DNA of 64,000 nucleotides from Arenibacter sp. F26102 (GCF_023015865.1 NZ_JALKBC010000007.1:248001-312000); one strand, 5' to 3'; positions 1 through 64,000 are shown, counted from the stretch's first letter. The notes: generated by a model not told the origin, from the letters alone. Program-made: numbers and translations.

Positions 1-342
1 GATTGGGACGGAAAGGGTGATTTTGTAGAATCATTTGGTGTTTTGAGCTATATCCCTTCTGACTTTTATCCCTAAAAATGGTCCAAAAGCCACCTTCCCT
101 TGACAAGGGAAGGAGCAAAAGTTATTGTTTTATATAGGAAATACTGGGTAATTTGAAGATTAGTAAAGTATAAAGAGCTCCTTCCCCTAGAAGGGGAAGG
201 TGGACCAATCCACGGATGAGTGGATTGGGACGGAAAGGGTGATTAACGGAGGGTCAATTGGTGTTCAGAGCTGGATCCCTTCCGACTTTTGCCCCTGAAA
301 AAGGTTCAAAAGCCACCTTCCCTTGTCAAGGGAAGGAGCAAA
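1..342. repeat. Direct intergenic repeat (two copies, about 120 bp) with hairpins
   Basis: Bases 1-119 and 223-342 are two diverged copies of one unit. The first 20 bases are identical in both. Each copy carries a perfect 10-bp hairpin with a 1-base loop (CCTTCCCTTG/CAAGGGAAGG, at 93-113 and 316-336). Between the copies are two more perfect inverted repeats: CCTTCCCCT/AGGGGAAGG at 180-200 and CCAATCCAC/GTGGATTGG at 205-228. The first copy probably continues to the left of the window. No protein is encoded. The layout suggests a dispersed intergenic repeat family; that it is multicopy in the genome is inference. Confidence 0.75.
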
Positions 343-435
343 GTGGTTGATATATTGGGGGAATAAAGGATGATGCACTGAGCAAAGATTATAATTGTAA
401 TATTGTGGTTGAATACAAGTTATTCGGGAAGTTAT

Positions 436-1620
436 ATGAATATAAAGGATAAAATAAAAGAGCTTGCACAAACCTATAGCCAAGAGTTTGTTGGTGTCAG
501 GAGGTATCTGCACCAGCACCCGGAATTGTCTTTTAAGGAACATAAGACCTGTGCCTATGTAAGGCAGCAACTTTTGGCAATTGGAATTGACACTATTGAA
601 TCTGTGGCAGATACAGGTTTGTTGGTCACGATTAATGGAACAGGTAAAGGCAAAACGATCCTTTTAAGGGCGGACATGGACGCACTGCCCATTCAGGAAG
701 AGAATAAACTGGAATACGCCTCCCAAAATAATGGGGTAATGCATGCGTGTGGGCATGATGTGCATATGACTTCTTTATTGCTGACCGCTAAAATTCTATG
801 GGAGCTCAGTAAGGATTTTTCAGGAACTGTAAAATTATTGTTTCAACCTGGGGAGGAAGTAATGCCAGGTGGTGCTACCTTGGTAATGAAAGAGACCGCC
901 TATAAGTCCATAGGTCCCATTCCCCATTTAGGACAGCATGTAATGCCAAATCTTCCTGTCGGGAAGGTAGGTTTTAGACCTGGACTATTTATGGCCAGCA
1001 TGGATGAGATTTATATTACCATCCTTGGAAAAGGGGGTCATGCTGCAGTTCCAGAAGAATGTATAGACCCAATTCTCATTGCCTCGCATGTTATTGTTGC
1101 GGCGCAACAAGTGGTGAGCAGAATGGCATCACCCAAAACTCCCAGTGTATTGTCCTTTGGGCGCATTATTGGTGATGGTGCTAATAACGTTATTCCGGAC
1201 AAGGTAACTATTGAAGGTACTTTTAGAACCTACGATGAGGAATGGAGAACAGAGGCCATTGACAAACTTACCAAGATGGTAAAATCCATAGCAGAGGGGA
1301 TGGGTGCAGAATGCATAGTGGATATTCCAAGAGGATATCCACATTTAAAAAATGACCCGGAATTGACGAATGTGATGAAAAATGGGGCAATAGAATACCT
1401 TGGACCTGACAATGTGGTTGACCTGGATTTATGGATGGCCGCCGAAGATTTTGCATACTACACTCAAAAAAATCAGGCCTGCTTTTATTTGTTGGGCGTA
1501 GGGAATACGGAAAAGGGAATTACTTCCGGCTTGCATACCCCAACCTTCAACATAGATGAATCGGCTTTGGAAACAGGAGGGGGATTAATGGCCTGGCTGG
1601 CTATAGAGTCTCTTGCTTAG
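436..1620 (+). CDS. M20 family amidohydrolase (metal-dependent aminoacylase/hippurate hydrolase type)
   Basis: A cytosolic zinc-type hydrolase that would release an amino acid from N-acyl or N-aromatic-acyl conjugates. Taking the ATG at 436 gives 394 residues, the normal family length. The in-frame ATG at 403 would add 11 residues unlike the family start. Visible motifs are DMDALP near residue 80, HACGHD near 103 (metal-binding cysteine and histidine of the amidohydrolase branch) and FQPGEE, which holds the catalytic glutamate. A C-terminal AAEDFAYY motif supplies the last ligand region. There is no signal peptide. The gene stands alone between the repeat region and a membrane protein, so the substrate cannot be inferred. 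Confidence 0.88.
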   Translation: MNIKDKIKELAQTYSQEFVGVRRYLHQHPELSFKEHKTCAYVRQQLLAIGIDTIESVADTGLLVTINGTGKGKTILLRADMDALPIQEENKLEYASQNNGVMHACGHDVHMTSLLLTAKILWELSKDFSGTVKLLFQPGEEVMPGGATLVMKETAYKSIGPIPHLGQHVMPNLPVGKVGFRPGLFMASMDEIYITILGKGGHAAVPEECIDPILIASHVIVAAQQVVSRMASPKTPSVLSFGRIIGDGANNVIPDKVTIEGTFRTYDEEWRTEAIDKLTKMVKSIAEGMGAECIVDIPRGYPHLKNDPELTNVMKNGAIEYLGPDNVVDLDLWMAAEDFAYYTQKNQACFYLLGVGNTEKGITSGLHTPTFNIDESALETGGGLMAWLAIESLA

Positions 1621-1842
1621 ATCTTGATCGTTACTGCATGGATACTTACAGATAGGTGTGCCTTCGGTTAGGCCCTGTGCTATGATGAAAAATATCACTT
1701 CTTAATCAGCTGAAGGTCATAATGTTATTCGTGCCGGGACTAAAAGCTGGTCTTTTGCAGATTTGGGCGGAATAAATAAATGGCTTTCTGGTAACCAAGT
1801 AATGTTTTGTTTACTTTTAGGCATTCCTTCGGTGCGTATAAT

Positions 1843-3063
1843 ATGAAAAACTATTTGCAGTATATTATTAGTTTTCTGTTTGTGCTGCTTATCTATGCGA
1901 TTCATATGATGCCGGTGTCGGATAGTATGTTGAATGAAAACAACACCAAGCTGTCCCATGTTTTTTTGGCATCCCAAATTAGATATCACCAGGAATTTGC
2001 ACCCTTTGCTAGGCGCCCATTAACGTCTTTGTTGATCGAGGGTTCATCCGGTACTTTTGGAATTACCCTAGGGGAGTCATTTGTACTTGTAAACCTATTA
2101 TTGTTGTTTTTTAGTGGATTGTTGATTTATAAGATTTCATTGAAGCTAAACGCAACTAGGGGGCAGGCACTATTTAACCAGGTGGCCTATTTTTTGACAT
2201 TTTCAATTCTTTTCGCTTTTTTTCCTCCGGTATTCAGCTATGATGAGCCGCTTCAGTATTGTTTGATAATGCTCAGTATAATGGCTTTGATCCAAGAAAA
2301 GTGGCGCCATTATGTCCCTTTATTTTTAATGGCCACCATAGCTAGGGAAAGTACTGTTTTTCTATGGCCAGGATTGGTAATTATATTTTCTGGCCTAAGT
2401 CTGAAATCCAAAAATATGTGGTCCCCAACCATAAGAAAAAAGTTGTTCTTACTCTTTTTACCCCTTCCTTTATATGGTATTTACTTAGGGATATTTTTAT
2501 GGGCAACCGGTATTTGGAAGGAAACCTCCGAGGTGGTTGCCAATAGACTCAGCTGTTATTTTCAGAATTTCGGAACGTATTCCAGCTCCGTTGAAACTAT
2601 AGTATCTTTTTTCTTGGTATTGGGTCCTAGTCTTTATTTTCTTTATATGTCCATAAAGCCCAAGGCATTTACCCTTTTGGAAAAAAAATATGTCTTGGCC
2701 TTTCTACTTGCTCTAGTGATAAATTCTCCTATTGTAATGGCGGCTACTTTGGCTAGGGAAACAAGACTATTTGCACTGCCCCTTTTTTTTATATGGCCTT
2801 TGGTCGGACAATTGTTTGGAAAGGAATTACGGCTTTTAATAAGGCCCTACTTGTATTTGGATTGTATTAAAGATTGGAGATATAGTATGTTATTACTGCT
2901 TTTGTCCTCAATAAGTTATGCAGTTGCGTTTAGGTTGTATATACCCAGTTTTCCATCTAAGGATAATTTTTTTAACGAGTATTTATTTGTAATGCTTTTG
3001 ATTATGTCGGTGCATTTTGTGCTTGTTACTTTTAAGGAGAAAAATAGGGACACTATGGGATAG
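1843..3063 (+). CDS. Polytopic membrane protein, GT-C-like, function unknown
   Basis: About 406 residues with roughly ten hydrophobic segments, starting with an N-terminal helix directly after MKNYLQY. The ATG at 1843 is preferred over 1807 because it places the first membrane helix at the N terminus. A charged ARES motif lies in a loop between two mid-protein helices. Conserved-looking aromatic and arginine positions recall the broad GT-C glycosyltransferase-like fold, in which catalytic residues sit in extracytoplasmic loops. That link is only a resemblance. No neighbouring gene suggests a pathway. The downstream gap to 3163 contains no strong terminator. Confidence 0.6.
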   Translation: MKNYLQYIISFLFVLLIYAIHMMPVSDSMLNENNTKLSHVFLASQIRYHQEFAPFARRPLTSLLIEGSSGTFGITLGESFVLVNLLLLFFSGLLIYKISLKLNATRGQALFNQVAYFLTFSILFAFFPPVFSYDEPLQYCLIMLSIMALIQEKWRHYVPLFLMATIARESTVFLWPGLVIIFSGLSLKSKNMWSPTIRKKLFLLFLPLPLYGIYLGIFLWATGIWKETSEVVANRLSCYFQNFGTYSSSVETIVSFFLVLGPSLYFLYMSIKPKAFTLLEKKYVLAFLLALVINSPIVMAATLARETRLFALPLFFIWPLVGQLFGKELRLLIRPYLYLDCIKDWRYSMLLLLLSSISYAVAFRLYIPSFPSKDNFFNEYLFVMLLIMSVHFVLVTFKEKNRDTMG

Positions 3064-3162
3064 GAAAGGTCAAAACCAGTAATTGTAAGGTATTATAATG
3101 GTCAGGATATTAGTTTAAAGTTTCTTACCCAGCAGATAATTTTTCATAATATTTAAACCGAT

Positions 3163-3786
3163 TTAGTCCCTTACTTTAATGTGCACTACTGGAGCTACTA
3201 AATTTGGGTCATGGGGCAATGTGGATTGTTCAAATTCCAGTTTGTGTTCCTTTCCCATGTTACCATAGGATGCCAATACTAAATCTAAATAGCCTTTTTC
3301 TATGATACTTTTGTCTTTGTCATTAATGGCATCATACTCATATGCCGGTAATGCCTTGTAGGCATAGACTTTACCGCTTTCAAAATAGTATTCTTCAACA
3401 CGATCGGTGACATCAATTCTTGTGTACCCTAATTCAAATTGATCAAACAATGCTAATTCCTCATGGGTTACGAAATACAAAATACAGTTTAATCGTATGT
3501 CATTATTCTCTATAATATTTAAAAAAATAGACTTTTCGTAAGGTGTGGTGCTGTTATTTTTAAGACAAAACGACTCATATTTTATATATTCTGCAGGAAA
3601 ATTTGGATCGTTATTGGGGGCCACAAAGTTCCAAGCGCGTTGCATGCCCCTAAGATGTATCCAATAGATAGGATCCTTATATTTTCTTCCTAGGATTTCC
3701 TCTAGACTCTCCAAAGAGGATAGCATACCGTAACCAATCATTCCTACTTTGCCTTCTTGAATTTTTATTGCGGATTTTCCATTCAT
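3163..3786 (-). CDS. Gamma-glutamylcyclotransferase-like (AIG2/ChaC-type) protein
   Basis: This 207-residue soluble protein opens with VGMIGYGMLSS, which matches the substrate-loop signature (YGxL.S) of the gamma-glutamylcyclotransferase-like fold. A later stretch FDQFELGYTRIDV resembles the family's LDxxEG..YxR segment, which carries the catalytic glutamate. Family members cyclise gamma-glutamyl groups to 5-oxoproline or act on related amines. The sequence is longer than a minimal 120-150 residue domain and has extra central residues, so the actual substrate is open. It is monocistronic or the last gene of a minus-strand run. Confidence 0.6.
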   Translation of the reverse strand: MNGKSAIKIQEGKVGMIGYGMLSSLESLEEILGRKYKDPIYWIHLRGMQRAWNFVAPNNDPNFPAEYIKYESFCLKNNSTTPYEKSIFLNIIENNDIRLNCILYFVTHEELALFDQFELGYTRIDVTDRVEEYYFESGKVYAYKALPAYEYDAINDKDKSIIEKGYLDLVLASYGNMGKEHKLEFEQSTLPHDPNLVAPVVHIKVRD

Positions 3787-3941
3787 TTTCTTACATCCTT
3801 AAAAAGTAATACTGAAGAAAGTCAAAATTTATTATGAATAAAGACCATTTCAAGGCATCTAAACTAAGGTTACTTACCAGATGCCATAAGACTACTTACC
3901 CCAAATTTAGCTTAAATCACCAAATAATTGATACATACTTT

Positions 3942-4397
3942 TTAAAATATTTCATCCAAAGCCTTGGTCCTATAATCAAATATTTCGTTGAGCTTTGACT
4001 TGATAATCACTTCATTGGCTATACTCCCTAAAAAGCCGAATGGAGGTTGGTAGCTAACAATATCGGTCATTAAAGTCCCGATGGGCATGGATTCTATAAT
4101 ATGCTGATGGTGCCATATACTGTATGGACCAACCCTTTGTTCATCCACAAAATAGCTGTTTTCCTTCAGGTGTGTAATTTCAGTGACCCAGGTAGTTTTA
4201 ATACCCAGCAAGGGAGAAACCTTGTAGCTTATAATCATTCCAGCATACATTCTGGAAGGAACGTCTTTGGAAGTGATATCAAACCCCATATAATCCGGCG
4301 TTATTTTTTTTAGATTAGCAGGGTTGGCAATAAATTTCCATACCTCTTCCAGGTTGGCTTTTATTTCTTGTGTTCTCTTAAATTGAAAAAAACCCAT
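3942..4397 (-). CDS. SRPBCC (START/Bet v1-like) family protein
   Basis: 151 residues with the usual SRPBCC layout. It begins with a strand (FFQFKRTQEI) and a helix ANLEEVWKFIANPANLKKITP. A beta-rich middle with a TTWVTEIT strand follows, then a long C-terminal helix ending KLNEIFDYRTKALDEIF. Such small proteins bind hydrophobic ligands, or act as cyclases or unknown cofactors in the cytoplasm. A PPFGFLG turn before the last helix is common in the 'ligand-binding SRPBCC' branch. No enzyme role can be assigned. The intergenic region to the cupin gene contains a terminator. Confidence 0.7.
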   Translation of the reverse strand: MGFFQFKRTQEIKANLEEVWKFIANPANLKKITPDYMGFDITSKDVPSRMYAGMIISYKVSPLLGIKTTWVTEITHLKENSYFVDEQRVGPYSIWHHQHIIESMPIGTLMTDIVSYQPPFGFLGSIANEVIIKSKLNEIFDYRTKALDEIF

Positions 4398-4512
4398 AGC
4401 AATTTCTTTTTATTTTTGGCAATAAGGATAAGCACTCTATACATTAAAGATAAGGCCATCTTAATTCATTTCCGAATTTATAGGCCAGCTAATAGGATTT
4501 GAAAATAGCGAA

Positions 4513-4544
4513 CAAAAAAGCCTTCCCATATTTAAGGGAAGGCT
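4513..4544 (-). terminator. Rho-independent terminator of the cupin gene
   Basis: A perfect 9-bp inverted repeat, AGCCTTCCC (4519-4527) and GGGAAGGCT (4536-4544), has an 8-base loop. Read on the minus strand it is followed by a run of six T. It lies about 30 bases after the cupin stop codon, so it should end that transcript. Confidence 0.8.
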
Positions 4545-4572
4545 GTGCACTGTAAAATTGCATTTATGTAAT

Positions 4573-5115
4573 TTACACAAAGGTAATGCCTTGTTTTGCA
4601 CAAATCTCCGCTACCTTTTGAAAGTCTGGTGGTCCAGGTGGTAGTTGGGATAATTCAGTGAACATATGTTCTATGCCGGCCGGAAAGGCAGAGGTAATCA
4701 TTTTGGCCTTTTCCGTACCCACAACTGTCCAGGAATGCGGAATGTTTTTTGGGGCAAATGCTACATCCCCCTCATTTAGAACCGTGGTTTCCCCATCGAC
4801 CATTATTTCGACTTGTCCTTTAATTACCCTAAATATTTCATCTTCCTTAGTATGGATGTGCGGAGGTATACCTACTCCCGGGTCCACATTATCTACCCAT
4901 TCCACAATCTGGTTTCCAGTTTCGCTACCTACCAGTTTATGTGTCTGTATGTCCCCTATTACATTTAAAACATTTCCTTCTTCATCCTTGATGATCTTGG
5001 GTTCTGTTTTTATGGAATAGTCGTTGGCGGAGGCCGACTGACATTGTACCATTCCAGGTATCATCACTATACCCAATCCTATTCCAGATGCTTTTAAAAA
5101 TTTTTTCCTGTCCAT
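4573..5115 (-). CDS. Exported cupin-domain protein
   Basis: 180 residues starting MDRKKFLKASGIGLGIVMIPG. This is a short Tat-like leader (an RKKF motif rather than the full SRRxFLK), and the hydrophobic stretch is followed by a cysteine that could be lipidated. The body is a single cupin beta-barrel. IPPHIHTKEDEIFRVIKG is the first metal-binding motif (two His and a Glu), and a later PHSW motif contributes a further histidine. Small exported cupins bind a metal and may be dioxygenases or sensors. An AraC-type regulator gene ends 87 bases upstream on the same strand, so they may be cotranscribed. The substrate is unknown. Confidence 0.8.
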   Translation of the reverse strand: MDRKKFLKASGIGLGIVMIPGMVQCQSASANDYSIKTEPKIIKDEEGNVLNVIGDIQTHKLVGSETGNQIVEWVDNVDPGVGIPPHIHTKEDEIFRVIKGQVEIMVDGETTVLNEGDVAFAPKNIPHSWTVVGTEKAKMITSAFPAGIEHMFTELSQLPPGPPDFQKVAEICAKQGITFV

Positions 5116-5202
5116 AATATTGTTTTTAGAATTAGCAAATTAGGCTAATACCTAAAGCGAGGGAATGTGAAAAACAGGGTATATCCTTAGATTTTGCCGT
5201 TT

Positions 5203-6006
5203 TTAGCCTTCTCTAAGCATGGATGGGGTAATTCCAGTGTGCTTTTTAAAAAAATAACTGAAATAATCTGGAGAGGAGAAGCCCAGTTCGTAACAGATTT
5301 CTTTGATGGTTTTATCCGTAAATTTCAATTGGTGGCGAGAGCTCATTATTCTTTTCTCGGTAATAACGGCCTTGGCGTTAACACCTATGGTTTCCTTTAT
5401 GCATTCATTTAAATAGTTGTCGGATACATTGAGCATCTCTGCATAGTCGCTCACTTTATGGTTCACGGAAAAGCGTTTGTCCACCAGCTTTTTAAATTTA
5501 TAAACGAGTGTTTTTTTTGCGTTGTTTTCCGATATGACCGATTTAATGTTGCATTGTCCGTCACAATAGACAAAAATGGTATTCAATAGAGAGATTATAG
5601 CATCGTCCTTATGGTTAAGTTCCGATCCTATCAGCTCGTCCAGCATTTCCAAAATAGACTGAATTCTTTTTTCTATACCAGGGGAGAGATTTATTTTAGG
5701 AATTGTATCTGAAGCAAAAAGCCTTATTTCGTTAATGTGGAGTTTGCTCAACAATGGGTTGTCCAATATCTCTTGGGATAAATACAAAATATAGCCAGAG
5801 GATGAGTCCGTATTTTCCTTTGATAATTTCCAATCGATGCTAGGGTGAAGAAAGAATATTGAATTAGACACATTTCTGTACGGAACCTTGTTTATTTCCA
5901 GTGATTTCACGCCGTTTTGAATCCAGAAAACCGAATAATATCCCTCCTTTTTTTTGGAAGTGGTTTTGTTTGCTATTCGCGATATTTTTATTGCTTCTGG
6001 GTCCAT
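5203..6006 (-). CDS. AraC-family transcriptional regulator
   Basis: 267 residues. The last ~97 residues form a double helix-turn-helix typical of AraC/XylS proteins: VSDYAEMLNVSDNYLNECIK is the first HTH, and IKEICYELGFSSPDYFSYFF with the KKHTGITPSMLR tail is the second. The N-terminal ~165 residues look like a cupin-type sensing domain (KVPYRNVSNSIFFLHP and similar strands). No ligand can be named. It lies directly upstream of the exported cupin gene on the same strand, which makes that gene a possible target. Confidence 0.88.
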   Translation of the reverse strand: MDPEAIKISRIANKTTSKKKEGYYSVFWIQNGVKSLEINKVPYRNVSNSIFFLHPSIDWKLSKENTDSSSGYILYLSQEILDNPLLSKLHINEIRLFASDTIPKINLSPGIEKRIQSILEMLDELIGSELNHKDDAIISLLNTIFVYCDGQCNIKSVISENNAKKTLVYKFKKLVDKRFSVNHKVSDYAEMLNVSDNYLNECIKETIGVNAKAVITEKRIMSSRHQLKFTDKTIKEICYELGFSSPDYFSYFFKKHTGITPSMLREG

Positions 6007-6182
6007 AGATAAAGGTGCAGCTCATTCAACATTGGTGATTATTAATCTGCAACGATTTTCGGATGGATAATCCGATACATAAATATGCGAAAACTTTGGG
6101 GGATTAGCAAGATTGGTATTCGATATCTGCTAAGAATCCTCCGTTTATGACAGGGTTTTGGTAATATGGCATTGATGGATTA

Positions 6183-6530
6183 CTACTGATCGGACCAAAC
6201 GGCAAGTTCGTTGCCGGAAGGGTCTTTAAAATGGAATCTGTGCCCTCCGGGAAAAGAGAAAATATCTTTTGAGATTTCACCACCCGCTTCGATTATTTTG
6301 TTTTTTGTAAGCTTAAGGTTGGAATGAAACAAAACAACGAGTGCACCATTTACAATTTCATTATCAGTCTTTTCAAATCCACCTTCCAATCCACTTTCTG
6401 AAAATGCGATATAGGTTGGACCATAATCTGTAAATTTCCAATCAAAGGAGGATTCATAGAACATTTTAGTTTCTATTAAGTCTTTCGACTTAAACTCTAC
6501 GTAGTTGATGTGGCTGTCTTTTGCTTTCAT
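6183..6530 (-). CDS. VOC (glyoxalase/bleomycin-resistance fold) family protein
   Basis: 115 residues forming one vicinal-oxygen-chelate module pair. HINYVEFKSKDLIETKMFY is the first strand-helix, and HRFHFKDPSGNELAVWS is the closing strand with the usual glutamate. Metal-ligand candidates are an N-terminal histidine, a central histidine and the C-terminal glutamate. The fold serves lyases, dioxygenases and resistance proteins, so no reaction is assigned. It starts 15 bases after the nucleoside hydrolase stop and is probably the third gene of that transcript. Confidence 0.8.
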   Translation of the reverse strand: MKAKDSHINYVEFKSKDLIETKMFYESSFDWKFTDYGPTYIAFSESGLEGGFEKTDNEIVNGALVVLFHSNLKLTKNKIIEAGGEISKDIFSFPGGHRFHFKDPSGNELAVWSDQ

Positions 6531-6545
6531 TTAGCGGAGTAGTTT

Positions 6546-7520
6546 TTAATTGGACTCTAGTTGTAGAATAAGATTATCCATGGTTTTGGCAATGACCTCC
6601 GGATTAATATTTTCCTTGATGGAAATGTAAGCGTGATTTTTACCTTTTTTGCTTTGACCGAAATGCCATTCGTTACTCCCATCTTTCTTCACGGAAACAT
6701 AACCATTGGTGTTGAGTTTGAAAAACTGGGAACTTATCTCATTGTCCAAAAGTATCACCGAAGCCTGGTCCCAGGCAGGTCGGCCTGCGAAATTGTTATA
6801 AAGTTCATAGCCGCGGTATACAGGATTGGAGGTGTTTAATTTCGACTTTAAATAATCTCCGCCTGTAATAATTTTGTTTCCCAATTCCCAGCCGCAAAAA
6901 ATAACCTCCTTTTCCCAATTGTCAAGGCAGTAAACTGTGGAGGCCGGATCTGGACGATGAAAATTGGCTTCCAAGCCCTTTGGATATGTTCCGCCCATAC
7001 AAAGCCATTTTTTTACTTTTTTATTCACGAGTTCCTTTCCTGTCAAGGGGGAAATTTCATCTCCTTCGGATTTCAACAAATTTTGAAGACTGGTCAAATG
7101 CCCAATGGTAACTATAACAACTGAATTGTCCTTACTTTCATGCAGAAGCCTTCGGTATAGTTCGCCAGCTTCAGTGGTTTGATCTATTGAAGTTATGGTG
7201 TGTGGAAATTCTTCACTAATCTGCTTGGTGTATTTGGAAAAATTTTCGAGATTGTTCTGTTGTTTCAAAAAGCCGATAGGGATATCGGCCTGGTTGTAAA
7301 AAGTGTTGATGGCATCTACACACTGATAGGAATAATTGTCGGAACTGGTGACTATCACCCCAATTAAATCTAACTTTCCCAGTTTCTGATAGGCATGTAG
7401 CATGGCCAAAGCCTGTACATCATCTACGTCGGAATCAATGTCCGTATCCAGAATAACCTTGGTTTGAGCGGTACAATGGATAGTTAGGAAGATCAGTGGA
7501 AGCCAAAGTATTGTTTTCAT
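6546..7520 (-). CDS. Exported nucleoside hydrolase-like protein (inosine/uridine-preferring fold)
   Basis: 324 residues with a cleavable signal peptide (MKTILWLPLIFLTIHCTAQ). The mature N terminus carries VILDTDIDSDVDDVQAL, the aspartate cluster that binds the catalytic calcium in the IUNH family. The cluster is normally DTDxxxDxDD, and all aspartates are present. The family hydrolyses the N-glycosidic bond of ribonucleosides. Secreted Bacteroidota members may instead act on other ribosides in the periplasm. It sits 18 bases after the duplicated lipoprotein gene and is likely cotranscribed with it. A signal peptide on this family suggests scavenging of extracellular nucleosides. Confidence 0.85.
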   Translation of the reverse strand: MKTILWLPLIFLTIHCTAQTKVILDTDIDSDVDDVQALAMLHAYQKLGKLDLIGVIVTSSDNYSYQCVDAINTFYNQADIPIGFLKQQNNLENFSKYTKQISEEFPHTITSIDQTTEAGELYRRLLHESKDNSVVIVTIGHLTSLQNLLKSEGDEISPLTGKELVNKKVKKWLCMGGTYPKGLEANFHRPDPASTVYCLDNWEKEVIFCGWELGNKIITGGDYLKSKLNTSNPVYRGYELYNNFAGRPAWDQASVILLDNEISSQFFKLNTNGYVSVKKDGSNEWHFGQSKKGKNHAYISIKENINPEVIAKTMDNLILQLESN

Positions 7521-7538
7521 AAATGATTATAGGGTGAA

Positions 7539-8504
7539 TTATTCTTGGACTGAAAATGTTTTTAACATCCCTTTTTTCATAGTATTGGGCACTTCTGAGA
7601 TAAAGGCGTAATTACCCGGCTCAAGATCCACTTTGAAATAGCCAATACTACCGGCAGGGCTATCATTAACGCCACCCAAAAAGGTAACGCCTTCCGGGGC
7701 GGGGGTGATAAGTCCTTTTGGATCGGCCCAATTCATCCAGCTTTCAAGAGCCTCAAGATTGGTGTTATCCGCTAATTTAACCAAATTTACATCATGTCCT
7801 ACAAAATTTTCATGTACAATTTGGTCTTTAAATTCTACGGAAAAGACTTGCGGACCTTTTGTAATAGATCCACCATAATTAATGCCTTCAGTACTGGAAA
7901 TTGTAATATTTGTAGTAGCGGAAGGAGGGGAAACGGCACTTTTTTTATTAGACACAATGATTGGTTTTGCCATGCCCATGGAGGAATGAAATTTTCCATC
8001 GGGCATTTTTACGTAACATTCCAAAATGTAATATCCAGGTTCCAATTTAACCGTAGTTGTACTGTTCTTTTTTGGTGAAACCAGTCCAGATCCTCCTGAA
8101 AAAACTACTTCAAAAAACCATGCTGGTAGATTGTTGAATTCGGCATAACCCGCCTCCGTTTTTCCTTCATTAATTAAATCCATTCCCTTGTCGAAGGGTG
8201 GAAAAACTTCATTTTTTGTGTCTTGGATCGTCTTGCCTTCGGGATATTTGTCCAGTAAAAAGAAATGTGTTTCATTAGAGTTGTTTAGATAATCAAAAGT
8301 ATTCCAACCATATGGAATTGTATCGGGGCTTTGAAAGTCCATAACCGCTGTTGTGATCTGGACAATGCTATCCTTTTTAGCAACTAATTTTTCTTCTGTT
8401 TTAGCTTTTTTGTCCGGTCCACAACTATGGAGCATAAACGCTAAAATAATTAATACTTTAAAGGTATTTTCGGGGCTTTTAAAGAAGGGTTGCAGTGCTT
8501 TCAT
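7539..8504 (-). CDS. Lipoprotein with two tandem copies of a cupredoxin-like domain, function unknown
   Basis: 321 residues. The N-terminal hydrophobic segment ends LHSCGPDKK, a lipobox, so the protein should be anchored in a membrane. Residues ~50-185 and ~195-320 appear to be two copies of one beta-rich unit. Both contain a 'helix plus GLV/GLI..P' segment, followed by LEPGYYILECYV in the first and LEPGNYAFISEVP in the second. The second copy keeps ...VHENFVGHDVNLV. These features recall cupredoxin-like sandwiches, but a full Cys-His-Met copper site is not seen. It is first in an apparent operon with nucleoside hydrolase and VOC genes. Confidence 0.6.
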   Translation of the reverse strand: MKALQPFFKSPENTFKVLIILAFMLHSCGPDKKAKTEEKLVAKKDSIVQITTAVMDFQSPDTIPYGWNTFDYLNNSNETHFFLLDKYPEGKTIQDTKNEVFPPFDKGMDLINEGKTEAGYAEFNNLPAWFFEVVFSGGSGLVSPKKNSTTTVKLEPGYYILECYVKMPDGKFHSSMGMAKPIIVSNKKSAVSPPSATTNITISSTEGINYGGSITKGPQVFSVEFKDQIVHENFVGHDVNLVKLADNTNLEALESWMNWADPKGLITPAPEGVTFLGGVNDSPAGSIGYFKVDLEPGNYAFISEVPNTMKKGMLKTFSVQE

Positions 8505-8861
8505 AGCCTTAGCTTTTTCAGTTGTATACAGTGTGAAACTTTAGCGGGCATTTCATAAAAAGAAAAGCACGCCAAGGTATTGTCAAATCTATACTTTGGG
8601 GAATCTTTTGATAGGAGGGGGTTTTCGAGGGGGGATTTGTTGAAACAAAATACGAATGTAATCAGTGAAAAGCAAATGTTAAAACCTTAATTTAGATGTT
8701 GTCGATTTATAAAAATGAAAAGGAGGAATTAAAGGTTGGTAGGAAATTGACATTGTATTATCATAAAAGCAGAATGATATACTTTTTTAAGATGTGGGCT
8801 CTTTCCGTGAATTGCAATAAATTATTTGCACTTTTTTCTATCTTTAGGAAAAAGATTGTGA
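8505..8861. other. Divergent intergenic region, no gene seen
   Basis: 357 bases between the start of the duplicated lipoprotein gene (minus) and the RsbQ-like gene (plus). It is AT-rich and must hold both promoters. I see no clear Bacteroidota -33/-7 pair and no strong hairpin. A 62-codon reading frame (8696-8884) overlaps the next gene and has no protein-like features. Confidence 0.6.
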
Positions 8862-9671
8862 ATGGATGTTTTAAAAAGGAATAATGTAAATGTATTTGGA
8901 AAGGGAACCCAAGTCATTATGTTTGCGCACGGCTTTGGATGTGATCAGGTAATGTGGCGATATATTACACCAGCTTTTGAAGAGGATTATAAATTGGTTT
9001 TGTTTGATTATGTTGGCTGTGGTAATTCCGATACTGGGCAGTATAATGAAGATCGCTACGGTTCGCTTCAAGGGTACGCCCAAGATGTTCTTGAAATTTG
9101 CAATGCACTAAACCTTGAAAACGTAATATTAGTAGGGCATTCCGTAAGTTCCATGATCGGCATGCTCGCCTCCATACAACAGCCGGAACTGTTCCAGTCT
9201 TTGATTCTGGTGTGTCCCTCTCCATGTTATATTAATAAGCCAGGCTATATAGGAGGCTTTGAAGAAAAGGATTTAAAGGAACTTATGGAGGTCATGGAAA
9301 ATAATTACGTAGGCTGGGCAAGTTTTTTGGCGCCAGTGGTTATGAAAAACATAGAAAGACCAGAACTTTCACAGGAACTCGAAAAAAGTTTTTGTTCTAT
9401 GGATAAGGAGATTACAGGTAATTTTGCCAAAGTAACTTTTTTTTCGGACAATAGGGAAGACCTTCCCAAGGTAAAGGTTCCTACCCTTATTCTTCAATGT
9501 ACGCAAGATGATATTGCCAGTGACAAGGTGGGTGACTATGTCCACAATAAATTAAGTAAAAGTGTAATTTACCATATGAAAGCTACTGGACATTGCCCGC
9601 ATATGAGTCATCCAGAAGAAACGATTAAATGTATCCAACAATATTTACAGGCTGAAGATACACTTGCCTAG
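8862..9671 (+). CDS. RsbQ-like alpha/beta hydrolase (signalling partner protein)
   Basis: 269 residues, the same size as Bacillus RsbQ. The catalytic triad is visible: Ser94 in GHSVSS, Asp216/217 in TQDD, and His244 in GHCPHMSHPEET, which closely follows the RsbQ pattern. RsbQ works as a positive partner of the PAS phosphatase RsbP in energy-stress signalling and is thought to make or bring a small ligand to its PAS domain. The gene is followed after 23 bases by a PAS-containing histidine kinase, so the same hydrolase-PAS pairing appears with a different output. The start at 8862 fits the family N terminus. There is no signal peptide. Confidence 0.85.
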   Translation: MDVLKRNNVNVFGKGTQVIMFAHGFGCDQVMWRYITPAFEEDYKLVLFDYVGCGNSDTGQYNEDRYGSLQGYAQDVLEICNALNLENVILVGHSVSSMIGMLASIQQPELFQSLILVCPSPCYINKPGYIGGFEEKDLKELMEVMENNYVGWASFLAPVVMKNIERPELSQELEKSFCSMDKEITGNFAKVTFFSDNREDLPKVKVPTLILQCTQDDIASDKVGDYVHNKLSKSVIYHMKATGHCPHMSHPEETIKCIQQYLQAEDTLA

Positions 9672-9694
9672 TTAAACCTTTGAAGTAAAGATCC

Positions 9695-10873
9695 GTGAAT
9701 ACTAATCCCCCATGCTACATTTTTTGTTTTTCGGTTGATGGATATCTCAAAGAAATAAACCAATTAATGTTGGTTCATTTGGAATATGAGGAGGTGGAGG
9801 TGATAGGCCGACTTCGCTTTGAAGACCTGCTAACCGGTGGAAGCCGGATTTTTTATAAGACCCATTTCCTCCCTATGTTGATGATGCAGGGTAAGGTAGA
9901 TGAAATGTTCCTATCCCTAAATTCCAAATCGGGAATGGAATATCCTGTTCTTATGAATATGGCCATATCCGATAATTCGGAAAATCCGACCGTAGATGCC
10001 GTAGGTCTTCACATGGCTAAACGCAATAAGTACGAGAAAGGAATTCTGGAGGCCAAGCAAGCCGCAGAAAAGGCGCTTAAGGAGAACGATTTGTTGTTGA
10101 AAATGAAGGCCAAGTTGGAAAGGCAACAGGAATTACTGGAACAACAATTACGGGAATTAAAACGCATTAATCAGGAGCATGTGGAATTTAATAAAGTACT
10201 TTCCCATGATATGCAGGAACCTTTGCGTAAAATTCAGCTATTTGCTGGTCTCCTTGAAGGGAAAACTGAGAAAGAGGGAGTTGGGGAAGAATTTGGAGCC
10301 CACCTTAAGAAACTTCAGGGACTTTCAGAATATTCGCGTGACTTATTGATGCGATTACAGCGCTATCATTCCTTGGAAAGAAGGATGAACAACTTCACTA
10401 CGGGCAACTTGGAAGAAATGATTCAAGCGGCCATCTCAAAGCTGGGTATACCAGAGATTCAGCCAGATTTGACCCAATTGATGGTAAAGAATGTTCGTGG
10501 AGATATACCTAGATTGACATGGGTATTGAAAGAACTATTGGCCAACGCATACCATTTCCGAACCGAGGACAAACCCTTGTTTATCGAAATTTCATCGGGC
10601 TTGATCAAGGATAATTATTATAAGGCTGTACAAGACGCCTACAGGTATACGGACTTTATCCAAATACGGATTAAGGACAATTCCCAGGGATTTCCAATTA
10701 AGGATCAAGATAAAATTTTTGGACTTCTACAAAAATTTCATGTTGAAAGTGGCACAGGCTTGGGCCTGGCTTATTGTAAAAAAATAGTGGATCTTCACTA
10801 TGGTCATATTTTAACAAAGGACATTGCTGGGGGAGGGTCACAATTTACAATTCTACTGCCTTACTTATCATGA
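9695..10873 (+). CDS. PAS-sensor histidine kinase
   Basis: 392 residues starting at a GTG codon; an in-frame stop at 9686-9688 rules out a start further upstream. Residues 5-110 are a PAS domain of the type with ...RIFYKTHFLPML, as found in RsbP-like proteins. A coiled coil (111-165) leads to the phospho-acceptor site HDMQEPLRK (His171). The ATPase part has the N-box LKELLANAYHF, G1 (KDNSQGFP) and G2 (GTGLGLAY). No membrane segment is seen, so it is cytosolic. It directly follows the RsbQ-like hydrolase and probably reads the same signal. No response regulator is adjacent. Confidence 0.88.
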   Translation: MNTNPPCYIFCFSVDGYLKEINQLMLVHLEYEEVEVIGRLRFEDLLTGGSRIFYKTHFLPMLMMQGKVDEMFLSLNSKSGMEYPVLMNMAISDNSENPTVDAVGLHMAKRNKYEKGILEAKQAAEKALKENDLLLKMKAKLERQQELLEQQLRELKRINQEHVEFNKVLSHDMQEPLRKIQLFAGLLEGKTEKEGVGEEFGAHLKKLQGLSEYSRDLLMRLQRYHSLERRMNNFTTGNLEEMIQAAISKLGIPEIQPDLTQLMVKNVRGDIPRLTWVLKELLANAYHFRTEDKPLFIEISSGLIKDNYYKAVQDAYRYTDFIQIRIKDNSQGFPIKDQDKIFGLLQKFHVESGTGLGLAYCKKIVDLHYGHILTKDIAGGGSQFTILLPYLS

Positions 10874-11034
10874 GTAATAATGAAACCTTAAACAAGGCGT
10901 TATGAAATTATAACTCGTAATCCATTTTTTTTGAATAAATATAAGTTCTAAAGAAATTTATATTATTATTTAAATAAATAATGATATCGAACCTAATAAG
11001 GTCATAAATTTTACAATTCTGAACTTCCTTTCTT

Positions 11035-11042
11035 TATATTTG
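11035..11042 (+). promoter_or_regulatory. Candidate -7 element (TATATTTG) of ppnP
   Basis: The sequence matches the Bacteroidota -7 consensus TAnnTTTG and lies 25 bases before the chosen ppnP start. A clear -33 TTG element is not visible, so this is tentative. Confidence 0.4.
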
Positions 11043-11066
11043 CGGCCTTACATTAAAGGAAAACTT

Positions 11067-11348
11067 ATGATTACGAGCAACGCATATTTTGATGGAACAG
11101 TAAAATCCTTAGGTTATACTTCTGCAACTGGAAAATCTACCATTGGGGTAATGGAGCCTGGAGAGTATGAATTCGGAACCTCTGCCAAAGAAACCATGAA
11201 TGTCGTTGAAGGTGAGTTAATAGCCTTATTGCCAGGTGAATCGGAATGGAAATCGTTTAAGACTGGTACTTCATTTAAAGTTGGGGCCAATACTTCTTTT
11301 AAGGTAAAATCGGTAGGGCAAACATCCTATTTGTGTCAATACGAATAA
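11067..11348 (+). CDS. ppnP: Pyrimidine/purine nucleoside phosphorylase PpnP
   Basis: Ninety-three residues of single cupin-like fold. The stretches GYTSATGKSTIGVMEPGEYEF, ETMNVVEGE, PGESEW and GTSFKVGANTSF match the YaiE/PpnP (formerly DUF1255) family almost throughout. The enzyme phosphorolyses several nucleosides to free base and ribose-1-phosphate in the cytoplasm. The ATG at 11067 follows an AAAGGA site at 11055-11060 and gives the family's usual length of about 94. A longer version from 11040 would not match. Confidence 0.92.
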   Translation: MITSNAYFDGTVKSLGYTSATGKSTIGVMEPGEYEFGTSAKETMNVVEGELIALLPGESEWKSFKTGTSFKVGANTSFKVKSVGQTSYLCQYE

Positions 11349-11384
11349 TGGAAATTTTCTGCCTTTAAGTCAATAGGCTTAAAG

Positions 11385-11754
11385 CATCAAATGGAAAAGG
11401 AAGTCAAGCCGATGTTTGGTCCACGGCCCTAGCCATTTATTACGATATCTTAAGTAGGGAAAATACTGAAAGAATAAGTCGGTTCTTGTCCAACGCCTAT
11501 GAAAAGGCCACCTTGCGTATAAGGGGAATATTAGACACATTTTAATCACAGATGATTTTAACGAGTCCACAGCCTGGTAATTTTCATTGGACCAAGAATA
11601 CATATGGGATCTACGGGAAAACGATTTTAGAAAAGGGTCTAAATTCGGGGCTCCCTATGAATGTTTTCATCTTTCCGGCTACAAACATAACACCTTGTAT
11701 ATGACCACAGTAAGTTGCCCCTTGGCTGCGTTTAGGGCAATTGTAAAACCTTGA
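11385..11754 (+). pseudogene. Decayed C-terminal fragment of a six-hairpin-type glycosidase-like gene
   Basis: No open frame spans this region, but three short frames read as one protein. From 11396 comes a ...GSQADVWSTALAIYYDIL... segment, then a shift to ...ILITDDFNESTAW and a stop, then LREN.DFRKGSKFGAPYECFHLSG and MTTVSCPLAAF up to the stop at 11752. The motifs FGAPYECF and CPLAAF, and the Trp and Ala pattern, resemble the C terminus of large secreted sugar hydrolases of the alpha/alpha toroid type. At least one frameshift and one stop break it, and no N-terminal part is present. The family call is a resemblance only. Confidence 0.55.
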
Positions 11755-11817
11755 TGAAAACTAAATTATTTTCTTCTGTCCCTGATTTGCAAGCTTGTAT
11801 ATTGATGCTGAACTATA

Positions 11818-13695
11818 CTATAGAATATTCAGGTATTTGAATCTCAGCTGTACTTCCGAATCTTCAGCAACCGTTATGGATATGCTGTCCAACTGAATAT
11901 TAAATTTATAGTTGTAATTGCCCGACTCCATAAGTACGATAGAGTTTAAAATTAAAAGCGCCTCACTTGGTTTTTCTGACTCGTACAAAGAACTGGTCAT
12001 TACGTTTGAAGGATCCAATTTCTTTACAATACCTAGATATTCGGCTGCTCGTACCCTGTTAATTAGCGCTGTGTCATGGGAGGCCATTTCCCTAATCTGG
12101 GATTCCATTCCAATGGCTTGCTGCCCAAAAGTACTACAAGCGATAAGTGCCCAATATCTTTCCCATGGATCGGATGACTTTAGGGCGGTGGTAAGGGAAT
12201 TCTTGGCATTATCAAAATTCAATAGGTTTAAATCGGCAATAGCGATATATTTTTGAATTTCGTCTTTATGCTTTTTTCCGAATTCTACAGGATTTTCGAA
12301 CGCCTTCTCGATCAGGAAGTGTTCGGGATAGAAAGAGAGATCCGGCATTCCTTTTACCCAGATAGCGAGTTTTTCTCGCATGCTAATAAGTGTAGAGCTA
12401 TACGCTGGGTCATCTGCCAAGTTCTTTGTTTCATAGGGGTCGGCATCAATATCAAAAAGCATTTCTGGGGCACGTTTTTCAAAAAAGGCGGATTGTAGCT
12501 CGTCGAGTTTACCATCGTTGTATAAGGACTGCCATTCCTGATAGGCCAATTGCTTGTAACGATAGTTGTTCATTAATCCGTCATAATTAAATGGCTGATA
12601 GCTCCTAATGTATTTATATTTCCCTTTTCGCACAGCCCGTACCATATCATATTTCTCATCAAATCTATCTGCATAACTATACGTTTCATCACGGGAATTC
12701 AATTCCCCACTCTCTATATCCTTGCCTAAAAATGCAGTTCCATCTATTTCTTTAGGAATATTAATACCTGCAAGATTTAAAATTGTTGGAGCCAAATCTA
12801 TAAAACTCACAAAACCATTTGTGGTACTACCTATCTGGTTTTTCACCAGATGTCTATAATTTTTGGGAACATGGACCACCATAGGCACATGCAGTCCAGT
12901 TTCATACAGATATCCCTTGCTTCCGGGCAATACGCCACCATGATCACCGAAATAAAAAATGAAGGTGTCATCCAGTCGACCATCCTCTTTTAGTTCTTTG
13001 ACAATTTCTCCGACCTGGCGGTCCATCTCCCTGATTTTATCACGGTACAGAGCATTGGTGTATTTAAATACGTCTGTGTTGGGATGATTGGGTTGAATTT
13101 TAAAGGAGTTTATATCTGTTTCAGAAGCAATAGTATCCATACCCTCAGTAGTAAAGTGCATGCTGGATTCATGGGAAACCCCAATGTTGAAAACATGAAA
13201 AAATGGCTGTTTTTCAGCCCTGTTTTTCCAACTGGCCTTCTTTGAAGATTCATCCCAAACATCAGCACCTTTAATAATATTATAATCTTCCTTGCTATTG
13301 TTGGTGGTGTAATAACCGGCCTGTCTTAAATAGGCAGGAAACATTTTGAGTGAATCTGGCATTGGGACAAGGGCCATTTTTCTATGAAATTGGGCTCCGA
13401 TACGAGGTCCGTAGCAACCAGATATTATTGCCGAACGGGCAACACTACAGACCGGGGCATTGGAAAATGCCCTACTAAAGATCAAACCTTCCTTGGCTAG
13501 CGATTCAATATTTGGGGTAGGAATTCCGTTGTCATCAAAAAGCTTTTGATAGTGCTTAGAATTGTCCTCGGAGGTAATCCAGACTATATTTGGGGGCTGC
13601 TCCACTTTCGGTTTTGTTTGGCAACTAATAAGAGTGAAGGCGCACAGAAGAATTGTGCAAGTCTTGAAAATTATGCTGTGATAAATTTTAAACAT
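11818..13695 (-). CDS. Lipoprotein sulfatase with C-terminal helical repeats
   Basis: An alkaline-phosphatase-fold sulfatase of about 625 residues. The start at 13695 is chosen because it gives a lipoprotein signal ending TLISCQTK; an upstream extension to 13842 has no signal and looks like untranslated DNA. Cys83 in VCSVARS is the residue converted to formylglycine (CxA/PxR). SEDNS near 42 and the FYFGDHGG segment give the metal-binding acidic residues. After about residue 470 there is an all-alpha region that looks like HEAT repeats, then a short tail. It would remove sulfate from a glycan or small ester. The ThuA gene diverges from it. Confidence 0.88.
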   Translation of the reverse strand: MFKIYHSIIFKTCTILLCAFTLISCQTKPKVEQPPNIVWITSEDNSKHYQKLFDDNGIPTPNIESLAKEGLIFSRAFSNAPVCSVARSAIISGCYGPRIGAQFHRKMALVPMPDSLKMFPAYLRQAGYYTTNNSKEDYNIIKGADVWDESSKKASWKNRAEKQPFFHVFNIGVSHESSMHFTTEGMDTIASETDINSFKIQPNHPNTDVFKYTNALYRDKIREMDRQVGEIVKELKEDGRLDDTFIFYFGDHGGVLPGSKGYLYETGLHVPMVVHVPKNYRHLVKNQIGSTTNGFVSFIDLAPTILNLAGINIPKEIDGTAFLGKDIESGELNSRDETYSYADRFDEKYDMVRAVRKGKYKYIRSYQPFNYDGLMNNYRYKQLAYQEWQSLYNDGKLDELQSAFFEKRAPEMLFDIDADPYETKNLADDPAYSSTLISMREKLAIWVKGMPDLSFYPEHFLIEKAFENPVEFGKKHKDEIQKYIAIADLNLLNFDNAKNSLTTALKSSDPWERYWALIACSTFGQQAIGMESQIREMASHDTALINRVRAAEYLGIVKKLDPSNVMTSSLYESEKPSEALLILNSIVLMESGNYNYKFNIQLDSISITVAEDSEVQLRFKYLNIL

Positions 13696-14046
13696 TGGAG
13701 TATACGGTTTGAATTTATGGTAGGTTATTTTTGGTACATGTTTGTTGTTAAAGTTCCCAATATAGCAAATCTTATATATTCGTGTTGTTTTCTGGGTACG
13801 TTCACTGTGCTTGTATGAAATACTTTTGTCTCTGGAAATCATAAACAGTATGTTATTTAAATAACTGAAAATAAGTACTTTAATACATTAAATTTTAAAC
13901 GTTTATTATTTAAAAAAGGTAATTTTTTGGCATAATTCCGCTATGGAGAGTTTTGACCCTTAATTATAGGTGTAAAACCCTTATTTTTAATGAAACAGAT
14001 GTTAAGTGTACATATTCTTAATTCGAAAGAATAATATTTACCAATC
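13696..14046. other. AT-rich intergenic region between sulfatase and ThuA gene
   Basis: 351 bases between divergent genes. It must contain both promoters. No hairpin, repeat or gene is seen; the open frame into it from the sulfatase has no protein-like features. Confidence 0.55.
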
Positions 14047-14895
14047 ATGAAAAGCAAAAGAGCCCGAATTGTTTCAACCATCTTTTTATCGTTGTTGTTT
14101 TTTTCGACCTTTCAGTTAATTGGGCAAGAGCATCTTGATGTTGATCATCAAAAGAAAATGCACGAGCGCAATGCTATGGGAGACGGATCAACATTGAAGG
14201 TTTTACTTTTTTCCGGTACAGGTTGGTTCCGCCATCCGGACATTCCTATAGTAAATGGATGGATTGTACGGCTAGGTGCCGAGCACAATATGCAGATAGA
14301 TGTTAGTGAAACTGGAAATGATATATCGAAGGAAAAACTGAGTTATTACGATGTATTGCTATTCAACAATGCAAATGTTCTAGATAAAGTTTTTAATGAA
14401 GAACAACGCAATGCCATAGAGGAATGGTACAAAGCAGGGGGAGCTATTGTTGGTTTACATGCATTGTTGGTGCATCAGGAAAACTGGCCTTGGATAAAGG
14501 AATTGGGAGGTTGTGATTTTAATAGTGATTCTGAATTCCTAAAGGCTAAATTGGTGGTTGATCCCAGGGCCATGGATCATCCTGCCGTTAAGGGGATGGG
14601 TAAAGAGTTTTGGTACGAAGTAGATTGGACCAACCACACCAATTCTGTTACAGGTTTGCCGGGTGTACAGGTTTTACTCAGGGTAGATGAATCCACATAC
14701 GATCCGGTTAGAGAGTATTTTAAGACTAGAGGAGGTGTAGCAATGGGCAAGGATCATCCTATATCTTGGACCCGAGTTTGGGGCGGAGGAAGATTTTTCT
14801 ATACAGAGTTGGGTCATGACATTCGCTCATTGGATACAGATTTTGGACGACAACATCTTATAGAAGGAATAAAATGGGTAGTGAAAAAAGAGTGA
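14047..14895 (+). CDS. Secreted ThuA-domain protein
   Basis: 282 residues with a signal peptide (STIFLSLLFFSTFQLIG). The body has the class-I glutamine-amidotransferase-like fold of ThuA: LKVLLFSGTGWFRHPD opens the domain, YDVLLFNNANVL and GGAIVGLHAL follow, and GGGRFFYTELGHD closes it. ThuA proteins are linked to sugar (trehalose and other disaccharide) use, probably with oxidised sugars; the exact reaction is unproven. Here the protein is exported and diverges from a sulfatase, so a role in glycan use is plausible. It stands alone. Confidence 0.88.
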   Translation: MKSKRARIVSTIFLSLLFFSTFQLIGQEHLDVDHQKKMHERNAMGDGSTLKVLLFSGTGWFRHPDIPIVNGWIVRLGAEHNMQIDVSETGNDISKEKLSYYDVLLFNNANVLDKVFNEEQRNAIEEWYKAGGAIVGLHALLVHQENWPWIKELGGCDFNSDSEFLKAKLVVDPRAMDHPAVKGMGKEFWYEVDWTNHTNSVTGLPGVQVLLRVDESTYDPVREYFKTRGGVAMGKDHPISWTRVWGGGRFFYTELGHDIRSLDTDFGRQHLIEGIKWVVKKE

Positions 14896-15101
14896 TAATA
14901 CTGTTTTTGCCTTATTGGATTGGATAAGTTGGCTTTTGATAGATTATTATGATTAATTGTTAAAAGTTGGAATCTGAAATTAGTATTAATTGATTTTCAG
15001 GATGAAAAGCCTTCGTTTTTCATAAAAATAATGTGTCTCGTTTTAATTTTAACAACTACCACTTGTGAGTGTTAAATTCAAGTTCTAGTTTTGATTCCCG
15101 T

Positions 15102-15539
15102 ATGAATCGGGCATTACAAAAATATATTCTACTTCCCTGTATCCTTTTAATAAATGGATTCAACACTATTTATGCCCATACAAATTTTGAAGTTGATCGT
15201 TATTTTTCAATTTTAAATTTAGCAGCTTCCGATAGCTTTCCCTGTGAGTTTGAGGAAGAATTGGCCCCTGTTGTTTTTGCGGATACTTCTGTACTTGAAG
15301 TTCAAAAGCTACTTGTGGCGGAAGTTGCGGATTTCGAGGAAGAGGAGGAGGAGAGCGATGAAATTGTTTTATCTCCGGAAACAAATTTAATTTATGGTGG
15401 TCTAACAACTGCCATTTTTTATGCCCAAATATGGGAGTATTTGTCTTCCAATCTGGAAAATGACCTCGCTTACATTGACACCCACGCTTTTACTACTCCT
15501 TATAAGCGGTACATTAGATTCCAAGTTTTCAGAATTTAG
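15102..15539 (+). CDS. Small acidic secreted protein, function unknown
   Basis: About 145 residues. The ATG at 15102 puts a signal peptide (KYILLPCILLINGFNTIYA) at the N terminus; the ATG at 15069 adds an unlikely leader. The mature part is acidic with a run of Glu (FEEEEEESDE), then LIYGGLTTAIFYAQIWEY, a possible amphipathic or membrane-peripheral helix, and a basic end (YKRYIRFQVFRI). I recognise no family. A terminator follows, so it is likely expressed on its own. It is next to the RND pump genes, but there is no proof of a link. Confidence 0.5.
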   Translation: MNRALQKYILLPCILLINGFNTIYAHTNFEVDRYFSILNLAASDSFPCEFEEELAPVVFADTSVLEVQKLLVAEVADFEEEEEESDEIVLSPETNLIYGGLTTAIFYAQIWEYLSSNLENDLAYIDTHAFTTPYKRYIRFQVFRI

Positions 15540-15547
15540 GAAATCTG

Positions 15548-15588
15548 ACAGTACCCAATTCTATTGGGGCTGTTCCCCCTTTTTTTTA
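15548..15588 (+). terminator. Terminator after the small acidic gene
   Basis: ACAG..CCCAAT-tct-ATTGGG..CTGT (15548-15573) forms a stem with a 3-base loop and a small internal bulge. It is followed by C5 and a run of T. It lies right behind the stop codon at 15539. Confidence 0.75.
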
Positions 15589-15696
15589 AGTACTGTTCTT
15601 AATCAAAATTGAGTAAGTCCGAAGCTAATTTAGAAGGACTTACCGGGCATTTTATTTGCTAAAAAACTAATTATTCATTTTTAATAAATTAAGATT

Positions 15697-16779
15697 ATGA
15701 GGAAATCCCCCATGATTATTGGTGTGTGTTTACTACTGAGCCAATTAAGCTGTAACTCCGAAAAACATGAAAAACGAGAGGAAACCAAATATCTCGTGAC
15801 CAGTCCAATAAAAAAAGATACCGCGGTTGTAAAAGACTATGTCTGCCAAATACATAGCATTCGAAATATTGAGGTCCGTGCTCTGGAAAAGGGCTATTTA
15901 CAGGAAATCTCGGTTGATGAAGGTCAATCCGTAAAAAAGGGTCAACAAATGTTTCATATTATGCCCAATGTATATGAGGCGGAATTTCAAAAGGCCACGG
16001 CGGAAGCTCGGGTGGCCGAAATTGAATATGAGAATACTAAATTATTGGCCGATGGCAATGTAGTTTCTGCAAATGAGCTGGCCATGGCAAAGGCTAATTT
16101 TGAAAAGGCCAAAGCAGAAGTTATGCTTGCAGAGACCCATCTAGGGTTCACTAATATTAAAGCTCCGTTTGATGGTATTATGGATCACCTGCATGTTAGG
16201 GAAGGCAGTCTTTTGGATGAAGGGGAATTGTTGACTACCCTATCGGACAATAGTAAAATGTGGGTTTATTTCAATGTGCCCGAGGCGGAGTATTTGGATT
16301 ACATTACTAGTGTTGATCGAAATAGTAAAAAAGAGGTGGCACTTTTAATGGCCAACAATAAACGCTTTAATCAGACTGGTATTGTTGAAACCATTGAAGG
16401 AGAGTTTAGCCATGAGACCGGTAATATTGCTTTTAGGGCAACTTTTGACAACCCCGATGGTATTTTACGCCATGGGGAAACAGGTAGCATAATTATGCAG
16501 GTACCCCATACGAACGCGCTTATTATTCCGCAAAAGGCCACCTTTGAGGTTTTGGATAAAAAATATGTTTTTGTAGTTGATGATAAGGCAGTAGTAAAAC
16601 AGAAGGAAATAGCTATCGCCGGTGAACTACCTAATCTTTTTATCATTGAAAAGGGACTTTCCCAGAAAGATAGAATAATTCTTGACGGCATTCGTATGGT
16701 AAAGGACGGGGACCATGTAGAAACCGAATTTATTGAACCAAAATCGGTTATAAACAACTTATCACTTTACGCCGAGTAA
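15697..16779 (+). CDS. RND efflux periplasmic adaptor (membrane fusion protein)
   Basis: 360 residues, a lipoprotein (LLSQLSCNSEKHE). It has the usual order: a biotinyl/lipoyl-like half (RALEKGYLQEISVDEGQSVKKGQ), an alpha-hairpin (TAEARVAEIEYENTKLLADG...), the second lipoyl half (LGFTNIKAPFDGIMDHLHVREG), then a beta-barrel and a membrane-proximal domain. Such adaptors join the inner-membrane RND pump to the outer-membrane channel. The pump and channel genes follow in order, so this is the first gene of a complete tripartite system. No adjacent repressor gene is seen. Confidence 0.93.
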   Translation: MRKSPMIIGVCLLLSQLSCNSEKHEKREETKYLVTSPIKKDTAVVKDYVCQIHSIRNIEVRALEKGYLQEISVDEGQSVKKGQQMFHIMPNVYEAEFQKATAEARVAEIEYENTKLLADGNVVSANELAMAKANFEKAKAEVMLAETHLGFTNIKAPFDGIMDHLHVREGSLLDEGELLTTLSDNSKMWVYFNVPEAEYLDYITSVDRNSKKEVALLMANNKRFNQTGIVETIEGEFSHETGNIAFRATFDNPDGILRHGETGSIIMQVPHTNALIIPQKATFEVLDKKYVFVVDDKAVVKQKEIAIAGELPNLFIIEKGLSQKDRIILDGIRMVKDGDHVETEFIEPKSVINNLSLYAE

Positions 16780-16905
16780 GTATAACCTATAGGAAACTTA
16801 AAGATTAATTGTACAAAGTATGGGGCGTTATCCCATCCAAAGGTAAGGAGGACAAGAAAGCCCCTTCGGTAATTAATTTTTATACCTAACCTAATTTCAG
16901 AAAAG

Positions 16906-19900
16906 ATGTTCAAAAAATTTATAAAAAGACCGGTATTGGCCATAGTCATATCAGTCATGATAGTTTTTACTGGCCTTTTGGCCATTAAACAATTACCTAT
17001 TTCCCAATTCCCCGAAATAGCACCTACTACCGTTAATATATTTATAGCGTATCCGGGTGCAAGTGCGGATGTATTGGTAAACTCAACGCTTATTCCATTG
17101 GAAACGGCCATTAACGGTGTTCAGGGAATGCGCTATCTGGCATCCGATGCCACCAGTGCCGGGGAAGGTACGCTGCGTGTTATTTTTGAACCGGGAACGG
17201 ATCCCAATACGGCGGTAGTAATGGTAAAGACAAGGGTAGATCAGGTAATGCCGAACCTACCCGAATTGGTGCAAAAGGAAGGGGTGATTATAACCCCTGT
17301 ACAACCCAGTATGTTGATGTACGTAAACCTGTTTGCCAAAGACGAGCATAACGATGAAAAGTTTCTTTACAATTATGCCTATACTAAAATTATACCCGAA
17401 ATACAACGTATCAACGGTATTGCCAGTGCGCAGATATTGGGTAGTAGAAAGTACGCCATGCGGGTGTGGTTAAAACCGGATCGTATGCGTGCCTACAATG
17501 TATCTGCCGAAGAAATCATGGAGGCCATGCAGGACCAGAGCATAATTGCCAGGCCAGGGAGGATAGGGCAAAGTTCCGGAATTAAATCCCAGTCTTTGGA
17601 ATATGTCCTTACCTACATAGGTCGATACAATAAACCGGAACAGTACAAGGATATTATAGTTCGTGCCAATGCGGAGGGGGAGACCATTACCTTGGGCGAT
17701 TTGGCCGATGTAGAACTTGGAAGCGAGTTTTTCGATATTTATTCCAATTTGGATGGTCGCCCATCAGCATCCATTATCTTAAAACAGACTTTGGGCAGTA
17801 ACGGTAAGGATGTTATTGACGAGGTTAAATCAAAATTACTGGAGCTTAAAGAAGACCTTCCTCCCGGATTGGATTATAAGATCAGCTATGATGTTGCCAA
17901 CTTCTTGGATGCCTCAATCGAACAGGTACTCCATACGCTTCGCGATGCTTTTATTTTGGTTGCCATTGTTGTTTTCCTTTTCTTGGGCGATTGGCGTTCT
18001 ACTCTGATCCCTATCATCGCGGTGCCGGTATCATTGATCGGTGCTTTTTTCGTAATGCAGCTCTTCGGGCTGTCCATTAACCTTATTACTTTATTCGCCT
18101 TGGTACTTGCTATTGGTATCGTTGTGGATAATGCCATCGTTGTGGTGGAGGCGGTTCACGTAAAAATAGAGGAGGAGAATCTAACGCCCTATAAGGCCTC
18201 AACAGAGGTATTAAGTGAGATTGGAGGGGCAATTATTGCCATAACCTTGGTTATGGTATCCGTATTTATTCCTATTTCCTTTATGACCGGTCCGGTGGGG
18301 GTGTTTTACCGACAGTTTTCGATTACCATGGCCGGGTCCATCGTAATATCAGCCGTTGTAGCCCTTACCCTTACCCCGGTATTATGTGCTATAATGCTAA
18401 AGAACAATCATGGGAAGCCCAAAAGGAAATCGCCCGTTGATAAGTTTATTGCCTGGTTCAATAAGGGTTTTGAACGCCTTACGGGAACCTATGTAAAACT
18501 ATTGGATAAAATCGTAACCAGAAGGATCGTCACCTTTGGAATTTTGTTAGCCTTTTGCGCGGGGATATTTTTTACGAACGAATCGCTGCCGGCAGGATTT
18601 ATTCCCAATGAAGATCAAGGGATGATTTATGCCATTATACAGACGCCACCTGGAGCCACTTTGGAAAGGACCAATGATGTTGCCCGTAAATTGCAGCAGA
18701 TTTGTGAAGAAATGGATGGAGTAGAGTCTGTTTCTTCTTTGGCCGGTTATGAGATTATGACCGAAGGACGTGGGTCCAATGCCGGTACCTGTCTAATCAA
18801 TTTAAAACCATGGTCCGAGCGTCATCATTCCGTACATGAGATTATGGAGGAATTGGAAGAGGAAACCCAAAATCTGGGGGCCAGGATAGAATATTTTGAG
18901 CCGCCAGCGGTACCTGGTTTTGGTTCTTCGGGCGGATTTTCGATGCGTTTATTGGATAAGACCAATTCCACGGATTATCATGGTTTTGGAAAGATAAATG
19001 ATGATTTTATGGACGCTTTGGCCAAAAGGGAAGAATTAACAGGATTGTTCTCTTTTTTCTCTGCCAACTATCCCCAATACGAACTTAAAATTAATAATAA
19101 GATTGCCATGCAAAAAGGGGTTTCTATTGGTAAGGCCATGGAAAACCTGAATATTTTGATTGGTAGTACCTATGAACAGGGCTTTATACTATTCGGAAGG
19201 TTCTTTAAGGTCTATACTCAGTCGGCCCCTGAGTATAGGGCACTTCCATCTGATCTGGAAAAATTGTTCGTAAAAAATGAAGAAGGGGAAATGGTACCTT
19301 ATTCTGCCTTTATGACCATGGAAAAACGTTTGGGCCCCAATGAGATTACCCGCTACAATTTGTATAATTCGGCCACAATCAATGGGCTTCCTGCACCTGG
19401 GTACACTACTGGGGACGCTATCAACGCCATAAAAGAGGTGGCTGCCCAAACCCTGCCCAGAGGGTATGACATTGCTTGGGAAGGGCTTTCGTTCGATGAG
19501 GCCAAAAGAGGAAATGAATCCCTATACATTTTTATTATTGTATTGATATTTGTGTATTTCGTGCTGGCGGCCCAGTATGAGAGCTTTCTTTTGCCTTTTG
19601 CCGTTATTCTATCGTTGCCTGTGGGTGTTTTCGGTTCATTTGCGCTACTGCGAATGATGGGCTTGGCCAATGATGTATATGCCCAGATAGGGGTAATTAT
19701 GCTTGTTGGTCTATTGGGCAAGAACGCGGTGCTTATAGTTGAGTTCGCCGTTCAAAAACATAGGCAGGGCGCCACAATTCTTGAAGCGGCCATAGAAGGC
19801 TCCCGTGCCCGGTTTAGGCCCATTTTAATGACTTCATTCGCGTTTATCGCTGGTTTGATTCCCCTGGTCGTGGCTACCGGAGCTGGAGCCATTGGAAACA

Positions 19901-20151
19901 GGACCATCGGTGGGTCGGCCATGGGCGGAATGCTCATAGGTACACTATTCGGGGTGTTGGTTATACCAGGACTTTATTACATTTTTGGCAGTATGGCAGA
20001 AGGAAGGAATCTGATCAAAGATGAGGCCAGTGAACCTTTTTCCGAAGAATTAATGCGTACCAGTGAGGGAGAAAGTAGGACTAGAGCCAAACTGAGGGAG
20101 ATTACGAAACTTTTGAAAAAACTAACCAAAGGAAAAGATGATGAAAAATAA
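16906..20151 (+). CDS. RND multidrug efflux transporter (HAE1 type)
   Basis: 1081 residues, close to AcrB length, with the usual twelve membrane helices and two large periplasmic loops. The first helix is VLAIVISVMIVFTGLLAI. The proton-relay residues appear in helix 4 (VLAIGIVVDNAIVVVEA, two acidic residues) and in LVGLLGKNAVLIVEFA of the second half. PISFMTGPVG and the IPNEDQG segment are family landmarks. It pumps drugs, bile-salt-like or toxic molecules out, driven by protons. It overlaps the channel gene by 14 bases. Confidence 0.95.
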   Translation: MFKKFIKRPVLAIVISVMIVFTGLLAIKQLPISQFPEIAPTTVNIFIAYPGASADVLVNSTLIPLETAINGVQGMRYLASDATSAGEGTLRVIFEPGTDPNTAVVMVKTRVDQVMPNLPELVQKEGVIITPVQPSMLMYVNLFAKDEHNDEKFLYNYAYTKIIPEIQRINGIASAQILGSRKYAMRVWLKPDRMRAYNVSAEEIMEAMQDQSIIARPGRIGQSSGIKSQSLEYVLTYIGRYNKPEQYKDIIVRANAEGETITLGDLADVELGSEFFDIYSNLDGRPSASIILKQTLGSNGKDVIDEVKSKLLELKEDLPPGLDYKISYDVANFLDASIEQVLHTLRDAFILVAIVVFLFLGDWRSTLIPIIAVPVSLIGAFFVMQLFGLSINLITLFALVLAIGIVVDNAIVVVEAVHVKIEEENLTPYKASTEVLSEIGGAIIAITLVMVSVFIPISFMTGPVGVFYRQFSITMAGSIVISAVVALTLTPVLCAIMLKNNHGKPKRKSPVDKFIAWFNKGFERLTGTYVKLLDKIVTRRIVTFGILLAFCAGIFFTNESLPAGFIPNEDQGMIYAIIQTPPGATLERTNDVARKLQQICEEMDGVESVSSLAGYEIMTEGRGSNAGTCLINLKPWSERHHSVHEIMEELEEETQNLGARIEYFEPPAVPGFGSSGGFSMRLLDKTNSTDYHGFGKINDDFMDALAKREELTGLFSFFSANYPQYELKINNKIAMQKGVSIGKAMENLNILIGSTYEQGFILFGRFFKVYTQSAPEYRALPSDLEKLFVKNEEGEMVPYSAFMTMEKRLGPNEITRYNLYNSATINGLPAPGYTTGDAINAIKEVAAQTLPRGYDIAWEGLSFDEAKRGNESLYIFIIVLIFVYFVLAAQYESFLLPFAVILSLPVGVFGSFALLRMMGLANDVYAQIGVIMLVGLLGKNAVLIVEFAVQKHRQGATILEAAIEGSRARFRPILMTSFAFIAGLIPLVVATGAGAIGNRTIGGSAMGGMLIGTLFGVLVIPGLYYIFGSMAEGRNLIKDEASEPFSEELMRTSEGESRTRAKLREITKLLKKLTKGKDDEK

Positions 20152-21595
20152 GAGAATGTTAACCATTAAAAGGATCAGGTTGTATGGGTTGGCTTTAATT
20201 GCTGTTGTAGCCGTATATTCCTGTGTTCCTTCAAAAACGCTGTTGGAAGAAAATTCAGATGTGCCGGAGAGGTATCAAAATCAATTGGAAGATAGTTTGA
20301 ACAGTGCTAGTATCCAATGGAAGGATTTTTTTTCGGATCCCCATCTAAGCGCGCTGATAGATACAGCCTTGATTAAAAATCAGGAGTTGAATATAATGCT
20401 TCAACAGGTGGAGATGGCCAAAAATGAGATCAGGACCAGAAAAGGGGAATATCTGCCCTCTGTGAATATTCAGGCTGGAGCGGAAGTTGAAAAAGTGGGC
20501 GCTTATACCAGGAATGGTGCAGTGGAGGAGCATCTTGAAATTCGAGAGGGGGAGGAGTTCCCGGAACCTCTATCCAATTTTATGGTAGGAGCTTACGCTT
20601 CTTGGGAGGTGGATGTTTGGAAAAAGCTGCGAAACTCCAAAAAGGCTGCTGTTTTCGAATATCTTTCCTCTATTGAGGGCAAGAATTTTATGGTGACCAA
20701 TCTGGTTTCCGAATTAGCCGCATCTTATTATGAATTGGTGGCTTTGGACAGTCGATTGGCTATTATTGAACAGAATCTTGCCATTCAAACAAATGCCCTT
20801 GCCATGGTAAAGCTTCAAAAAACAGCAGCAAGGGCAACGGAGTTGGCGGTGCGTAGATTTGAGGCGGAGGTACTCAAGAACAAGAGTCAAAAATACGAGA
20901 TACAACAGCAGGTCGTAGAGACTGAGAATAAGATTAATTTTCTGATCGGGAGATCACCGCAACATATCGTAAGGGATTCTAATGGTTTTATTGAATGGAC
21001 CGTGGGTGAGGTAATGGCAGGGATGCCCTACCAACTACTTCAAAACCGGCCAGATATTAGACAGGCTGAATATGAACTGGCGGCGGCCAAGTTGGATGTT
21101 AAAGTGGCCAAGGCCAATTTCTATCCTTCCCTAGGGATAAAGGCAGGGGTTGGTTTGGAGGCTTTTAAGCCAAAGTTTTTGACTTCTACGCCCCAGTCCT
21201 TATTGTATAATGTAGTTGGGGATGTAGTGGCCCCGTTCATCAATAGAAATGCAATTAAGGCTGCGTATGCCAATGCCAACGCTAGGCAAATACAGTCGGT
21301 ATATGAGTATGAGAAGGCTATATTGAATGCCTATATGGAAGTAGTAAATCAATTGTCCAATATTGATAATCTTAACAGAAGTTATGAATTAAAAGTAGGG
21401 CAGGTTCAAGCACTTACGGAGTCTATCGATATTTCCATTCGACTTTTTCAATCGGCCAGGGCAGATTATATGGAAGTACTTCTGACCCAACGTGATGCCC
21501 TCGAATCCAGTGAGGAACTTGTAGAGACCAAAAAGGACCAAATGTTGGCCAAGGTAGGTGTGTACAGGGCCTTAGGAGGAGGATGGGATAGATAA
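20138..21595 (+). CDS. Outer-membrane efflux channel (TolC/OprM-like, NodT type)
   Basis: 485 residues, a lipoprotein (VVAVYSCVPS). It has the two tandem OEP repeats, each with a coiled-coil barrel. RNRPDIRQAEYELAAAKLDVKVAKANFYPSL, starting at NRPDIR, is the typical landmark of the second repeat. It forms the exit duct of the tripartite pump. The 14-base overlap with the pump gene points to translational coupling. A strong hairpin at 21627 follows. Confidence 0.92.
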   Translation: MMKNKRMLTIKRIRLYGLALIAVVAVYSCVPSKTLLEENSDVPERYQNQLEDSLNSASIQWKDFFSDPHLSALIDTALIKNQELNIMLQQVEMAKNEIRTRKGEYLPSVNIQAGAEVEKVGAYTRNGAVEEHLEIREGEEFPEPLSNFMVGAYASWEVDVWKKLRNSKKAAVFEYLSSIEGKNFMVTNLVSELAASYYELVALDSRLAIIEQNLAIQTNALAMVKLQKTAARATELAVRRFEAEVLKNKSQKYEIQQQVVETENKINFLIGRSPQHIVRDSNGFIEWTVGEVMAGMPYQLLQNRPDIRQAEYELAAAKLDVKVAKANFYPSLGIKAGVGLEAFKPKFLTSTPQSLLYNVVGDVVAPFINRNAIKAAYANANARQIQSVYEYEKAILNAYMEVVNQLSNIDNLNRSYELKVGQVQALTESIDISIRLFQSARADYMEVLLTQRDALESSEELVETKKDQMLAKVGVYRALGGGWDR

Positions 21596-21626
21596 AGTTT
21601 ATCCAAGGGTTGCCAATAACTTTGAA

Positions 21627-21668
21627 GGAAAGCCATTTTACATTCATGTAGAATGGCTTTTCCTATTT
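21627..21668 (+). terminator. Terminator of the efflux operon
   Basis: AAGCCATT (21630-21637) pairs with AATGGCTT (21652-21659), with an inner TACA/TGTA pair around a TTCA loop. A short pyrimidine/T-rich tail follows. It comes about 30 bases after the channel gene stop. Confidence 0.75.
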
Positions 21669-21797
21669 TGAGGCTGATAAGACTTTTGGATTAATTCCAA
21701 AATGAAGGGGCGCCTCAAATTTATTTGAGGATTATCCATAAACCTTATATATTTATTGTTTCCTATATTAGGTACCTTATTTAAACCATTCAACTAT

Positions 21798-23408
21798 ATG
21801 AAAGCATTACCATTATTTTCCCTATTTACACTTTGCCTTTTGTTGTTGCACAGCTGTGCAGAGAAAGAAGACAAGAAGCCACAGAAACCCAACATCCTTT
21901 TCATCATGTCCGATGACCATGCCTATCAGGCCATAAGTTCATATAGTGACCACTTAATCCAGACCCCAAATATTGATCGTTTGGCCAAGGAGGGAATTCT
22001 GTTCAGAAATGCCAGTGTTACCAATTCGATCTGTGCACCGTCCAGGGCTACCATTCTAACAGGGAAGCATACCCACATTAACGGAAAAATTGATAATCAT
22101 AATCCCTTTGATACCACCCAGGTCACCTTTCCGCAGCTTTTTCAGAAAGCGGGTTACCAAACGGCCATGTTCGGGAAGCTGCATTTTGGAAACAATCCGA
22201 AAGGAGTGGACGAATTCATGATTTTGCCAGGTCAGGGACATTATATTAATCCGGATTTTATCACCCAAAAAGGAGATACTACCATTACGGGATATGTAAC
22301 CGATATTATAACTGAAATGAGTCTTAATTGGTTGGACAAAAAACGGGACCCCAATAAGCCTTTTCTTTTAATGTATCTGCATAAAGCACCCCATAGACCT
22401 TGGTGGCCAAGATCCGATAAGTTTAAGGAGTACACCCAAAAAACATTTCCCTTGCCGGAGACCCTTTTCGACGATTATAAGAATAGGGGCTCTGCGGCCA
22501 AAACTGCCGAAATGAATCTTTTGTACCACATGGAGTATAGCCATGATAGCAAGATTTGGCCCGAAACCATAGAGACCATGGGAAATGTCGTTCCTGTAGT
22601 TCAAAATACACAGGCCAATATTTATAACGAATTTAATCGCGCAAACGAAGAACAAAAGAAAGAATATAAGCCAATTATCGATGCCATAAATCAGGATTTT
22701 ATGGAGAAGTGGCCTTCCATGACCGACGAGGAAAAAATGACTTGGAAATACCAACGGTATATGCAGGATTATTTGGGCAGTATTTCTTCGGTGGATGATA
22801 ATGTAGGAAGAGTGTTGGATTATTTGGATGACAACGGCCTGGCCGAAAATACCATAGTAGTCTATACTTCTGACCAAGGGTTTTATTTAGGTGAGCACGG
22901 TTGGTTCGACAAGCGTTTTATATATGACGAATCGTTTAAAACACCATTGTTGATCCGTTGGCCCAATGAAATTAAACCTGGAACCACTGAGGAAGAGATG
23001 GTACAGAACCTCGATTTTGCCCAGACGTTTTTGGAGGCGGCACAAATAGAGGCGCCTGCTGATATGCAAGGAGAAAGTTTAATGCCATTGTTAAAGGGGC
23101 AAAGCGACCAATGGAACAGGGAGGCGGTTTATTACCACTATTATGAGTATCCCAGTGTGCATATGGTAAAACGTCATTATGGTATAGTTACCAAGGAGTA
23201 CAAATTGGCACATTTTTATTATGACGTGGATGAATGGGAATTGTATGACCGTAAAAAAGATCCCAAGGAGTTGAACAATGTCTATGATGATCCAGACTAT
23301 GCTGAGATCCTCAAAGAACTTAAGGATAAACTGGCCCAATTACGGACAAAATATAAGGATTCCAAAGAACTGGATGATAAGTATATTGAACAATCCAAAA
23401 AGTACTAA
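21798..23408 (+). CDS. Lipoprotein arylsulfatase-type sulfatase
   Basis: About 536 residues. The ATG at 21798 gives a lipoprotein signal (LLLLHSCAEKE); the ATG at 21756 adds 14 hydrophilic residues. PNILFIMSDDHAYQ starts the fold with the metal-binding aspartates. Cys79 in NSICAPSRATILTGK is the CxPxR formylglycine site. VVYTSDQGFYLGEHGW gives later metal-binding residues. The body is close to heparan or N-acetylglucosamine-6-sulfatase-type enzymes, but the substrate is not proven. No PUL gene is directly beside it. A bidirectional terminator lies after the stop. Confidence 0.9.
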   Translation: MKALPLFSLFTLCLLLLHSCAEKEDKKPQKPNILFIMSDDHAYQAISSYSDHLIQTPNIDRLAKEGILFRNASVTNSICAPSRATILTGKHTHINGKIDNHNPFDTTQVTFPQLFQKAGYQTAMFGKLHFGNNPKGVDEFMILPGQGHYINPDFITQKGDTTITGYVTDIITEMSLNWLDKKRDPNKPFLLMYLHKAPHRPWWPRSDKFKEYTQKTFPLPETLFDDYKNRGSAAKTAEMNLLYHMEYSHDSKIWPETIETMGNVVPVVQNTQANIYNEFNRANEEQKKEYKPIIDAINQDFMEKWPSMTDEEKMTWKYQRYMQDYLGSISSVDDNVGRVLDYLDDNGLAENTIVVYTSDQGFYLGEHGWFDKRFIYDESFKTPLLIRWPNEIKPGTTEEEMVQNLDFAQTFLEAAQIEAPADMQGESLMPLLKGQSDQWNREAVYYHYYEYPSVHMVKRHYGIVTKEYKLAHFYYDVDEWELYDRKKDPKELNNVYDDPDYAEILKELKDKLAQLRTKYKDSKELDDKYIEQSKKY

Positions 23409-23435
23409 AGGATTCTATTAAATTAAATAGGTATT

Positions 23436-23469
23436 AAAAAATAGCGGGCATAATGCACGCTATTTTTTT
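23436..23469. terminator. Bidirectional terminator between convergent genes
   Basis: AAAAAATAGCG (23436-23446) pairs with CGCTATTTTTT (23458-23468). The arms are A-rich on one side and T-rich on the other, so it works in both directions. It separates the sulfatase from the molybdopterin gene transcribed toward it. Confidence 0.85.
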
Positions 23470-23524
23470 GGGATGGGTTTAATATATATAATTTCTGCTT
23501 TGCTTTAACATTGCATTGATAGTC

Positions 23525-25747
23525 TCAACTATCCGATATCTTCTCAGGTGTAATCGGCAGATCAAACACACGTTTGCCGCAAGCCTTGTAGATAGCATTG
23601 GCAATTGCAGCTGCAGTTGGTGGCATTGAGACTTCCCCAACGCCATATGCAGCTTCGTTGGGACGGTTGATTATGGCTACCTCCACTAAGGGTATTTCCG
23701 AAAATCGTAAAATGGGGTATTTTAAATAGTCTGTGCCAGTGATTTCATTTGTATTGAAAGTCACCTGCTCTTTTAGGGTCCAGCTGGCCGCCTGGATCAT
23801 ACCTCCTTCAATTTGATTCGTAATCCCATCCATATTGATTACTTCACCCACATCTACTGCTGCCCACATTTTAATAAGCTCAATATTGCCGGTGACCTTA
23901 TCTACGGCAACTTTGGCAGCCATGGCTATATAGGCGTCCGTATTCTTGTACCTCATAAAGGCATAGCCAACACCTTGATCAACGGCTATATTTTGGGAAG
24001 CGGTAAGTTCTTTCACCTTGTGGATAACCGCAATAGCTCTTCCGTCCTCCAGATGCCTTAGACGAAAATCGAGCGGGTTTTGTCCCGCCTTTTCTGCAAG
24101 GCTATCCATAAGAGATTCTACGGCAAAGATATTGGTGAAAGATCCCAAGCTGCGCAACGAGGATACTCGGAAGGGTCCTTCGTAGTAGTGGGCATTCAGC
24201 TTCATATTGGGGATTTTGTAATACGGATCGGCGTTTCTATGGCCTCCTCCCAAGTACCCTCTCGACTTCATTGTGAACGGAGTTTCCAAATACCGCGCTG
24301 CCAATACCGTCCCGGCATCCTTATTGGGGCGTGTGCTGTGCGAGTCCGTCCACACCTCGGCCTTCCAAGAATTTATTTTATTGTTTTCATCCAAGCTAGC
24401 TTCCAATTCTACGATCATAGCTGGGCCATAGGGGTCCCATGAATGTTCATCATGTCTGGACCATTGCACCCGAATATGGGTATTGGGGTATTCCAAAGCC
24501 AAAAGGGCGGCATCGGTTGCGGCATCATCAGCCGTGCTATGACCAAAACAACCTGCCCCAGGAACAGCTGTAATATGTATTTTTTCGGCCTCCATATACA
24601 ACATGGTCGCCAAGGCTTCCCTCAAAGGATATATCCCCTGACTATGGGACCAGATGTGCAATACTTCCCCATCAAACATGGCCAATCCACAAGCCGGGCC
24701 TAAAGAAGCATGCTTTATATAGGGTTTTGTATATTTCGCCTTAATGGTTTCCACTCCTTTAATAGCAGCCTCCACATTACCTTCATTTCTTACAGTTTCA
24801 GGATTATTGGCAATCTCTTTGATGTGCGTAAACAGATTTTCTTTTTCGGGAAAGGGTACCGAAGTGGTCCATTCAGAGTGGTTTTTAAGGTATTGTTCCG
24901 CTTTTATGGCTTGATGTTCCCTTTCAGTAATTACCCCCACAAAACTTCCTTTCACCACCGTTTTAATAACGCCAGGTACTTCTGCCATTAAGCCGTTCTC
25001 ATCAAGAGTAAGCAGTTTTGACTCATACCCAGGTGGCCTTACCACCCTGGCATGCACCATACCGGGAAAGCGCAGATTTTGAATATAGCCCGCCTGTCCC
25101 CGAACCATTTCTCCTATATCCGTTCTTGGAACAGATTTTCCAACATAGCGGTGTTCTGCTTTGTTTTTAATGGGTACCGGAATGCTAACTTCCCTGTCTA
25201 TTTGTTCACCTTCGAGGATTTCAGCAAAAGTGAGAGATTTGTTGCCCAGTTTCGACTTAACAATGCCATTGAATAGTAGCAGGTCGTTAATGGGAGTATT
25301 TAGTTTTTTACTTGCCAATAACAGTAATTCCTGTCTTGCTTTGGCTGCGGCATAACGCACGGACATTGCGCTATTTTGAATTGAAGCACTGGCGCCGGTA
25401 TAGCCTTCATTTGGAGTAAGCCCGGTTTCTGCCAGATGTACTTGAATTTTGTCCAAATCCATATCCAATTCTTCTGCGGCAACTTGTTGGATGGCGGTGC
25501 GTATTCCCTGTCCCAATTCGACCTTTCCTGATAATACCCGAATGTTGCCGTCTTCCAATATTTCGATCCAGGCGTTAACGGTTTTGGCACGTCCTATACT
25601 GCCCGGAAGTTTTCCGTCATAAGTTATACGGGAAGCTATAGTAGGGTCTTCCGCACCTATGCAAGCCCCCAGAAGTGAGAACCCTACACTGATATAACCA
25701 ATGTTCTTGAGGAATTTTCTTCTAGATTGAAATGGTATTGCGATCAT
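23525..25747 (-). CDS. Xanthine-dehydrogenase-family molybdopterin-binding subunit (IorB-like)
   Basis: 740 residues. The N terminus has a Tat signal (QSRRKFLKNIGYISVG). The two-domain body with ...ELGQGIRTAIQQVAAEEL, GGGHRNADPYYKIPN and GVGEVSMPPTAAA is that of a large molybdenum hydroxylase subunit. Glu705 in GVGE is the catalytic base that assists attack on an N-heterocycle or aldehyde. The enzyme works with a (2Fe-2S) subunit, whose gene lies 14 bases upstream, and a periplasmic electron acceptor. The substrate cannot be told from motifs: isoquinoline 1-oxidoreductase is the nearest named relative, but aldehydes are also possible. This is the second of two such pairs. Confidence 0.88.
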   Translation of the reverse strand: MIAIPFQSRRKFLKNIGYISVGFSLLGACIGAEDPTIASRITYDGKLPGSIGRAKTVNAWIEILEDGNIRVLSGKVELGQGIRTAIQQVAAEELDMDLDKIQVHLAETGLTPNEGYTGASASIQNSAMSVRYAAAKARQELLLLASKKLNTPINDLLLFNGIVKSKLGNKSLTFAEILEGEQIDREVSIPVPIKNKAEHRYVGKSVPRTDIGEMVRGQAGYIQNLRFPGMVHARVVRPPGYESKLLTLDENGLMAEVPGVIKTVVKGSFVGVITEREHQAIKAEQYLKNHSEWTTSVPFPEKENLFTHIKEIANNPETVRNEGNVEAAIKGVETIKAKYTKPYIKHASLGPACGLAMFDGEVLHIWSHSQGIYPLREALATMLYMEAEKIHITAVPGAGCFGHSTADDAATDAALLALEYPNTHIRVQWSRHDEHSWDPYGPAMIVELEASLDENNKINSWKAEVWTDSHSTRPNKDAGTVLAARYLETPFTMKSRGYLGGGHRNADPYYKIPNMKLNAHYYEGPFRVSSLRSLGSFTNIFAVESLMDSLAEKAGQNPLDFRLRHLEDGRAIAVIHKVKELTASQNIAVDQGVGYAFMRYKNTDAYIAMAAKVAVDKVTGNIELIKMWAAVDVGEVINMDGITNQIEGGMIQAASWTLKEQVTFNTNEITGTDYLKYPILRFSEIPLVEVAIINRPNEAAYGVGEVSMPPTAAAIANAIYKACGKRVFDLPITPEKISDS

Positions 25748-25761
25748 GGTGTGAGTATGGT

Positions 25762-26226
25762 TTAGAGGCTTTTGGCCGCGATTTTAACAGCCTTGATTAT
25801 TCTAGTATGGCTACCACAACGGCATAGGTTGCCTTCAAGCGCATTTCTGATTTCCAGGTCATCCGGACTAGGGTTTTTATTCAATAGGCTAATAGTGGTC
25901 ATCACCATCCCATTGAGGCAATAACCGCACTGGGCAGCTTGCTCCTTTACAAATGCTTGCTGAACGGCATGGAGTTTTCCATTATCACTTACAAGACCTT
26001 CCAAGGTGGTTATTTCAGATTCGTCAACGGACGATACCGGTAGCATACAGCTGGTAGTTGCACTACCATTTACCAACACCATACAGCTCCCGCATTGCGA
26101 AAGTCCACACCCATACGTAGGACCGTTGAGTTCCAGATAATCCCTTAAGACATAAAGTAAGGGAGTATCGGCTTCTGTTTCGACCCTTTTTTGGGAACCA
26201 TTGATGTTGAGGTGGTAGGTTGGCAT
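25762..26226 (-). CDS. (2Fe-2S)-binding subunit (IorA-like) of pair 2
   Basis: 154 residues. Cys40, 45, 48 and 60 (in CGLSQCGSC... and SC) bind the plant-type N-terminal cluster. Cys100, 103, 135 and 137 (CGYC and CRC) bind the second cluster in the helical domain. The ATG at 26226 is chosen; a start two residues upstream also exists. It moves electrons from the molybdenum cofactor to an outside acceptor. It lacks its own signal peptide and probably travels with the Tat-carrying large subunit. Confidence 0.93.
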   Translation of the reverse strand: MPTYHLNINGSQKRVETEADTPLLYVLRDYLELNGPTYGCGLSQCGSCMVLVNGSATTSCMLPVSSVDESEITTLEGLVSDNGKLHAVQQAFVKEQAAQCGYCLNGMVMTTISLLNKNPSPDDLEIRNALEGNLCRCGSHTRIIKAVKIAAKSL

Positions 26227-26372
26227 GATCATAAGTTAAGCTTCTAAGATAATGAAATGCTTTTCCAAAACAAATGAATCGTTAATTCATAGGTGAAGCC
26301 GATCAATGAGTTAAAAATGGATTTTTAAGAATGTGTATAGTGGCTTTTGTTAGGTCTTATAATTTCAATTAA

Positions 26373-28547
26373 TTAACTATTTAAAGCCTGTAAAACACGT
26401 TCTGGGGAGAATGGCAGATGTCGCAATGGTTTCCCTGTTAATTTAAGAAATGCATTGGCTATGGCACATGCAACCATAGGTGTTGCTGTTTCCCCAACCC
26501 CTTCGGGTACTTCTGTGGATTCAAGGATTGCCGTTTCAATACTTTCCGGGATGTCCTGCATTCTGAGCAAATCATAATCATGAAAATTGGATTGTTGCAC
26601 CTGTCCATCAACTATAGTAATTTGTTCCTTTAGTACACTGCTCATGCCCATAATGATACCACCTTCCATTTGTGCTTTTACGTTGTCCGGTTGTACAACG
26701 ACTCCGGCATCCAACGCAATCCAGAAATGATGTACTTTAATATTGCCCGTACTGCGGTCAACAGAAATTTCACACACCCCAGTCCCTAATGATCCATGTT
26801 CCACAAAAGCCATACCCTTGGCCCGGCCATTAACAGATGGTGTGTTCCAATTGGATATTTTAGCGACTTTTTCCAGTGTAGCTAATGCCCTAGGTGCCTT
26901 GACCATTAATTTCCTCCTAAGTTCCAAAGGATCCAATCCTTGGTCCAGTGCAATTTCATCCAGCATACACTCAATAGCAAACTTATTGGGGCCATGGCCC
27001 ACGGCACGCCAATGCTTTAATCGAATGCCATTGGAGGCTTCCCTCCATTCCGCAAATTGATTGGGGATATCGTAATGATCATTTGCAACAGCACTTGCGA
27101 CTAGGTTACCGCCGTCCCCAATAACACTGTGCGAAAAACCGGTAACAGTACCATTGGCGTCTGTACAGGCAATTAAGCGCTGTAGGGAAAGTGGACGGAA
27201 AGCTCCATAGGTAACATCGTCTTCCCTGGTCCATATTAATTTTACGGGAAGTGGCTCCATTTCTTTGGCCAGTATGGTACATTCCTCAACAAAATCGTTC
27301 ATACTTCGTCTGCCAAATCCACCACCCAAATACTGTAGATGTACGTTTACATTTTCCGGGGCAATGTCCAGGATTTTAGGGACACCCAACTTGGTGTCCG
27401 GACCCTGTTGGCTACCTACCCATACTTCGGCACTACCACCATCTTCCGCAACCTGCACCACCGCATTTAGAGGTTCCATTTGTGCATGGTAAACATAATC
27501 GTTTTTAAAATCGACCTTATAGGTTTTGGACGCAGTTTTTATGGCCTTTGGAAAATCTCCTTTTTCTATAATTACCTTACCACTTTGTTTTTGCGAGGCT
27601 ATTTTTTCATAAGTAGTATAAACCTCCTGGGAATTATGTCCGGTAGCCTTGGATTTACTCCAATTTATTTTTAGGCTCTTTTTGGCGTTCAAGGTTTGTT
27701 CCAAAGTCTTGCCAACAATCCCAATGGCATAATCCAAGGGGATTATTCTTAGTATCCCTTCCATGGCCAGGATTTCCGATTCATTGGTCAAAGTGGGTTT
27801 GGAACCGTGCAGATTTCCTCTTTCCAACACTCCGTAGACCATTCCTGGCAAGCGAATATCAATTGCAAATAGAGCACTACCATCCACTTTGGCAGGGATT
27901 TCTGTTCGAGGAATGTCTTTTCCGACCAACTGGAATTCCTTGGGATTTTTTAATTGTTCCTCCGTAAAGACAGGTAGTGTTTCGGGCATTTCCAAAAATG
28001 GAACCAAGGAACCGTAACTTATTCTTTGACCCGTTTTTTCATGTATTATAAAACTTTTGGATGTTGTTATCTCAGAAATGGGCACTTCCCAATGTTTGGC
28101 CGCACTGCTCATTAATACATAACGGGCCTGGCCACCTGCTTTTCGCATAACCTGGTAGTAACTATTTGTGGTTCTACTCCCTACCGTAAACATAAGTTTG
28201 CTACCTGGGGCCCAGCCGGGGGAACCATATACCTCAGATTCCTGAGGAGAAAACTCCACTTTCACTTTAGACCAGTCCGCATCCATTTCTTCAGCGAAAA
28301 GTAAAGGTAAAGATGTCATAGAGCCTTGCCCCATTTCGGCAGCTGGATTATAAATAGTGATTTCGCCATCTTCCGATAATTTCACCCAGGCTGTAAGTGT
28401 TTGTTGGGCGAGTTGTTCTTTAATTTTTTTTGGATCTTTACAGGATATCAACTGAGGCAAAATACCCGATACACCAATGAATAGGGCCACTCCACTGGAT
28501 GATTTTATGAATTTCCTCCGACTAATGGTAGTTTTCGTTTGGACCAT
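26373..28547 (-). CDS. Xanthine-dehydrogenase-family molybdopterin-binding subunit, paralogue 1
   Basis: 724 residues from the ATG at 28547. The longer frame to 28640 has no Tat signal at its front, whereas MVQTKTTISRRKFIKSSSG fits. The large-subunit landmarks are AEMGQGSMTSLPLLFAEEM, GGGFGRRSMNDF (molybdopterin contact) and EGVGETATPMVACA, with the catalytic glutamate at 686. It forms a pair with the (2Fe-2S) gene whose stop is 4 bases upstream. It differs widely from the paralogue further along, so the two pairs probably have different substrates. Confidence 0.88.
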   Translation of the reverse strand: MVQTKTTISRRKFIKSSSGVALFIGVSGILPQLISCKDPKKIKEQLAQQTLTAWVKLSEDGEITIYNPAAEMGQGSMTSLPLLFAEEMDADWSKVKVEFSPQESEVYGSPGWAPGSKLMFTVGSRTTNSYYQVMRKAGGQARYVLMSSAAKHWEVPISEITTSKSFIIHEKTGQRISYGSLVPFLEMPETLPVFTEEQLKNPKEFQLVGKDIPRTEIPAKVDGSALFAIDIRLPGMVYGVLERGNLHGSKPTLTNESEILAMEGILRIIPLDYAIGIVGKTLEQTLNAKKSLKINWSKSKATGHNSQEVYTTYEKIASQKQSGKVIIEKGDFPKAIKTASKTYKVDFKNDYVYHAQMEPLNAVVQVAEDGGSAEVWVGSQQGPDTKLGVPKILDIAPENVNVHLQYLGGGFGRRSMNDFVEECTILAKEMEPLPVKLIWTREDDVTYGAFRPLSLQRLIACTDANGTVTGFSHSVIGDGGNLVASAVANDHYDIPNQFAEWREASNGIRLKHWRAVGHGPNKFAIECMLDEIALDQGLDPLELRRKLMVKAPRALATLEKVAKISNWNTPSVNGRAKGMAFVEHGSLGTGVCEISVDRSTGNIKVHHFWIALDAGVVVQPDNVKAQMEGGIIMGMSSVLKEQITIVDGQVQQSNFHDYDLLRMQDIPESIETAILESTEVPEGVGETATPMVACAIANAFLKLTGKPLRHLPFSPERVLQALNS

Positions 28548-28551
28548 GATA

Positions 28552-29028
28552 TTAATTTTCAATTTTGGATTGGGATGCAGCAGCCAATTCAACGGCCTTA
28601 ATAATACGTAGGTAGGTACCACAGCGGCAAAGAATACCATTCATATGGGTCTTAATTTCCTCAGTTGTAGGATTGGGGTTGGCATCCAAAAGGGCAACGG
28701 CCTGCATGATCTGCCCAGACTGACAATAGCCGCATTGTGGCGCCTGGGCTTCAATCCATGCTTTTTGAACTGGATGATCCCCGTTTTTGGACAAACCCTC
28801 TATGGTTTTAATTTTTTGTCCTTCCGCAAAATTCTCCACCTGCAATAAACAGGCCCGCATAGGTCCATTGTCTATATGGACCATACATGACCCGCATTGT
28901 CCAATACCGCAGCTGTATTTGGTACCGGTGAGTCCTAAATGCTCTCTTAATACCCATAGCAGAGAAGTACCTTCAGTAACTTCAACTTTGAGTTTTGTAT
29001 TATTTATGTCCAGTTGAAATGTAGCCAT
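28552..29028 (-). CDS. (2Fe-2S)-binding subunit (IorA-like) of pair 1
   Basis: 158 residues. Cys40, 45, 48, 60 and Cys99, 102, 134, 136 give the two cluster motifs (CGIGQCGSC...AC; CGYC...CRCG). It is first in the four-gene minus-strand run and 4 bases from the large subunit. It passes electrons out of the molybdenum centre. The C terminus is slightly longer than in the paralogue. Confidence 0.93.
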   Translation of the reverse strand: MATFQLDINNTKLKVEVTEGTSLLWVLREHLGLTGTKYSCGIGQCGSCMVHIDNGPMRACLLQVENFAEGQKIKTIEGLSKNGDHPVQKAWIEAQAPQCGYCQSGQIMQAVALLDANPNPTTEEIKTHMNGILCRCGTYLRIIKAVELAAASQSKIEN

Positions 29029-29325
29029 GATATAACAATGTTTCCCATTAAATTACTGAAAAAGAAGGATGTAGCCTATTGTAAGTTTGAAATTTTTGAA
29101 TAATAGGTGTTCTTTTGTGTATTTGGGAGTTCTGTTGTGGCTTTATGGTAGATTATAGAGAAGCCTTTTCCAAAGTGCTCGGATGGCTTCAATTGAAAAT
29201 CCAAAATCTAGGGGTATGAAAACTGTAAAATGATATGGCAATTGAATAAGGGAGTCAATCACCAATAGGGTAATGACAACTTAAGCTAACCTTTTATTCT
29301 GACATTTAATTAACATTAAATGAGA
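29029..29325. other. Intergenic region before the first ECF sigma gene
   Basis: 297 bases between two minus-strand genes. AT-rich; it must hold the promoter of the molybdenum gene run and the 3' end of the sigma gene. I see no gene, repeat or strong hairpin. Confidence 0.55.
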
Positions 29326-29925
29326 TTAGCCGATAGATGAGCACCCCTTTTTTTTCTTAATACTAAAAAGTAAAAAAAGCACGGCTTCCACTTTAGCGCC
29401 CAGTTTTTCAGTAAGAATTTTAAAGGCACGGGTAATGTGGCCCTCCACAGTTTTTATAGAGATATTAAGATATTCGGAGATTTCAGTATGGGTAAGACCT
29501 TCTTTTTTATTCATTAAAAATATTTCCCTGCATTTGGAGGGTAAATTTTCGATTTCGGCATTCATTAGTTGTATTAAGTTGTCCAGTTCTTCCGGCTCTA
29601 TATCAACCACCAAATCAATAGCCTCAAAATATTTTTTCTCCAGATAAATTACCGGTTTATTTTTTCGGTATTGATTGATGAACTCATTATAAACCGATTT
29701 ATATAAATAACTCTTGATGGATAAGTCTGGATTAATTTTTTTTCTCTTAACCCAAATCTTAACAAATACGTTTTGAACAATATCTTCGGCAAAATCATGG
29801 TCATTGCACAAAGATTGGGCATAAGCACATAAATTCTGGTAATAAGAATCCATCAATAGATCATAGGCTTTTGGGTCACCTGAAATTAATCTTTGGGCCA
29901 AAAACAAGTTTTTATGATTTTCCAT
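29326..29925 (-). CDS. ECF-type RNA polymerase sigma factor (PUL 1)
   Basis: 199 residues. Region 2 runs from LIS.GDPKAYDLLMDSYYQNL to DIVQNVFVKIW, and region 4 from IENLPSKCREIFLMNKKEGL to HTEISEYLNISIKTVEGHITRAF (helix-turn-helix). It would direct RNA polymerase to the susC promoter once released by FecR. It is divergent from the FecR gene (30044) with a 118-base gap. A basic C-terminal tail (KKKKG) is seen. Confidence 0.9.
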   Translation of the reverse strand: MENHKNLFLAQRLISGDPKAYDLLMDSYYQNLCAYAQSLCNDHDFAEDIVQNVFVKIWVKRKKINPDLSIKSYLYKSVYNEFINQYRKNKPVIYLEKKYFEAIDLVVDIEPEELDNLIQLMNAEIENLPSKCREIFLMNKKEGLTHTEISEYLNISIKTVEGHITRAFKILTEKLGAKVEAVLFLLFSIKKKKGCSSIG

Positions 29926-30043
29926 TGAAATAGGTAATTCTTAATATTAGTTGGCAATAATAGTGAATATCTAAAAAAAATCATAAAAAAATAGAGGGGT
30001 ATTAAAATATGAAACGTATTAGGTAGTAATTATTGAATATTAC

Positions 30044-31207
30044 ATGGCTGAAATAGATAAATTAATCGTTAAGTTTTTAAATAAGGAAGCAAATCTTTCA
30101 GAGTTGGAAAAATTGGAGGAATTGCTTAAAAACGACCAAGGGATACATGTCTTCAATAGTTTTGTTAAAACACAATACCTAAGTACACTTTCCATGACAG
30201 AATTCGATATTAAAAAAGCCAAGGAATCTATAAAAGCTAGGCTAAAAAAGGGTGAACGGATAAAAAGGATAAACCATTATAAGAGAATGGCTGTAGCGGC
30301 CTCGGTTATGTTGGTGTTGGGAATGACATTTTATCTGTTGTATAACAACAACCCAGCAAATGGAACTAAGGTTAAGCAACAGCCCCATTTAATTGTTACA
30401 GGTACCGATAAGGCTATTCTTACCTTGGAAAATGGAGATGAAGTGGCTCTGGAAAAAGGAAAAAAATTCCAAAGTGGTAAAGTTAGCAGTAATGGGGAGG
30501 AGCTGGTTTATGTTGATAAAGAACAAAGTGATGTTGCTGTAAAAGAGCAAATGTACAATTACCTCACTATTCCCAGGGGAGGGCAGTTTTTTGTTAAATT
30601 GTCGGATGGGACAGAAGTTTGGTTAAACTCTGAAACCAAATTAAAATATCCAGTAGCATTTAGTGAAGATTATACTCGCAGGGTAGAATTAATCTACGGA
30701 GAAGCTTATTTTAAGGTTTCGCCAAGTACCGAGCACAAAGGTGCAGCATTTCATGTTATTACTAAATCCCAGGAAATAGATGTTTTGGGTACAGAATTTA
30801 ATATTAGGGCCTATAACAATGATCAAATTATGGCCACTACCTTGGTTGAAGGAAAAATTAAAATTAAAAAAGGGGAGGTTAGTGAAACCTTGGCGCCCAA
30901 TCAACAAGCTATAATTAACCATGAAGGTGATGAAATAGACATTCAGGAAATAGATGTGTCCCAAGAAATATCATGGATAAATGGTTTGTTTACCTTTAAT
31001 GAAAAACCTTTGGAGGAAATAATGACAGTACTTGCCAGATGGTATGATACAGAAGTTGTTTTTGAGAATGCCAAACAAAAAAAGTTTGTTTTTACCGGAA
31101 TATTGGAAAGAACCGAGGCGGTAGAAGATATTCTAAAGTTTATAGAGGCCACTAGTGAAGGCCAAATAACCTTCGAGATCAGTGATAAAACAATTATTAT
31201 TAAATAA
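30044..31207 (+). CDS. FecR-family anti-sigma factor (PUL 1)
   Basis: 387 residues: a short cytosolic part that would hold the sigma factor, one transmembrane helix (residues ~83-103, RMAVAASVMLVLGMTFYLLY), then a periplasmic FecR domain (PRGGQFFVKLSDGTEVWLNSETKLKYP) and a DUF4974-like C terminus (FTFNEKPLEEIMTVLARWYD). It passes the signal from the SusC transporter plug to the ECF sigma factor encoded divergently. A hairpin follows the stop. Confidence 0.92.
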   Translation: MAEIDKLIVKFLNKEANLSELEKLEELLKNDQGIHVFNSFVKTQYLSTLSMTEFDIKKAKESIKARLKKGERIKRINHYKRMAVAASVMLVLGMTFYLLYNNNPANGTKVKQQPHLIVTGTDKAILTLENGDEVALEKGKKFQSGKVSSNGEELVYVDKEQSDVAVKEQMYNYLTIPRGGQFFVKLSDGTEVWLNSETKLKYPVAFSEDYTRRVELIYGEAYFKVSPSTEHKGAAFHVITKSQEIDVLGTEFNIRAYNNDQIMATTLVEGKIKIKKGEVSETLAPNQQAIINHEGDEIDIQEIDVSQEISWINGLFTFNEKPLEEIMTVLARWYDTEVVFENAKQKKFVFTGILERTEAVEDILKFIEATSEGQITFEISDKTIIIK

Positions 31208-31211
31208 AAAA

Positions 31212-31250
31212 GGAAAAGGCCAGCACCTTCCACAGCAATAGCCTTTTTCC
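31212..31250 (+). terminator. Stem-loop in the FecR-SusC gap of PUL 1
   Basis: GGAAAAGGC (31212-31220) pairs with GCCTTTTTCC (31241-31250; one bulged base). The loop is 20 bases and the U-run sits in the 3' arm. It lies only 5 bases after the FecR stop and 47 bases before SusC. It may end part of the transcript, so that SusC levels depend on its own promoter. Confidence 0.55.
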
Positions 31251-31296
31251 AAAGTAGATCAATTAAAACAATGTTTAACTAAACCATTACAAATTT

Positions 31297-34200
31297 ATGA
31301 AATTTAAATTAACCAAACGACCACCTTGTCCGTTGGGCAAAGTTATTTTACACTTTTTTATGAAATCCGTTATTTTCCTGTTTTGTGCGATTTCATTTGC
31401 ACTCACTCCCCTAAATGGTGAGGCCCAAGATGCTGAGATTATCATTGATACAGATATGTCCCTGACAATAAGACAAGCATTTCGGTTGATCAATAAACAA
31501 ACCGATTATAAGTTTATTTATCGGCATGACCAGATAAAAACTGCTCCAAATATCGACTTGAAAAAGGGGGTTATTAAAGCAGGAGAGCTGCTTGATAAAT
31601 GCCTGTCTCCAATTAGTTTTACGTATAATTTCACGGATGGTGGCACTATTGTCGTGAAGAAAAAATCGGCAAATACTTCAATTAGCGGTTCAACCAAATT
31701 AGCGGATCAAAATGTACAATTTCAAGTCAGTGGTACTGTGACAGATAAGGAAGGTGTTCCTTTACCTGGGGCCAGCATTGTAGAAAAGGGTACAATAAAT
31801 GGTACCCAGGCCGATTTTGACGGGAATTTTTACATTTCAGTGGCTGATGAGAATTCCATTTTAGAATTTTCCTATGTTGGTTTCGCTACAGAAGAGGTTC
31901 CAATTAATGGAAAGGCTATTGTAACCGTGAGTCTATTGGAAAGTGCTTCCAACCTGGATGAGGTTGTTGTAGTGGGTTATGGAACAGTGAAAAGAAGCGA
32001 TTTAACAGGGTCGGTAGGAAGTGTAAAGATGCCCGAAATGAACAAAGCTCCCGTGACCTCATTTGATGATGCCTTGGCCGGCCGTGTGGCGGGTGTATCG
32101 GTGATTTCAGGTGATGGCCAACCGGGTACACTTCCCGAAATTGTGATAAGGGGAGGAAATTCATTGACACAGAGCAATTCCCCACTATATGTTGTTGATG
32201 GTTTTCCATTGGAGGACAATGACAACAGTTCTATTAACCCTTCGGATATAGAATCAATTGATATATTAAAGGATGCCTCGGCTACTGCCATTTATGGGGC
32301 ACGAGGGGCCAATGGGGTTATAATGATTACTACCAAAAGTGGCAAGGAAGGAGTTCCGACCATAAGTTTTGATAGGTATTATGGGTTACAAGATGATATT
32401 AAGCGGATTGAAACCATGGATCCTTATGATTTTGCTGTTTTGCAGTTGGAGATTGACCCATTAAATTCACCTTATGTTTACTTGGAAGGTCCAGGTAGGA
32501 CTTTGGAGGATTACAAAACCTACGAAAAGATAGATTGGTATGATAAGGTGTTGCGTACTGGTGCCATGCAGAGCAATAATTTATCAATATCCGGGGGTAG
32601 TGGAAAAACAAAGTATTATATGTCCGGATCCTATTTAGAGCAGGAGGGAATATTTATAAATACGGGGTTTGAACGATATCAAGGCAGAATTTCTTTGGAT
32701 CAGGAACTTACCAATAAATTAAAGGCCAGGATAAATGTAAATTACAGTAACACCAAGAATTATGGGGTTATTGCAACAAACAATGGTGGATCTACCAGTG
32801 CCAGTTTAATGTATAGTATCTGGAGTTATCGTCCTGTAACCACTGCGTTTGATGTGGATCTTGAAGAAGAACTAAATGATCCGGAAGTGAATCCAGCGAC
32901 GGATTATCGGGTTAACCCTGTTCTCGAAGCTGAAAATGTACTGCGTGAATCCATTTCCCAGAACTTATTGGGGAATGCTTCGCTAGAGTATAGCATAATA
33001 AAAGGGTTGAAATTTAGAATGACGGGTGGTGCCAGTGATAATTTAAGGCAAAGCAATTCATTCTATAACTCACAAACGCGTAACGGAGGTCCCAATCATC
33101 CATCATCTAAGGGGCCTAATGGATCTCAATCATATTACCGTAGTACGACCTTTTCAAATGAAAATCTCTTAACCTATTCAAATAGGTTTAACAAGACGCA
33201 TTCATTGACTGTCTTGGCCGGTTATTCCCAACAAAAGAATAAAAGTTCATTATTTGGTGGGCAATCTGTTCAGATTACAGATGAAGAATTGGGTTTAAGT
33301 GGGTTGGATGTAGGTACCCCGACCAGTATTTCAGCATCCTCTTCCAACTGGGCGCTACAATCTTTTTTTGGACGACTTAATTACGATTATAAATCCAAGT
33401 ATATTTTTACTGCTACGGTTCGGGCCGACGGCTCGTCCAAGTTTGCACCAAAAAACAGGTGGGGGTATTTTCCTTCTGCAGCATTGGCCTATCGCCTGAG
33501 CCAGGAAAGTTTTATGAAACCTATCGAGTTTGTTTCTAATGCCAAAGTCAGAATAGGATATGGGGTGACCGGAAATAACCGAGTGAGCGATTTTGCCTAT
33601 TTGTCAGGAATAGGTACGGCTAATTGGACTGGTTATTCTTTCGGAAATGAGAATCCTACCCGAGGGACCTTTGTATCCGGATTGGACAATGCTGACCTTA
33701 AATGGGAATCCACTTCGCAATTAAATTTTGGTCTTGACCTTGGTTTTTTTGACAACAGGATTTCGTTTACAGGCGATTACTATTACAAGGAAACAAAAGA
33801 CCTGTTGCTAAATGCCCAAGTGCCCTACGCAACCGGATTCTCAACCGCATATAAGAATATTGGTGCTGTTTCCAATGAAGGTGTTGAGTTTGCCTTGAAC
33901 ACGGTAAATATAGATGGTGAAAATTTTACTTGGAAGTCTGACTTCAATATTTCATTTAACAGAAGTAAGGTATTGGCACTTGTTGATAATCAGAGCTCTT
34001 TGACATCTACCACATTTGCGGTATACAACAGCAATCCAAGTTATATAGCGCAGGTAGGAGAGCCGGTTGCCTTGTTTTATGGCGTTTTATATGAAGGGCT
34101 ATATCAATACGAGGATTTTAATCAGTTGACCAATGGAAATTATTCTTTAAAGGACGAAATTCCGGGCAACGGAAGTGCACGGGGCAATATATTACCGGGA

Positions 34201-34764
34201 TATGCGAAGTACACAGATATTGATGGGGATGGAAATATTAGTTTGAACGATTATACCGTTATGGGGAATCCTAATCCTGATTTCGTAGGGGGTTTTAACA
34301 ATTCGTTTACCTATAAAAACCTTGATCTTAGTTTCTTTTTTCAATTCTCTTATGGCAATGAAATCATGAATGCCAATCGGGTAGTTTTTGAAGGCACCTT
34401 CCTCACAGGTAGAAACCAATATGCCACTTATACTGATCGTTGGACCGAAGAAAACCCAACTTCGGATATTCCAAGGGCAAAAGGAGAACCTGCTTTCTTT
34501 TCCAGTAGAATTGTTGAAGATGGTTCTTTTCTAAGGTTAAAGACCGCTTCTTTGGGGTATACAATTCCTTCAGAGTTTTTGAAAGAATTGGGTATCAAAT
34601 CATTCAGGACATACGTTTCCGGTCAAAATATATTTACATGGACTGGCTATTCTGGTGTTGATCCTGAGGTTTCTACACGGAATTCAGCTTTGACCCCTGG
34701 CTTTGATTACTCTCCTTATCCAAGACAGAGAACCCTAATCACTGGAATTAATATAACATTTTAA
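31297..34764 (+). CDS. SusC/RagA-type TonB-dependent outer-membrane transporter (PUL 1)
   Basis: 1155 residues. After a signal peptide comes an STN (secretin/TonB N-terminal) domain (SLTIRQAFRLINKQTDYKF). This domain is typical of receptors that talk to FecR. Next come a carboxypeptidase-like beta domain (VSGTVTDKEGVPLPGASIVEKG), the plug (VVVGYGTVKRSDLTGSVG) and a 22-strand barrel ending with a terminal aromatic F. It imports glycan fragments caught by SusD. SusD follows after 26 bases. Confidence 0.95.
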   Translation: MKFKLTKRPPCPLGKVILHFFMKSVIFLFCAISFALTPLNGEAQDAEIIIDTDMSLTIRQAFRLINKQTDYKFIYRHDQIKTAPNIDLKKGVIKAGELLDKCLSPISFTYNFTDGGTIVVKKKSANTSISGSTKLADQNVQFQVSGTVTDKEGVPLPGASIVEKGTINGTQADFDGNFYISVADENSILEFSYVGFATEEVPINGKAIVTVSLLESASNLDEVVVVGYGTVKRSDLTGSVGSVKMPEMNKAPVTSFDDALAGRVAGVSVISGDGQPGTLPEIVIRGGNSLTQSNSPLYVVDGFPLEDNDNSSINPSDIESIDILKDASATAIYGARGANGVIMITTKSGKEGVPTISFDRYYGLQDDIKRIETMDPYDFAVLQLEIDPLNSPYVYLEGPGRTLEDYKTYEKIDWYDKVLRTGAMQSNNLSISGGSGKTKYYMSGSYLEQEGIFINTGFERYQGRISLDQELTNKLKARINVNYSNTKNYGVIATNNGGSTSASLMYSIWSYRPVTTAFDVDLEEELNDPEVNPATDYRVNPVLEAENVLRESISQNLLGNASLEYSIIKGLKFRMTGGASDNLRQSNSFYNSQTRNGGPNHPSSKGPNGSQSYYRSTTFSNENLLTYSNRFNKTHSLTVLAGYSQQKNKSSLFGGQSVQITDEELGLSGLDVGTPTSISASSSNWALQSFFGRLNYDYKSKYIFTATVRADGSSKFAPKNRWGYFPSAALAYRLSQESFMKPIEFVSNAKVRIGYGVTGNNRVSDFAYLSGIGTANWTGYSFGNENPTRGTFVSGLDNADLKWESTSQLNFGLDLGFFDNRISFTGDYYYKETKDLLLNAQVPYATGFSTAYKNIGAVSNEGVEFALNTVNIDGENFTWKSDFNISFNRSKVLALVDNQSSLTSTTFAVYNSNPSYIAQVGEPVALFYGVLYEGLYQYEDFNQLTNGNYSLKDEIPGNGSARGNILPGYAKYTDIDGDGNISLNDYTVMGNPNPDFVGGFNNSFTYKNLDLSFFFQFSYGNEIMNANRVVFEGTFLTGRNQYATYTDRWTEENPTSDIPRAKGEPAFFSSRIVEDGSFLRLKTASLGYTIPSEFLKELGIKSFRTYVSGQNIFTWTGYSGVDPEVSTRNSALTPGFDYSPYPRQRTLITGINITF

Positions 34765-34790
34765 GGTAAACCAAACTAAGTTTTAATACG

Positions 34791-36392
34791 ATGAAAAAAT
34801 ATATATTATCCATTCATATTATCCTTGTAGGACTTTTGACCTCATGTGTCAAACTAGATACGGAGCCCACTGACATGGCCAGCTCTCTTACCTATTTTAG
34901 TAATGAAACGGAAGTAGAATACGCGCTAAACGGTATTTACGATAAAATTGGCTCCAATTATATATTTGGTGGAGGCGATTGTCTCTCGACCATGTTCGAT
35001 GTAACTGATCAGGCTTGGCGAAGTACGAGCGTTTCTATCACCAGCTATGATTATCCGGCCTCCGATGTGCGTGTGAGTATCATTTGGAGGGAATTGTATA
35101 TAGGTATTGAAAGGGCCAATATTTTGTTGAAGAATATTGACGATGCTGATATGGAACAAGATGCAAAGAATGTTGTTATAGGGGAAGCCAAATTCCTTAG
35201 GGCATTTTATTACTTTATGTTGGTTCAAAATTACGGTGCCGTGCCCTTAAAAACCGAGCCCACCCAATCGGCAAATGATGTTTATTTTGAACGAACCAAT
35301 GCTTCTGAAGTATACGATTTTATTTATGCGGAAATGGTAGAAGCAGAATCCTTGGTGAACCCGATTACCGATTATTCCTATGCTGAAAGGGTTACGAAAT
35401 CGGCAGTGCAGGGAATTTTGGCAAGAGTAAGTCTATATAGAGCGGGATTCTTGAACAGAAAGGATAAATCCGCCGAACAAATACAGGAATATTATGAAAA
35501 CGCCTTGTTCTGGGCCGAGAAGGTAATCAACTCTGGCTTGCACGATCTTAACCCAGATTATGCGCAAGTATTTATCAACCTAATTCAGGATCAGTATGAA
35601 ACCCAAGAAAGTATCTTCGAAATAGGTCATTTTACCGATGGTGCATCGGGGGTTTTTGGGACGGCCGAAATCGGCGATTTAGGGAATAATAATGGTATTG
35701 CCCAAAGGATTTTGGAATACGGATATTCAGGGGCGCAATATAGGATCACTGCTAAACTATACAATGCTTTTGAATACAATGACCAATATCAAGATACACG
35801 AAGGGATTGGTGTATTGCTTCTTATCGATTCGTTCGAGATTCCAATCCACCTGTAAAAGAGTATTGGTCCGAAGTTTATGTAGGAACTTCAGAAGATCCA
35901 AACAGGGTAGTAAATAGAAATATCGGTAAATTCAGAAGGGAATATGAATTGCAAGAGGATAAAATTAAAAATTATAACTCAACCAACAACCCGCTGTTGC
36001 GTTTTTCCGATGTATTGCTAATGGCCGCCGAAGCCGAAAACGAATTGAACGGACCCACACCCAAGGCGCATGAATATTTAAATCGGGTGCGGAACAGGGC
36101 GCAGGTTTCTGAAATTGAAAACATTAGCTCTAAGGAGGCATTCCTTGATATTCTTCAGGATGAGCGGTATACCGAATTGTGTTTTGAGGGCTTTCGTAGA
36201 ATGGATTTGATCCGCTGGGGTATTTTGGTGGAGGAGATGAGGGAAATGGTGGATTATAATAATGCCAATAACTTGGCTTATTCAGTTTACAATCGATCAG
36301 GGTTAAACATTTCCGAAAAGGATTATTATCTGCCCATTCCGGTTAGGGAGCTTTCATTAGATCCATTGTTGACCCAAAATCCTGGGTGGTAA
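34791..36392 (+). CDS. SusD/RagB surface glycan-binding lipoprotein (PUL 1)
   Basis: 533 residues with a lipoprotein signal (GLLTSCVKLDTEP). The TPR-rich helical core and the C-terminal RLGRMDLIRWG-type segment (CFEGFRRMDLIRWG) with a final YLPIPVRELSLDPLLTQNPGW match SusD. It captures glycan on the outer surface and forms the lid of the SusC channel. It is followed by the DUF5017 gene, probably from the same transcript. Confidence 0.95.
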   Translation: MKKYILSIHIILVGLLTSCVKLDTEPTDMASSLTYFSNETEVEYALNGIYDKIGSNYIFGGGDCLSTMFDVTDQAWRSTSVSITSYDYPASDVRVSIIWRELYIGIERANILLKNIDDADMEQDAKNVVIGEAKFLRAFYYFMLVQNYGAVPLKTEPTQSANDVYFERTNASEVYDFIYAEMVEAESLVNPITDYSYAERVTKSAVQGILARVSLYRAGFLNRKDKSAEQIQEYYENALFWAEKVINSGLHDLNPDYAQVFINLIQDQYETQESIFEIGHFTDGASGVFGTAEIGDLGNNNGIAQRILEYGYSGAQYRITAKLYNAFEYNDQYQDTRRDWCIASYRFVRDSNPPVKEYWSEVYVGTSEDPNRVVNRNIGKFRREYELQEDKIKNYNSTNNPLLRFSDVLLMAAEAENELNGPTPKAHEYLNRVRNRAQVSEIENISSKEAFLDILQDERYTELCFEGFRRMDLIRWGILVEEMREMVDYNNANNLAYSVYNRSGLNISEKDYYLPIPVRELSLDPLLTQNPGW

Positions 36393-36421
36393 TTATATTT
36401 CAAATACAAAATAAAATAGAT

Positions 36422-37369
36422 ATGAAAAATATATATTCGATGATAGTACTGGCATGTGCCTTTCTTACCTCTTGCCAAGATGATAGCGTAGATTTACCTA
36501 CATTGAACGTTTCCGTGGAAAAATCTGAGTATGTGGAAGGTGAGCTTGCACAATTTCAATTGACGGGAAATGCCGATTTTGTTACTTTTTTTTCAGGGGA
36601 AGTAGGTAGCAGACATGAATTCTCGGGGCGGACTTCTGCAGAGGGCACTCCGATAATGAGTTTTAATTCGGCTTTGGCCAATGGATCTCAGGAATCTTCT
36701 CTTCAATTATTGATCTCCCAAGATCTCTATATGTTGGGTACAAGAGATAGTGCCACAGTGGCCCAGGGAATTACTACAGCTACTTGGACGGATATTACCG
36801 ATCGTGCAGAGTGGGCCACAAGCAGTTCGAACAAAGGTTCTGGGGATATTGATTTGACCGATTTTTCGGATAAACCGGTTTATTTAGCTTTTAAGTACAA
36901 AGGCTATCCGGGATCTGTTCAAAATAAATGGACTATTTCCTCCCTTGCGGTAAAAAATAATCTAGCTGATAGTACCTCATATAACATTGCGAACCATGGT
37001 ACATCAGCTATTAATAATTATGGAGTTTCCACCACGGTTAGCCCTGGTTGGGTGGGCAGTAATTTGGTCAACTCCTACAATTGGGGGGTTAGTTCCAGTA
37101 ACTTTGTAATTACAGGTTCTACTAACGCCGGTACAGCTGCCGAAGCCGAGGCATGGTGTATCTCTGGGCCCATTGACCTGACCCACGTAACACCGGATGT
37201 TGGGAAATTGGTTAAGAACATGTCGGCGTCAATGACCGATTACGAATACCAGTTCAATACGGCCGGGGAATATAAGGTATCCTTTGTCGGCAAGGCAAGC
37301 AATATTTATGGTGCGGAGGAAGTGGTTAAAGAATTAGATGTCGTAGTACAACCCTTGGAAGAGGACTAG
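36422..37369 (+). CDS. DUF5017-type surface lipoprotein (candidate accessory glycan-binding protein)
   Basis: About 315 residues. The ATG at 36422 gives MKNIYSMIVLACAFLTSCQDD, a lipoprotein leader. The mature part is all-beta with Ig-like repeats (ERxxY..GE.AQFQLTG near the N terminus, AGEYKVSFVGKASN near the C terminus) and a central domain that has the DUF5017 character. Such proteins sit in the SusE/F position and probably bind the glycan on the cell surface. A terminator follows. Confidence 0.75.
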   Translation: MKNIYSMIVLACAFLTSCQDDSVDLPTLNVSVEKSEYVEGELAQFQLTGNADFVTFFSGEVGSRHEFSGRTSAEGTPIMSFNSALANGSQESSLQLLISQDLYMLGTRDSATVAQGITTATWTDITDRAEWATSSSNKGSGDIDLTDFSDKPVYLAFKYKGYPGSVQNKWTISSLAVKNNLADSTSYNIANHGTSAINNYGVSTTVSPGWVGSNLVNSYNWGVSSSNFVITGSTNAGTAAEAEAWCISGPIDLTHVTPDVGKLVKNMSASMTDYEYQFNTAGEYKVSFVGKASNIYGAEEVVKELDVVVQPLEED

Positions 37370-37378
37370 CGTTTTTAG

Positions 37379-37413
37379 AAGGATCGGTACCATTAGGTGC
37401 TGGTCCTTTTTTT
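37379..37413 (+). terminator. Terminator between the SusCD block and the enzyme block
   Basis: AAGGATC (37379-37385) pairs with GGTCCTT (37402-37408; one G-U pair), followed by a run of T. It comes shortly after the DUF5017 stop. The enzyme genes begin 154 bases after that stop, so they may have their own promoter or read-through. Confidence 0.75.
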
Positions 37414-37523
37414 CTTAAAACTTACTTAAGCCCACATTTTTTCTAGTAGCTATTTTGGTTAATCATTCAGGTAGCCTGAAACTAAAATTAAAAGCCTAAT
37501 TAATTGTTAGGCCTAGTATTATT

Positions 37524-39467
37524 ATGGAATATCAAAAAATAAATACAAAAATCTTCGCTCTGTTGTTTGTAATTTATTCGCAAACACTATTCGCCCAAGA
37601 TCTAACATCTTATAAAGACCGAAAAAGTCAGGTTGTTAATTCACTTAAGGATGTTACTCTAGTTGAAAGGGGAAAACATGGCCTGCCCAAGGCCATTGCC
37701 CGACTTGAATCCGATCCATACGACGAGGCGGCATTGACCTATATTACCAACGACCTGGATAATCGATATCAAAGCATGTTCGACTTTCCTGGGATGGCCC
37801 TGGCACTATGTCGATACTGGGACAGCTTTAATGAAAAACAGTTGAAAAAGATTAAAAGGGATCTGGAAAAGTTGGCTAAATCGGATAAGCAGGGAGGGGA
37901 AGGCTTCTTAGGTCACGGTACTGAGAACCATGCCACTATGATGTGGTCCAGTGCCTATCTTTTTGGGCAGCTGTTCCCCGATGCCCGTTGGGCGAATGGC
38001 ATGAGCAGTACGGAATTGATGGCCGATATGAAGGAGCGTTTGCGCAAGACCTTTAAAAACGTATATAATCACGGGTATGCAGAATACCTTTCCACTACTT
38101 ATGAAGTGGTTATGAACTTCCCAGTAGAAATGTTAATGGAATATGCCGAGGATCCTGAAGTCAAAGCCATAGCCGAAGCGTTTATGCTTTATAAATGGTC
38201 CCTTTTGTCCTTGAACAATTTTGAAGGAACTATTTTGGCACCCTATGGTAGGATGAACACACAGCAGGATCATCTTTCCGATGAGAGTTATATCTCTGCC
38301 ACTACCTATTACAATTGGTTGATGTGGGGCTGGGGCCCTGCAACGGGAAATGTGAAGTTGGATCAATTTGACGATTATCAGGAAGCAAGCTATACTATTT
38401 TTGCGGCGCTGTCCGGAGTGGTGCCCCCAAGCGTCTTTTTTCGCTTAGCTTCCAACGATTCTGCCCCGTTTGAACTAAAAACTTCGGCCTCCTCCTTTGG
38501 ACCCTTTGGAACTGGAGTCCCTCACTGGATGATGCGCAAAGTATTTCGCAACAAGACCTATGCCATCGGGACAGGAAATTTTCGCTGGACACCCGGGGGT
38601 GATTATGCCGACCACGATGCCAATGGGTTCAACATTTCCTATCATAGCCCGGACCGATTTAATTATATCAATTGCTTTCACCCCTACTGGTATAGCGACG
38701 GTGACGAACAGGATCGCACCGCGGATACCTGGTATAAGGGGACCAACTCCCCCTTTCAACAGACCGCTCATTCCAAGAACACGGTGATCACACTCTTTAA
38801 TATTCCGCAAAAGGATCCATGGGTCAACACTCCGAGTGAGACCAAATGGGCCTGGCGGGACGGCCATGCAGATAATCTGATAAAAAGGGGGATGTTGCGC
38901 TATCCGAAATCGGTAGATGAAAAAGTAGAGGAAAACGGCTGGATCTTTCTTCGGGAAGGAGATACCTATATCGGGATCAGACCCTTAAAAAGCTATTATG
39001 AACAGACCGATTTGAAAGGGAAAGGATTGGATGGTTTCAATATTGTGAAAAGCGATCACGCCCAGACTGGTTTTGTATTCGAACTCGGAAGTAAAAGTGA
39101 ATCGGGTACCTTCGATAAATTTCGCCGAACCTTGAATAAAAATCGGCTTTCCATAGATTGGAAGAATATGAGGGTTACTTATACCGATAGTCAAAAGGAG
39201 AAACTACAGATTCAATATCAGGAAGGGCTGCCTATAGCCCCAGAAAATAAAATGCCGGAACATTTGTCTAGAAAGGGTATTAAAGGGATGGCAGAATCGG
39301 TTCCCGTTGTAAAAATCAAAAATAAATCAGAGTTAGGGTACCGCCAATGGCCAATGATAGAGAGTCCGTCTATTAATATGGATAATAGTATTCTAAAAAT
39401 TGATGATGGTCAAACAGAAATCACGGTTAATTGGCAAGGAAACATTCCGGTGATTACTGCAAATTGA
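37524..39467 (+). CDS. Candidate polysaccharide lyase with alpha/alpha toroid and C-terminal beta domain (family not assigned)
   Basis: 647 residues with a signal peptide (FALLFVIYSQTLFAQ). Residues ~30-290 are all-alpha. They include GHGTENHATMMWSSAYLFG near 130-148, with His131, Asn135 and His136. An Asn/His pair in such a helix is what toroid lyases use to neutralise a uronate, but here it is only a candidate. Residues ~330-640 are beta-rich and rich in Trp and Tyr, like the C-terminal sheets of heparinase- or alginate-lyase-like proteins. It opens the enzyme block and the GH105 genes follow, fitting the role of first cutter. I do not recognise the exact family. Confidence 0.55.
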   Translation: MEYQKINTKIFALLFVIYSQTLFAQDLTSYKDRKSQVVNSLKDVTLVERGKHGLPKAIARLESDPYDEAALTYITNDLDNRYQSMFDFPGMALALCRYWDSFNEKQLKKIKRDLEKLAKSDKQGGEGFLGHGTENHATMMWSSAYLFGQLFPDARWANGMSSTELMADMKERLRKTFKNVYNHGYAEYLSTTYEVVMNFPVEMLMEYAEDPEVKAIAEAFMLYKWSLLSLNNFEGTILAPYGRMNTQQDHLSDESYISATTYYNWLMWGWGPATGNVKLDQFDDYQEASYTIFAALSGVVPPSVFFRLASNDSAPFELKTSASSFGPFGTGVPHWMMRKVFRNKTYAIGTGNFRWTPGGDYADHDANGFNISYHSPDRFNYINCFHPYWYSDGDEQDRTADTWYKGTNSPFQQTAHSKNTVITLFNIPQKDPWVNTPSETKWAWRDGHADNLIKRGMLRYPKSVDEKVEENGWIFLREGDTYIGIRPLKSYYEQTDLKGKGLDGFNIVKSDHAQTGFVFELGSKSESGTFDKFRRTLNKNRLSIDWKNMRVTYTDSQKEKLQIQYQEGLPIAPENKMPEHLSRKGIKGMAESVPVVKIKNKSELGYRQWPMIESPSINMDNSILKIDDGQTEITVNWQGNIPVITAN

Positions 39468-39496
39468 TGCATTTTATGAACAATAGATATAGGAAA

Positions 39497-41419
39497 ATGA
39501 AGAAGCTTGTATTCCTGCTTATAGCTTTGTGTGGCGTGTTGATTGCCAAGGCAGAAGTTGTGCTACCAAACATATTCAGTGACAATATGGTGCTTCAAAG
39601 GGATACCCCCGTAAAAATTTGGGGCCAGGCGGATGCGGCCGAAAAAATAGAGGTCGCTTTCAACGGACAGGAACATAAAACTTTGGCGGACACCAATGGA
39701 AACTGGGAGATAACCCTAAAACCCATGGCTTTTGGAGGTCCATATTCGTTAAGCATACAAGGTAAGAATGCGATTGTGCTGCAAAATATTTTAATTGGTG
39801 ACGTATGGATCTGTAGTGGGCAGTCCAACATGGAATTTTCAGTGAGACATGTTAAAGATGCTGAAAATGAGATATCTAAGGCCCATTATTCCAAAATTCG
39901 TTCTTTTAGGGTAAAGAGGAACATGGGCTATGATCCATTGGAGGATTTGGATGGGGCGTGGACGGAATGTAATCCTGAGACTGTGGGGCAGTTTTCAGCA
40001 GTTGGTTATTTCTTTGCCCGTAAGGTCTATGAAGATACAGGTATCCCCATAGCGCTGATTAATAATTCATGGGGAGGTACGCAAATTGAAACTTGGACTG
40101 ATAGGGAAGTTTACAAGAAACTACCGGCAGAATATTGGGAACGCTATCCAGAAGGTGTTTTTGGCGTAGATCCAGTTAGGTTTGTCGCCTCTCAGGAAAC
40201 TGCACAAAAATCATTTCAAGAAGCAAAGGGAATCAAGGATGACAGTAAGGAAGAAGGATATTTTTTTCCAACTAACATTTCCGATTATAAGACGTGTAAA
40301 ATGCCCCTGCGATGGGACCGCTCCGAGCTAAAGAACATTGATGGGGTCGTGTGGTTTTATACCACCATCCAATTACCTGCTAACGCCGTCCAAAATGATG
40401 GCATCCTCAATCTAGGTCCCATAGACCAAAAAGACAAGGTTTGGATCAATGGAAAAAGCGTAGGGGAATCGGAGACCTACATGGAGGAGCGTAGCTATAA
40501 AATCACTAAAGGTGTTCTAAAGGAGGGCAACAACACTATAGCGGTTAGGCTCGACGATAATGGTGGCAATGGTGGTTTTGCGGGCACTGAAGAAGACTTG
40601 TTCCTAAAACTTGATAACAAAAAATATTCCTTGGCAGACGATTGGACTTATAGAAAAGGGATTACCAGTGATATGTTCGGGTATGAGCCAAATGCCCGAA
40701 ATTTATATCCTGGTCTCTTATACAACGCTATGATAAATCCATTACTGCAATTTAAAATAAAAGGGATACTCTGGTACCAGGGAGAACACAATGTTGGTAG
40801 GTCGCAGCAGTACAGAACCTTGTTCCCTTATTTGATTAAGGACTGGCGTAAAAAATGGGGAGTGGACCTTCCATTTTATTGGGTACAGCTCGCCAATTAT
40901 TTGAGAATCGATGATAAACCTTCCAGGAGTACTTGGGCCGAACTCAGGGAGGCACAAACCAGTGCGTTGACACTTCCAAAAACTGGGGAAGCTGTGATTA
41001 TCGACCTAGGGGAGGCAGAGGATATCCACCCTAAGAATAAACAGGATGTGGGGCAGCGTTTGGCATTGATAGCCTTGAACAAGGATTATGGTAAGAAACA
41101 CTTGGTGTACTCCGGACCCACCTTTAAAGCTGTTAAATTCAAGAGAGGGAAAGGGGTGATTTCTTTCCGAAATGTAGGATCTGGACTGGTGACTTCCAAT
41201 AATACAACTGAAGTAAAAGGTTTTGCCATAGCTGGAACAGATAAAAAGTTTGTCTGGGCCAATGCCATTATAATGGGAGATAAAATAATTGTAGAAAGTG
41301 ACCAGATTAAGGAACCGGCCTTTATTAGATATGCTTGGGGAAATAATCCGGAGACCAATTTATATAACAAGGAAGGTTTACCGGCCCGCCCATTCAGGAC
41401 CGATAACCCCAATAAATAA
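39497..41419 (+). CDS. Sialate O-acetylesterase-type carbohydrate esterase
   Basis: About 640 residues from the ATG at 39497, preceded by an AGGA site; the frame's earlier ATGs overlap the lyase gene and have no signal. A signal peptide (LVFLLIALCGVLIAKA) is followed by a beta domain (NIFSDNMVLQRDTPVKIWG). The SGNH serine is in CSGQSNMEFSV and the acid-base pair in EDIHPKNK. A jelly-roll insertion (ELKNIDGVVWFYTT...NNTIAVRLDDN) interrupts the fold, as known in this family. It removes O-acetyl groups, here probably from the sugar backbone rather than sialic acid. Confidence 0.88.
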   Translation: MKKLVFLLIALCGVLIAKAEVVLPNIFSDNMVLQRDTPVKIWGQADAAEKIEVAFNGQEHKTLADTNGNWEITLKPMAFGGPYSLSIQGKNAIVLQNILIGDVWICSGQSNMEFSVRHVKDAENEISKAHYSKIRSFRVKRNMGYDPLEDLDGAWTECNPETVGQFSAVGYFFARKVYEDTGIPIALINNSWGGTQIETWTDREVYKKLPAEYWERYPEGVFGVDPVRFVASQETAQKSFQEAKGIKDDSKEEGYFFPTNISDYKTCKMPLRWDRSELKNIDGVVWFYTTIQLPANAVQNDGILNLGPIDQKDKVWINGKSVGESETYMEERSYKITKGVLKEGNNTIAVRLDDNGGNGGFAGTEEDLFLKLDNKKYSLADDWTYRKGITSDMFGYEPNARNLYPGLLYNAMINPLLQFKIKGILWYQGEHNVGRSQQYRTLFPYLIKDWRKKWGVDLPFYWVQLANYLRIDDKPSRSTWAELREAQTSALTLPKTGEAVIIDLGEAEDIHPKNKQDVGQRLALIALNKDYGKKHLVYSGPTFKAVKFKRGKGVISFRNVGSGLVTSNNTTEVKGFAIAGTDKKFVWANAIIMGDKIIVESDQIKEPAFIRYAWGNNPETNLYNKEGLPARPFRTDNPNK

Positions 41420-41437
41420 TTTAACCTAGGATCTATC

Positions 41438-42721
41438 ATGAAGCTAATGTTAAGCGTATGGCTGGTAGTTTTCCAAATATGGATAATACCTGCACAATCA
41501 GTGGTCCAAAACAACACTTCTGATTTGTTCGGACCTTATTTGACTGGTAAATCACCAATGATTATAAAAGATTTGGGTGAAGAAATTGAAAATGGAGTAA
41601 AACTAAGAAGGGTGATTTTTCATTCCTATAACTATCATGAGGCAGGAGAAGAGAAAAATGCCGAAATCTTTGCTGCCATTGCACGTCCCAAGCAAGAGGG
41701 TAAATACCCGGGATTATTAGTTTTGCACGGAGGTGCAGGATATGCCGAAATAGAGAAGGCGAAGAAATGGGCAGCTCTGGGGTATATTGTAGTTGTCTTG
41801 GATGAACCAGGTGTTGCTCATCCTGATAAAATACCAATGTCCCATGGCCCGTGGGAAAAATATAAATATGGCGAATATCGCTTTGTAGTAAAGCCGGAAG
41901 TTAAGTCTAGTACCTTATTTTCTGCGGTACTCGCTTCTGTTCAAGGGTTATATCTGCTACATTCCCAACCAGATATTATGGCCGATAAAATAGGAATAAC
42001 GGGCATATCATGGGGCGGTTATTTGACCACTTTTGTATCTGGTCTGGCAAATTCAATGGTTACGGCATCCTTTTCTGTTTATGGCAGTGGTTATTATGAT
42101 TATGGGTCCACCTTCCTAAAGAACTTGGACGACATGAATGCCAAAGATCGTAGAGACTGGCTAAAGCACTTGGATGCAGGAAGAGTAACCAAAAATATTG
42201 GAACTCCATTTTTTATTGCTGGTGCAGCCAATGACAATTGGTTCTACCCTCCTGCAGTATCCCAAACACTTATGTCGATGAAAGGGGATACCAACCACTT
42301 ATTTGCCCCTAATAACTCACACAAAATAGAACTACCAGGAGGAACAAAGGGAAAAGCAGCGGAGGAGCCAGGTTGGTTGTCCATGGAGCGGCTCTATTTT
42401 GAATACCATCTTAAAGGAAAAGGGAATCCCCTTCCGAAAATTGTAAAGATTGAAACCGTAAAAATGAAAAATAGCAATTCCAAAATTCGGTTTAAGGTTA
42501 CAGGTCCTGTGCCTTTTGAAAGCGCAAATGTGTGTTATAGCCCAGAAGGTAAGGATTGGCCAAAAAGAGTTTGGGAAATAGTTACCGCAACCGATTTGAA
42601 AAACGGATGGTATGAAGCGGAGATTCCTACAAAGGATTTGAAACGGAATATTTCTTGTTTCGCTTCAATTTCAGATTCCAGGCCGGTTACGGTCTCTAGT
42701 AAAATAGTAACCATTAAATGA
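41438..42721 (+). CDS. Secreted acetyl-xylan-esterase/prolyl-oligopeptidase-like hydrolase
   Basis: 427 residues with a signal peptide. The alpha/beta-hydrolase fold shows LLVLHGGAGYAEIEKAKKWAALGY (oxyanion strand) and GITGISWGGYLTT, with the catalytic serine. AGAANDNWFYPP and a final NNSHK supply acid and histidine candidates. A C-terminal ~95-residue beta domain (KIRFKVTGPVPFESANVC...) follows. It could deacetylate or deacylate the polymer in the periplasm. The gene lies 18 bases after the sialate-esterase-type gene, in the same operon. Confidence 0.8.
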   Translation: MKLMLSVWLVVFQIWIIPAQSVVQNNTSDLFGPYLTGKSPMIIKDLGEEIENGVKLRRVIFHSYNYHEAGEEKNAEIFAAIARPKQEGKYPGLLVLHGGAGYAEIEKAKKWAALGYIVVVLDEPGVAHPDKIPMSHGPWEKYKYGEYRFVVKPEVKSSTLFSAVLASVQGLYLLHSQPDIMADKIGITGISWGGYLTTFVSGLANSMVTASFSVYGSGYYDYGSTFLKNLDDMNAKDRRDWLKHLDAGRVTKNIGTPFFIAGAANDNWFYPPAVSQTLMSMKGDTNHLFAPNNSHKIELPGGTKGKAAEEPGWLSMERLYFEYHLKGKGNPLPKIVKIETVKMKNSNSKIRFKVTGPVPFESANVCYSPEGKDWPKRVWEIVTATDLKNGWYEAEIPTKDLKRNISCFASISDSRPVTVSSKIVTIK

Positions 42722-42745
42722 TTTATAAACTATAAAAAACACCAT

Positions 42746-43873
42746 ATGCATACTAATACACTAACCATTTTATTTTTAACACTTTTTACTTTTTCGGTAT
42801 CCGGACAGAGCAATTACAATTTAAAAAAGTTTCCAGAGGGGAAAATGCCCCAGGAGATAGGCATGCGAATTGCTGAAAAGTTTCTGAACACTTCCCATTC
42901 GCAATACGGAAATACTAAGCCGCCAAAACCGCCAAAGCAAATTACCTATCCAGATGTGTGTACCTGGCTTGGGGGTATGTGGTTTGCCGAAGCAACAAAA
43001 AACAATAAGCTTTTTAGTCGATTTGAAGATCGTTTTCATCCCTTGTTAAATGAGGAGAAGAACTTACTTCCCAAGCCCAACCATGTGGACAATAATGTAT
43101 TTGGGGCGGTTCCTTTGGAACTGTATCTGCAAACCGGGAAGCAAAAATACCTTGAACTGGGATTGAAATATGCAGACACCCAATGGATATTACCCAAGGA
43201 TGCTAAGCCAGAAGAGGAAAACTGGGCAAAGAAAGGTTATTCTTGGCAGACCCGTATTTGGATCGATGATATGTTCATGATTACCGCAATACAGGCTCAG
43301 GCATATAGGGTTACAGATGATTCCAAATATATCGATAGGGCCGCCAAGGAAATGGTTTTGTACCTTGATGAAATACAATTGGATAATGGGTTGTTCTATC
43401 ATTCTCCCGAAGCGCACTTTAGCTGGGGCCGAGGGAATGGATGGATGGCAGTTGGTATGGCCGAGATTCTTCGGATACTTCCAAAGAAGAACCCCAATAG
43501 AGAACGTATAATGGAAGGATACCACAAGATGATGTCAGCTTTACTGAAATATCAGGAAGAAGATGGAATGTGGCGACAGATCATTGACGATGAGGAAGCC
43601 TGGAAAGAGACTTCGGCTACGGCCATGTTTACCTATGCCATGATTACTGGAGTTAAAGAAGGCTGGCTGAATAAAAAAAATTACGGGACGGCGGCCAGAA
43701 AAGGTTGGTTGGCCCTAACCGACTATATCAATGCCGATGATGAGCTTACAGAGGTGTGTGCCGGTACGAACATTATGAACAGCAGGGAACATTATATGAA
43801 CCGGCCACGCATTGTTGGCGACCTGCACGGGCAAGCACCTTTGCTCTGGTGTGCGACAGCTTTGGTAAGATAA
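42746..43873 (+). CDS. GH105 unsaturated rhamnogalacturonyl/glucuronyl hydrolase
   Basis: 375 residues with a signal peptide (TILFLTLFTFSVSGQ). The six-hairpin fold carries the catalytic aspartate in RIWIDDMFMI (Asp174 or 175). The substrate-binding motif FSWGRGNGWMAVG is typical of YteR-type GH105. The enzyme adds water to the 4,5-double bond left by polysaccharide lyases and frees the unsaturated uronic acid. This is the clearest sign that the operon handles uronic acids. Confidence 0.92.
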   Translation: MHTNTLTILFLTLFTFSVSGQSNYNLKKFPEGKMPQEIGMRIAEKFLNTSHSQYGNTKPPKPPKQITYPDVCTWLGGMWFAEATKNNKLFSRFEDRFHPLLNEEKNLLPKPNHVDNNVFGAVPLELYLQTGKQKYLELGLKYADTQWILPKDAKPEEENWAKKGYSWQTRIWIDDMFMITAIQAQAYRVTDDSKYIDRAAKEMVLYLDEIQLDNGLFYHSPEAHFSWGRGNGWMAVGMAEILRILPKKNPNRERIMEGYHKMMSALLKYQEEDGMWRQIIDDEEAWKETSATAMFTYAMITGVKEGWLNKKNYGTAARKGWLALTDYINADDELTEVCAGTNIMNSREHYMNRPRIVGDLHGQAPLLWCATALVR

Positions 43874-43907
43874 ATTTCATTTTTCAGTAATATAGAGGTA
43901 GTAGTAT

Positions 43908-44744
43908 ATGAGAAAGAAGATTATTCTAATTGGTTTGTTTCTAGGTACGGTTTCACTTGTTTTTTCACAGAAAAAGCGAATCACCTATAAACTGATCGAA
44001 GACCTATCCTATATCGATGTCTACGAAGGGGAAAAGGACGATTATATGAACGAGCGTTGCAAACTGGATATCTATTATCCCGAAAACCAAAAAGATTTTG
44101 CAACTGTTGTTTGGTTCCACGGTGGCGGACTCACAGGAGGGGAAAAATCCATTCCCAATGATTTGAAAAATAAAGGCAATGCAGTAGTTGCGGTCAATTA
44201 TCGCATGCACCCCAAAGTGAAAAACCCTGTCTATATTGAGGATGCTGCGGCTTCGGTGGCCTGGGTATTTAGGAATATTGAAAAATACGGAGGTAATAAT
44301 ACAAAGATTTTCGTTGCCGGTCATTCGGCCGGGGGGTATTTGGCCAGCATGGTGGGCCTAGATAAAAGTTATTTGGCAAAGTACGGTATCGATGCCAATT
44401 CAATTGCCGGACTGATTCCCTTTAGTGGTCATACAATTACCCATATGACCGTGCGGAAAGAAAATGGTGTAGGCAACAAGCAACCGGTGGTAGATAAATA
44501 TGCGCCCTTGTTCCATGTGCGTGCCGATGCTCCGCCATTGGTACTGATAACCGGCGACCGTGAAATAGAAATGTTGGGCCGCTATGAAGAAAATGCCTAT
44601 ATGTACCGGATGATGAAAGTTGTTGGGCATCAAGAGACCAGCCTTTATGAAATGCCTGGTTTCGACCACGGAACAATGACCTGGCCGGCCAGTCATATAA
44701 TGCAAAAACATATTAAACAAATTTTAAAATCGAAACAAAACTGA
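43908..44744 (+). CDS. Secreted alpha/beta-hydrolase esterase
   Basis: 278 residues with a signal peptide (LIGLFLGTVSLVFSQ). VVWFHGGGLTGGEKSIP is the HGGG oxyanion motif and VAGHSAGGYLASM carries the nucleophile serine. GFDHGTM provides a histidine candidate. The fold is that of the hormone-sensitive-lipase/esterase type, common for feruloyl- or acetyl-esterases. Function: removal of acyl groups from the glycan, inferred from context. Confidence 0.82.
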   Translation: MRKKIILIGLFLGTVSLVFSQKKRITYKLIEDLSYIDVYEGEKDDYMNERCKLDIYYPENQKDFATVVWFHGGGLTGGEKSIPNDLKNKGNAVVAVNYRMHPKVKNPVYIEDAAASVAWVFRNIEKYGGNNTKIFVAGHSAGGYLASMVGLDKSYLAKYGIDANSIAGLIPFSGHTITHMTVRKENGVGNKQPVVDKYAPLFHVRADAPPLVLITGDREIEMLGRYEENAYMYRMMKVVGHQETSLYEMPGFDHGTMTWPASHIMQKHIKQILKSKQN

Positions 44745-44772
44745 AATTGAATAATCTAAATCTAATTATTCT

Positions 44773-45570
44773 ATGAAAAACCTCAGAATCAATTTTTACT
44801 TAATTCTAATATTTGCATTTCTTACCCAGCCGGGTAAAGCCATTACGAATGACCTTCCGAATAAGGTAGCCGACACTGTCCGGATATTGACCATTGGCAA
44901 TAGTTTTGCAGATAATGCCTGTAAATATTTGAAACAAATTACAGAATCAGTAGAAGGCAGCAATATTATTATTGGGAAGGCAAATATTGGGGGATGCTAT
45001 TTGGAAAAACATGCAGACCTAATGAAGCAAAGTGAATCGGATCCAACACTTAGGCCACATAATGGCAAGAGCTTAAAAGAGTGGTTGTTAACGGATGATT
45101 GGGATATTGTTACCATTCAGCAGGTTAGCCATCTTAGTTTCAAGGCGGAAACCTACCAACCCTATGCAGATGAAATTCGGGATTACGTAAATAAATACGC
45201 GCCCCAGGCCAAAATTTATATTCATGAAACCTGGGCCTATGCCCCAGACTGCCCTCGTTTGAAGGGCTTTGGGATAACATCGGATCAAATGTTCCAAGGG
45301 CTGAAGAATAATTACGAAGTCCTTTCCGAACGTTACAATTCACCCATTTTACCATCTGGTGACGCCTTTAATAGATCTTTCAAGAAAACGGAAGAGATCG
45401 ATCTTTGGAGCTCAAATGATCGGTTCCATGCCAACGAAAATGGTTGCTACCTTGCCGCCTGTGTTTGGTTTAAGGAGTTGTTTGGGAAATCACCAAAAAA
45501 AATAAAATTCAGACCAGAGCAAATATCGAAAAAAACGGCTCGATACTTAAGAAGGGTTGCTTCAAAGTAG
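44773..45570 (+). CDS. DUF4886 SGNH-type hydrolase
   Basis: 265 residues with a signal peptide. RILTIGNSFADNA holds the SGNH block-I serine and DRFHANENG the block-V Asp/His pair. DWDIVTIQQVSHLS is the middle family motif. This matches DUF4886, often found in PULs next to uronate hydrolases. It probably acts as another esterase in the same pathway. Confidence 0.78.
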   Translation: MKNLRINFYLILIFAFLTQPGKAITNDLPNKVADTVRILTIGNSFADNACKYLKQITESVEGSNIIIGKANIGGCYLEKHADLMKQSESDPTLRPHNGKSLKEWLLTDDWDIVTIQQVSHLSFKAETYQPYADEIRDYVNKYAPQAKIYIHETWAYAPDCPRLKGFGITSDQMFQGLKNNYEVLSERYNSPILPSGDAFNRSFKKTEEIDLWSSNDRFHANENGCYLAACVWFKELFGKSPKKIKFRPEQISKKTARYLRRVASK

Positions 45571-45616
45571 ATAGGTTCATTAAAGAAAAAATCAGGTATA
45601 ACCAACTATCCAAAAT

Positions 45617-47116
45617 ATGAAACGTCGTAAATTTTTAGAAACAATACCACCAGTAGGATTGGGGCTTTTTGTTGTTCCGAATTTAACGCTTTGTTCTTCT
45701 CCCGACCAGTGGAAATTAAAAGAGGCAACTAGAGTTCCTTTGAGTGTTGTAGGTAGTTCTGCTAAAATTACTAGTGATAAAAGGATTGCATTTGGATGGT
45801 CTCCACACGTACTTAATCCTGATGACGAAGTGCTGTTGAAATCCAAGCAATTGCCCCGGGATGCATATGTTTTTTTACGCATGACCGTAGCGTTGGAAAT
45901 GTGGGACCAGGCCATTTTACAGGTATATGTTCCGGATGAAGGGGAAACCCAGTTAGGGATTCTTGATATTAGGCATTCTTCGGTTCTGGTTCCTTATGAA
46001 TTGAAGATTGATAGTAAACATATTCCTTTGATCAATAAATACGGCATAAAAGTAAAGCTTCTTACCTCCAAGCCTTTTGGTTTTTTTGAGCAATCCTCAA
46101 CAGAAGGTAGTAATAATGTATTCACCCCGCATTTGCTATTGTCTCCTAGTGAAAAGGGTACAGTTCCTGATTTTTTAAATTGCTTTATGTCGATTGATTC
46201 GGTTCAGGCATTTGGTTGGCGGGAAGGTACCGTACTGGATGGCCTCTGGCAGTTGTATTCCTTGAAGAAAGAGGAGAGGGCATTGACGGCAATTAAGGAT
46301 CATTTTGATTTGTTCTTTGAAGGGGAGAATTTAAAGTATGAAAACTCTAGGAACGACCCCAGAGATAACAGAATTGATGGAATAGAGTCCACCATTCCGT
46401 ATGCAACCCTGGCCCGGATTCATCCGGACCACCCCATATTAAAAACGGTCATAGAGGCCTGGGATAGTTACGCCCAAGAAAATGGTATGGTCACCGATGG
46501 GCCTACGGTAACTGCCGAAGGATGTTATACTGTGGCCTACCCAATGGCCGTGATAGGCAAAGTATGGAATGATCCTGCTTTAAAAAAGAGAGCGCTCGAA
46601 CAATTAAAACATCGATTTGTACTTATAGAAAATGGTAATCTAAATCTAAGGTACCATAGTGATAAGGGATCATATAGCTATAAGAACTGGGCACGAGGGG
46701 CTGCATGGACCTTACTGGGTTTTGCCAGAACACTATCCGAACTAAAAGGAGAAATTCAAGATCGGGAGATTATCAATAAATTCAAGGAAGGGGTAGATAA
46801 TGCCATTTCTATGCAGAAGGCGAATGGATTATGGAATGGGTTTATGGATACGGATAATGCGCCCGATACCTCTGGGTCTGCCGGGATTTCCGCCGCTATT
46901 TTGATCGGGGTAAAGGAAGGTTTTTTGCCCATATCTTACGGGCAGTATGCTGAAAAGTGCTGGACGGCATTGCAAAACTATTTGACTCCTGATGGTCTTT
47001 TAAAGGAAGTTTCTCAGGACAATAGGGGTGGGCTACAATTACAACAGGGTAATTATAGGGTAATTGCCCAAATGGGAATGGGATTGATGGCCCAATTATA
47101 TGCAAATAGGGAATAG
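45617..47116 (+). CDS. Secreted GH88/GH105-like hydrolase with N-terminal beta domain
   Basis: 499 residues. The N terminus (MKRRKFLETIPPVGLG) is Tat-like, and a cysteine shortly after could be lipidated. The first ~170 residues are a beta domain. The rest has six-hairpin repeats with KNWARGAAWTLLGFARTL (the WxRG..W motif of GH88/105) and ARIHPDHPILK. The catalytic aspartate candidate is in RNDPRDNRIDGIES. It differs widely from the first GH105 gene, so the two may act on different ends or different linkages. Confidence 0.82.
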   Translation: MKRRKFLETIPPVGLGLFVVPNLTLCSSPDQWKLKEATRVPLSVVGSSAKITSDKRIAFGWSPHVLNPDDEVLLKSKQLPRDAYVFLRMTVALEMWDQAILQVYVPDEGETQLGILDIRHSSVLVPYELKIDSKHIPLINKYGIKVKLLTSKPFGFFEQSSTEGSNNVFTPHLLLSPSEKGTVPDFLNCFMSIDSVQAFGWREGTVLDGLWQLYSLKKEERALTAIKDHFDLFFEGENLKYENSRNDPRDNRIDGIESTIPYATLARIHPDHPILKTVIEAWDSYAQENGMVTDGPTVTAEGCYTVAYPMAVIGKVWNDPALKKRALEQLKHRFVLIENGNLNLRYHSDKGSYSYKNWARGAAWTLLGFARTLSELKGEIQDREIINKFKEGVDNAISMQKANGLWNGFMDTDNAPDTSGSAGISAAILIGVKEGFLPISYGQYAEKCWTALQNYLTPDGLLKEVSQDNRGGLQLQQGNYRVIAQMGMGLMAQLYANRE

Positions 47117-47153
47117 CGACAGAATCAAAAAACAATAAAATAAAGAATTTATT

Positions 47154-48023
47154 ATGCGACTAGCAGTAACAGTCATAATTCTATTATTTACAGGTGTCAG
47201 TATTTATTCACAGAATAATACTGATGTAAGCCTGTTTTTCAATAAGGACAGTACAAAATACCTGAATGAGGTAAGCTCTGAAACAGGGGATTTGTTCAAT
47301 TATTTAGGGCATCATGGACCCGCTATAGAAAATGAATGGCTAGGTTTTAGAATGTATTTTAATAAAACAGGAGCTATTGATATTTACTCTAAAACAAAGG
47401 CTGGCCTAGAGTTGAGGAAAGCACGTTGGTACCCTACCACAGATCAGCAAAAAGATGGATGGGGGGCGGATTATTACAAAGTGGGCTATACCGTTGGCCT
47501 TGGCGGTATTCGATTGTGGGATGGAGAAGAGGTGGTGCCATTAAATCCCATAAGTAAAAGAACTGGACGCGTGGTGAAGGAGGGAACGATTTCTTATATG
47601 GAAATGCTTTCAGAAGGAGTTCCGTATAAAAATACCAAGGTGGATATATTGGTAAGGGTAACCGTTTTTACAGGTATTCGAAAAGCTAAAGTTGAAGCAT
47701 TTGCGTTGACTTCCGATGAGGTGCAATTTGTTACAGGGATTAATTATCATGCGGGTCAAAAAGTAAAAAACGAATCGGATTATATTATAACATGGGGCTT
47801 ACATCCTGAAGATGTGGCTTTGGAAAAAATAGAACTTGGGGCAGCACTGTTATTTGATTCTAATGATTTTGATCAAAAAATACAGGAAGAAGATCAATAC
47901 CTGTTGGTCTCAAAACCCACAAAACAAATCGAGAGTTGGATAATTTCTGCCAACACAAAGGAATCGGATATCAATACTTTTGAGAAGTTTGTAGCGCTAA
48001 TCGATAAGGAATCCCAGTACTAA
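47154..48023 (+). CDS. DUF4861 secreted protein
   Basis: 289 residues with a signal peptide (AVTVIILLFTGVSIYSQ). Mostly beta, with LGHHGPAIENEWLGFRMYFNKTGAIDIY near the N terminus and GWGADYYKVGYTVGLGGIRLWDG in the middle. These are DUF4861 traits. The family is repeatedly found with uronate-cleaving enzymes, but its reaction is not established here. It is followed by a 237-base gap. Confidence 0.75.
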   Translation: MRLAVTVIILLFTGVSIYSQNNTDVSLFFNKDSTKYLNEVSSETGDLFNYLGHHGPAIENEWLGFRMYFNKTGAIDIYSKTKAGLELRKARWYPTTDQQKDGWGADYYKVGYTVGLGGIRLWDGEEVVPLNPISKRTGRVVKEGTISYMEMLSEGVPYKNTKVDILVRVTVFTGIRKAKVEAFALTSDEVQFVTGINYHAGQKVKNESDYIITWGLHPEDVALEKIELGAALLFDSNDFDQKIQEEDQYLLVSKPTKQIESWIISANTKESDINTFEKFVALIDKESQY

Positions 48024-48260
48024 TCAAGGACCCTAAATAAAATAAATGATAAAGGGGGTTTAAAGAGTATTGATTAACCAATTTCTGCCGTTTCCCCATA
48101 GATTTTCTATTTCAGATAAATAGGTATCATAGGTAAATCTCAAAAGTTGTATTTAAATGGCATGGATATTATTCTTTTTATGTCCTATGAGGGAGGTATT
48201 GCCTAGAAAGAAAAGTAAAACAGTAATGACCAAAATAAACATTAATACTATAATAATTAT

Positions 48261-51236
48261 ATGAAGCATTTATTAGTATCCTTTTTTGCCTTTTGGCTTT
48301 TAATGGGTTGTAATTCTGACAAGTCTAAATTAGATAAAGAACGGCCTAGGGAAGTCTGGGTTTTTAGATCGGTTTTGGATGAAAGACCACGAATGGCTAC
48401 AGCAGCGCTAAACGACAACCTTTGGGTTGCCTATGATACCCAAACCGCAACCTTATATAAGGCTTGGAACGGAGGAGTATTTTTTGATGGAGCAGTTTAT
48501 ACCACAAAGCACGGACCCCAACCTACCAGTTTGGGTTATGCCTATTTTTCACATAACGAGGAATGGGTGCTTTGGAAAGATGGTGGTCAGATTACTCCGA
48601 TAATACAGTACAAAGGCCATAGGTTTAAGGATGGGGAAGTAATTTTTAAAGTTGAACTAAGAACTCCAGAAGGGGATATTATTTTGGTAGAGGAATCACC
48701 TAGATACCAGCGTAAAGGAGATAAAAACGGATTGGTCAGGTATTTTACGGTGGCCAACCCTACAGATTATCAAGTGGGCTTGAGTACGGTTATTACCTCT
48801 CTTGAAGATGAAGGTGATTTTTCCACAGATGGTACGTTTGGAGAAATAATCAAGGAAATTATCACCTTTGAGGATGGTGAATTTTTTGAAATTGAGGGAA
48901 CCCTTCTTTTGAACAAAACCAACACAGAACTAAGTATCCTTTTTCATCCAGGTTTTGATAAACTCCAAAGGAAGGCAATAGCTTCCGGGTCCGATCAGGA
49001 CACACAGAAAACGGGTATAGCTCTAGTGGCGATGAACGATTGTGTCGCCTGTCACAACGAAACGGAAAAAACTGTTGGACCTTCATATATGAGCATTGCG
49101 GAAAAATATGGGGATGATACGGGAACGATTGAAAAATTAGTAGGCAAAATAAGATCGGGCGGAAGTGGTGTCTGGGGCCAGGCGGTGATGACCCCACATC
49201 CGGATCTGGATGATAATGATCTGGAGGACATGGTGAAATATATCCTTGCCTTGGATGACAATGGCAATAATGACTCCGAAGGAAACCCCATAAAATATAC
49301 CCTGGGAGAAAAGTCGAATCCATTGAAATTCGAGTCGGATATGGAGCCAAAAAATGGTACCGGCCTTGTGGCCCATCTTTATGTCAAAGATCCCAATGAC
49401 AAGGATAGGAAATATACCGAAGCCCCTATACAGAATGGGGTGACCAGCAGTGTCCATGTCCTTTCTGCCCAAGACTTTGGTAGTCATAACTCGGATATAA
49501 AAATTGTTTTTCAAGGCCAGATCACCGTAGAAAAGGAAGATAGTTATGTGTTCAGGTTGATTAGCGATGATGGTTCACAACTTTATATTGATGATAAACT
49601 GGTTGTTGATAACGGGGGCGCCCATGCTTTTCAGGCAATAGACGGCGAAACCTATCTCAAGGCGGGAAAGCATACGATAAAGATAGATTTTGAACAAGGT
49701 GGTGGAGGCGCTGCCGTCTCCTTACAATGGTTCGATAAAAAAAGCAACATGTTTACCGTTGTCCCGGAGGAAGTACTTTCCTATTCTTCCAAAGATTTTA
49801 TAAAATCCGAACCATTGCCACCTCCCCCTCCACAAGAGGTAAATAAGCCAGGGGATAAGGCATCCCTGGCTGCTGTCCACCCTTCCTTTTCCTTATACGA
49901 CATGAGGCCCGATGGTTTTGAGCCAAGGGTAGGGGGGATGGACTTTAAGTCGGACAGCACCCTTGTTCTAAGTACCTGGGATGCCGATGGCTCGGTTTAT
50001 TACATTAAAAATTACTTGGCCAAGGACCGAAATGACATCGAGGTTAAAAGAATAGCTACAGGCCTGGCCGAACCCTTGGGCGTTAAAGTGGTGGGCAATG
50101 AAATATACGTGTTGCAGAAACACGAGCTTACAAGGCTTATGGACCATGATGGTGATGAGGTTATAGATGAGTACGAGACAGTTAGTAATGATTGGGGGGT
50201 ATCCGGCAATTTTCATGAATTCGCATTTGGTCTAGCTTTTAAGGAAGGGTATTTCTATGCCACATTGGCAACCGCTATTATGCCTGGTGGGGCAAGCGCT
50301 GACCCGCAGATCAAGGATAGGGGCAAGGTGGCTAAAATAAATCCAATGGATGGTACAGTCGAATTTATAGCGTCGGGCCTTAGGACACCTAACGGAATAG
50401 GGTTTAATGAAGATGAAGAGATTTTTGTAGCAGATAACCAAGGGGATTGGCTACCTGCTTCTAAGATAGTCCATATAAAAAAGGGGGAATTCTACGGGTC
50501 CCGGTCGGTAGATTTTGATGGTACCAAAGATTTGAAGGAGAAACTTCCTGTGGTTTGGTTGCCTCAGGACGAAATAGGAAATTCTCCCAGTCAGCCTACC
50601 TACTTAAACCTAGGCCCCTATAAAAACCAACTGATACATGGTGAAGTTACCCATGGAGGAATCAAGAGGGTTGCCTATGAAGAGGTTGAGGGTCAATTAC
50701 AGGGGAGCGTATTTAGGTTTTCGCAGGGTATCGAGGCTGGTGTAAATAGATTGGTGTGGGCCCCAGATGGTTCGTTGATTGTGGGAGGCATAGGTGTCTC
50801 GGGCAATTGGGGGCATTATGGAAAGCTTAAACATGGACTCCAGCGTTTGGAATATAACGGTAGTTCCACATTTGAAATGCTACGGATAAATGCGCTTTCC
50901 AATGGCTTTGAAATTGAGTTGACAGAACCATTGGCCAAAAATATCACTTTAAATCCCGAGCATTTGGAAGTGGAAACCTGGTATTATTTACCCACCCCAG
51001 AATACGGAGGCCCTAAACTGGGGAAAGCCGACATGAAATTGTCACGGATACAATTATCCAAAGACCGTAAGAAGGTATTTGTGGGTTTAAATGGATTGAA
51101 GGAAAATCATATGGTTTATTTTCACTTGAATCCTGAATTAAAAAGTGACTCTGGGAAGAGTTTGTGGACTACCGAGGCTTGGTATACCCTGAACAAAATA
51201 CCCAAAGAGAGGTCGGTAAAAGAAAAGGACTATTAG
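48261..51236 (+). CDS. Large multidomain lipoprotein: cytochrome c domain, PA14 domain and beta-propeller
   Basis: 991 residues, a lipoprotein (FWLLMGCNSDKSK). From the N terminus: an unknown beta domain (~30-230). Then a cytochrome c fold with the haem site CVACH at 261-265 and an axial Met candidate in VMTPHP. A PA14 sugar-binding domain (~365-500, LISDDGSQLYIDDKLVVDNGG) follows. A beta-propeller (~545-870) has repeats such as GLAEPLGVKVVGNEIYV and ASGLRTPNGIGFNEDEEIFVADNQGDW. The propeller resembles sugar dehydrogenases that use PQQ or related cofactors. It may oxidise a released sugar and pass electrons to the haem. It is the last gene of PUL 1. Confidence 0.8.
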   Translation: MKHLLVSFFAFWLLMGCNSDKSKLDKERPREVWVFRSVLDERPRMATAALNDNLWVAYDTQTATLYKAWNGGVFFDGAVYTTKHGPQPTSLGYAYFSHNEEWVLWKDGGQITPIIQYKGHRFKDGEVIFKVELRTPEGDIILVEESPRYQRKGDKNGLVRYFTVANPTDYQVGLSTVITSLEDEGDFSTDGTFGEIIKEIITFEDGEFFEIEGTLLLNKTNTELSILFHPGFDKLQRKAIASGSDQDTQKTGIALVAMNDCVACHNETEKTVGPSYMSIAEKYGDDTGTIEKLVGKIRSGGSGVWGQAVMTPHPDLDDNDLEDMVKYILALDDNGNNDSEGNPIKYTLGEKSNPLKFESDMEPKNGTGLVAHLYVKDPNDKDRKYTEAPIQNGVTSSVHVLSAQDFGSHNSDIKIVFQGQITVEKEDSYVFRLISDDGSQLYIDDKLVVDNGGAHAFQAIDGETYLKAGKHTIKIDFEQGGGGAAVSLQWFDKKSNMFTVVPEEVLSYSSKDFIKSEPLPPPPPQEVNKPGDKASLAAVHPSFSLYDMRPDGFEPRVGGMDFKSDSTLVLSTWDADGSVYYIKNYLAKDRNDIEVKRIATGLAEPLGVKVVGNEIYVLQKHELTRLMDHDGDEVIDEYETVSNDWGVSGNFHEFAFGLAFKEGYFYATLATAIMPGGASADPQIKDRGKVAKINPMDGTVEFIASGLRTPNGIGFNEDEEIFVADNQGDWLPASKIVHIKKGEFYGSRSVDFDGTKDLKEKLPVVWLPQDEIGNSPSQPTYLNLGPYKNQLIHGEVTHGGIKRVAYEEVEGQLQGSVFRFSQGIEAGVNRLVWAPDGSLIVGGIGVSGNWGHYGKLKHGLQRLEYNGSSTFEMLRINALSNGFEIELTEPLAKNITLNPEHLEVETWYYLPTPEYGGPKLGKADMKLSRIQLSKDRKKVFVGLNGLKENHMVYFHLNPELKSDSGKSLWTTEAWYTLNKIPKERSVKEKDY

Positions 51237-51376
51237 TTATAGGTCTGTTTAATTATGCCTTGATTAGGAGAACTTGTTCAAAGCAAGTATCTGTAAAGGG
51301 CGGATTGATTTTATAAATAAAAAAAGTTCAAGTAAAAAATTATTAAAATAAGTTGTTAAGTTAGTTAAGAGAAGAG

Positions 51377-51404
51377 GGGTTCCGGAGTATTGGAACCCTT
51401 TTTT
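51377..51404 (+). terminator. Terminator of PUL 1
   Basis: GGGTTCC (51377-51383) and GGAACCC (51392-51398) form a perfect 7-bp stem with an 8-base loop. Six T follow. It ends the enzyme operon before the convergent response-regulator gene. Confidence 0.9.
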
Positions 51405-51454
51405 ATAAACTAAATTGGTTAAGAAATGAAGGCGGCGAAGGAAATTAACTCTTA

Positions 51455-52123
51455 CTAAATCAGCCCCATGCTGGAAGCTATATAAACTAGATGGGTAGTA
51501 TTGGTGGCATCGAAATAGTCCTTTAATTTACTAATATTGGCCTCAATAGATCTTATGCTATTGGGCGAAATGCCGTCTTCTTTGAGTAATATGCTAATTT
51601 CATTCTGTTTATAACCTATGGCCAATAATGACAATAATTTTTGGTCATAATCATTTAATTCCAAGGTGTTTTTTTGTTGTAGAGCGACTGTCGCTATGGG
51701 GCAGGTGTAGGTTTCATTGTTGGCAATGGCTTCAATGCTGTTTTGAAGTTCCTTGAGTCCGTTCAGTCCCTTGCAAACATAACCATCAATTTTTTGGTCT
51801 TCAAATAAAGATTTTATGGTGTTGTGGTCGTCCTCCACAGAAAAAACAACAATCTTTATTTCTGGGTAAAATTCTTTTATAGCCCTAATAAGTTCTTGGC
51901 CGTTTTGAAGTTTTTTTTTATTTCTTGCATCGTTGAAGGACAAATCGGTTATTAAAAGTCCAAAAGGCATGCCATCCAGGATTGCCCTTTTCAATTTCAA
52001 AAGGGCCTCATCACAGTATTGGGAGTGGCCAATATTGGTGTAGCCAAATGATTTAAGCATTGTGGTAACCCCTAAATTATTGCTGTCTATATCCTCAGAT
52101 ACAAATATTCTATCAAATCGCAT
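51455..52123 (-). CDS. Response regulator with LuxR-type HTH
   Basis: 222 residues. The receiver domain has an acidic start, the phospho-acceptor aspartate in LLITDLSF, and the lysine in GYVCKGLNG. The C-terminal part (LNDYDQKLLSLLAIGYKQNEISILLKE...) is a variant of the LuxR/FixJ helix-turn-helix. It lies 8 bases after the kinase gene, so the two form a two-component pair. Its target genes are unknown. They may include the adjacent PULs. Confidence 0.85.
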   Translation of the reverse strand: MRFDRIFVSEDIDSNNLGVTTMLKSFGYTNIGHSQYCDEALLKLKRAILDGMPFGLLITDLSFNDARNKKKLQNGQELIRAIKEFYPEIKIVVFSVEDDHNTIKSLFEDQKIDGYVCKGLNGLKELQNSIEAIANNETYTCPIATVALQQKNTLELNDYDQKLLSLLAIGYKQNEISILLKEDGISPNSIRSIEANISKLKDYFDATNTTHLVYIASSMGLI

Positions 52124-52131
52124 ATGAATTT

Positions 52132-54006
52132 TTAAATGGCAAATGTTATTGTAGCAGTGACACCTTCGTTTGGTTTTGAATCGAAATTAATATTTCCGTT
52201 TATACCATTCATGCGGTTTTCCACATTTTTAAGGCCATTTCCTTGATAATTCTCCGAAGTATTAAATCCTACCCCATTGTCCACATACTTTATAACAACC
52301 TGTTTATTGTTCTTGGTGCAGGTTAGGGCGACCATGGAAGCCTGACTATGTTTCTTCATGTTTACCAGTAATTCTTGCAGTACCCTATATACTTCAATTT
52401 TAGCTGCTGCAGATACGTTGTCCCAAAAATCCGAAGCCAGTTCCTTTGTTATTAATTTAGTTTTGGGTGAGCTATAGGAATTAAGAAGGGCCAAAAATTC
52501 CTTTCCAAAATTTTCACCTGTATTAATGGCCGTATATTCCTTACTGATATCCCTTATTCTTTTATAAATACTGTTTAAGCCTTCCAGAATTATGACCTTT
52601 TCTGAAGTTACTATTTCCCGTGGGTCTCTTTGTACTTGCGTCATAAGGTAAAAAATGTCATTGCCAAGTTCATCGTGCAATTTTTTTGAAAGGCGTAGCT
52701 CGGTCTTGTAGGCCATCTCCAACTGCTCCTTTTTTTTCTGCTGATTTTTATAAAAGACCACAAACACAATGACAATAATTGAGATTACTGTGGCGGCCAA
52801 AGCCATAATATTCTGTTTTTCTTTAATGGCAACTTGGGCCAGTAGCAAAAGGTTTCTTTTTTCTAAAGTGTCGTTGTCATATTTCGTAGCAGCATAAATA
52901 GAGCGAACGGCCTGTTTTGTTTTTTCAAGCTTGTTCTGCACCTTGGAATAATAGATAGCCTCCTCGGAAACATCCTGTCCTAAGGATTTTTTTAGGGGTA
53001 ATAGTAAATCCAAAGCTTCCAAAATAGCGACGGAATTATTTAGTTTTTTCGAGTTGGTAAGGGCTTTTTGGGCATAAGTCAATGCCAAAGGTTTATTGGT
53101 TTCAAAATAATATTCTGCTAAATGAATGGTACTGGATATTAATCCGGAAACCGTATTTAATTCTTGCCGTATTTCTAAGGAGTTTAAGAGGAGGGACTCG
53201 CTCTGTGGGTTATTCTTATTTTCCAACCACATAAAATGGGCCATATTACAAATGGCGCGGGAATATTGAAATTGATTATTCCCTTTGGTACTTTGTGCTA
53301 TGCTATCCAGTATGTCAAAGCTGGAATTGTATCTGTGCAGTGCCGCCAGGATATTAGCTCTTGTGATGGTAATGGCCGACAGATTTTCCGTTGTTATGAC
53401 TGAGGAGGGATGTGTGTTTAGCAAACTAAAAATTTTGTCGTTCCAGCGGAGGGATTCTTTATTGTTTCCCAATTCTTTCTGGCAGACCGAAATTGTTAGG
53501 TACAGACCAGTGGTAGATTCTATTTCATTGGAGCCTTCCAGATATTTCAGACCCTCAGTTGCGGTAATCATACCTCCATTATAATCGCCCAAGCTTTTCT
53601 GAATGTTGGCCAAATCCAGCAATCGGTCTCCAGCACCTATACTGTCATGTAACTTTAAATTCATGGAATAGGATTTATCAAAATAAAAGTAGGCGGAATC
53701 CAATTGGTCCAAACTTTTAAAATAATATCCCTGCCTCCAATAGGCATTGATAATATAACTACTATCCGATGCCAATTGGGCTTGCTTGAGTAATTTCTTG
53801 GAATAGACAATAGCTTTTTGGTAGTCCTTCTTTTTTGCAAAAACTCCAATTTCTTTTATGAGTAGTGCTAATGAATCTATTTCCGTTTGTACAGAAAAGG
53901 AGGAAAGGTTGGTGGGATGTGCCGGGATACTTTCAGAGGTAATACCTGCTAGACAACAATTGTAAATAAGGACAAAAATAAGTGACAGGACAAACTTAAA
54001 TTTCAT
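52132..54006 (-). CDS. TPR-containing sensor histidine kinase
   Basis: About 624 residues from the ATG at 54006; the frame's earlier start at 54054 adds a non-signal leader. A signal peptide (VLSLIFVLIYNCCLAG) is followed by ~6-7 TPR-like repeats (residues ~40-350). A transmembrane helix (ALAATVISIIVIVFVVFY) leads to a HisKA_3 dimerisation helix with LHDELGNDI (phospho-acceptor His) and an ATPase domain ending GNGLKNVENRMNGI. The TPR region is likely periplasmic and binds a ligand or protein. The cognate regulator follows immediately. Confidence 0.88.
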   Translation of the reverse strand: MKFKFVLSLIFVLIYNCCLAGITSESIPAHPTNLSSFSVQTEIDSLALLIKEIGVFAKKKDYQKAIVYSKKLLKQAQLASDSSYIINAYWRQGYYFKSLDQLDSAYFYFDKSYSMNLKLHDSIGAGDRLLDLANIQKSLGDYNGGMITATEGLKYLEGSNEIESTTGLYLTISVCQKELGNNKESLRWNDKIFSLLNTHPSSVITTENLSAITITRANILAALHRYNSSFDILDSIAQSTKGNNQFQYSRAICNMAHFMWLENKNNPQSESLLLNSLEIRQELNTVSGLISSTIHLAEYYFETNKPLALTYAQKALTNSKKLNNSVAILEALDLLLPLKKSLGQDVSEEAIYYSKVQNKLEKTKQAVRSIYAATKYDNDTLEKRNLLLLAQVAIKEKQNIMALAATVISIIVIVFVVFYKNQQKKKEQLEMAYKTELRLSKKLHDELGNDIFYLMTQVQRDPREIVTSEKVIILEGLNSIYKRIRDISKEYTAINTGENFGKEFLALLNSYSSPKTKLITKELASDFWDNVSAAAKIEVYRVLQELLVNMKKHSQASMVALTCTKNNKQVVIKYVDNGVGFNTSENYQGNGLKNVENRMNGINGNINFDSKPNEGVTATITFAI

Positions 54007-54070
54007 CCCTCCAAAATACAAAAAGGGATTACAATTAAGAACGCTTTTTATCATAATTAGAGATTTTCCG

Positions 54071-54180
54071 ACCCACCTATTTGCCTCATCGTCTTAAGAT
54101 GGCCTTCAACGCAGCAGAAGATGGAAGGGGTATGAATGAGACGCATGTCTGCCAACTAAGGCATGCTCACATAGGTGGGT
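54071..54180. other. Structured 110-bp element bounded by a perfect 10-bp inverted repeat
   Basis: ACCCACCTAT (54071-54080) is the exact reverse complement of ATAGGTGGGT (54171-54180). The 90 bases between contain further self-complementary pieces (TGCC/GGCA). It lies between the kinase gene start and the nuclease-like gene, where no protein gene fits. It could be the closing stem of a structured RNA read toward the kinase, or a tiny inverted-repeat element. Its identity is unknown. Confidence 0.5.
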
Positions 54181-54305
54181 GTAAACACTCCAGTTTTATT
54201 ACAAGTAGCCGGTATTGAACAATAGCTTTTTCGTTTAGTGCTTAACTCTTTTTTATGCCTGAAGCTTTTCTTTAGCACTCAAAAACTTTTTGTAGTAAAT
54301 TAAAT

Positions 54306-56150
54306 TTATTTGGTCAATGCCTTGATAATACGCTCTTCGTTAATTACAATATCTCTAAATAAAACATGTGGAAATTCCTGATATTTTGATTCTTTAAATG
54401 CGTCAAAAATTTTGGATAAACTAGAGGCTTTCAATAAGGATAGATTCATTTCGGTGTCCATTTCACAATCATAAACAAAGTCATCACTAAATTCAGGTGC
54501 CACAAGTAGAATTTTGACAATTCTCAGATTATTCTTAAGTGCTAAATTTTGATAGGATTTTAATTGCCTTGATACCGAACTAAATTTGTTGTACCCTTTT
54601 TCTTTTATTGTTTTACACTCCACAATTATTATTTCATTGTTCCCCAAATTTAAAAGAATGTCCATCATATCTTTTTGGGTGTTCAGTTGGTTTTTAAATT
54701 TATCATCAACGCTAAACCCTAAAGATTTGAATATGGATTTGGTCAGTTCTTCGAATTTTAAACCTAGCTCACTTTCTTTAACTGCAATACCGTTTTCCTT
54801 TAATAAATTTAGGTTGCGATAGCCGACATTTTCAAAGTTTTCCAGATATAAATTTTCTACATCCTTATAATGTTCAAGAATATTTAGAATATCGTCCCCG
54901 CGTTGTTTTATGCCATGGTCCTTAATAAATTTGGACAATTCAGGGTTAGTTATTAGATCTAAAATATCTCTTGGTTTAATATTGTAGTCCAATAGAAAAT
55001 CGGCATTCAATACATATTCCTCCTGCAGTTCAAACTGTTCCTTTAATTCCTTATTTAGTTTTGGTAGCGATTGATTTAACTCGGTCAGCATTTTATCAAA
55101 CCCATCTATGGATATGCCAACTTTTTCATCTTTTTCTACATTCTCAAAATGCTCTATCAAACTATTTATTTTATCTTCTAGGGTGCTGCCCTTAAGGTTA
55201 GGAATATTGAGTCCTTTCTCACAAAGTTCATTTAATGTTTTTTTCTTTTCGGTCAAGGTTATTCCTGGCTTGTAAATTTTTGATGAAAGTAAATCGGTAA
55301 AAGAAATTCCTTCATTTATAATTTGTTCTATTTTTTGGGAATTGGATAGTTTTCTATCAATATTGTGCTCTTTGGAAATTTGGTTGATAATGGGTTCCCT
55401 CAGTAGTTTTAATGTACGTCTATAGAACTTTTCTGCAACCTCATTTTTTCGAACGTTTCTTAATAATCTAACCATTTCGTCGGCCACATAAAGAGTATTT
55501 TCTTTTTTGGAAAAAAATACAACACCAATGTTTTTAAGATTGTTAATTACCTCCTGAATTTCAACCTTTTTGACTGGTAAAATAGAGTAATTAATAAGCT
55601 TAACATCTTCTTGGGATAAACCCAGTTGTTTTGATAAGGTTAATATTATTGACAGTTCATCAGAAGTTATTTTGGCGTCCCTGTTATTTATAATATCATT
55701 GTTATAGGCTGTAGCTAGGCAGGCTTTATAAATTCTGAAATCTCTTTTCCTGGATTCACTCAATTCAGATTTTTCATTCTCCAGCTCTGTGTTTAAACTT
55801 TTGATTTTACCTTTTAAATTCTTGATCTCGGTTTCGTAAAGTCTAGAAAACCAATCTTGCTTCATTATGCAATTTCCATCCCTGATTATAATATCGATAA
55901 GAATATCCAATTGTGAATTGGCTTCCTGAAACTCGCACACTAAATAATCTGTAAATTCATCTGAAGTTAAACTGAATATATTGGAAATGTTAAGACTGTC
56001 AACAGATTTGAGGCCTTTATCAGATGAGCTTAATATTTTTTCAATATCTTTTAAGTTCTTGGGATTTTTAGAAATAATATGGTCTATAATTTTTATAAAA
56101 GAGTTCTTTTCCAGTGAACCTAGTTTGTCCAATATTTTTTCTAATTTCAT
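54306..56150 (-). CDS. Orphan protein with C-terminal PD-(D/E)XK nuclease-like domain
   Basis: 614 residues with no signal. The N-terminal ~130 residues end in a coiled coil (EIKNLKGKIKSLNTELENEKSELS start). A helical region (~140-260) and lysine/leucine-rich segments follow, including short SAP-like helix pairs. Residues ~463-590 look like a restriction-endonuclease fold: E467/468 helix, D497, then IIIVECKT with E511 and K513 (the D...ExK catalytic set). Such a domain could cut DNA or recognise a damaged or foreign molecule. No partner gene is next to it. A defence role is possible but not shown. Confidence 0.6.
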   Translation of the reverse strand: MKLEKILDKLGSLEKNSFIKIIDHIISKNPKNLKDIEKILSSSDKGLKSVDSLNISNIFSLTSDEFTDYLVCEFQEANSQLDILIDIIIRDGNCIMKQDWFSRLYETEIKNLKGKIKSLNTELENEKSELSESRKRDFRIYKACLATAYNNDIINNRDAKITSDELSIILTLSKQLGLSQEDVKLINYSILPVKKVEIQEVINNLKNIGVVFFSKKENTLYVADEMVRLLRNVRKNEVAEKFYRRTLKLLREPIINQISKEHNIDRKLSNSQKIEQIINEGISFTDLLSSKIYKPGITLTEKKKTLNELCEKGLNIPNLKGSTLEDKINSLIEHFENVEKDEKVGISIDGFDKMLTELNQSLPKLNKELKEQFELQEEYVLNADFLLDYNIKPRDILDLITNPELSKFIKDHGIKQRGDDILNILEHYKDVENLYLENFENVGYRNLNLLKENGIAVKESELGLKFEELTKSIFKSLGFSVDDKFKNQLNTQKDMMDILLNLGNNEIIIVECKTIKEKGYNKFSSVSRQLKSYQNLALKNNLRIVKILLVAPEFSDDFVYDCEMDTEMNLSLLKASSLSKIFDAFKESKYQEFPHVLFRDIVINEERIIKALTK

Positions 56151-56505
56151 TTGTTTCGCTTTTACACGGATTAATTATTTCTTGTCATAATTTTTTTTGA
56201 TACAACAATCAAGACTACGGCCAATGAGATGGTGGTTATTGAGTTCCTTGGCACAATATCTTGTGCGAAAAGTCCATTATTATCCGTAAAAATTTTGTGG
56301 ATGTACAGCGGGGAGAATATTACAACCTAGTGTTTGTTACTAAATTTCTAAGGTATGAAAAATTAGGTTTGGAAATGCTTTAATCGGTAAAGGACGATAA
56401 TATCCGCTGAATTGTATAAGGGCCTAACCAGCTGTAGGCAATCCTGTCTGCTTGTTTAAGAATGCGAGATGGATGAGTACGAAGTCTGGAGACTTCGTGT
56501 AGCGA
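56151..56505. other. Intergenic region with a possible IS200/IS605 transposase relic and a hairpin
   Basis: 355 bases. From 56300 to 56394 one frame reads DVQRGEYYNLVFVTKFLRYE..., which resembles the start of a TnpA transposase of the IS200/IS605 family (YHLVFVTKYRR). A stop breaks it at 56392. Just before the sigma gene end, ACGAAGTCT (56479-56487) and AGACTTCGT (56490-56498) form a perfect hairpin. In IS200/IS605 elements such hairpins mark the ends. The relic call is weak; the hairpin is certain. Confidence 0.4.
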
Positions 56506-57063
56506 TTATTTGAACAGTAAAAATAAAAGCGCGTGTTCCTCCTTAAACGCCTCCCTTATTTTGGTAAATGCGATCCGCATTTGAGATTCAACGGTTTTTA
56601 CGGAAATTCCCATTTGGTCGGCAATTTCTTTGTACTTCACCCCTTGTATCTTATTCAACATGATGATTTCCTTACATTTTGGAGGGAGGGAATCAATGAC
56701 CTGTTTCATCTTATGAATGCGCTCTTCCAGAGCATCGGAGTCTTCTTGAATTCTATCCACTAACGCCCGTTCCCAAATTTGACTCAGAAGCTTTTCCTGT
56801 TTTTTAGCTTTTTTGACTGTATCTATATATCTGTTGTAGGCAATGGCATAAAGATATGCTTTTGGTGATTTGGTTTCGTCCAACTTGGTTTTATCCTCCC
56901 AGAGTCTAATAAATGCATGTTGTACAATATCTTCAGACTGTATTTTATCATGGGTGTATGTGGTTATATAGGCCACCAAACGATTATAATAATTGTTGAA
57001 AAGATACCGAAAAGCACTTCTGTCGCCTTTCTTCATGGCAGCTACTGCCTCAATTTCATTCAT
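56506..57063 (-). CDS. ECF-type RNA polymerase sigma factor (PUL 2)
   Basis: 185 residues. Region 2 spans GDRSAFRYLFNNYYNRLVAYI to DIVQHAFIRLWED, and region 4 spans IDSLPPKCKEIIMLNKIQGV to KYKEIADQMGISVKTVESQM. It is divergent from a FecR gene (57232), with a 168-base gap. It would be freed from FecR when the second SusC transporter senses its glycan. Confidence 0.92.
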   Translation of the reverse strand: MNEIEAVAAMKKGDRSAFRYLFNNYYNRLVAYITTYTHDKIQSEDIVQHAFIRLWEDKTKLDETKSPKAYLYAIAYNRYIDTVKKAKKQEKLLSQIWERALVDRIQEDSDALEERIHKMKQVIDSLPPKCKEIIMLNKIQGVKYKEIADQMGISVKTVESQMRIAFTKIREAFKEEHALLFLLFK

Positions 57064-57231
57064 TTAAGCTAGTTGTTGGTTTGGTTGATTTTATGAGTAA
57101 AAGTGCGAATATCAAAATTTTTTTAATTCTTTTTAAGGGTTTTGTAATTTTTTAGAGTATTAGTTGTGCAATGTGTAATGAATACGACTTCAAAAAGAAC
57201 ATTTAAAAGGTGAAAATTTGGTAAGAATATA

Positions 57232-58365
57232 ATGAAAAAAAGTATAACAAAACTTCTTCTGGGTACTTTAACGGAAAAGGAGATAATTGAATTCAAAAAA
57301 TGGTTGAAGGACCCAAGCAATCAGGCCGTGCTTGAAGCTTATGTCCGTGATTACCATGATCTAAATTTGGCTACTATAGAAAACAATCTAGATGAGGCCT
57401 ACAACAAAATATGTCTTCAAATAGATAAGACGGAAAAACCAGTTCGGAGACTTTTGCCAAATTGGACAAAATATGCTGCTTTAATTGTATTGTTAATTGG
57501 CTTGGGGCTTTTCTATCAACAAGGTTTTTTTTCGTCTCAAAACCAAGTTGTAATTGTGCCAAAGGACGATTCCATAATCCTTGAATTGGGCAACGGAACT
57601 ATTCAAGTTGTCCATGTTGATGGAATCAAAGAAGTTAAAGACTCTGAAGGGAATATTGTTTATGTCCAACGACAAGATCAAATAAGCTATTCCCAAGTAA
57701 CTAAAAAGAAAGAACTGGTGTTTAATACCTTAAAAACACCCAATGGAAAGAAGTTTCAAGTCGAGCTTTCTGATGGGACTTTGGTGTTTCTAAATGCGGG
57801 TAGTTCCTTAAAATATCCGGTGAATTTTTTAAGTGAAGGTCCTAGGCAGGTATTCCTTACCGGAGAGGCGTATTTTGATGTTACCACGAATGAATCGAAC
57901 CCATTTATTGTCAATGTTGATGAACTGGATGTAAAGGTGCTGGGAACGGAATTTAATATCTCGGCATATGGCGAGGATGAGCATATAGATGTTGTACTTG
58001 TCAAAGGTGCAGTGGATCTGAACAAAAAAGAGCGTTTACAAGAGGGTGCCGTTGAATTGTCACCGGGGCAAAAAGGGACATTTTATCAAGATTCAATGGG
58101 TATAACGGTGGATGATGTAAATACAAGCCTATACACCTCTTGGATGCAGGGTAAAATAATTTTTAATGATTTAACCTTTAAAGTCATCTTGAAAAAATTG
58201 GAGCGCCATTATAACATAGAAATTGTCAACACCAATGCTGAAATCGAAAACGAGGTTTTCCATGCGAGTTTTGATAATGTCGACATCGGAGAAGTGCTTG
58301 GCTACTTTAATGATATCCATAACATTGATTTTAAGATTAAGGGAAACAGAGTTATAATAAAGTAA
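57232..58365 (+). CDS. FecR-family anti-sigma factor (PUL 2)
   Basis: 377 residues. It has a cytosolic N terminus, a transmembrane helix (YAALIVLLIGLGLFYQQGFF), a FecR domain (NGKKFQVELSDGTLVFLNAGSSLKYP) and a DUF4974 end (IIFNDLTFKVILKKLERHYNIEIV). It links the SusC plug signal to the ECF sigma factor encoded on the other strand. Confidence 0.93.
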   Translation: MKKSITKLLLGTLTEKEIIEFKKWLKDPSNQAVLEAYVRDYHDLNLATIENNLDEAYNKICLQIDKTEKPVRRLLPNWTKYAALIVLLIGLGLFYQQGFFSSQNQVVIVPKDDSIILELGNGTIQVVHVDGIKEVKDSEGNIVYVQRQDQISYSQVTKKKELVFNTLKTPNGKKFQVELSDGTLVFLNAGSSLKYPVNFLSEGPRQVFLTGEAYFDVTTNESNPFIVNVDELDVKVLGTEFNISAYGEDEHIDVVLVKGAVDLNKKERLQEGAVELSPGQKGTFYQDSMGITVDDVNTSLYTSWMQGKIIFNDLTFKVILKKLERHYNIEIVNTNAEIENEVFHASFDNVDIGEVLGYFNDIHNIDFKIKGNRVIIK

Positions 58366-58430
58366 AATCCTAACAAAAGTATAACCAAAAGAACTTAACG
58401 CCTATGATATAAAAATTTAGTCACCATTGC

Positions 58431-58480
58431 TTTGTTTTTTTTATAAAACAAAACCGGAAAATGCGCTAACATTTCCCGGT
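58431..58480 (+). other. Two stem-loops in the FecR-SusC gap of PUL 2
   Basis: TTTGTTTT (58431-58438) pairs with AAAACAAA (58445-58452). ACCGGAAAATG (58453-58463) pairs with CATTTCCCGGT (58470-58480) with one mismatch. Both lie in the 170-base gap between FecR and SusC. They could be a terminator, an attenuator or a processing site. The same gap of PUL 1 also holds a stem-loop. Confidence 0.55.
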
Positions 58481-58535
58481 AATTAAAAGCGATTAACCAA
58501 ATTAAATAGTTAACCACTAACAAACATTCAAAATT

Positions 58536-61500
58536 ATGAAAAAAAACTTCAACGACCTTTGGTTGAGAACGACTGTGTTGAAATTTGACTTAAAAATGAA
58601 ATTGACCTTACTGCTATTGTTCACAGCCCTGCTGGGTATGCACGCCAATGACAGCTATTCGCAAATAGCCAAAGTTTCTTTGGATGTCGAAAACGTAACA
58701 ATCAAAGAAATTATAGATAATATTGAATCACACACAAAATTCAATTTTATTTATAATACTGATCATGTCGATCTTCAGCGGAAGCAATCCCTCCAAGTTA
58801 ACAAAGAGAGTATTTACAAAGTGCTTCAACAGTTATTTGAAAACACAAATACTATTTACAAAGTCAAGGGTACTCAGGTTATTTTAATGCAGGCCCCAAC
58901 AGGTAAAGTTACCAAACAGCCGGTTATAGATCGTGTTTCTGTTGAGCCAAAGTTGGTCCAGTCAACTGTCACAGGGACTATATCGGATGTAGATGGCACC
59001 CCCTTACCTGGTGCAAATGTAATTGAAAAAGGAACTACAAATGGTGTCCAAGCCGACTTTGATGGTAATTTCTCTATAAACGTTGCTGATGACGCTATAT
59101 TGATGATCACATTTATTGGTTTTAAAGCTGTTGAAATACCAGTGAACGGGCAGTCTGTCATTTCCGTTGTCATGCAGGAGGATGCTGCCGCTTTGGAAGA
59201 GGTTGTAATTGTTGGTTATGGGTCTGTACAAAAGAGTGACCTAACAGGTGCCGTTTCTTCAATATCGTCAGAAGATTTAGGCGATCGCCAAGCAACTAGT
59301 TTGGCCGCCCTAATCCAAGGACGGGCACCGGGTGTAGAGGTATCAGGGGGTAAAATTCGTATTCGTGGTATAACAACATTTAACAATACAGATCCTTTAA
59401 TAGTAATCGATGGTTTTTTAGGAGGTGACCTTTCTACTGTAAACCCTAATGATATTGAAAATATAGAGGTCTTAAAAGATGCTTCATCTACGGCTATCTA
59501 CGGATCCCGCGGAGCCAATGGTGTAATATTGGTCACTACCAAAAGTGGTAAAAAAGGGGCTATGGAAGTAAATGTAAATGTATGGAGCGGTATAAAATCA
59601 ACAACCAACAGAAGGGATGTGATGAATGCCGATCAATACATAGACTATGTTCATGATGCACTGACAAATGCAAACCAAACTATTACGCCTTTGTTGTTAT
59701 CAGATGACGTAAGAGTAGATCGAAATGACTGGCAGGACCTAATTTTTCAAACTGGTAATACTTCTGAAATCAATGTGAATTTTTCGGGAGGGTCGGAAAA
59801 AGCGACCTATTACGCGGCAATTGGCCACCGTACCGATGAGGGTATTACAATCGGGTCCTCTTCAAAAGCAACGTATCTTCGTAACAAGAATACCTTTGCC
59901 CTAAAGCCATGGCTTGATGTTTCATTAAATACGGCCTTAAGCTATAAAACTCTTAAAGGTGCAAACCCTAGTTTTAGAAACGTACTGGGGTATATGCCCT
60001 ACAAAGAAATTTACGATGAAAATCAAATCGGTGGATATACCGATGTTGATAGGATAAATGATGCTTCGGACATTTCTAACCCATTATCTGTACCAAACAG
60101 GGTCCACCCTGAAACCAATACATTGTCGTATCAGACTCAGCTTAATGTGAAACTTAAGCCTTTTGAAGGTTTTACCTATACAATTCAGGCTGGACTAAAA
60201 GGTAATTTTGATCGATTTTTTCAATGGACTGATACCTATGTGTCAGCTTCAAATGTTTCGGTTAACGCAATGGCAGAAAGAAGTTCGTATTTGTACTCAC
60301 CAATAGTTGAATCCTTTATAAATTATAATAAAGAAATTGGAGACCACAATATTTCGGGTCTACTTGGAAACACTTGGCAGGATGGTATAAAAGGAGGAGG
60401 AATAGGTATTGGGGCCACTGGATACGCTTCAAATGAAATAAAATTAGTCAGTGTTGCATCTAGTCCACAGGCGCCTACCCAAAGTTTATTTATTGATTCT
60501 AGGATATCTTATTTCGGAAGACTTAATTATGATTATAAGTCAAAATACCTTATGACCGTGAATATGCGTACAGATGCTTCTCCTAACTTCTCACCTACCA
60601 ATAGATGGGGTTATTTCCCTTCGTTGTCGTTAGCATGGAAAATAAATGAAGAGTCTTTTTTCGATGACATCAATGAAATTAGTCAGTTGAAATTGCGAGC
60701 AGGATGGGGAAGATCAGGTAATGACGCAATTGGTCAATATCGTTATCTATCTTCAGTGTACTCACAAGGAGTTGGATATCCATTAGGGGTTTCACAACAG
60801 GATGCACCGGGAGCTACCGTAGTTCAAAACGCCTCTCCGGAAATAAAATGGGAAACCACGGAATCATTGACGGTCGGATTGGATTATGGCTTATTTAACA
60901 ATACCCTTACAGGTACGATAGAATATTTTGATAAGCAAACCGAAGATATCCTTTTTGCTGTACCTAGTCCATTGTCGTTAGGTTATGGAACAGGACTAGA
61001 TGGAGGAACTATTGACGGTAATGCTATTGTCAATGCAGCCTCAGTGAGTAACAAAGGATTTGAGTTTCTAATAACTAAAAGAGGTGATTTGGGTAAAGTA
61101 GGCTATAACGTAAGTGCCAATTATACCTTTATGGAAAATAATGTAAAAGGCTTAGGTCTTGGACAGCCTTTTCTATCTGGAAATTCTAGGACTGAGTTAG
61201 GTTTGCCCATAGGATACTTTTACGGATATAAGACGGACGGTTTATTTATGAACCAATCAGAGATAGATGCTGCGAATACAGCGGCACAATCAAGTGGATT
61301 CGACTATTATCAAGAAGCATCTACTAGTGCGGGAGATGTTAGATTCAAGGATGTTAATGGTGATGGCCGCATTGACGGAGAAGATCGTACCATGATTGGG
61401 AATCCAATTCCTAAACATATATTTGGATTAAATCTGGGCCTAAACACGGAACAATTCGATTTTAACATGTTCTGGCAGGGAGCAGCGAATTTAGATATAT

Positions 61501-61913
61501 ATGACGGAGGCTATATATGGAATCGCGGGGGTGTTAGAATTATGAATCAAGAAACTAGTGTGCTTGATAGATGGATAAGCGAGTCTCAGCCTGGAAACGG
61601 AATTCAGCCAAGAGCTCTTAGCGGTGATGCCGTTGGAAATACACGACCTTCTGACCTACAGGTTCAAGACGCCAGTTATTTTAGGTTAAAACTTGTATCG
61701 CTTGGTTATACGTTTGGCGATAACCTTACTTCTAAATTCGGAATGACTAAACTAAGAATATATGCAAGTGGTGAAAACTTACTTACGGCAAGATTAACTG
61801 GTTATGATGGATTTGATCCTGAAATTGGAGGTGAAAACCTCGTTCGTGGTGTTTCAAATTTTACCCCTCCAACGCCAAAGACAATTACTTTTGGAATTCA
61901 GGTAGGGCTTTAA
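58536..61913 (+). CDS. SusC/RagA-type TonB-dependent outer-membrane transporter (PUL 2)
   Basis: 1125 residues. A signal region (LTLLLLFTALLGMHAND) is followed by an STN domain (NVTIKEIIDNIESHTKFNFIY), a carboxypeptidase-like beta domain (VTGTISDVDGTPLPGANV), the plug (VIVGYGSVQKSDLTGAVSS) and the barrel. The STN domain fits control through the FecR/ECF pair upstream. It would import oligosaccharides of an unknown glycan, different from PUL 1 since the sequence has diverged. Confidence 0.95.
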   Translation: MKKNFNDLWLRTTVLKFDLKMKLTLLLLFTALLGMHANDSYSQIAKVSLDVENVTIKEIIDNIESHTKFNFIYNTDHVDLQRKQSLQVNKESIYKVLQQLFENTNTIYKVKGTQVILMQAPTGKVTKQPVIDRVSVEPKLVQSTVTGTISDVDGTPLPGANVIEKGTTNGVQADFDGNFSINVADDAILMITFIGFKAVEIPVNGQSVISVVMQEDAAALEEVVIVGYGSVQKSDLTGAVSSISSEDLGDRQATSLAALIQGRAPGVEVSGGKIRIRGITTFNNTDPLIVIDGFLGGDLSTVNPNDIENIEVLKDASSTAIYGSRGANGVILVTTKSGKKGAMEVNVNVWSGIKSTTNRRDVMNADQYIDYVHDALTNANQTITPLLLSDDVRVDRNDWQDLIFQTGNTSEINVNFSGGSEKATYYAAIGHRTDEGITIGSSSKATYLRNKNTFALKPWLDVSLNTALSYKTLKGANPSFRNVLGYMPYKEIYDENQIGGYTDVDRINDASDISNPLSVPNRVHPETNTLSYQTQLNVKLKPFEGFTYTIQAGLKGNFDRFFQWTDTYVSASNVSVNAMAERSSYLYSPIVESFINYNKEIGDHNISGLLGNTWQDGIKGGGIGIGATGYASNEIKLVSVASSPQAPTQSLFIDSRISYFGRLNYDYKSKYLMTVNMRTDASPNFSPTNRWGYFPSLSLAWKINEESFFDDINEISQLKLRAGWGRSGNDAIGQYRYLSSVYSQGVGYPLGVSQQDAPGATVVQNASPEIKWETTESLTVGLDYGLFNNTLTGTIEYFDKQTEDILFAVPSPLSLGYGTGLDGGTIDGNAIVNAASVSNKGFEFLITKRGDLGKVGYNVSANYTFMENNVKGLGLGQPFLSGNSRTELGLPIGYFYGYKTDGLFMNQSEIDAANTAAQSSGFDYYQEASTSAGDVRFKDVNGDGRIDGEDRTMIGNPIPKHIFGLNLGLNTEQFDFNMFWQGAANLDIYDGGYIWNRGGVRIMNQETSVLDRWISESQPGNGIQPRALSGDAVGNTRPSDLQVQDASYFRLKLVSLGYTFGDNLTSKFGMTKLRIYASGENLLTARLTGYDGFDPEIGGENLVRGVSNFTPPTPKTITFGIQVGL

Positions 61914-61922
61914 TCAAAAAAA

Positions 61923-63509
61923 ATGAAAAAAATGAAAAAAATATCGAAAAACAGATTTAAAATAATCGGAGTATTTATTTTATTTCTTTTGCCTTTAGTC
62001 TCTTGCGATGAGGAAATATTAGACTTGAATAATCCTGAACAGTTTACCCAGGCAACGTATTTCAAGACACCAGAACAAATTGTTCAGGCAACCAATGCAA
62101 CTTATGGCTCCTTTTTTCAATTTTGGATAGGAAGTTATCAGTGGCCGGAAATTTGGGACGTATTGGCCAATGAAACAGAGGCTACGGCTGGAGCTCTAGG
62201 TAGTTATCACGAAGTTTCTATTATTCAAATGATGGGATACCAACACAATGAAACCAACCGCACAGTTGAAAACTTATGGAGAATGTGGTATGTGATGATC
62301 TCTAGGGCTAACTTGACTATTGATACGGCCGATGCCTATTTGGCTGAAAATCCATCGAATGATCTTGTTATTAGATCACGAGGAGAGGCCTATTTCTTGA
62401 GAGGTTGGGCTTATTTTAATTTGGCCAATTATTGGGGAAAGGTGCCGATCCGCTTAAGTTTTGATCAATCCGAGAATATTGATGCCCCATTGGCAAATAG
62501 TGTCGATGAAGTTTGGGCTGTGGCCGAGAATGATCTGAAGGAAGCCCAATCAGTTTTAAAAGAAGTCGAGGACTATGGAGATACTGATCTTGGACGTGCC
62601 ACTAAAGGTTCTGCAACTGGTTTTCTTGGCAAATTGTATTTGACCACAGGAAGATATCCAGAAGCTGAAATTGAATTGGCTAAGTTGGAAGGTCATTACG
62701 ACCTGCTGCCGGCTGAGGGCTATCTATGGAATTTTGGGGAGACCAACGAAAATAATATTGAGAGCGTTTTCGAATTTCAGTCGGCATATCAAGAGGGTGA
62801 TGCAACAACGGCAATGTTTACTAATGTTGAAGGAGGTCCAACACCCGCAATGAATAATATGCAGCCACAGCTTCATTCCTGGAACGGTTGGCCTAATTGG
62901 AAGTTTTCACCGACTAGGGAGCAAGCATTTTTGTATCAGGACGAATCAGGTACAGATTTTATAGATCCCAGAGGAGCGGAAACATTTTATGGTGGTGTAG
63001 CTGGAGACGACACTTGGTGCGATATGTGTGCTGAGAATCCCAATCGCCCCTATGATTTTGCTGCCTTAGGTTATTATTATAAGAAAAAAGGTAACAAAGA
63101 AGTAAAACCTTCTGAAAGTGGAGCTTCTGCTGGTGCCGCTGTATCAGGAAATAACATTAGACAGATGAGGTATGCCGATGTGTTGCTTATGAGAGCTGAA
63201 TGTGCCCTTATGCAAGGTGATCCATCAGGTTGTATCGACTTTATAAATATAGTGCGTAGACGTTTTGGCATTTTTGAATATACTCCTTCCAATTATTCGG
63301 AAGCTCAAGCATTCGAGCTTTTGAAGCGGGAAAGAGAGGTTGAGTTTATGGGCGAAGGCTCTAGGTTTAATGACCTCAAACGATGGGGAATATTAGAGGA
63401 GACTTTAAATCCTGAATTTCAGGTAATATATGGTACTCAACCGGTCGCACCATCCCATTACTTTTTTGAAATACCTCAAAATGAGCTTGATACTAATTTC
63501 GGATTGTAG
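61923..63509 (+). CDS. SusD/RagB surface glycan-binding lipoprotein (PUL 2)
   Basis: 528 residues. The leader ends PLVSCDEEILDLNNPE, a lipobox. TPR-like helices (RSRGEAYFLRGWAYFNLANYWG) and the C-terminal EREVEFMGEGSRFNDLKRWGI motif match SusD. It follows the SusC gene by 9 bases and gives the partner lid of that transporter. The glycan cannot be told. Confidence 0.95.
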   Translation: MKKMKKISKNRFKIIGVFILFLLPLVSCDEEILDLNNPEQFTQATYFKTPEQIVQATNATYGSFFQFWIGSYQWPEIWDVLANETEATAGALGSYHEVSIIQMMGYQHNETNRTVENLWRMWYVMISRANLTIDTADAYLAENPSNDLVIRSRGEAYFLRGWAYFNLANYWGKVPIRLSFDQSENIDAPLANSVDEVWAVAENDLKEAQSVLKEVEDYGDTDLGRATKGSATGFLGKLYLTTGRYPEAEIELAKLEGHYDLLPAEGYLWNFGETNENNIESVFEFQSAYQEGDATTAMFTNVEGGPTPAMNNMQPQLHSWNGWPNWKFSPTREQAFLYQDESGTDFIDPRGAETFYGGVAGDDTWCDMCAENPNRPYDFAALGYYYKKKGNKEVKPSESGASAGAAVSGNNIRQMRYADVLLMRAECALMQGDPSGCIDFINIVRRRFGIFEYTPSNYSEAQAFELLKREREVEFMGEGSRFNDLKRWGILEETLNPEFQVIYGTQPVAPSHYFFEIPQNELDTNFGL

Positions 63510-63987
63510 TGGAAATGAAAGCTATTTAATGTAATACCAACAGGCTGACTAAATAATGCGAATCAAGGATTAAAAATACCTACCGATTATCAGTGGTTTA
63601 TATTTCGATATTATATCACTTTTAAATGTTAAAATACTGATTTTCATAATACTTTGTTTCATGTTGTTGGCTCAGCCTGTTTTTTATTTGAATAGATATG
63701 CATTAACATGACACCAAAAAAGGAAACACTGATTAATTTTTTCTGTTTGCCTTACTAATCCTGTCATTTTCAATCTATGAATAAGCCTGTATAAAAAGAA
63801 GTACGGAAGTTAATAGGAAAAAAAGGAAAATTAAGGGGAATCGGTAAAATGGTTTCCGAGCCATTAATACGTTACCTTAATGTATTGGTTGATGCTCTAT
63901 TGTTGGCTTTTAAGCCAAAGACTGGTGACATTTTGTATTGTACCCTAACAAATAATAAATTTTTTAACCTAAATAAAATAAAGTGAT
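63510..63987. other. Intergenic region with long-range inverted repeat and palindrome
   Basis: 478 bases. AACAGGCTGA (63539-63548) is the exact reverse complement of TCAGCCTGTT (63672-63681), 123 bases apart, and the second copy is followed by T. A perfect palindrome TTGGCTT-TT-AAGCCAA is at 63904-63919. No gene is seen. The palindrome could be a regulator site for the next gene. Confidence 0.5.
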
Positions 63988-64000
63988 ATGCTTTTAACTA
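63988..64000 (+). CDS. Possible start of a further gene, cut by the window end
   Basis: An ATG at 63988 follows AT-rich DNA and a possible AAAGTGAT site. Only four codons are seen (M-L-L-T), so the product cannot be told. It sits where a PUL 2 enzyme or binding protein would be expected. Confidence 0.3.

Follow-up and report, generated by a model that had tools for sequence, protein, structure and literature searches.

A predicted uronate lyase with a GH105 hydrolase and esterases in a 22-kb polysaccharide utilization cassette of Arenibacter sp. F26102

Introduction

Polysaccharide utilization loci (PULs) of Bacteroidota under ECF/FecR control are laid out as ECF/FecR, SusC, SusD and a surface lipoprotein followed by enzymes, in one operon. 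In the ulvan PUL of Formosa agariphila, the product of a lyase is handled by an enzyme of GH105, the family to which YteR also belongs. Catalytic residues have been assigned in several lyases, with Asn192/Tyr246/His401 in GAGase II (PL35) and Asn336-His337/Tyr390/His555 in a PL15 exo-heparinase (PMC12088678), and the triad Asn238/Tyr291/His444 in PL33 (PMC11848413). Genome-based classification of ester-rich uronic-acid polysaccharides is difficult, since family libraries lack the key lyases.

Here we analyse a block of the Arenibacter sp. F26102 genome that follows the ECF/FecR layout (positions 29326-51236 of the window, the 64,000-nucleotide stretch NZ_JALKBC010000007.1:248001-312000). Its enzyme set has no match among characterized PULs in the open-access papers searched, in line with a preliminary description made from the sequence, which named no obvious substrate, and the literature on Maribacter arabinogalactan PULs with GH105 and on North Sea PULs held no matching locus; a subscription paper or a PUL database could hold one. 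New here are the single-cassette nature of the block, a predicted lyase, the retention of a lyase-GH105-esterase core, and the presence of fucose-type enzymes in relatives.

Organization of the locus

Searches with Pfam and NCBIfam profiles recovered every component named in the preliminary description, each in its place. The ECF sigma-70 factor gene (29326-29925; PF04542/PF08281) lies on the minus strand, divergent from the operon, so the claim that all genes share one strand had to be amended; from FecR onward all are on the plus strand. The FecR anti-sigma factor (30044-31207; PF04773/PF16344) is followed by a SusC TonB-dependent transporter (31297-34764; TIGR04056, 974 bits), a SusD lipoprotein (34791-36392; PF07980, PF14322) and a DUF5017 lipoprotein (36386-37369; PF16409), the last two each with the lipobox LTSC at the N terminus. 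SusC has an N-terminal extension that aligns with the STN-bearing N terminus of a neighbouring SusC; an extension of the STN type is expected for a SusC regulated by ECF/FecR. The DUF5017 lipoprotein is probably a surface glycan-binding protein, and DUF5017 accompanies SusC/SusD in Dyadobacter and Prolixibacteraceae also.

Next in the operon is a 647-aa predicted uronate lyase (37524-39467), assigned an alpha-toroid and a beta-sheet domain from AlphaFold2, Foldseek and conservation. It is followed by a SASA/CE20-type acetylesterase (39431-41419; PF03629; PDB 9ega, 9h4u and 7kmm), a DLH/AXE1-like alpha/beta-hydrolase esterase (41438-42721; PF01738, PF05448; weak match to PDB 3fcy), a GH105 unsaturated uronyl hydrolase (42746-43873; PF07470, 210 bits; PDB 3k11 and 1nc5), a BD-FAE-type alpha/beta esterase (43908-44744; PF20434) and a DUF4886 protein that we read as a putative SGNH-type esterase (44773-45570; PF16227). 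The operon ends with a GH88-like protein with an N-terminal extension and a Tat-like signal (45617-47116; PF07470, 105 bits, residues 195-472 only), a DUF4861 protein (47154-48023; PF16153) and a lipoprotein with cytochrome c, PA14 and PVC-type propeller regions (48261-51236; PF00034, PF07691, TIGR02604). The TTG start listed for the SASA gene overlaps the lyase gene, and the true start is probably later.

SusC and SusD are adjacent, and the co-located CAZymes are kept together across species; judged by anatomy and synteny, the block at 29326-51236 is a real PUL. Pfam profile searches found no sulfatase inside it, the two sulfatases of the window lying outside the block (11818-13842 and 21756-23408).

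The block behaves as a single unit

A single blastn alignment of 22.1 kb (90.6%) joins positions 29345-51404 of the window to Arenibacter algicola E3M18, in which nothing directly beyond the block matches on either side. A second congener (G003) has an empty site, with the left flank (to 29160) and the right flank (from 51455) separated by 8 bp; this comparison delimits a cassette of 22.3 kb (29161-51454), and the boundaries drawn in the preliminary description differ from those of the cassette by no more than about 220 bp. The end-to-end alignment with A. algicola and the empty site in a congener show that the block is gained or lost as a whole. Among 18 congeners, only the window genome and A. 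algicola carry a close orthologue of the 647-aa protein. The left border showed no direct or inverted repeat, the right border only short and weak repeats, and the block itself no integrase.

Two candidate components were set aside. Molybdopterin dehydrogenase genes upstream were considered as part of the system and rejected, because the empty-site congener has them too and the A. algicola block is not preceded by them. Of the loci compared, only the Arenibacter version retains the cytochrome c/PA14/propeller protein, which was not found in Maribacter; it is treated as an Arenibacter addition rather than as a core part of the PUL.

The 647-aa protein has the predicted fold of a polysaccharide lyase

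The protein encoded at 37524-39467 had no match to Pfam or NCBIfam at 0.001 and no PDB sequence match at E<=1, and the profile of its family, built from a wide alignment, had no PDB match even at E<=10. By sequence it thus resembles no polysaccharide lyase (PL) family with a solved structure. An AlphaFold2 model built from an alignment of 17 members, reaching down to 18-23% identity, had a mean pLDDT of 81.1 and a pTM of 0.85. When this model was compared with the PDB using Foldseek (E<=0.001), every match (28 of 28) was a polysaccharide lyase, from PL8, PL12, PL15, PL17, PL33, PL35 and PL39 and including xanthan and hyaluronate lyases. The TM-scores were modest (0.44 at best, mostly 0.3-0.4, over the whole chain and at 8-11% identity), as expected for two hinged domains at such identity. 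The predicted model has the two-domain alpha-toroid/beta-sheet lyase fold of PL8, PL12, PL15, PL17, PL21, PL33, PL35 and PL39. An earlier model that drew on ten close homologues was of low quality (pLDDT 52.7), and its Foldseek list, although led by lyases, was not relied on.

Conservation points the same way. Across the 17 proteins, down to 18% identity, Tyr193, Arg243 and the stretch Glu134-Asn135-His136, which opens a helix, are invariant, and His386 is nearly so. An Asn (or His)/Tyr/His catalytic set is thus conserved, and Asn135-His136/Tyr193/His386 fit the published Asn/Tyr/His triad of this fold, with a geometry that we infer from sequence. The best Foldseek matches, the PL35 enzymes GAGase II and GAGase VII (E 1e-7 and 3e-7), have a similar triad but only 9-11% identity and no profile match; the Arenibacter protein differs in having a His after the Asn and a longer Tyr-to-His spacing (193, compared with about 153-156 in PL35 and PL33). 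The PL33 hyaluronan/gellan lyases (BT4410) are alike in fold and triad at 8-10% identity. With PL17 (Alg17C and the Zobellia PL17) and PL15, the fold and the Asn-His pair are shared, but there is no sequence match; the His136-Tyr193 spacing is 57, compared with 56 in Alg17C (His202-Tyr258, residues from PDB titles).

The predicted fold and the residues make it very probable that the 647-aa protein acts as a uronate lyase, and it probably founds a lyase family of known fold and mechanism that is set apart from the PL families with solved structures only. Inspection of N termini by eye revealed a signal peptide and no lipobox in the lyase, whereas SusD, the DUF5017 protein and the cytochrome protein each carry a lipobox; the lyase is therefore probably periplasmic or secreted.

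GH105 and the proposed pathway

Asp174 of the GH105 protein aligns with the catalytic Asp143 of YteR, which together with its PF07470 score places the protein in GH105; its best PDB matches include YteR, an unsaturated rhamnogalacturonyl hydrolase. In the GH88-like protein, the column of the catalytic Asp is occupied by Glu in all four homologues compared (4/4), which leaves its standing as a second unsaturated-uronyl hydrolase doubtful. KduI, which acts at a later step of unsaturated uronate catabolism, is encoded in the host genome. The presence of a GH105 with the YteR catalytic Asp, and of a lyase fold and triad in the predicted structure of the 647-aa protein, bears out the reading of the PUL as uronate-directed.

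The cassette almost certainly serves the uptake and use of an esterified polysaccharide that contains uronic acid. The explanation that we favour, and consider likely as a whole, is that it forms a PUL complete in itself and open to horizontal exchange, directed at an O-acylated polysaccharide of 4-linked uronic acid that is degraded by a lyase-GH105 route. From what is known of their families, ECF/FecR would turn the operon on once SusC is occupied, and SusC, SusD and the DUF5017 protein would bind and import polymer fragments. The four esterase types would remove acyl groups, after which the predicted lyase would cut beside uronic acid by beta-elimination, Asn135/His136 neutralizing the carboxylate and Tyr193/His386 serving as putative acid and base. 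GH105 would then take off the 4,5-unsaturated uronyl end, and the product may enter the KduI route.

Gene context in relatives and the nature of the polymer

The cassette is syntenic in A. algicola and in two species of Maribacter. In M. luteus and M. aquimaris one finds ECF/FecR/SusC/SusD/DUF5017, the lyase, SASA, DLH, GH105 and BD-FAE again, with DUF4886, GH88-like and DUF4861 genes further downstream; inserted in their versions are a GH141-like gene, a GH65C/MGH1-like glycosidase, DUF1080 and two GFO/IDH/MocA oxidoreductases, and a GH29 gene lies upstream, beside the ECF gene. Kriegella has the lyase, GH105 and BD-FAE contiguous behind a non-orthologous SusC/SusD, and adds GH16, GH141-like, CE15 and SGNH esterase genes. 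A SGNH esterase of about 420 aa is associated with the Kriegella lyase orthologue, is adjacent or fused to the lyase in two Larkinella species, and has a homologue near the Dyadobacter lyase. The lyase-GH105-esterase core thus survives a transporter swap, and the lyase pairs with the SGNH esterase elsewhere. Within the DNA stretches examined, no GH105 was found near the lyase outside Arenibacter, Maribacter and Kriegella.

Esterases are present in most of the lyase contexts examined, which supports an acylated polymer; the heavy O-acylation proposed from the four esterase types of this locus gains from the further CE15 and SGNH esterases of the relatives. Gene content also agrees with the proposal that the polymer is not ulvan-like, as the cassette lacks a sulfatase. 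From the F. agariphila ulvan PUL it differs in having, by Pfam, no sulfatase, rhamnosidase, GH78 or GH3, the lyase being compared with solved-structure families only. Ulvan and rhamnogalacturonan-I (RG-I) are both disfavoured, because neither sulfatase nor rhamnosidase nor RG lyases occur in the cassette. The polymer had been proposed to be glucuronan-like or rhamnogalacturonan-like. The acylated uronate part of this proposal is supported. RG-I is disfavoured by the lack of a rhamnosidase or RG lyase family in the cassette, and plain glucuronan because relatives add GH29, GH141 and GH95.

Instead of a pure glucuronan, the polymer may be a heteropolyuronate that bears both fucose and acyl groups, such as an algal or bacterial exopolysaccharide of the fucoglucurono type, with the cassette handling the uronate backbone and other loci the fucose. 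We lean towards this reading, while giving it somewhat less than an even chance. It draws on the Maribacter loci, where GH29 adjoins the ECF gene and the locus contains a GH141-like gene, on three lyase paralogues beside GH29 in Prolixibacteraceae, on a distant lyase paralogue of a congener, whose PUL has two GH28-like genes, GH29, GH95 and SASA, and on nine GH29 matches elsewhere in genome G000. The relatives of the cassette suggest that fucose is often also part of such polymers in nature. Fucosylation is a lean and not a result, however, because GH29 genes abound in these genomes, at 2-30 matches each, so that co-location is only suggestive; the window cassette itself has no fucosidase, and a xylanase is also among the GH141 enzymes (PMC12786026).

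More doubtful is the reading of the polymer as a homopolyuronate with acyl groups, acetylated glucuronan or acetylated alginate for instance, for which lyase, GH105 and esterases would suffice. It accords with the Arenibacter cassette, where GH105 and the GH88-like protein are accompanied by no other clear glycosidase family, but the GH141-like, GH16, GH65C/MGH1-like, DUF1080 and oxidoreductase genes added in Maribacter and Kriegella go beyond the needs of a homopolymer. GH105 and esterases are, to our knowledge, not typical of alginate loci. The Asn-His pair resembles that of PL15 and PL17, and alginate lyases are reported to conserve the catalytic His (PMC12088678); that His also occurs, however, in PL15 and PL21 enzymes that act on iduronate (PMC11848413). 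Because both groups share it, the His beside the Asn is no guide to the substrate.

A rhamnogalacturonan-type or other galacturonate polymer is an unlikely target. YteR is among the best GH105 matches, the distant paralogue of the congener has GH28-like neighbours, and the CE15 gene of Kriegella recalls those of some pectin PULs (PMC10807430), but GH105 is not pectin-specific and Pfam found no GH28, GH78, GH106, PL9 or PL11 in the cassette. Finally, it is improbable that the 647-aa protein is an oligosaccharide dehydratase like P29_PDnc of ulvan degradation, an inactive relative or an epimerase of the same fold: ulvan PULs do have a dehydratase feeding GH105 (PMC8511951) and the PL33-like fold is common to epimerases (PMC11848413), but P29_PDnc needs Asp248, an Arg and Lys303, not Tyr306, whereas the Arenibacter protein has an invariant Asn and Tyr and a near-invariant His, and the cassette offers no other depolymerase candidate.

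Distribution of the predicted lyase

The predicted lyase, for which the fold prediction is clear, the catalytic set defined and the context with GH105 and esterases compact and conserved, is a directly testable enzyme, through which the substrate of a PUL type common to Arenibacter, Maribacter and Kriegella could be assigned. Its family is also found in Bacteroidota outside the marine Flavobacteriaceae, namely Larkinella, Dyadobacter, Prolixibacteraceae and Tannerella, so the polymer need not be algal. A broader proposal, which we hold tentatively and rate at about one chance in three, is that the lyase founds a family outside all present PLs, specific for an acylated, probably fucosylated uronate polymer without a characterized degradation pathway, and carried as a 22-kb exchangeable cassette in marine Bacteroidota and in other contexts in non-marine ones.

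In L013, a 620-aa protein that overlaps the lyase has only TPR-like similarity and gives no substrate clue. Two further Bacteroidota genomes (L096 and L099) have tandem distant paralogues beside a large gene with the same N-terminal motif, which in L096 encodes a GH38.

The predicted lyase and its distant paralogues were found in several arrangements among relatives. In Larkinella rosea, the lyase and an SGNH esterase are joined as a natural fusion (L012:9971-13084). Distant paralogues of the lyase occur in tandem, with a GH38 alpha-mannosidase alongside, in loci of two other Bacteroidota (L096:8645-17068 and L099:8404-17829); the mannosidase was identified in L096, and the L099 neighbour shares its N-terminal motif. 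This arrangement could fit a glucuronomannan-type polymer. A membrane-anchored distant paralogue was also present in a congener PUL (L098:1716-18029), together with two GH28-like proteins, GH29, GH95 and a member of the acetylesterase family SASA.

The GH88-like protein of the cassette (45617-47116) carries an N-terminal extension of 190 residues and a Tat-like signal. Alignment places a Glu at the column of the catalytic Asp of GH105/YteR in all four aligned homologues. Its gene forms a unit with DUF4886 that is also found away from the lyase, in Kriegella (L056) and, as a second copy, in M. aquimaris (L051).

Molybdopterin-dehydrogenase genes and an RR/HK pair flank the cassette (26401-29160 and 51460-54060). 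In G003, the congener with an empty site, these genes adjoin the pair in one order; three further genomes (G016, G013 and G014) have the order reversed, with a gap of about 130 bp between the dehydrogenase genes and the pair.

Outside the cassette, the window holds two sulfatases (11818-13842 and 21756-23408) separated by an RND efflux operon, and a minus-strand ORF of 614 aa without a Pfam match (54306-56150). A second ECF/FecR/SusC/SusD set begins downstream of the cassette (56506-63509); its ECF-FecR DNA is 76.7% similar to an A. algicola stretch near that strain's cassette copy.
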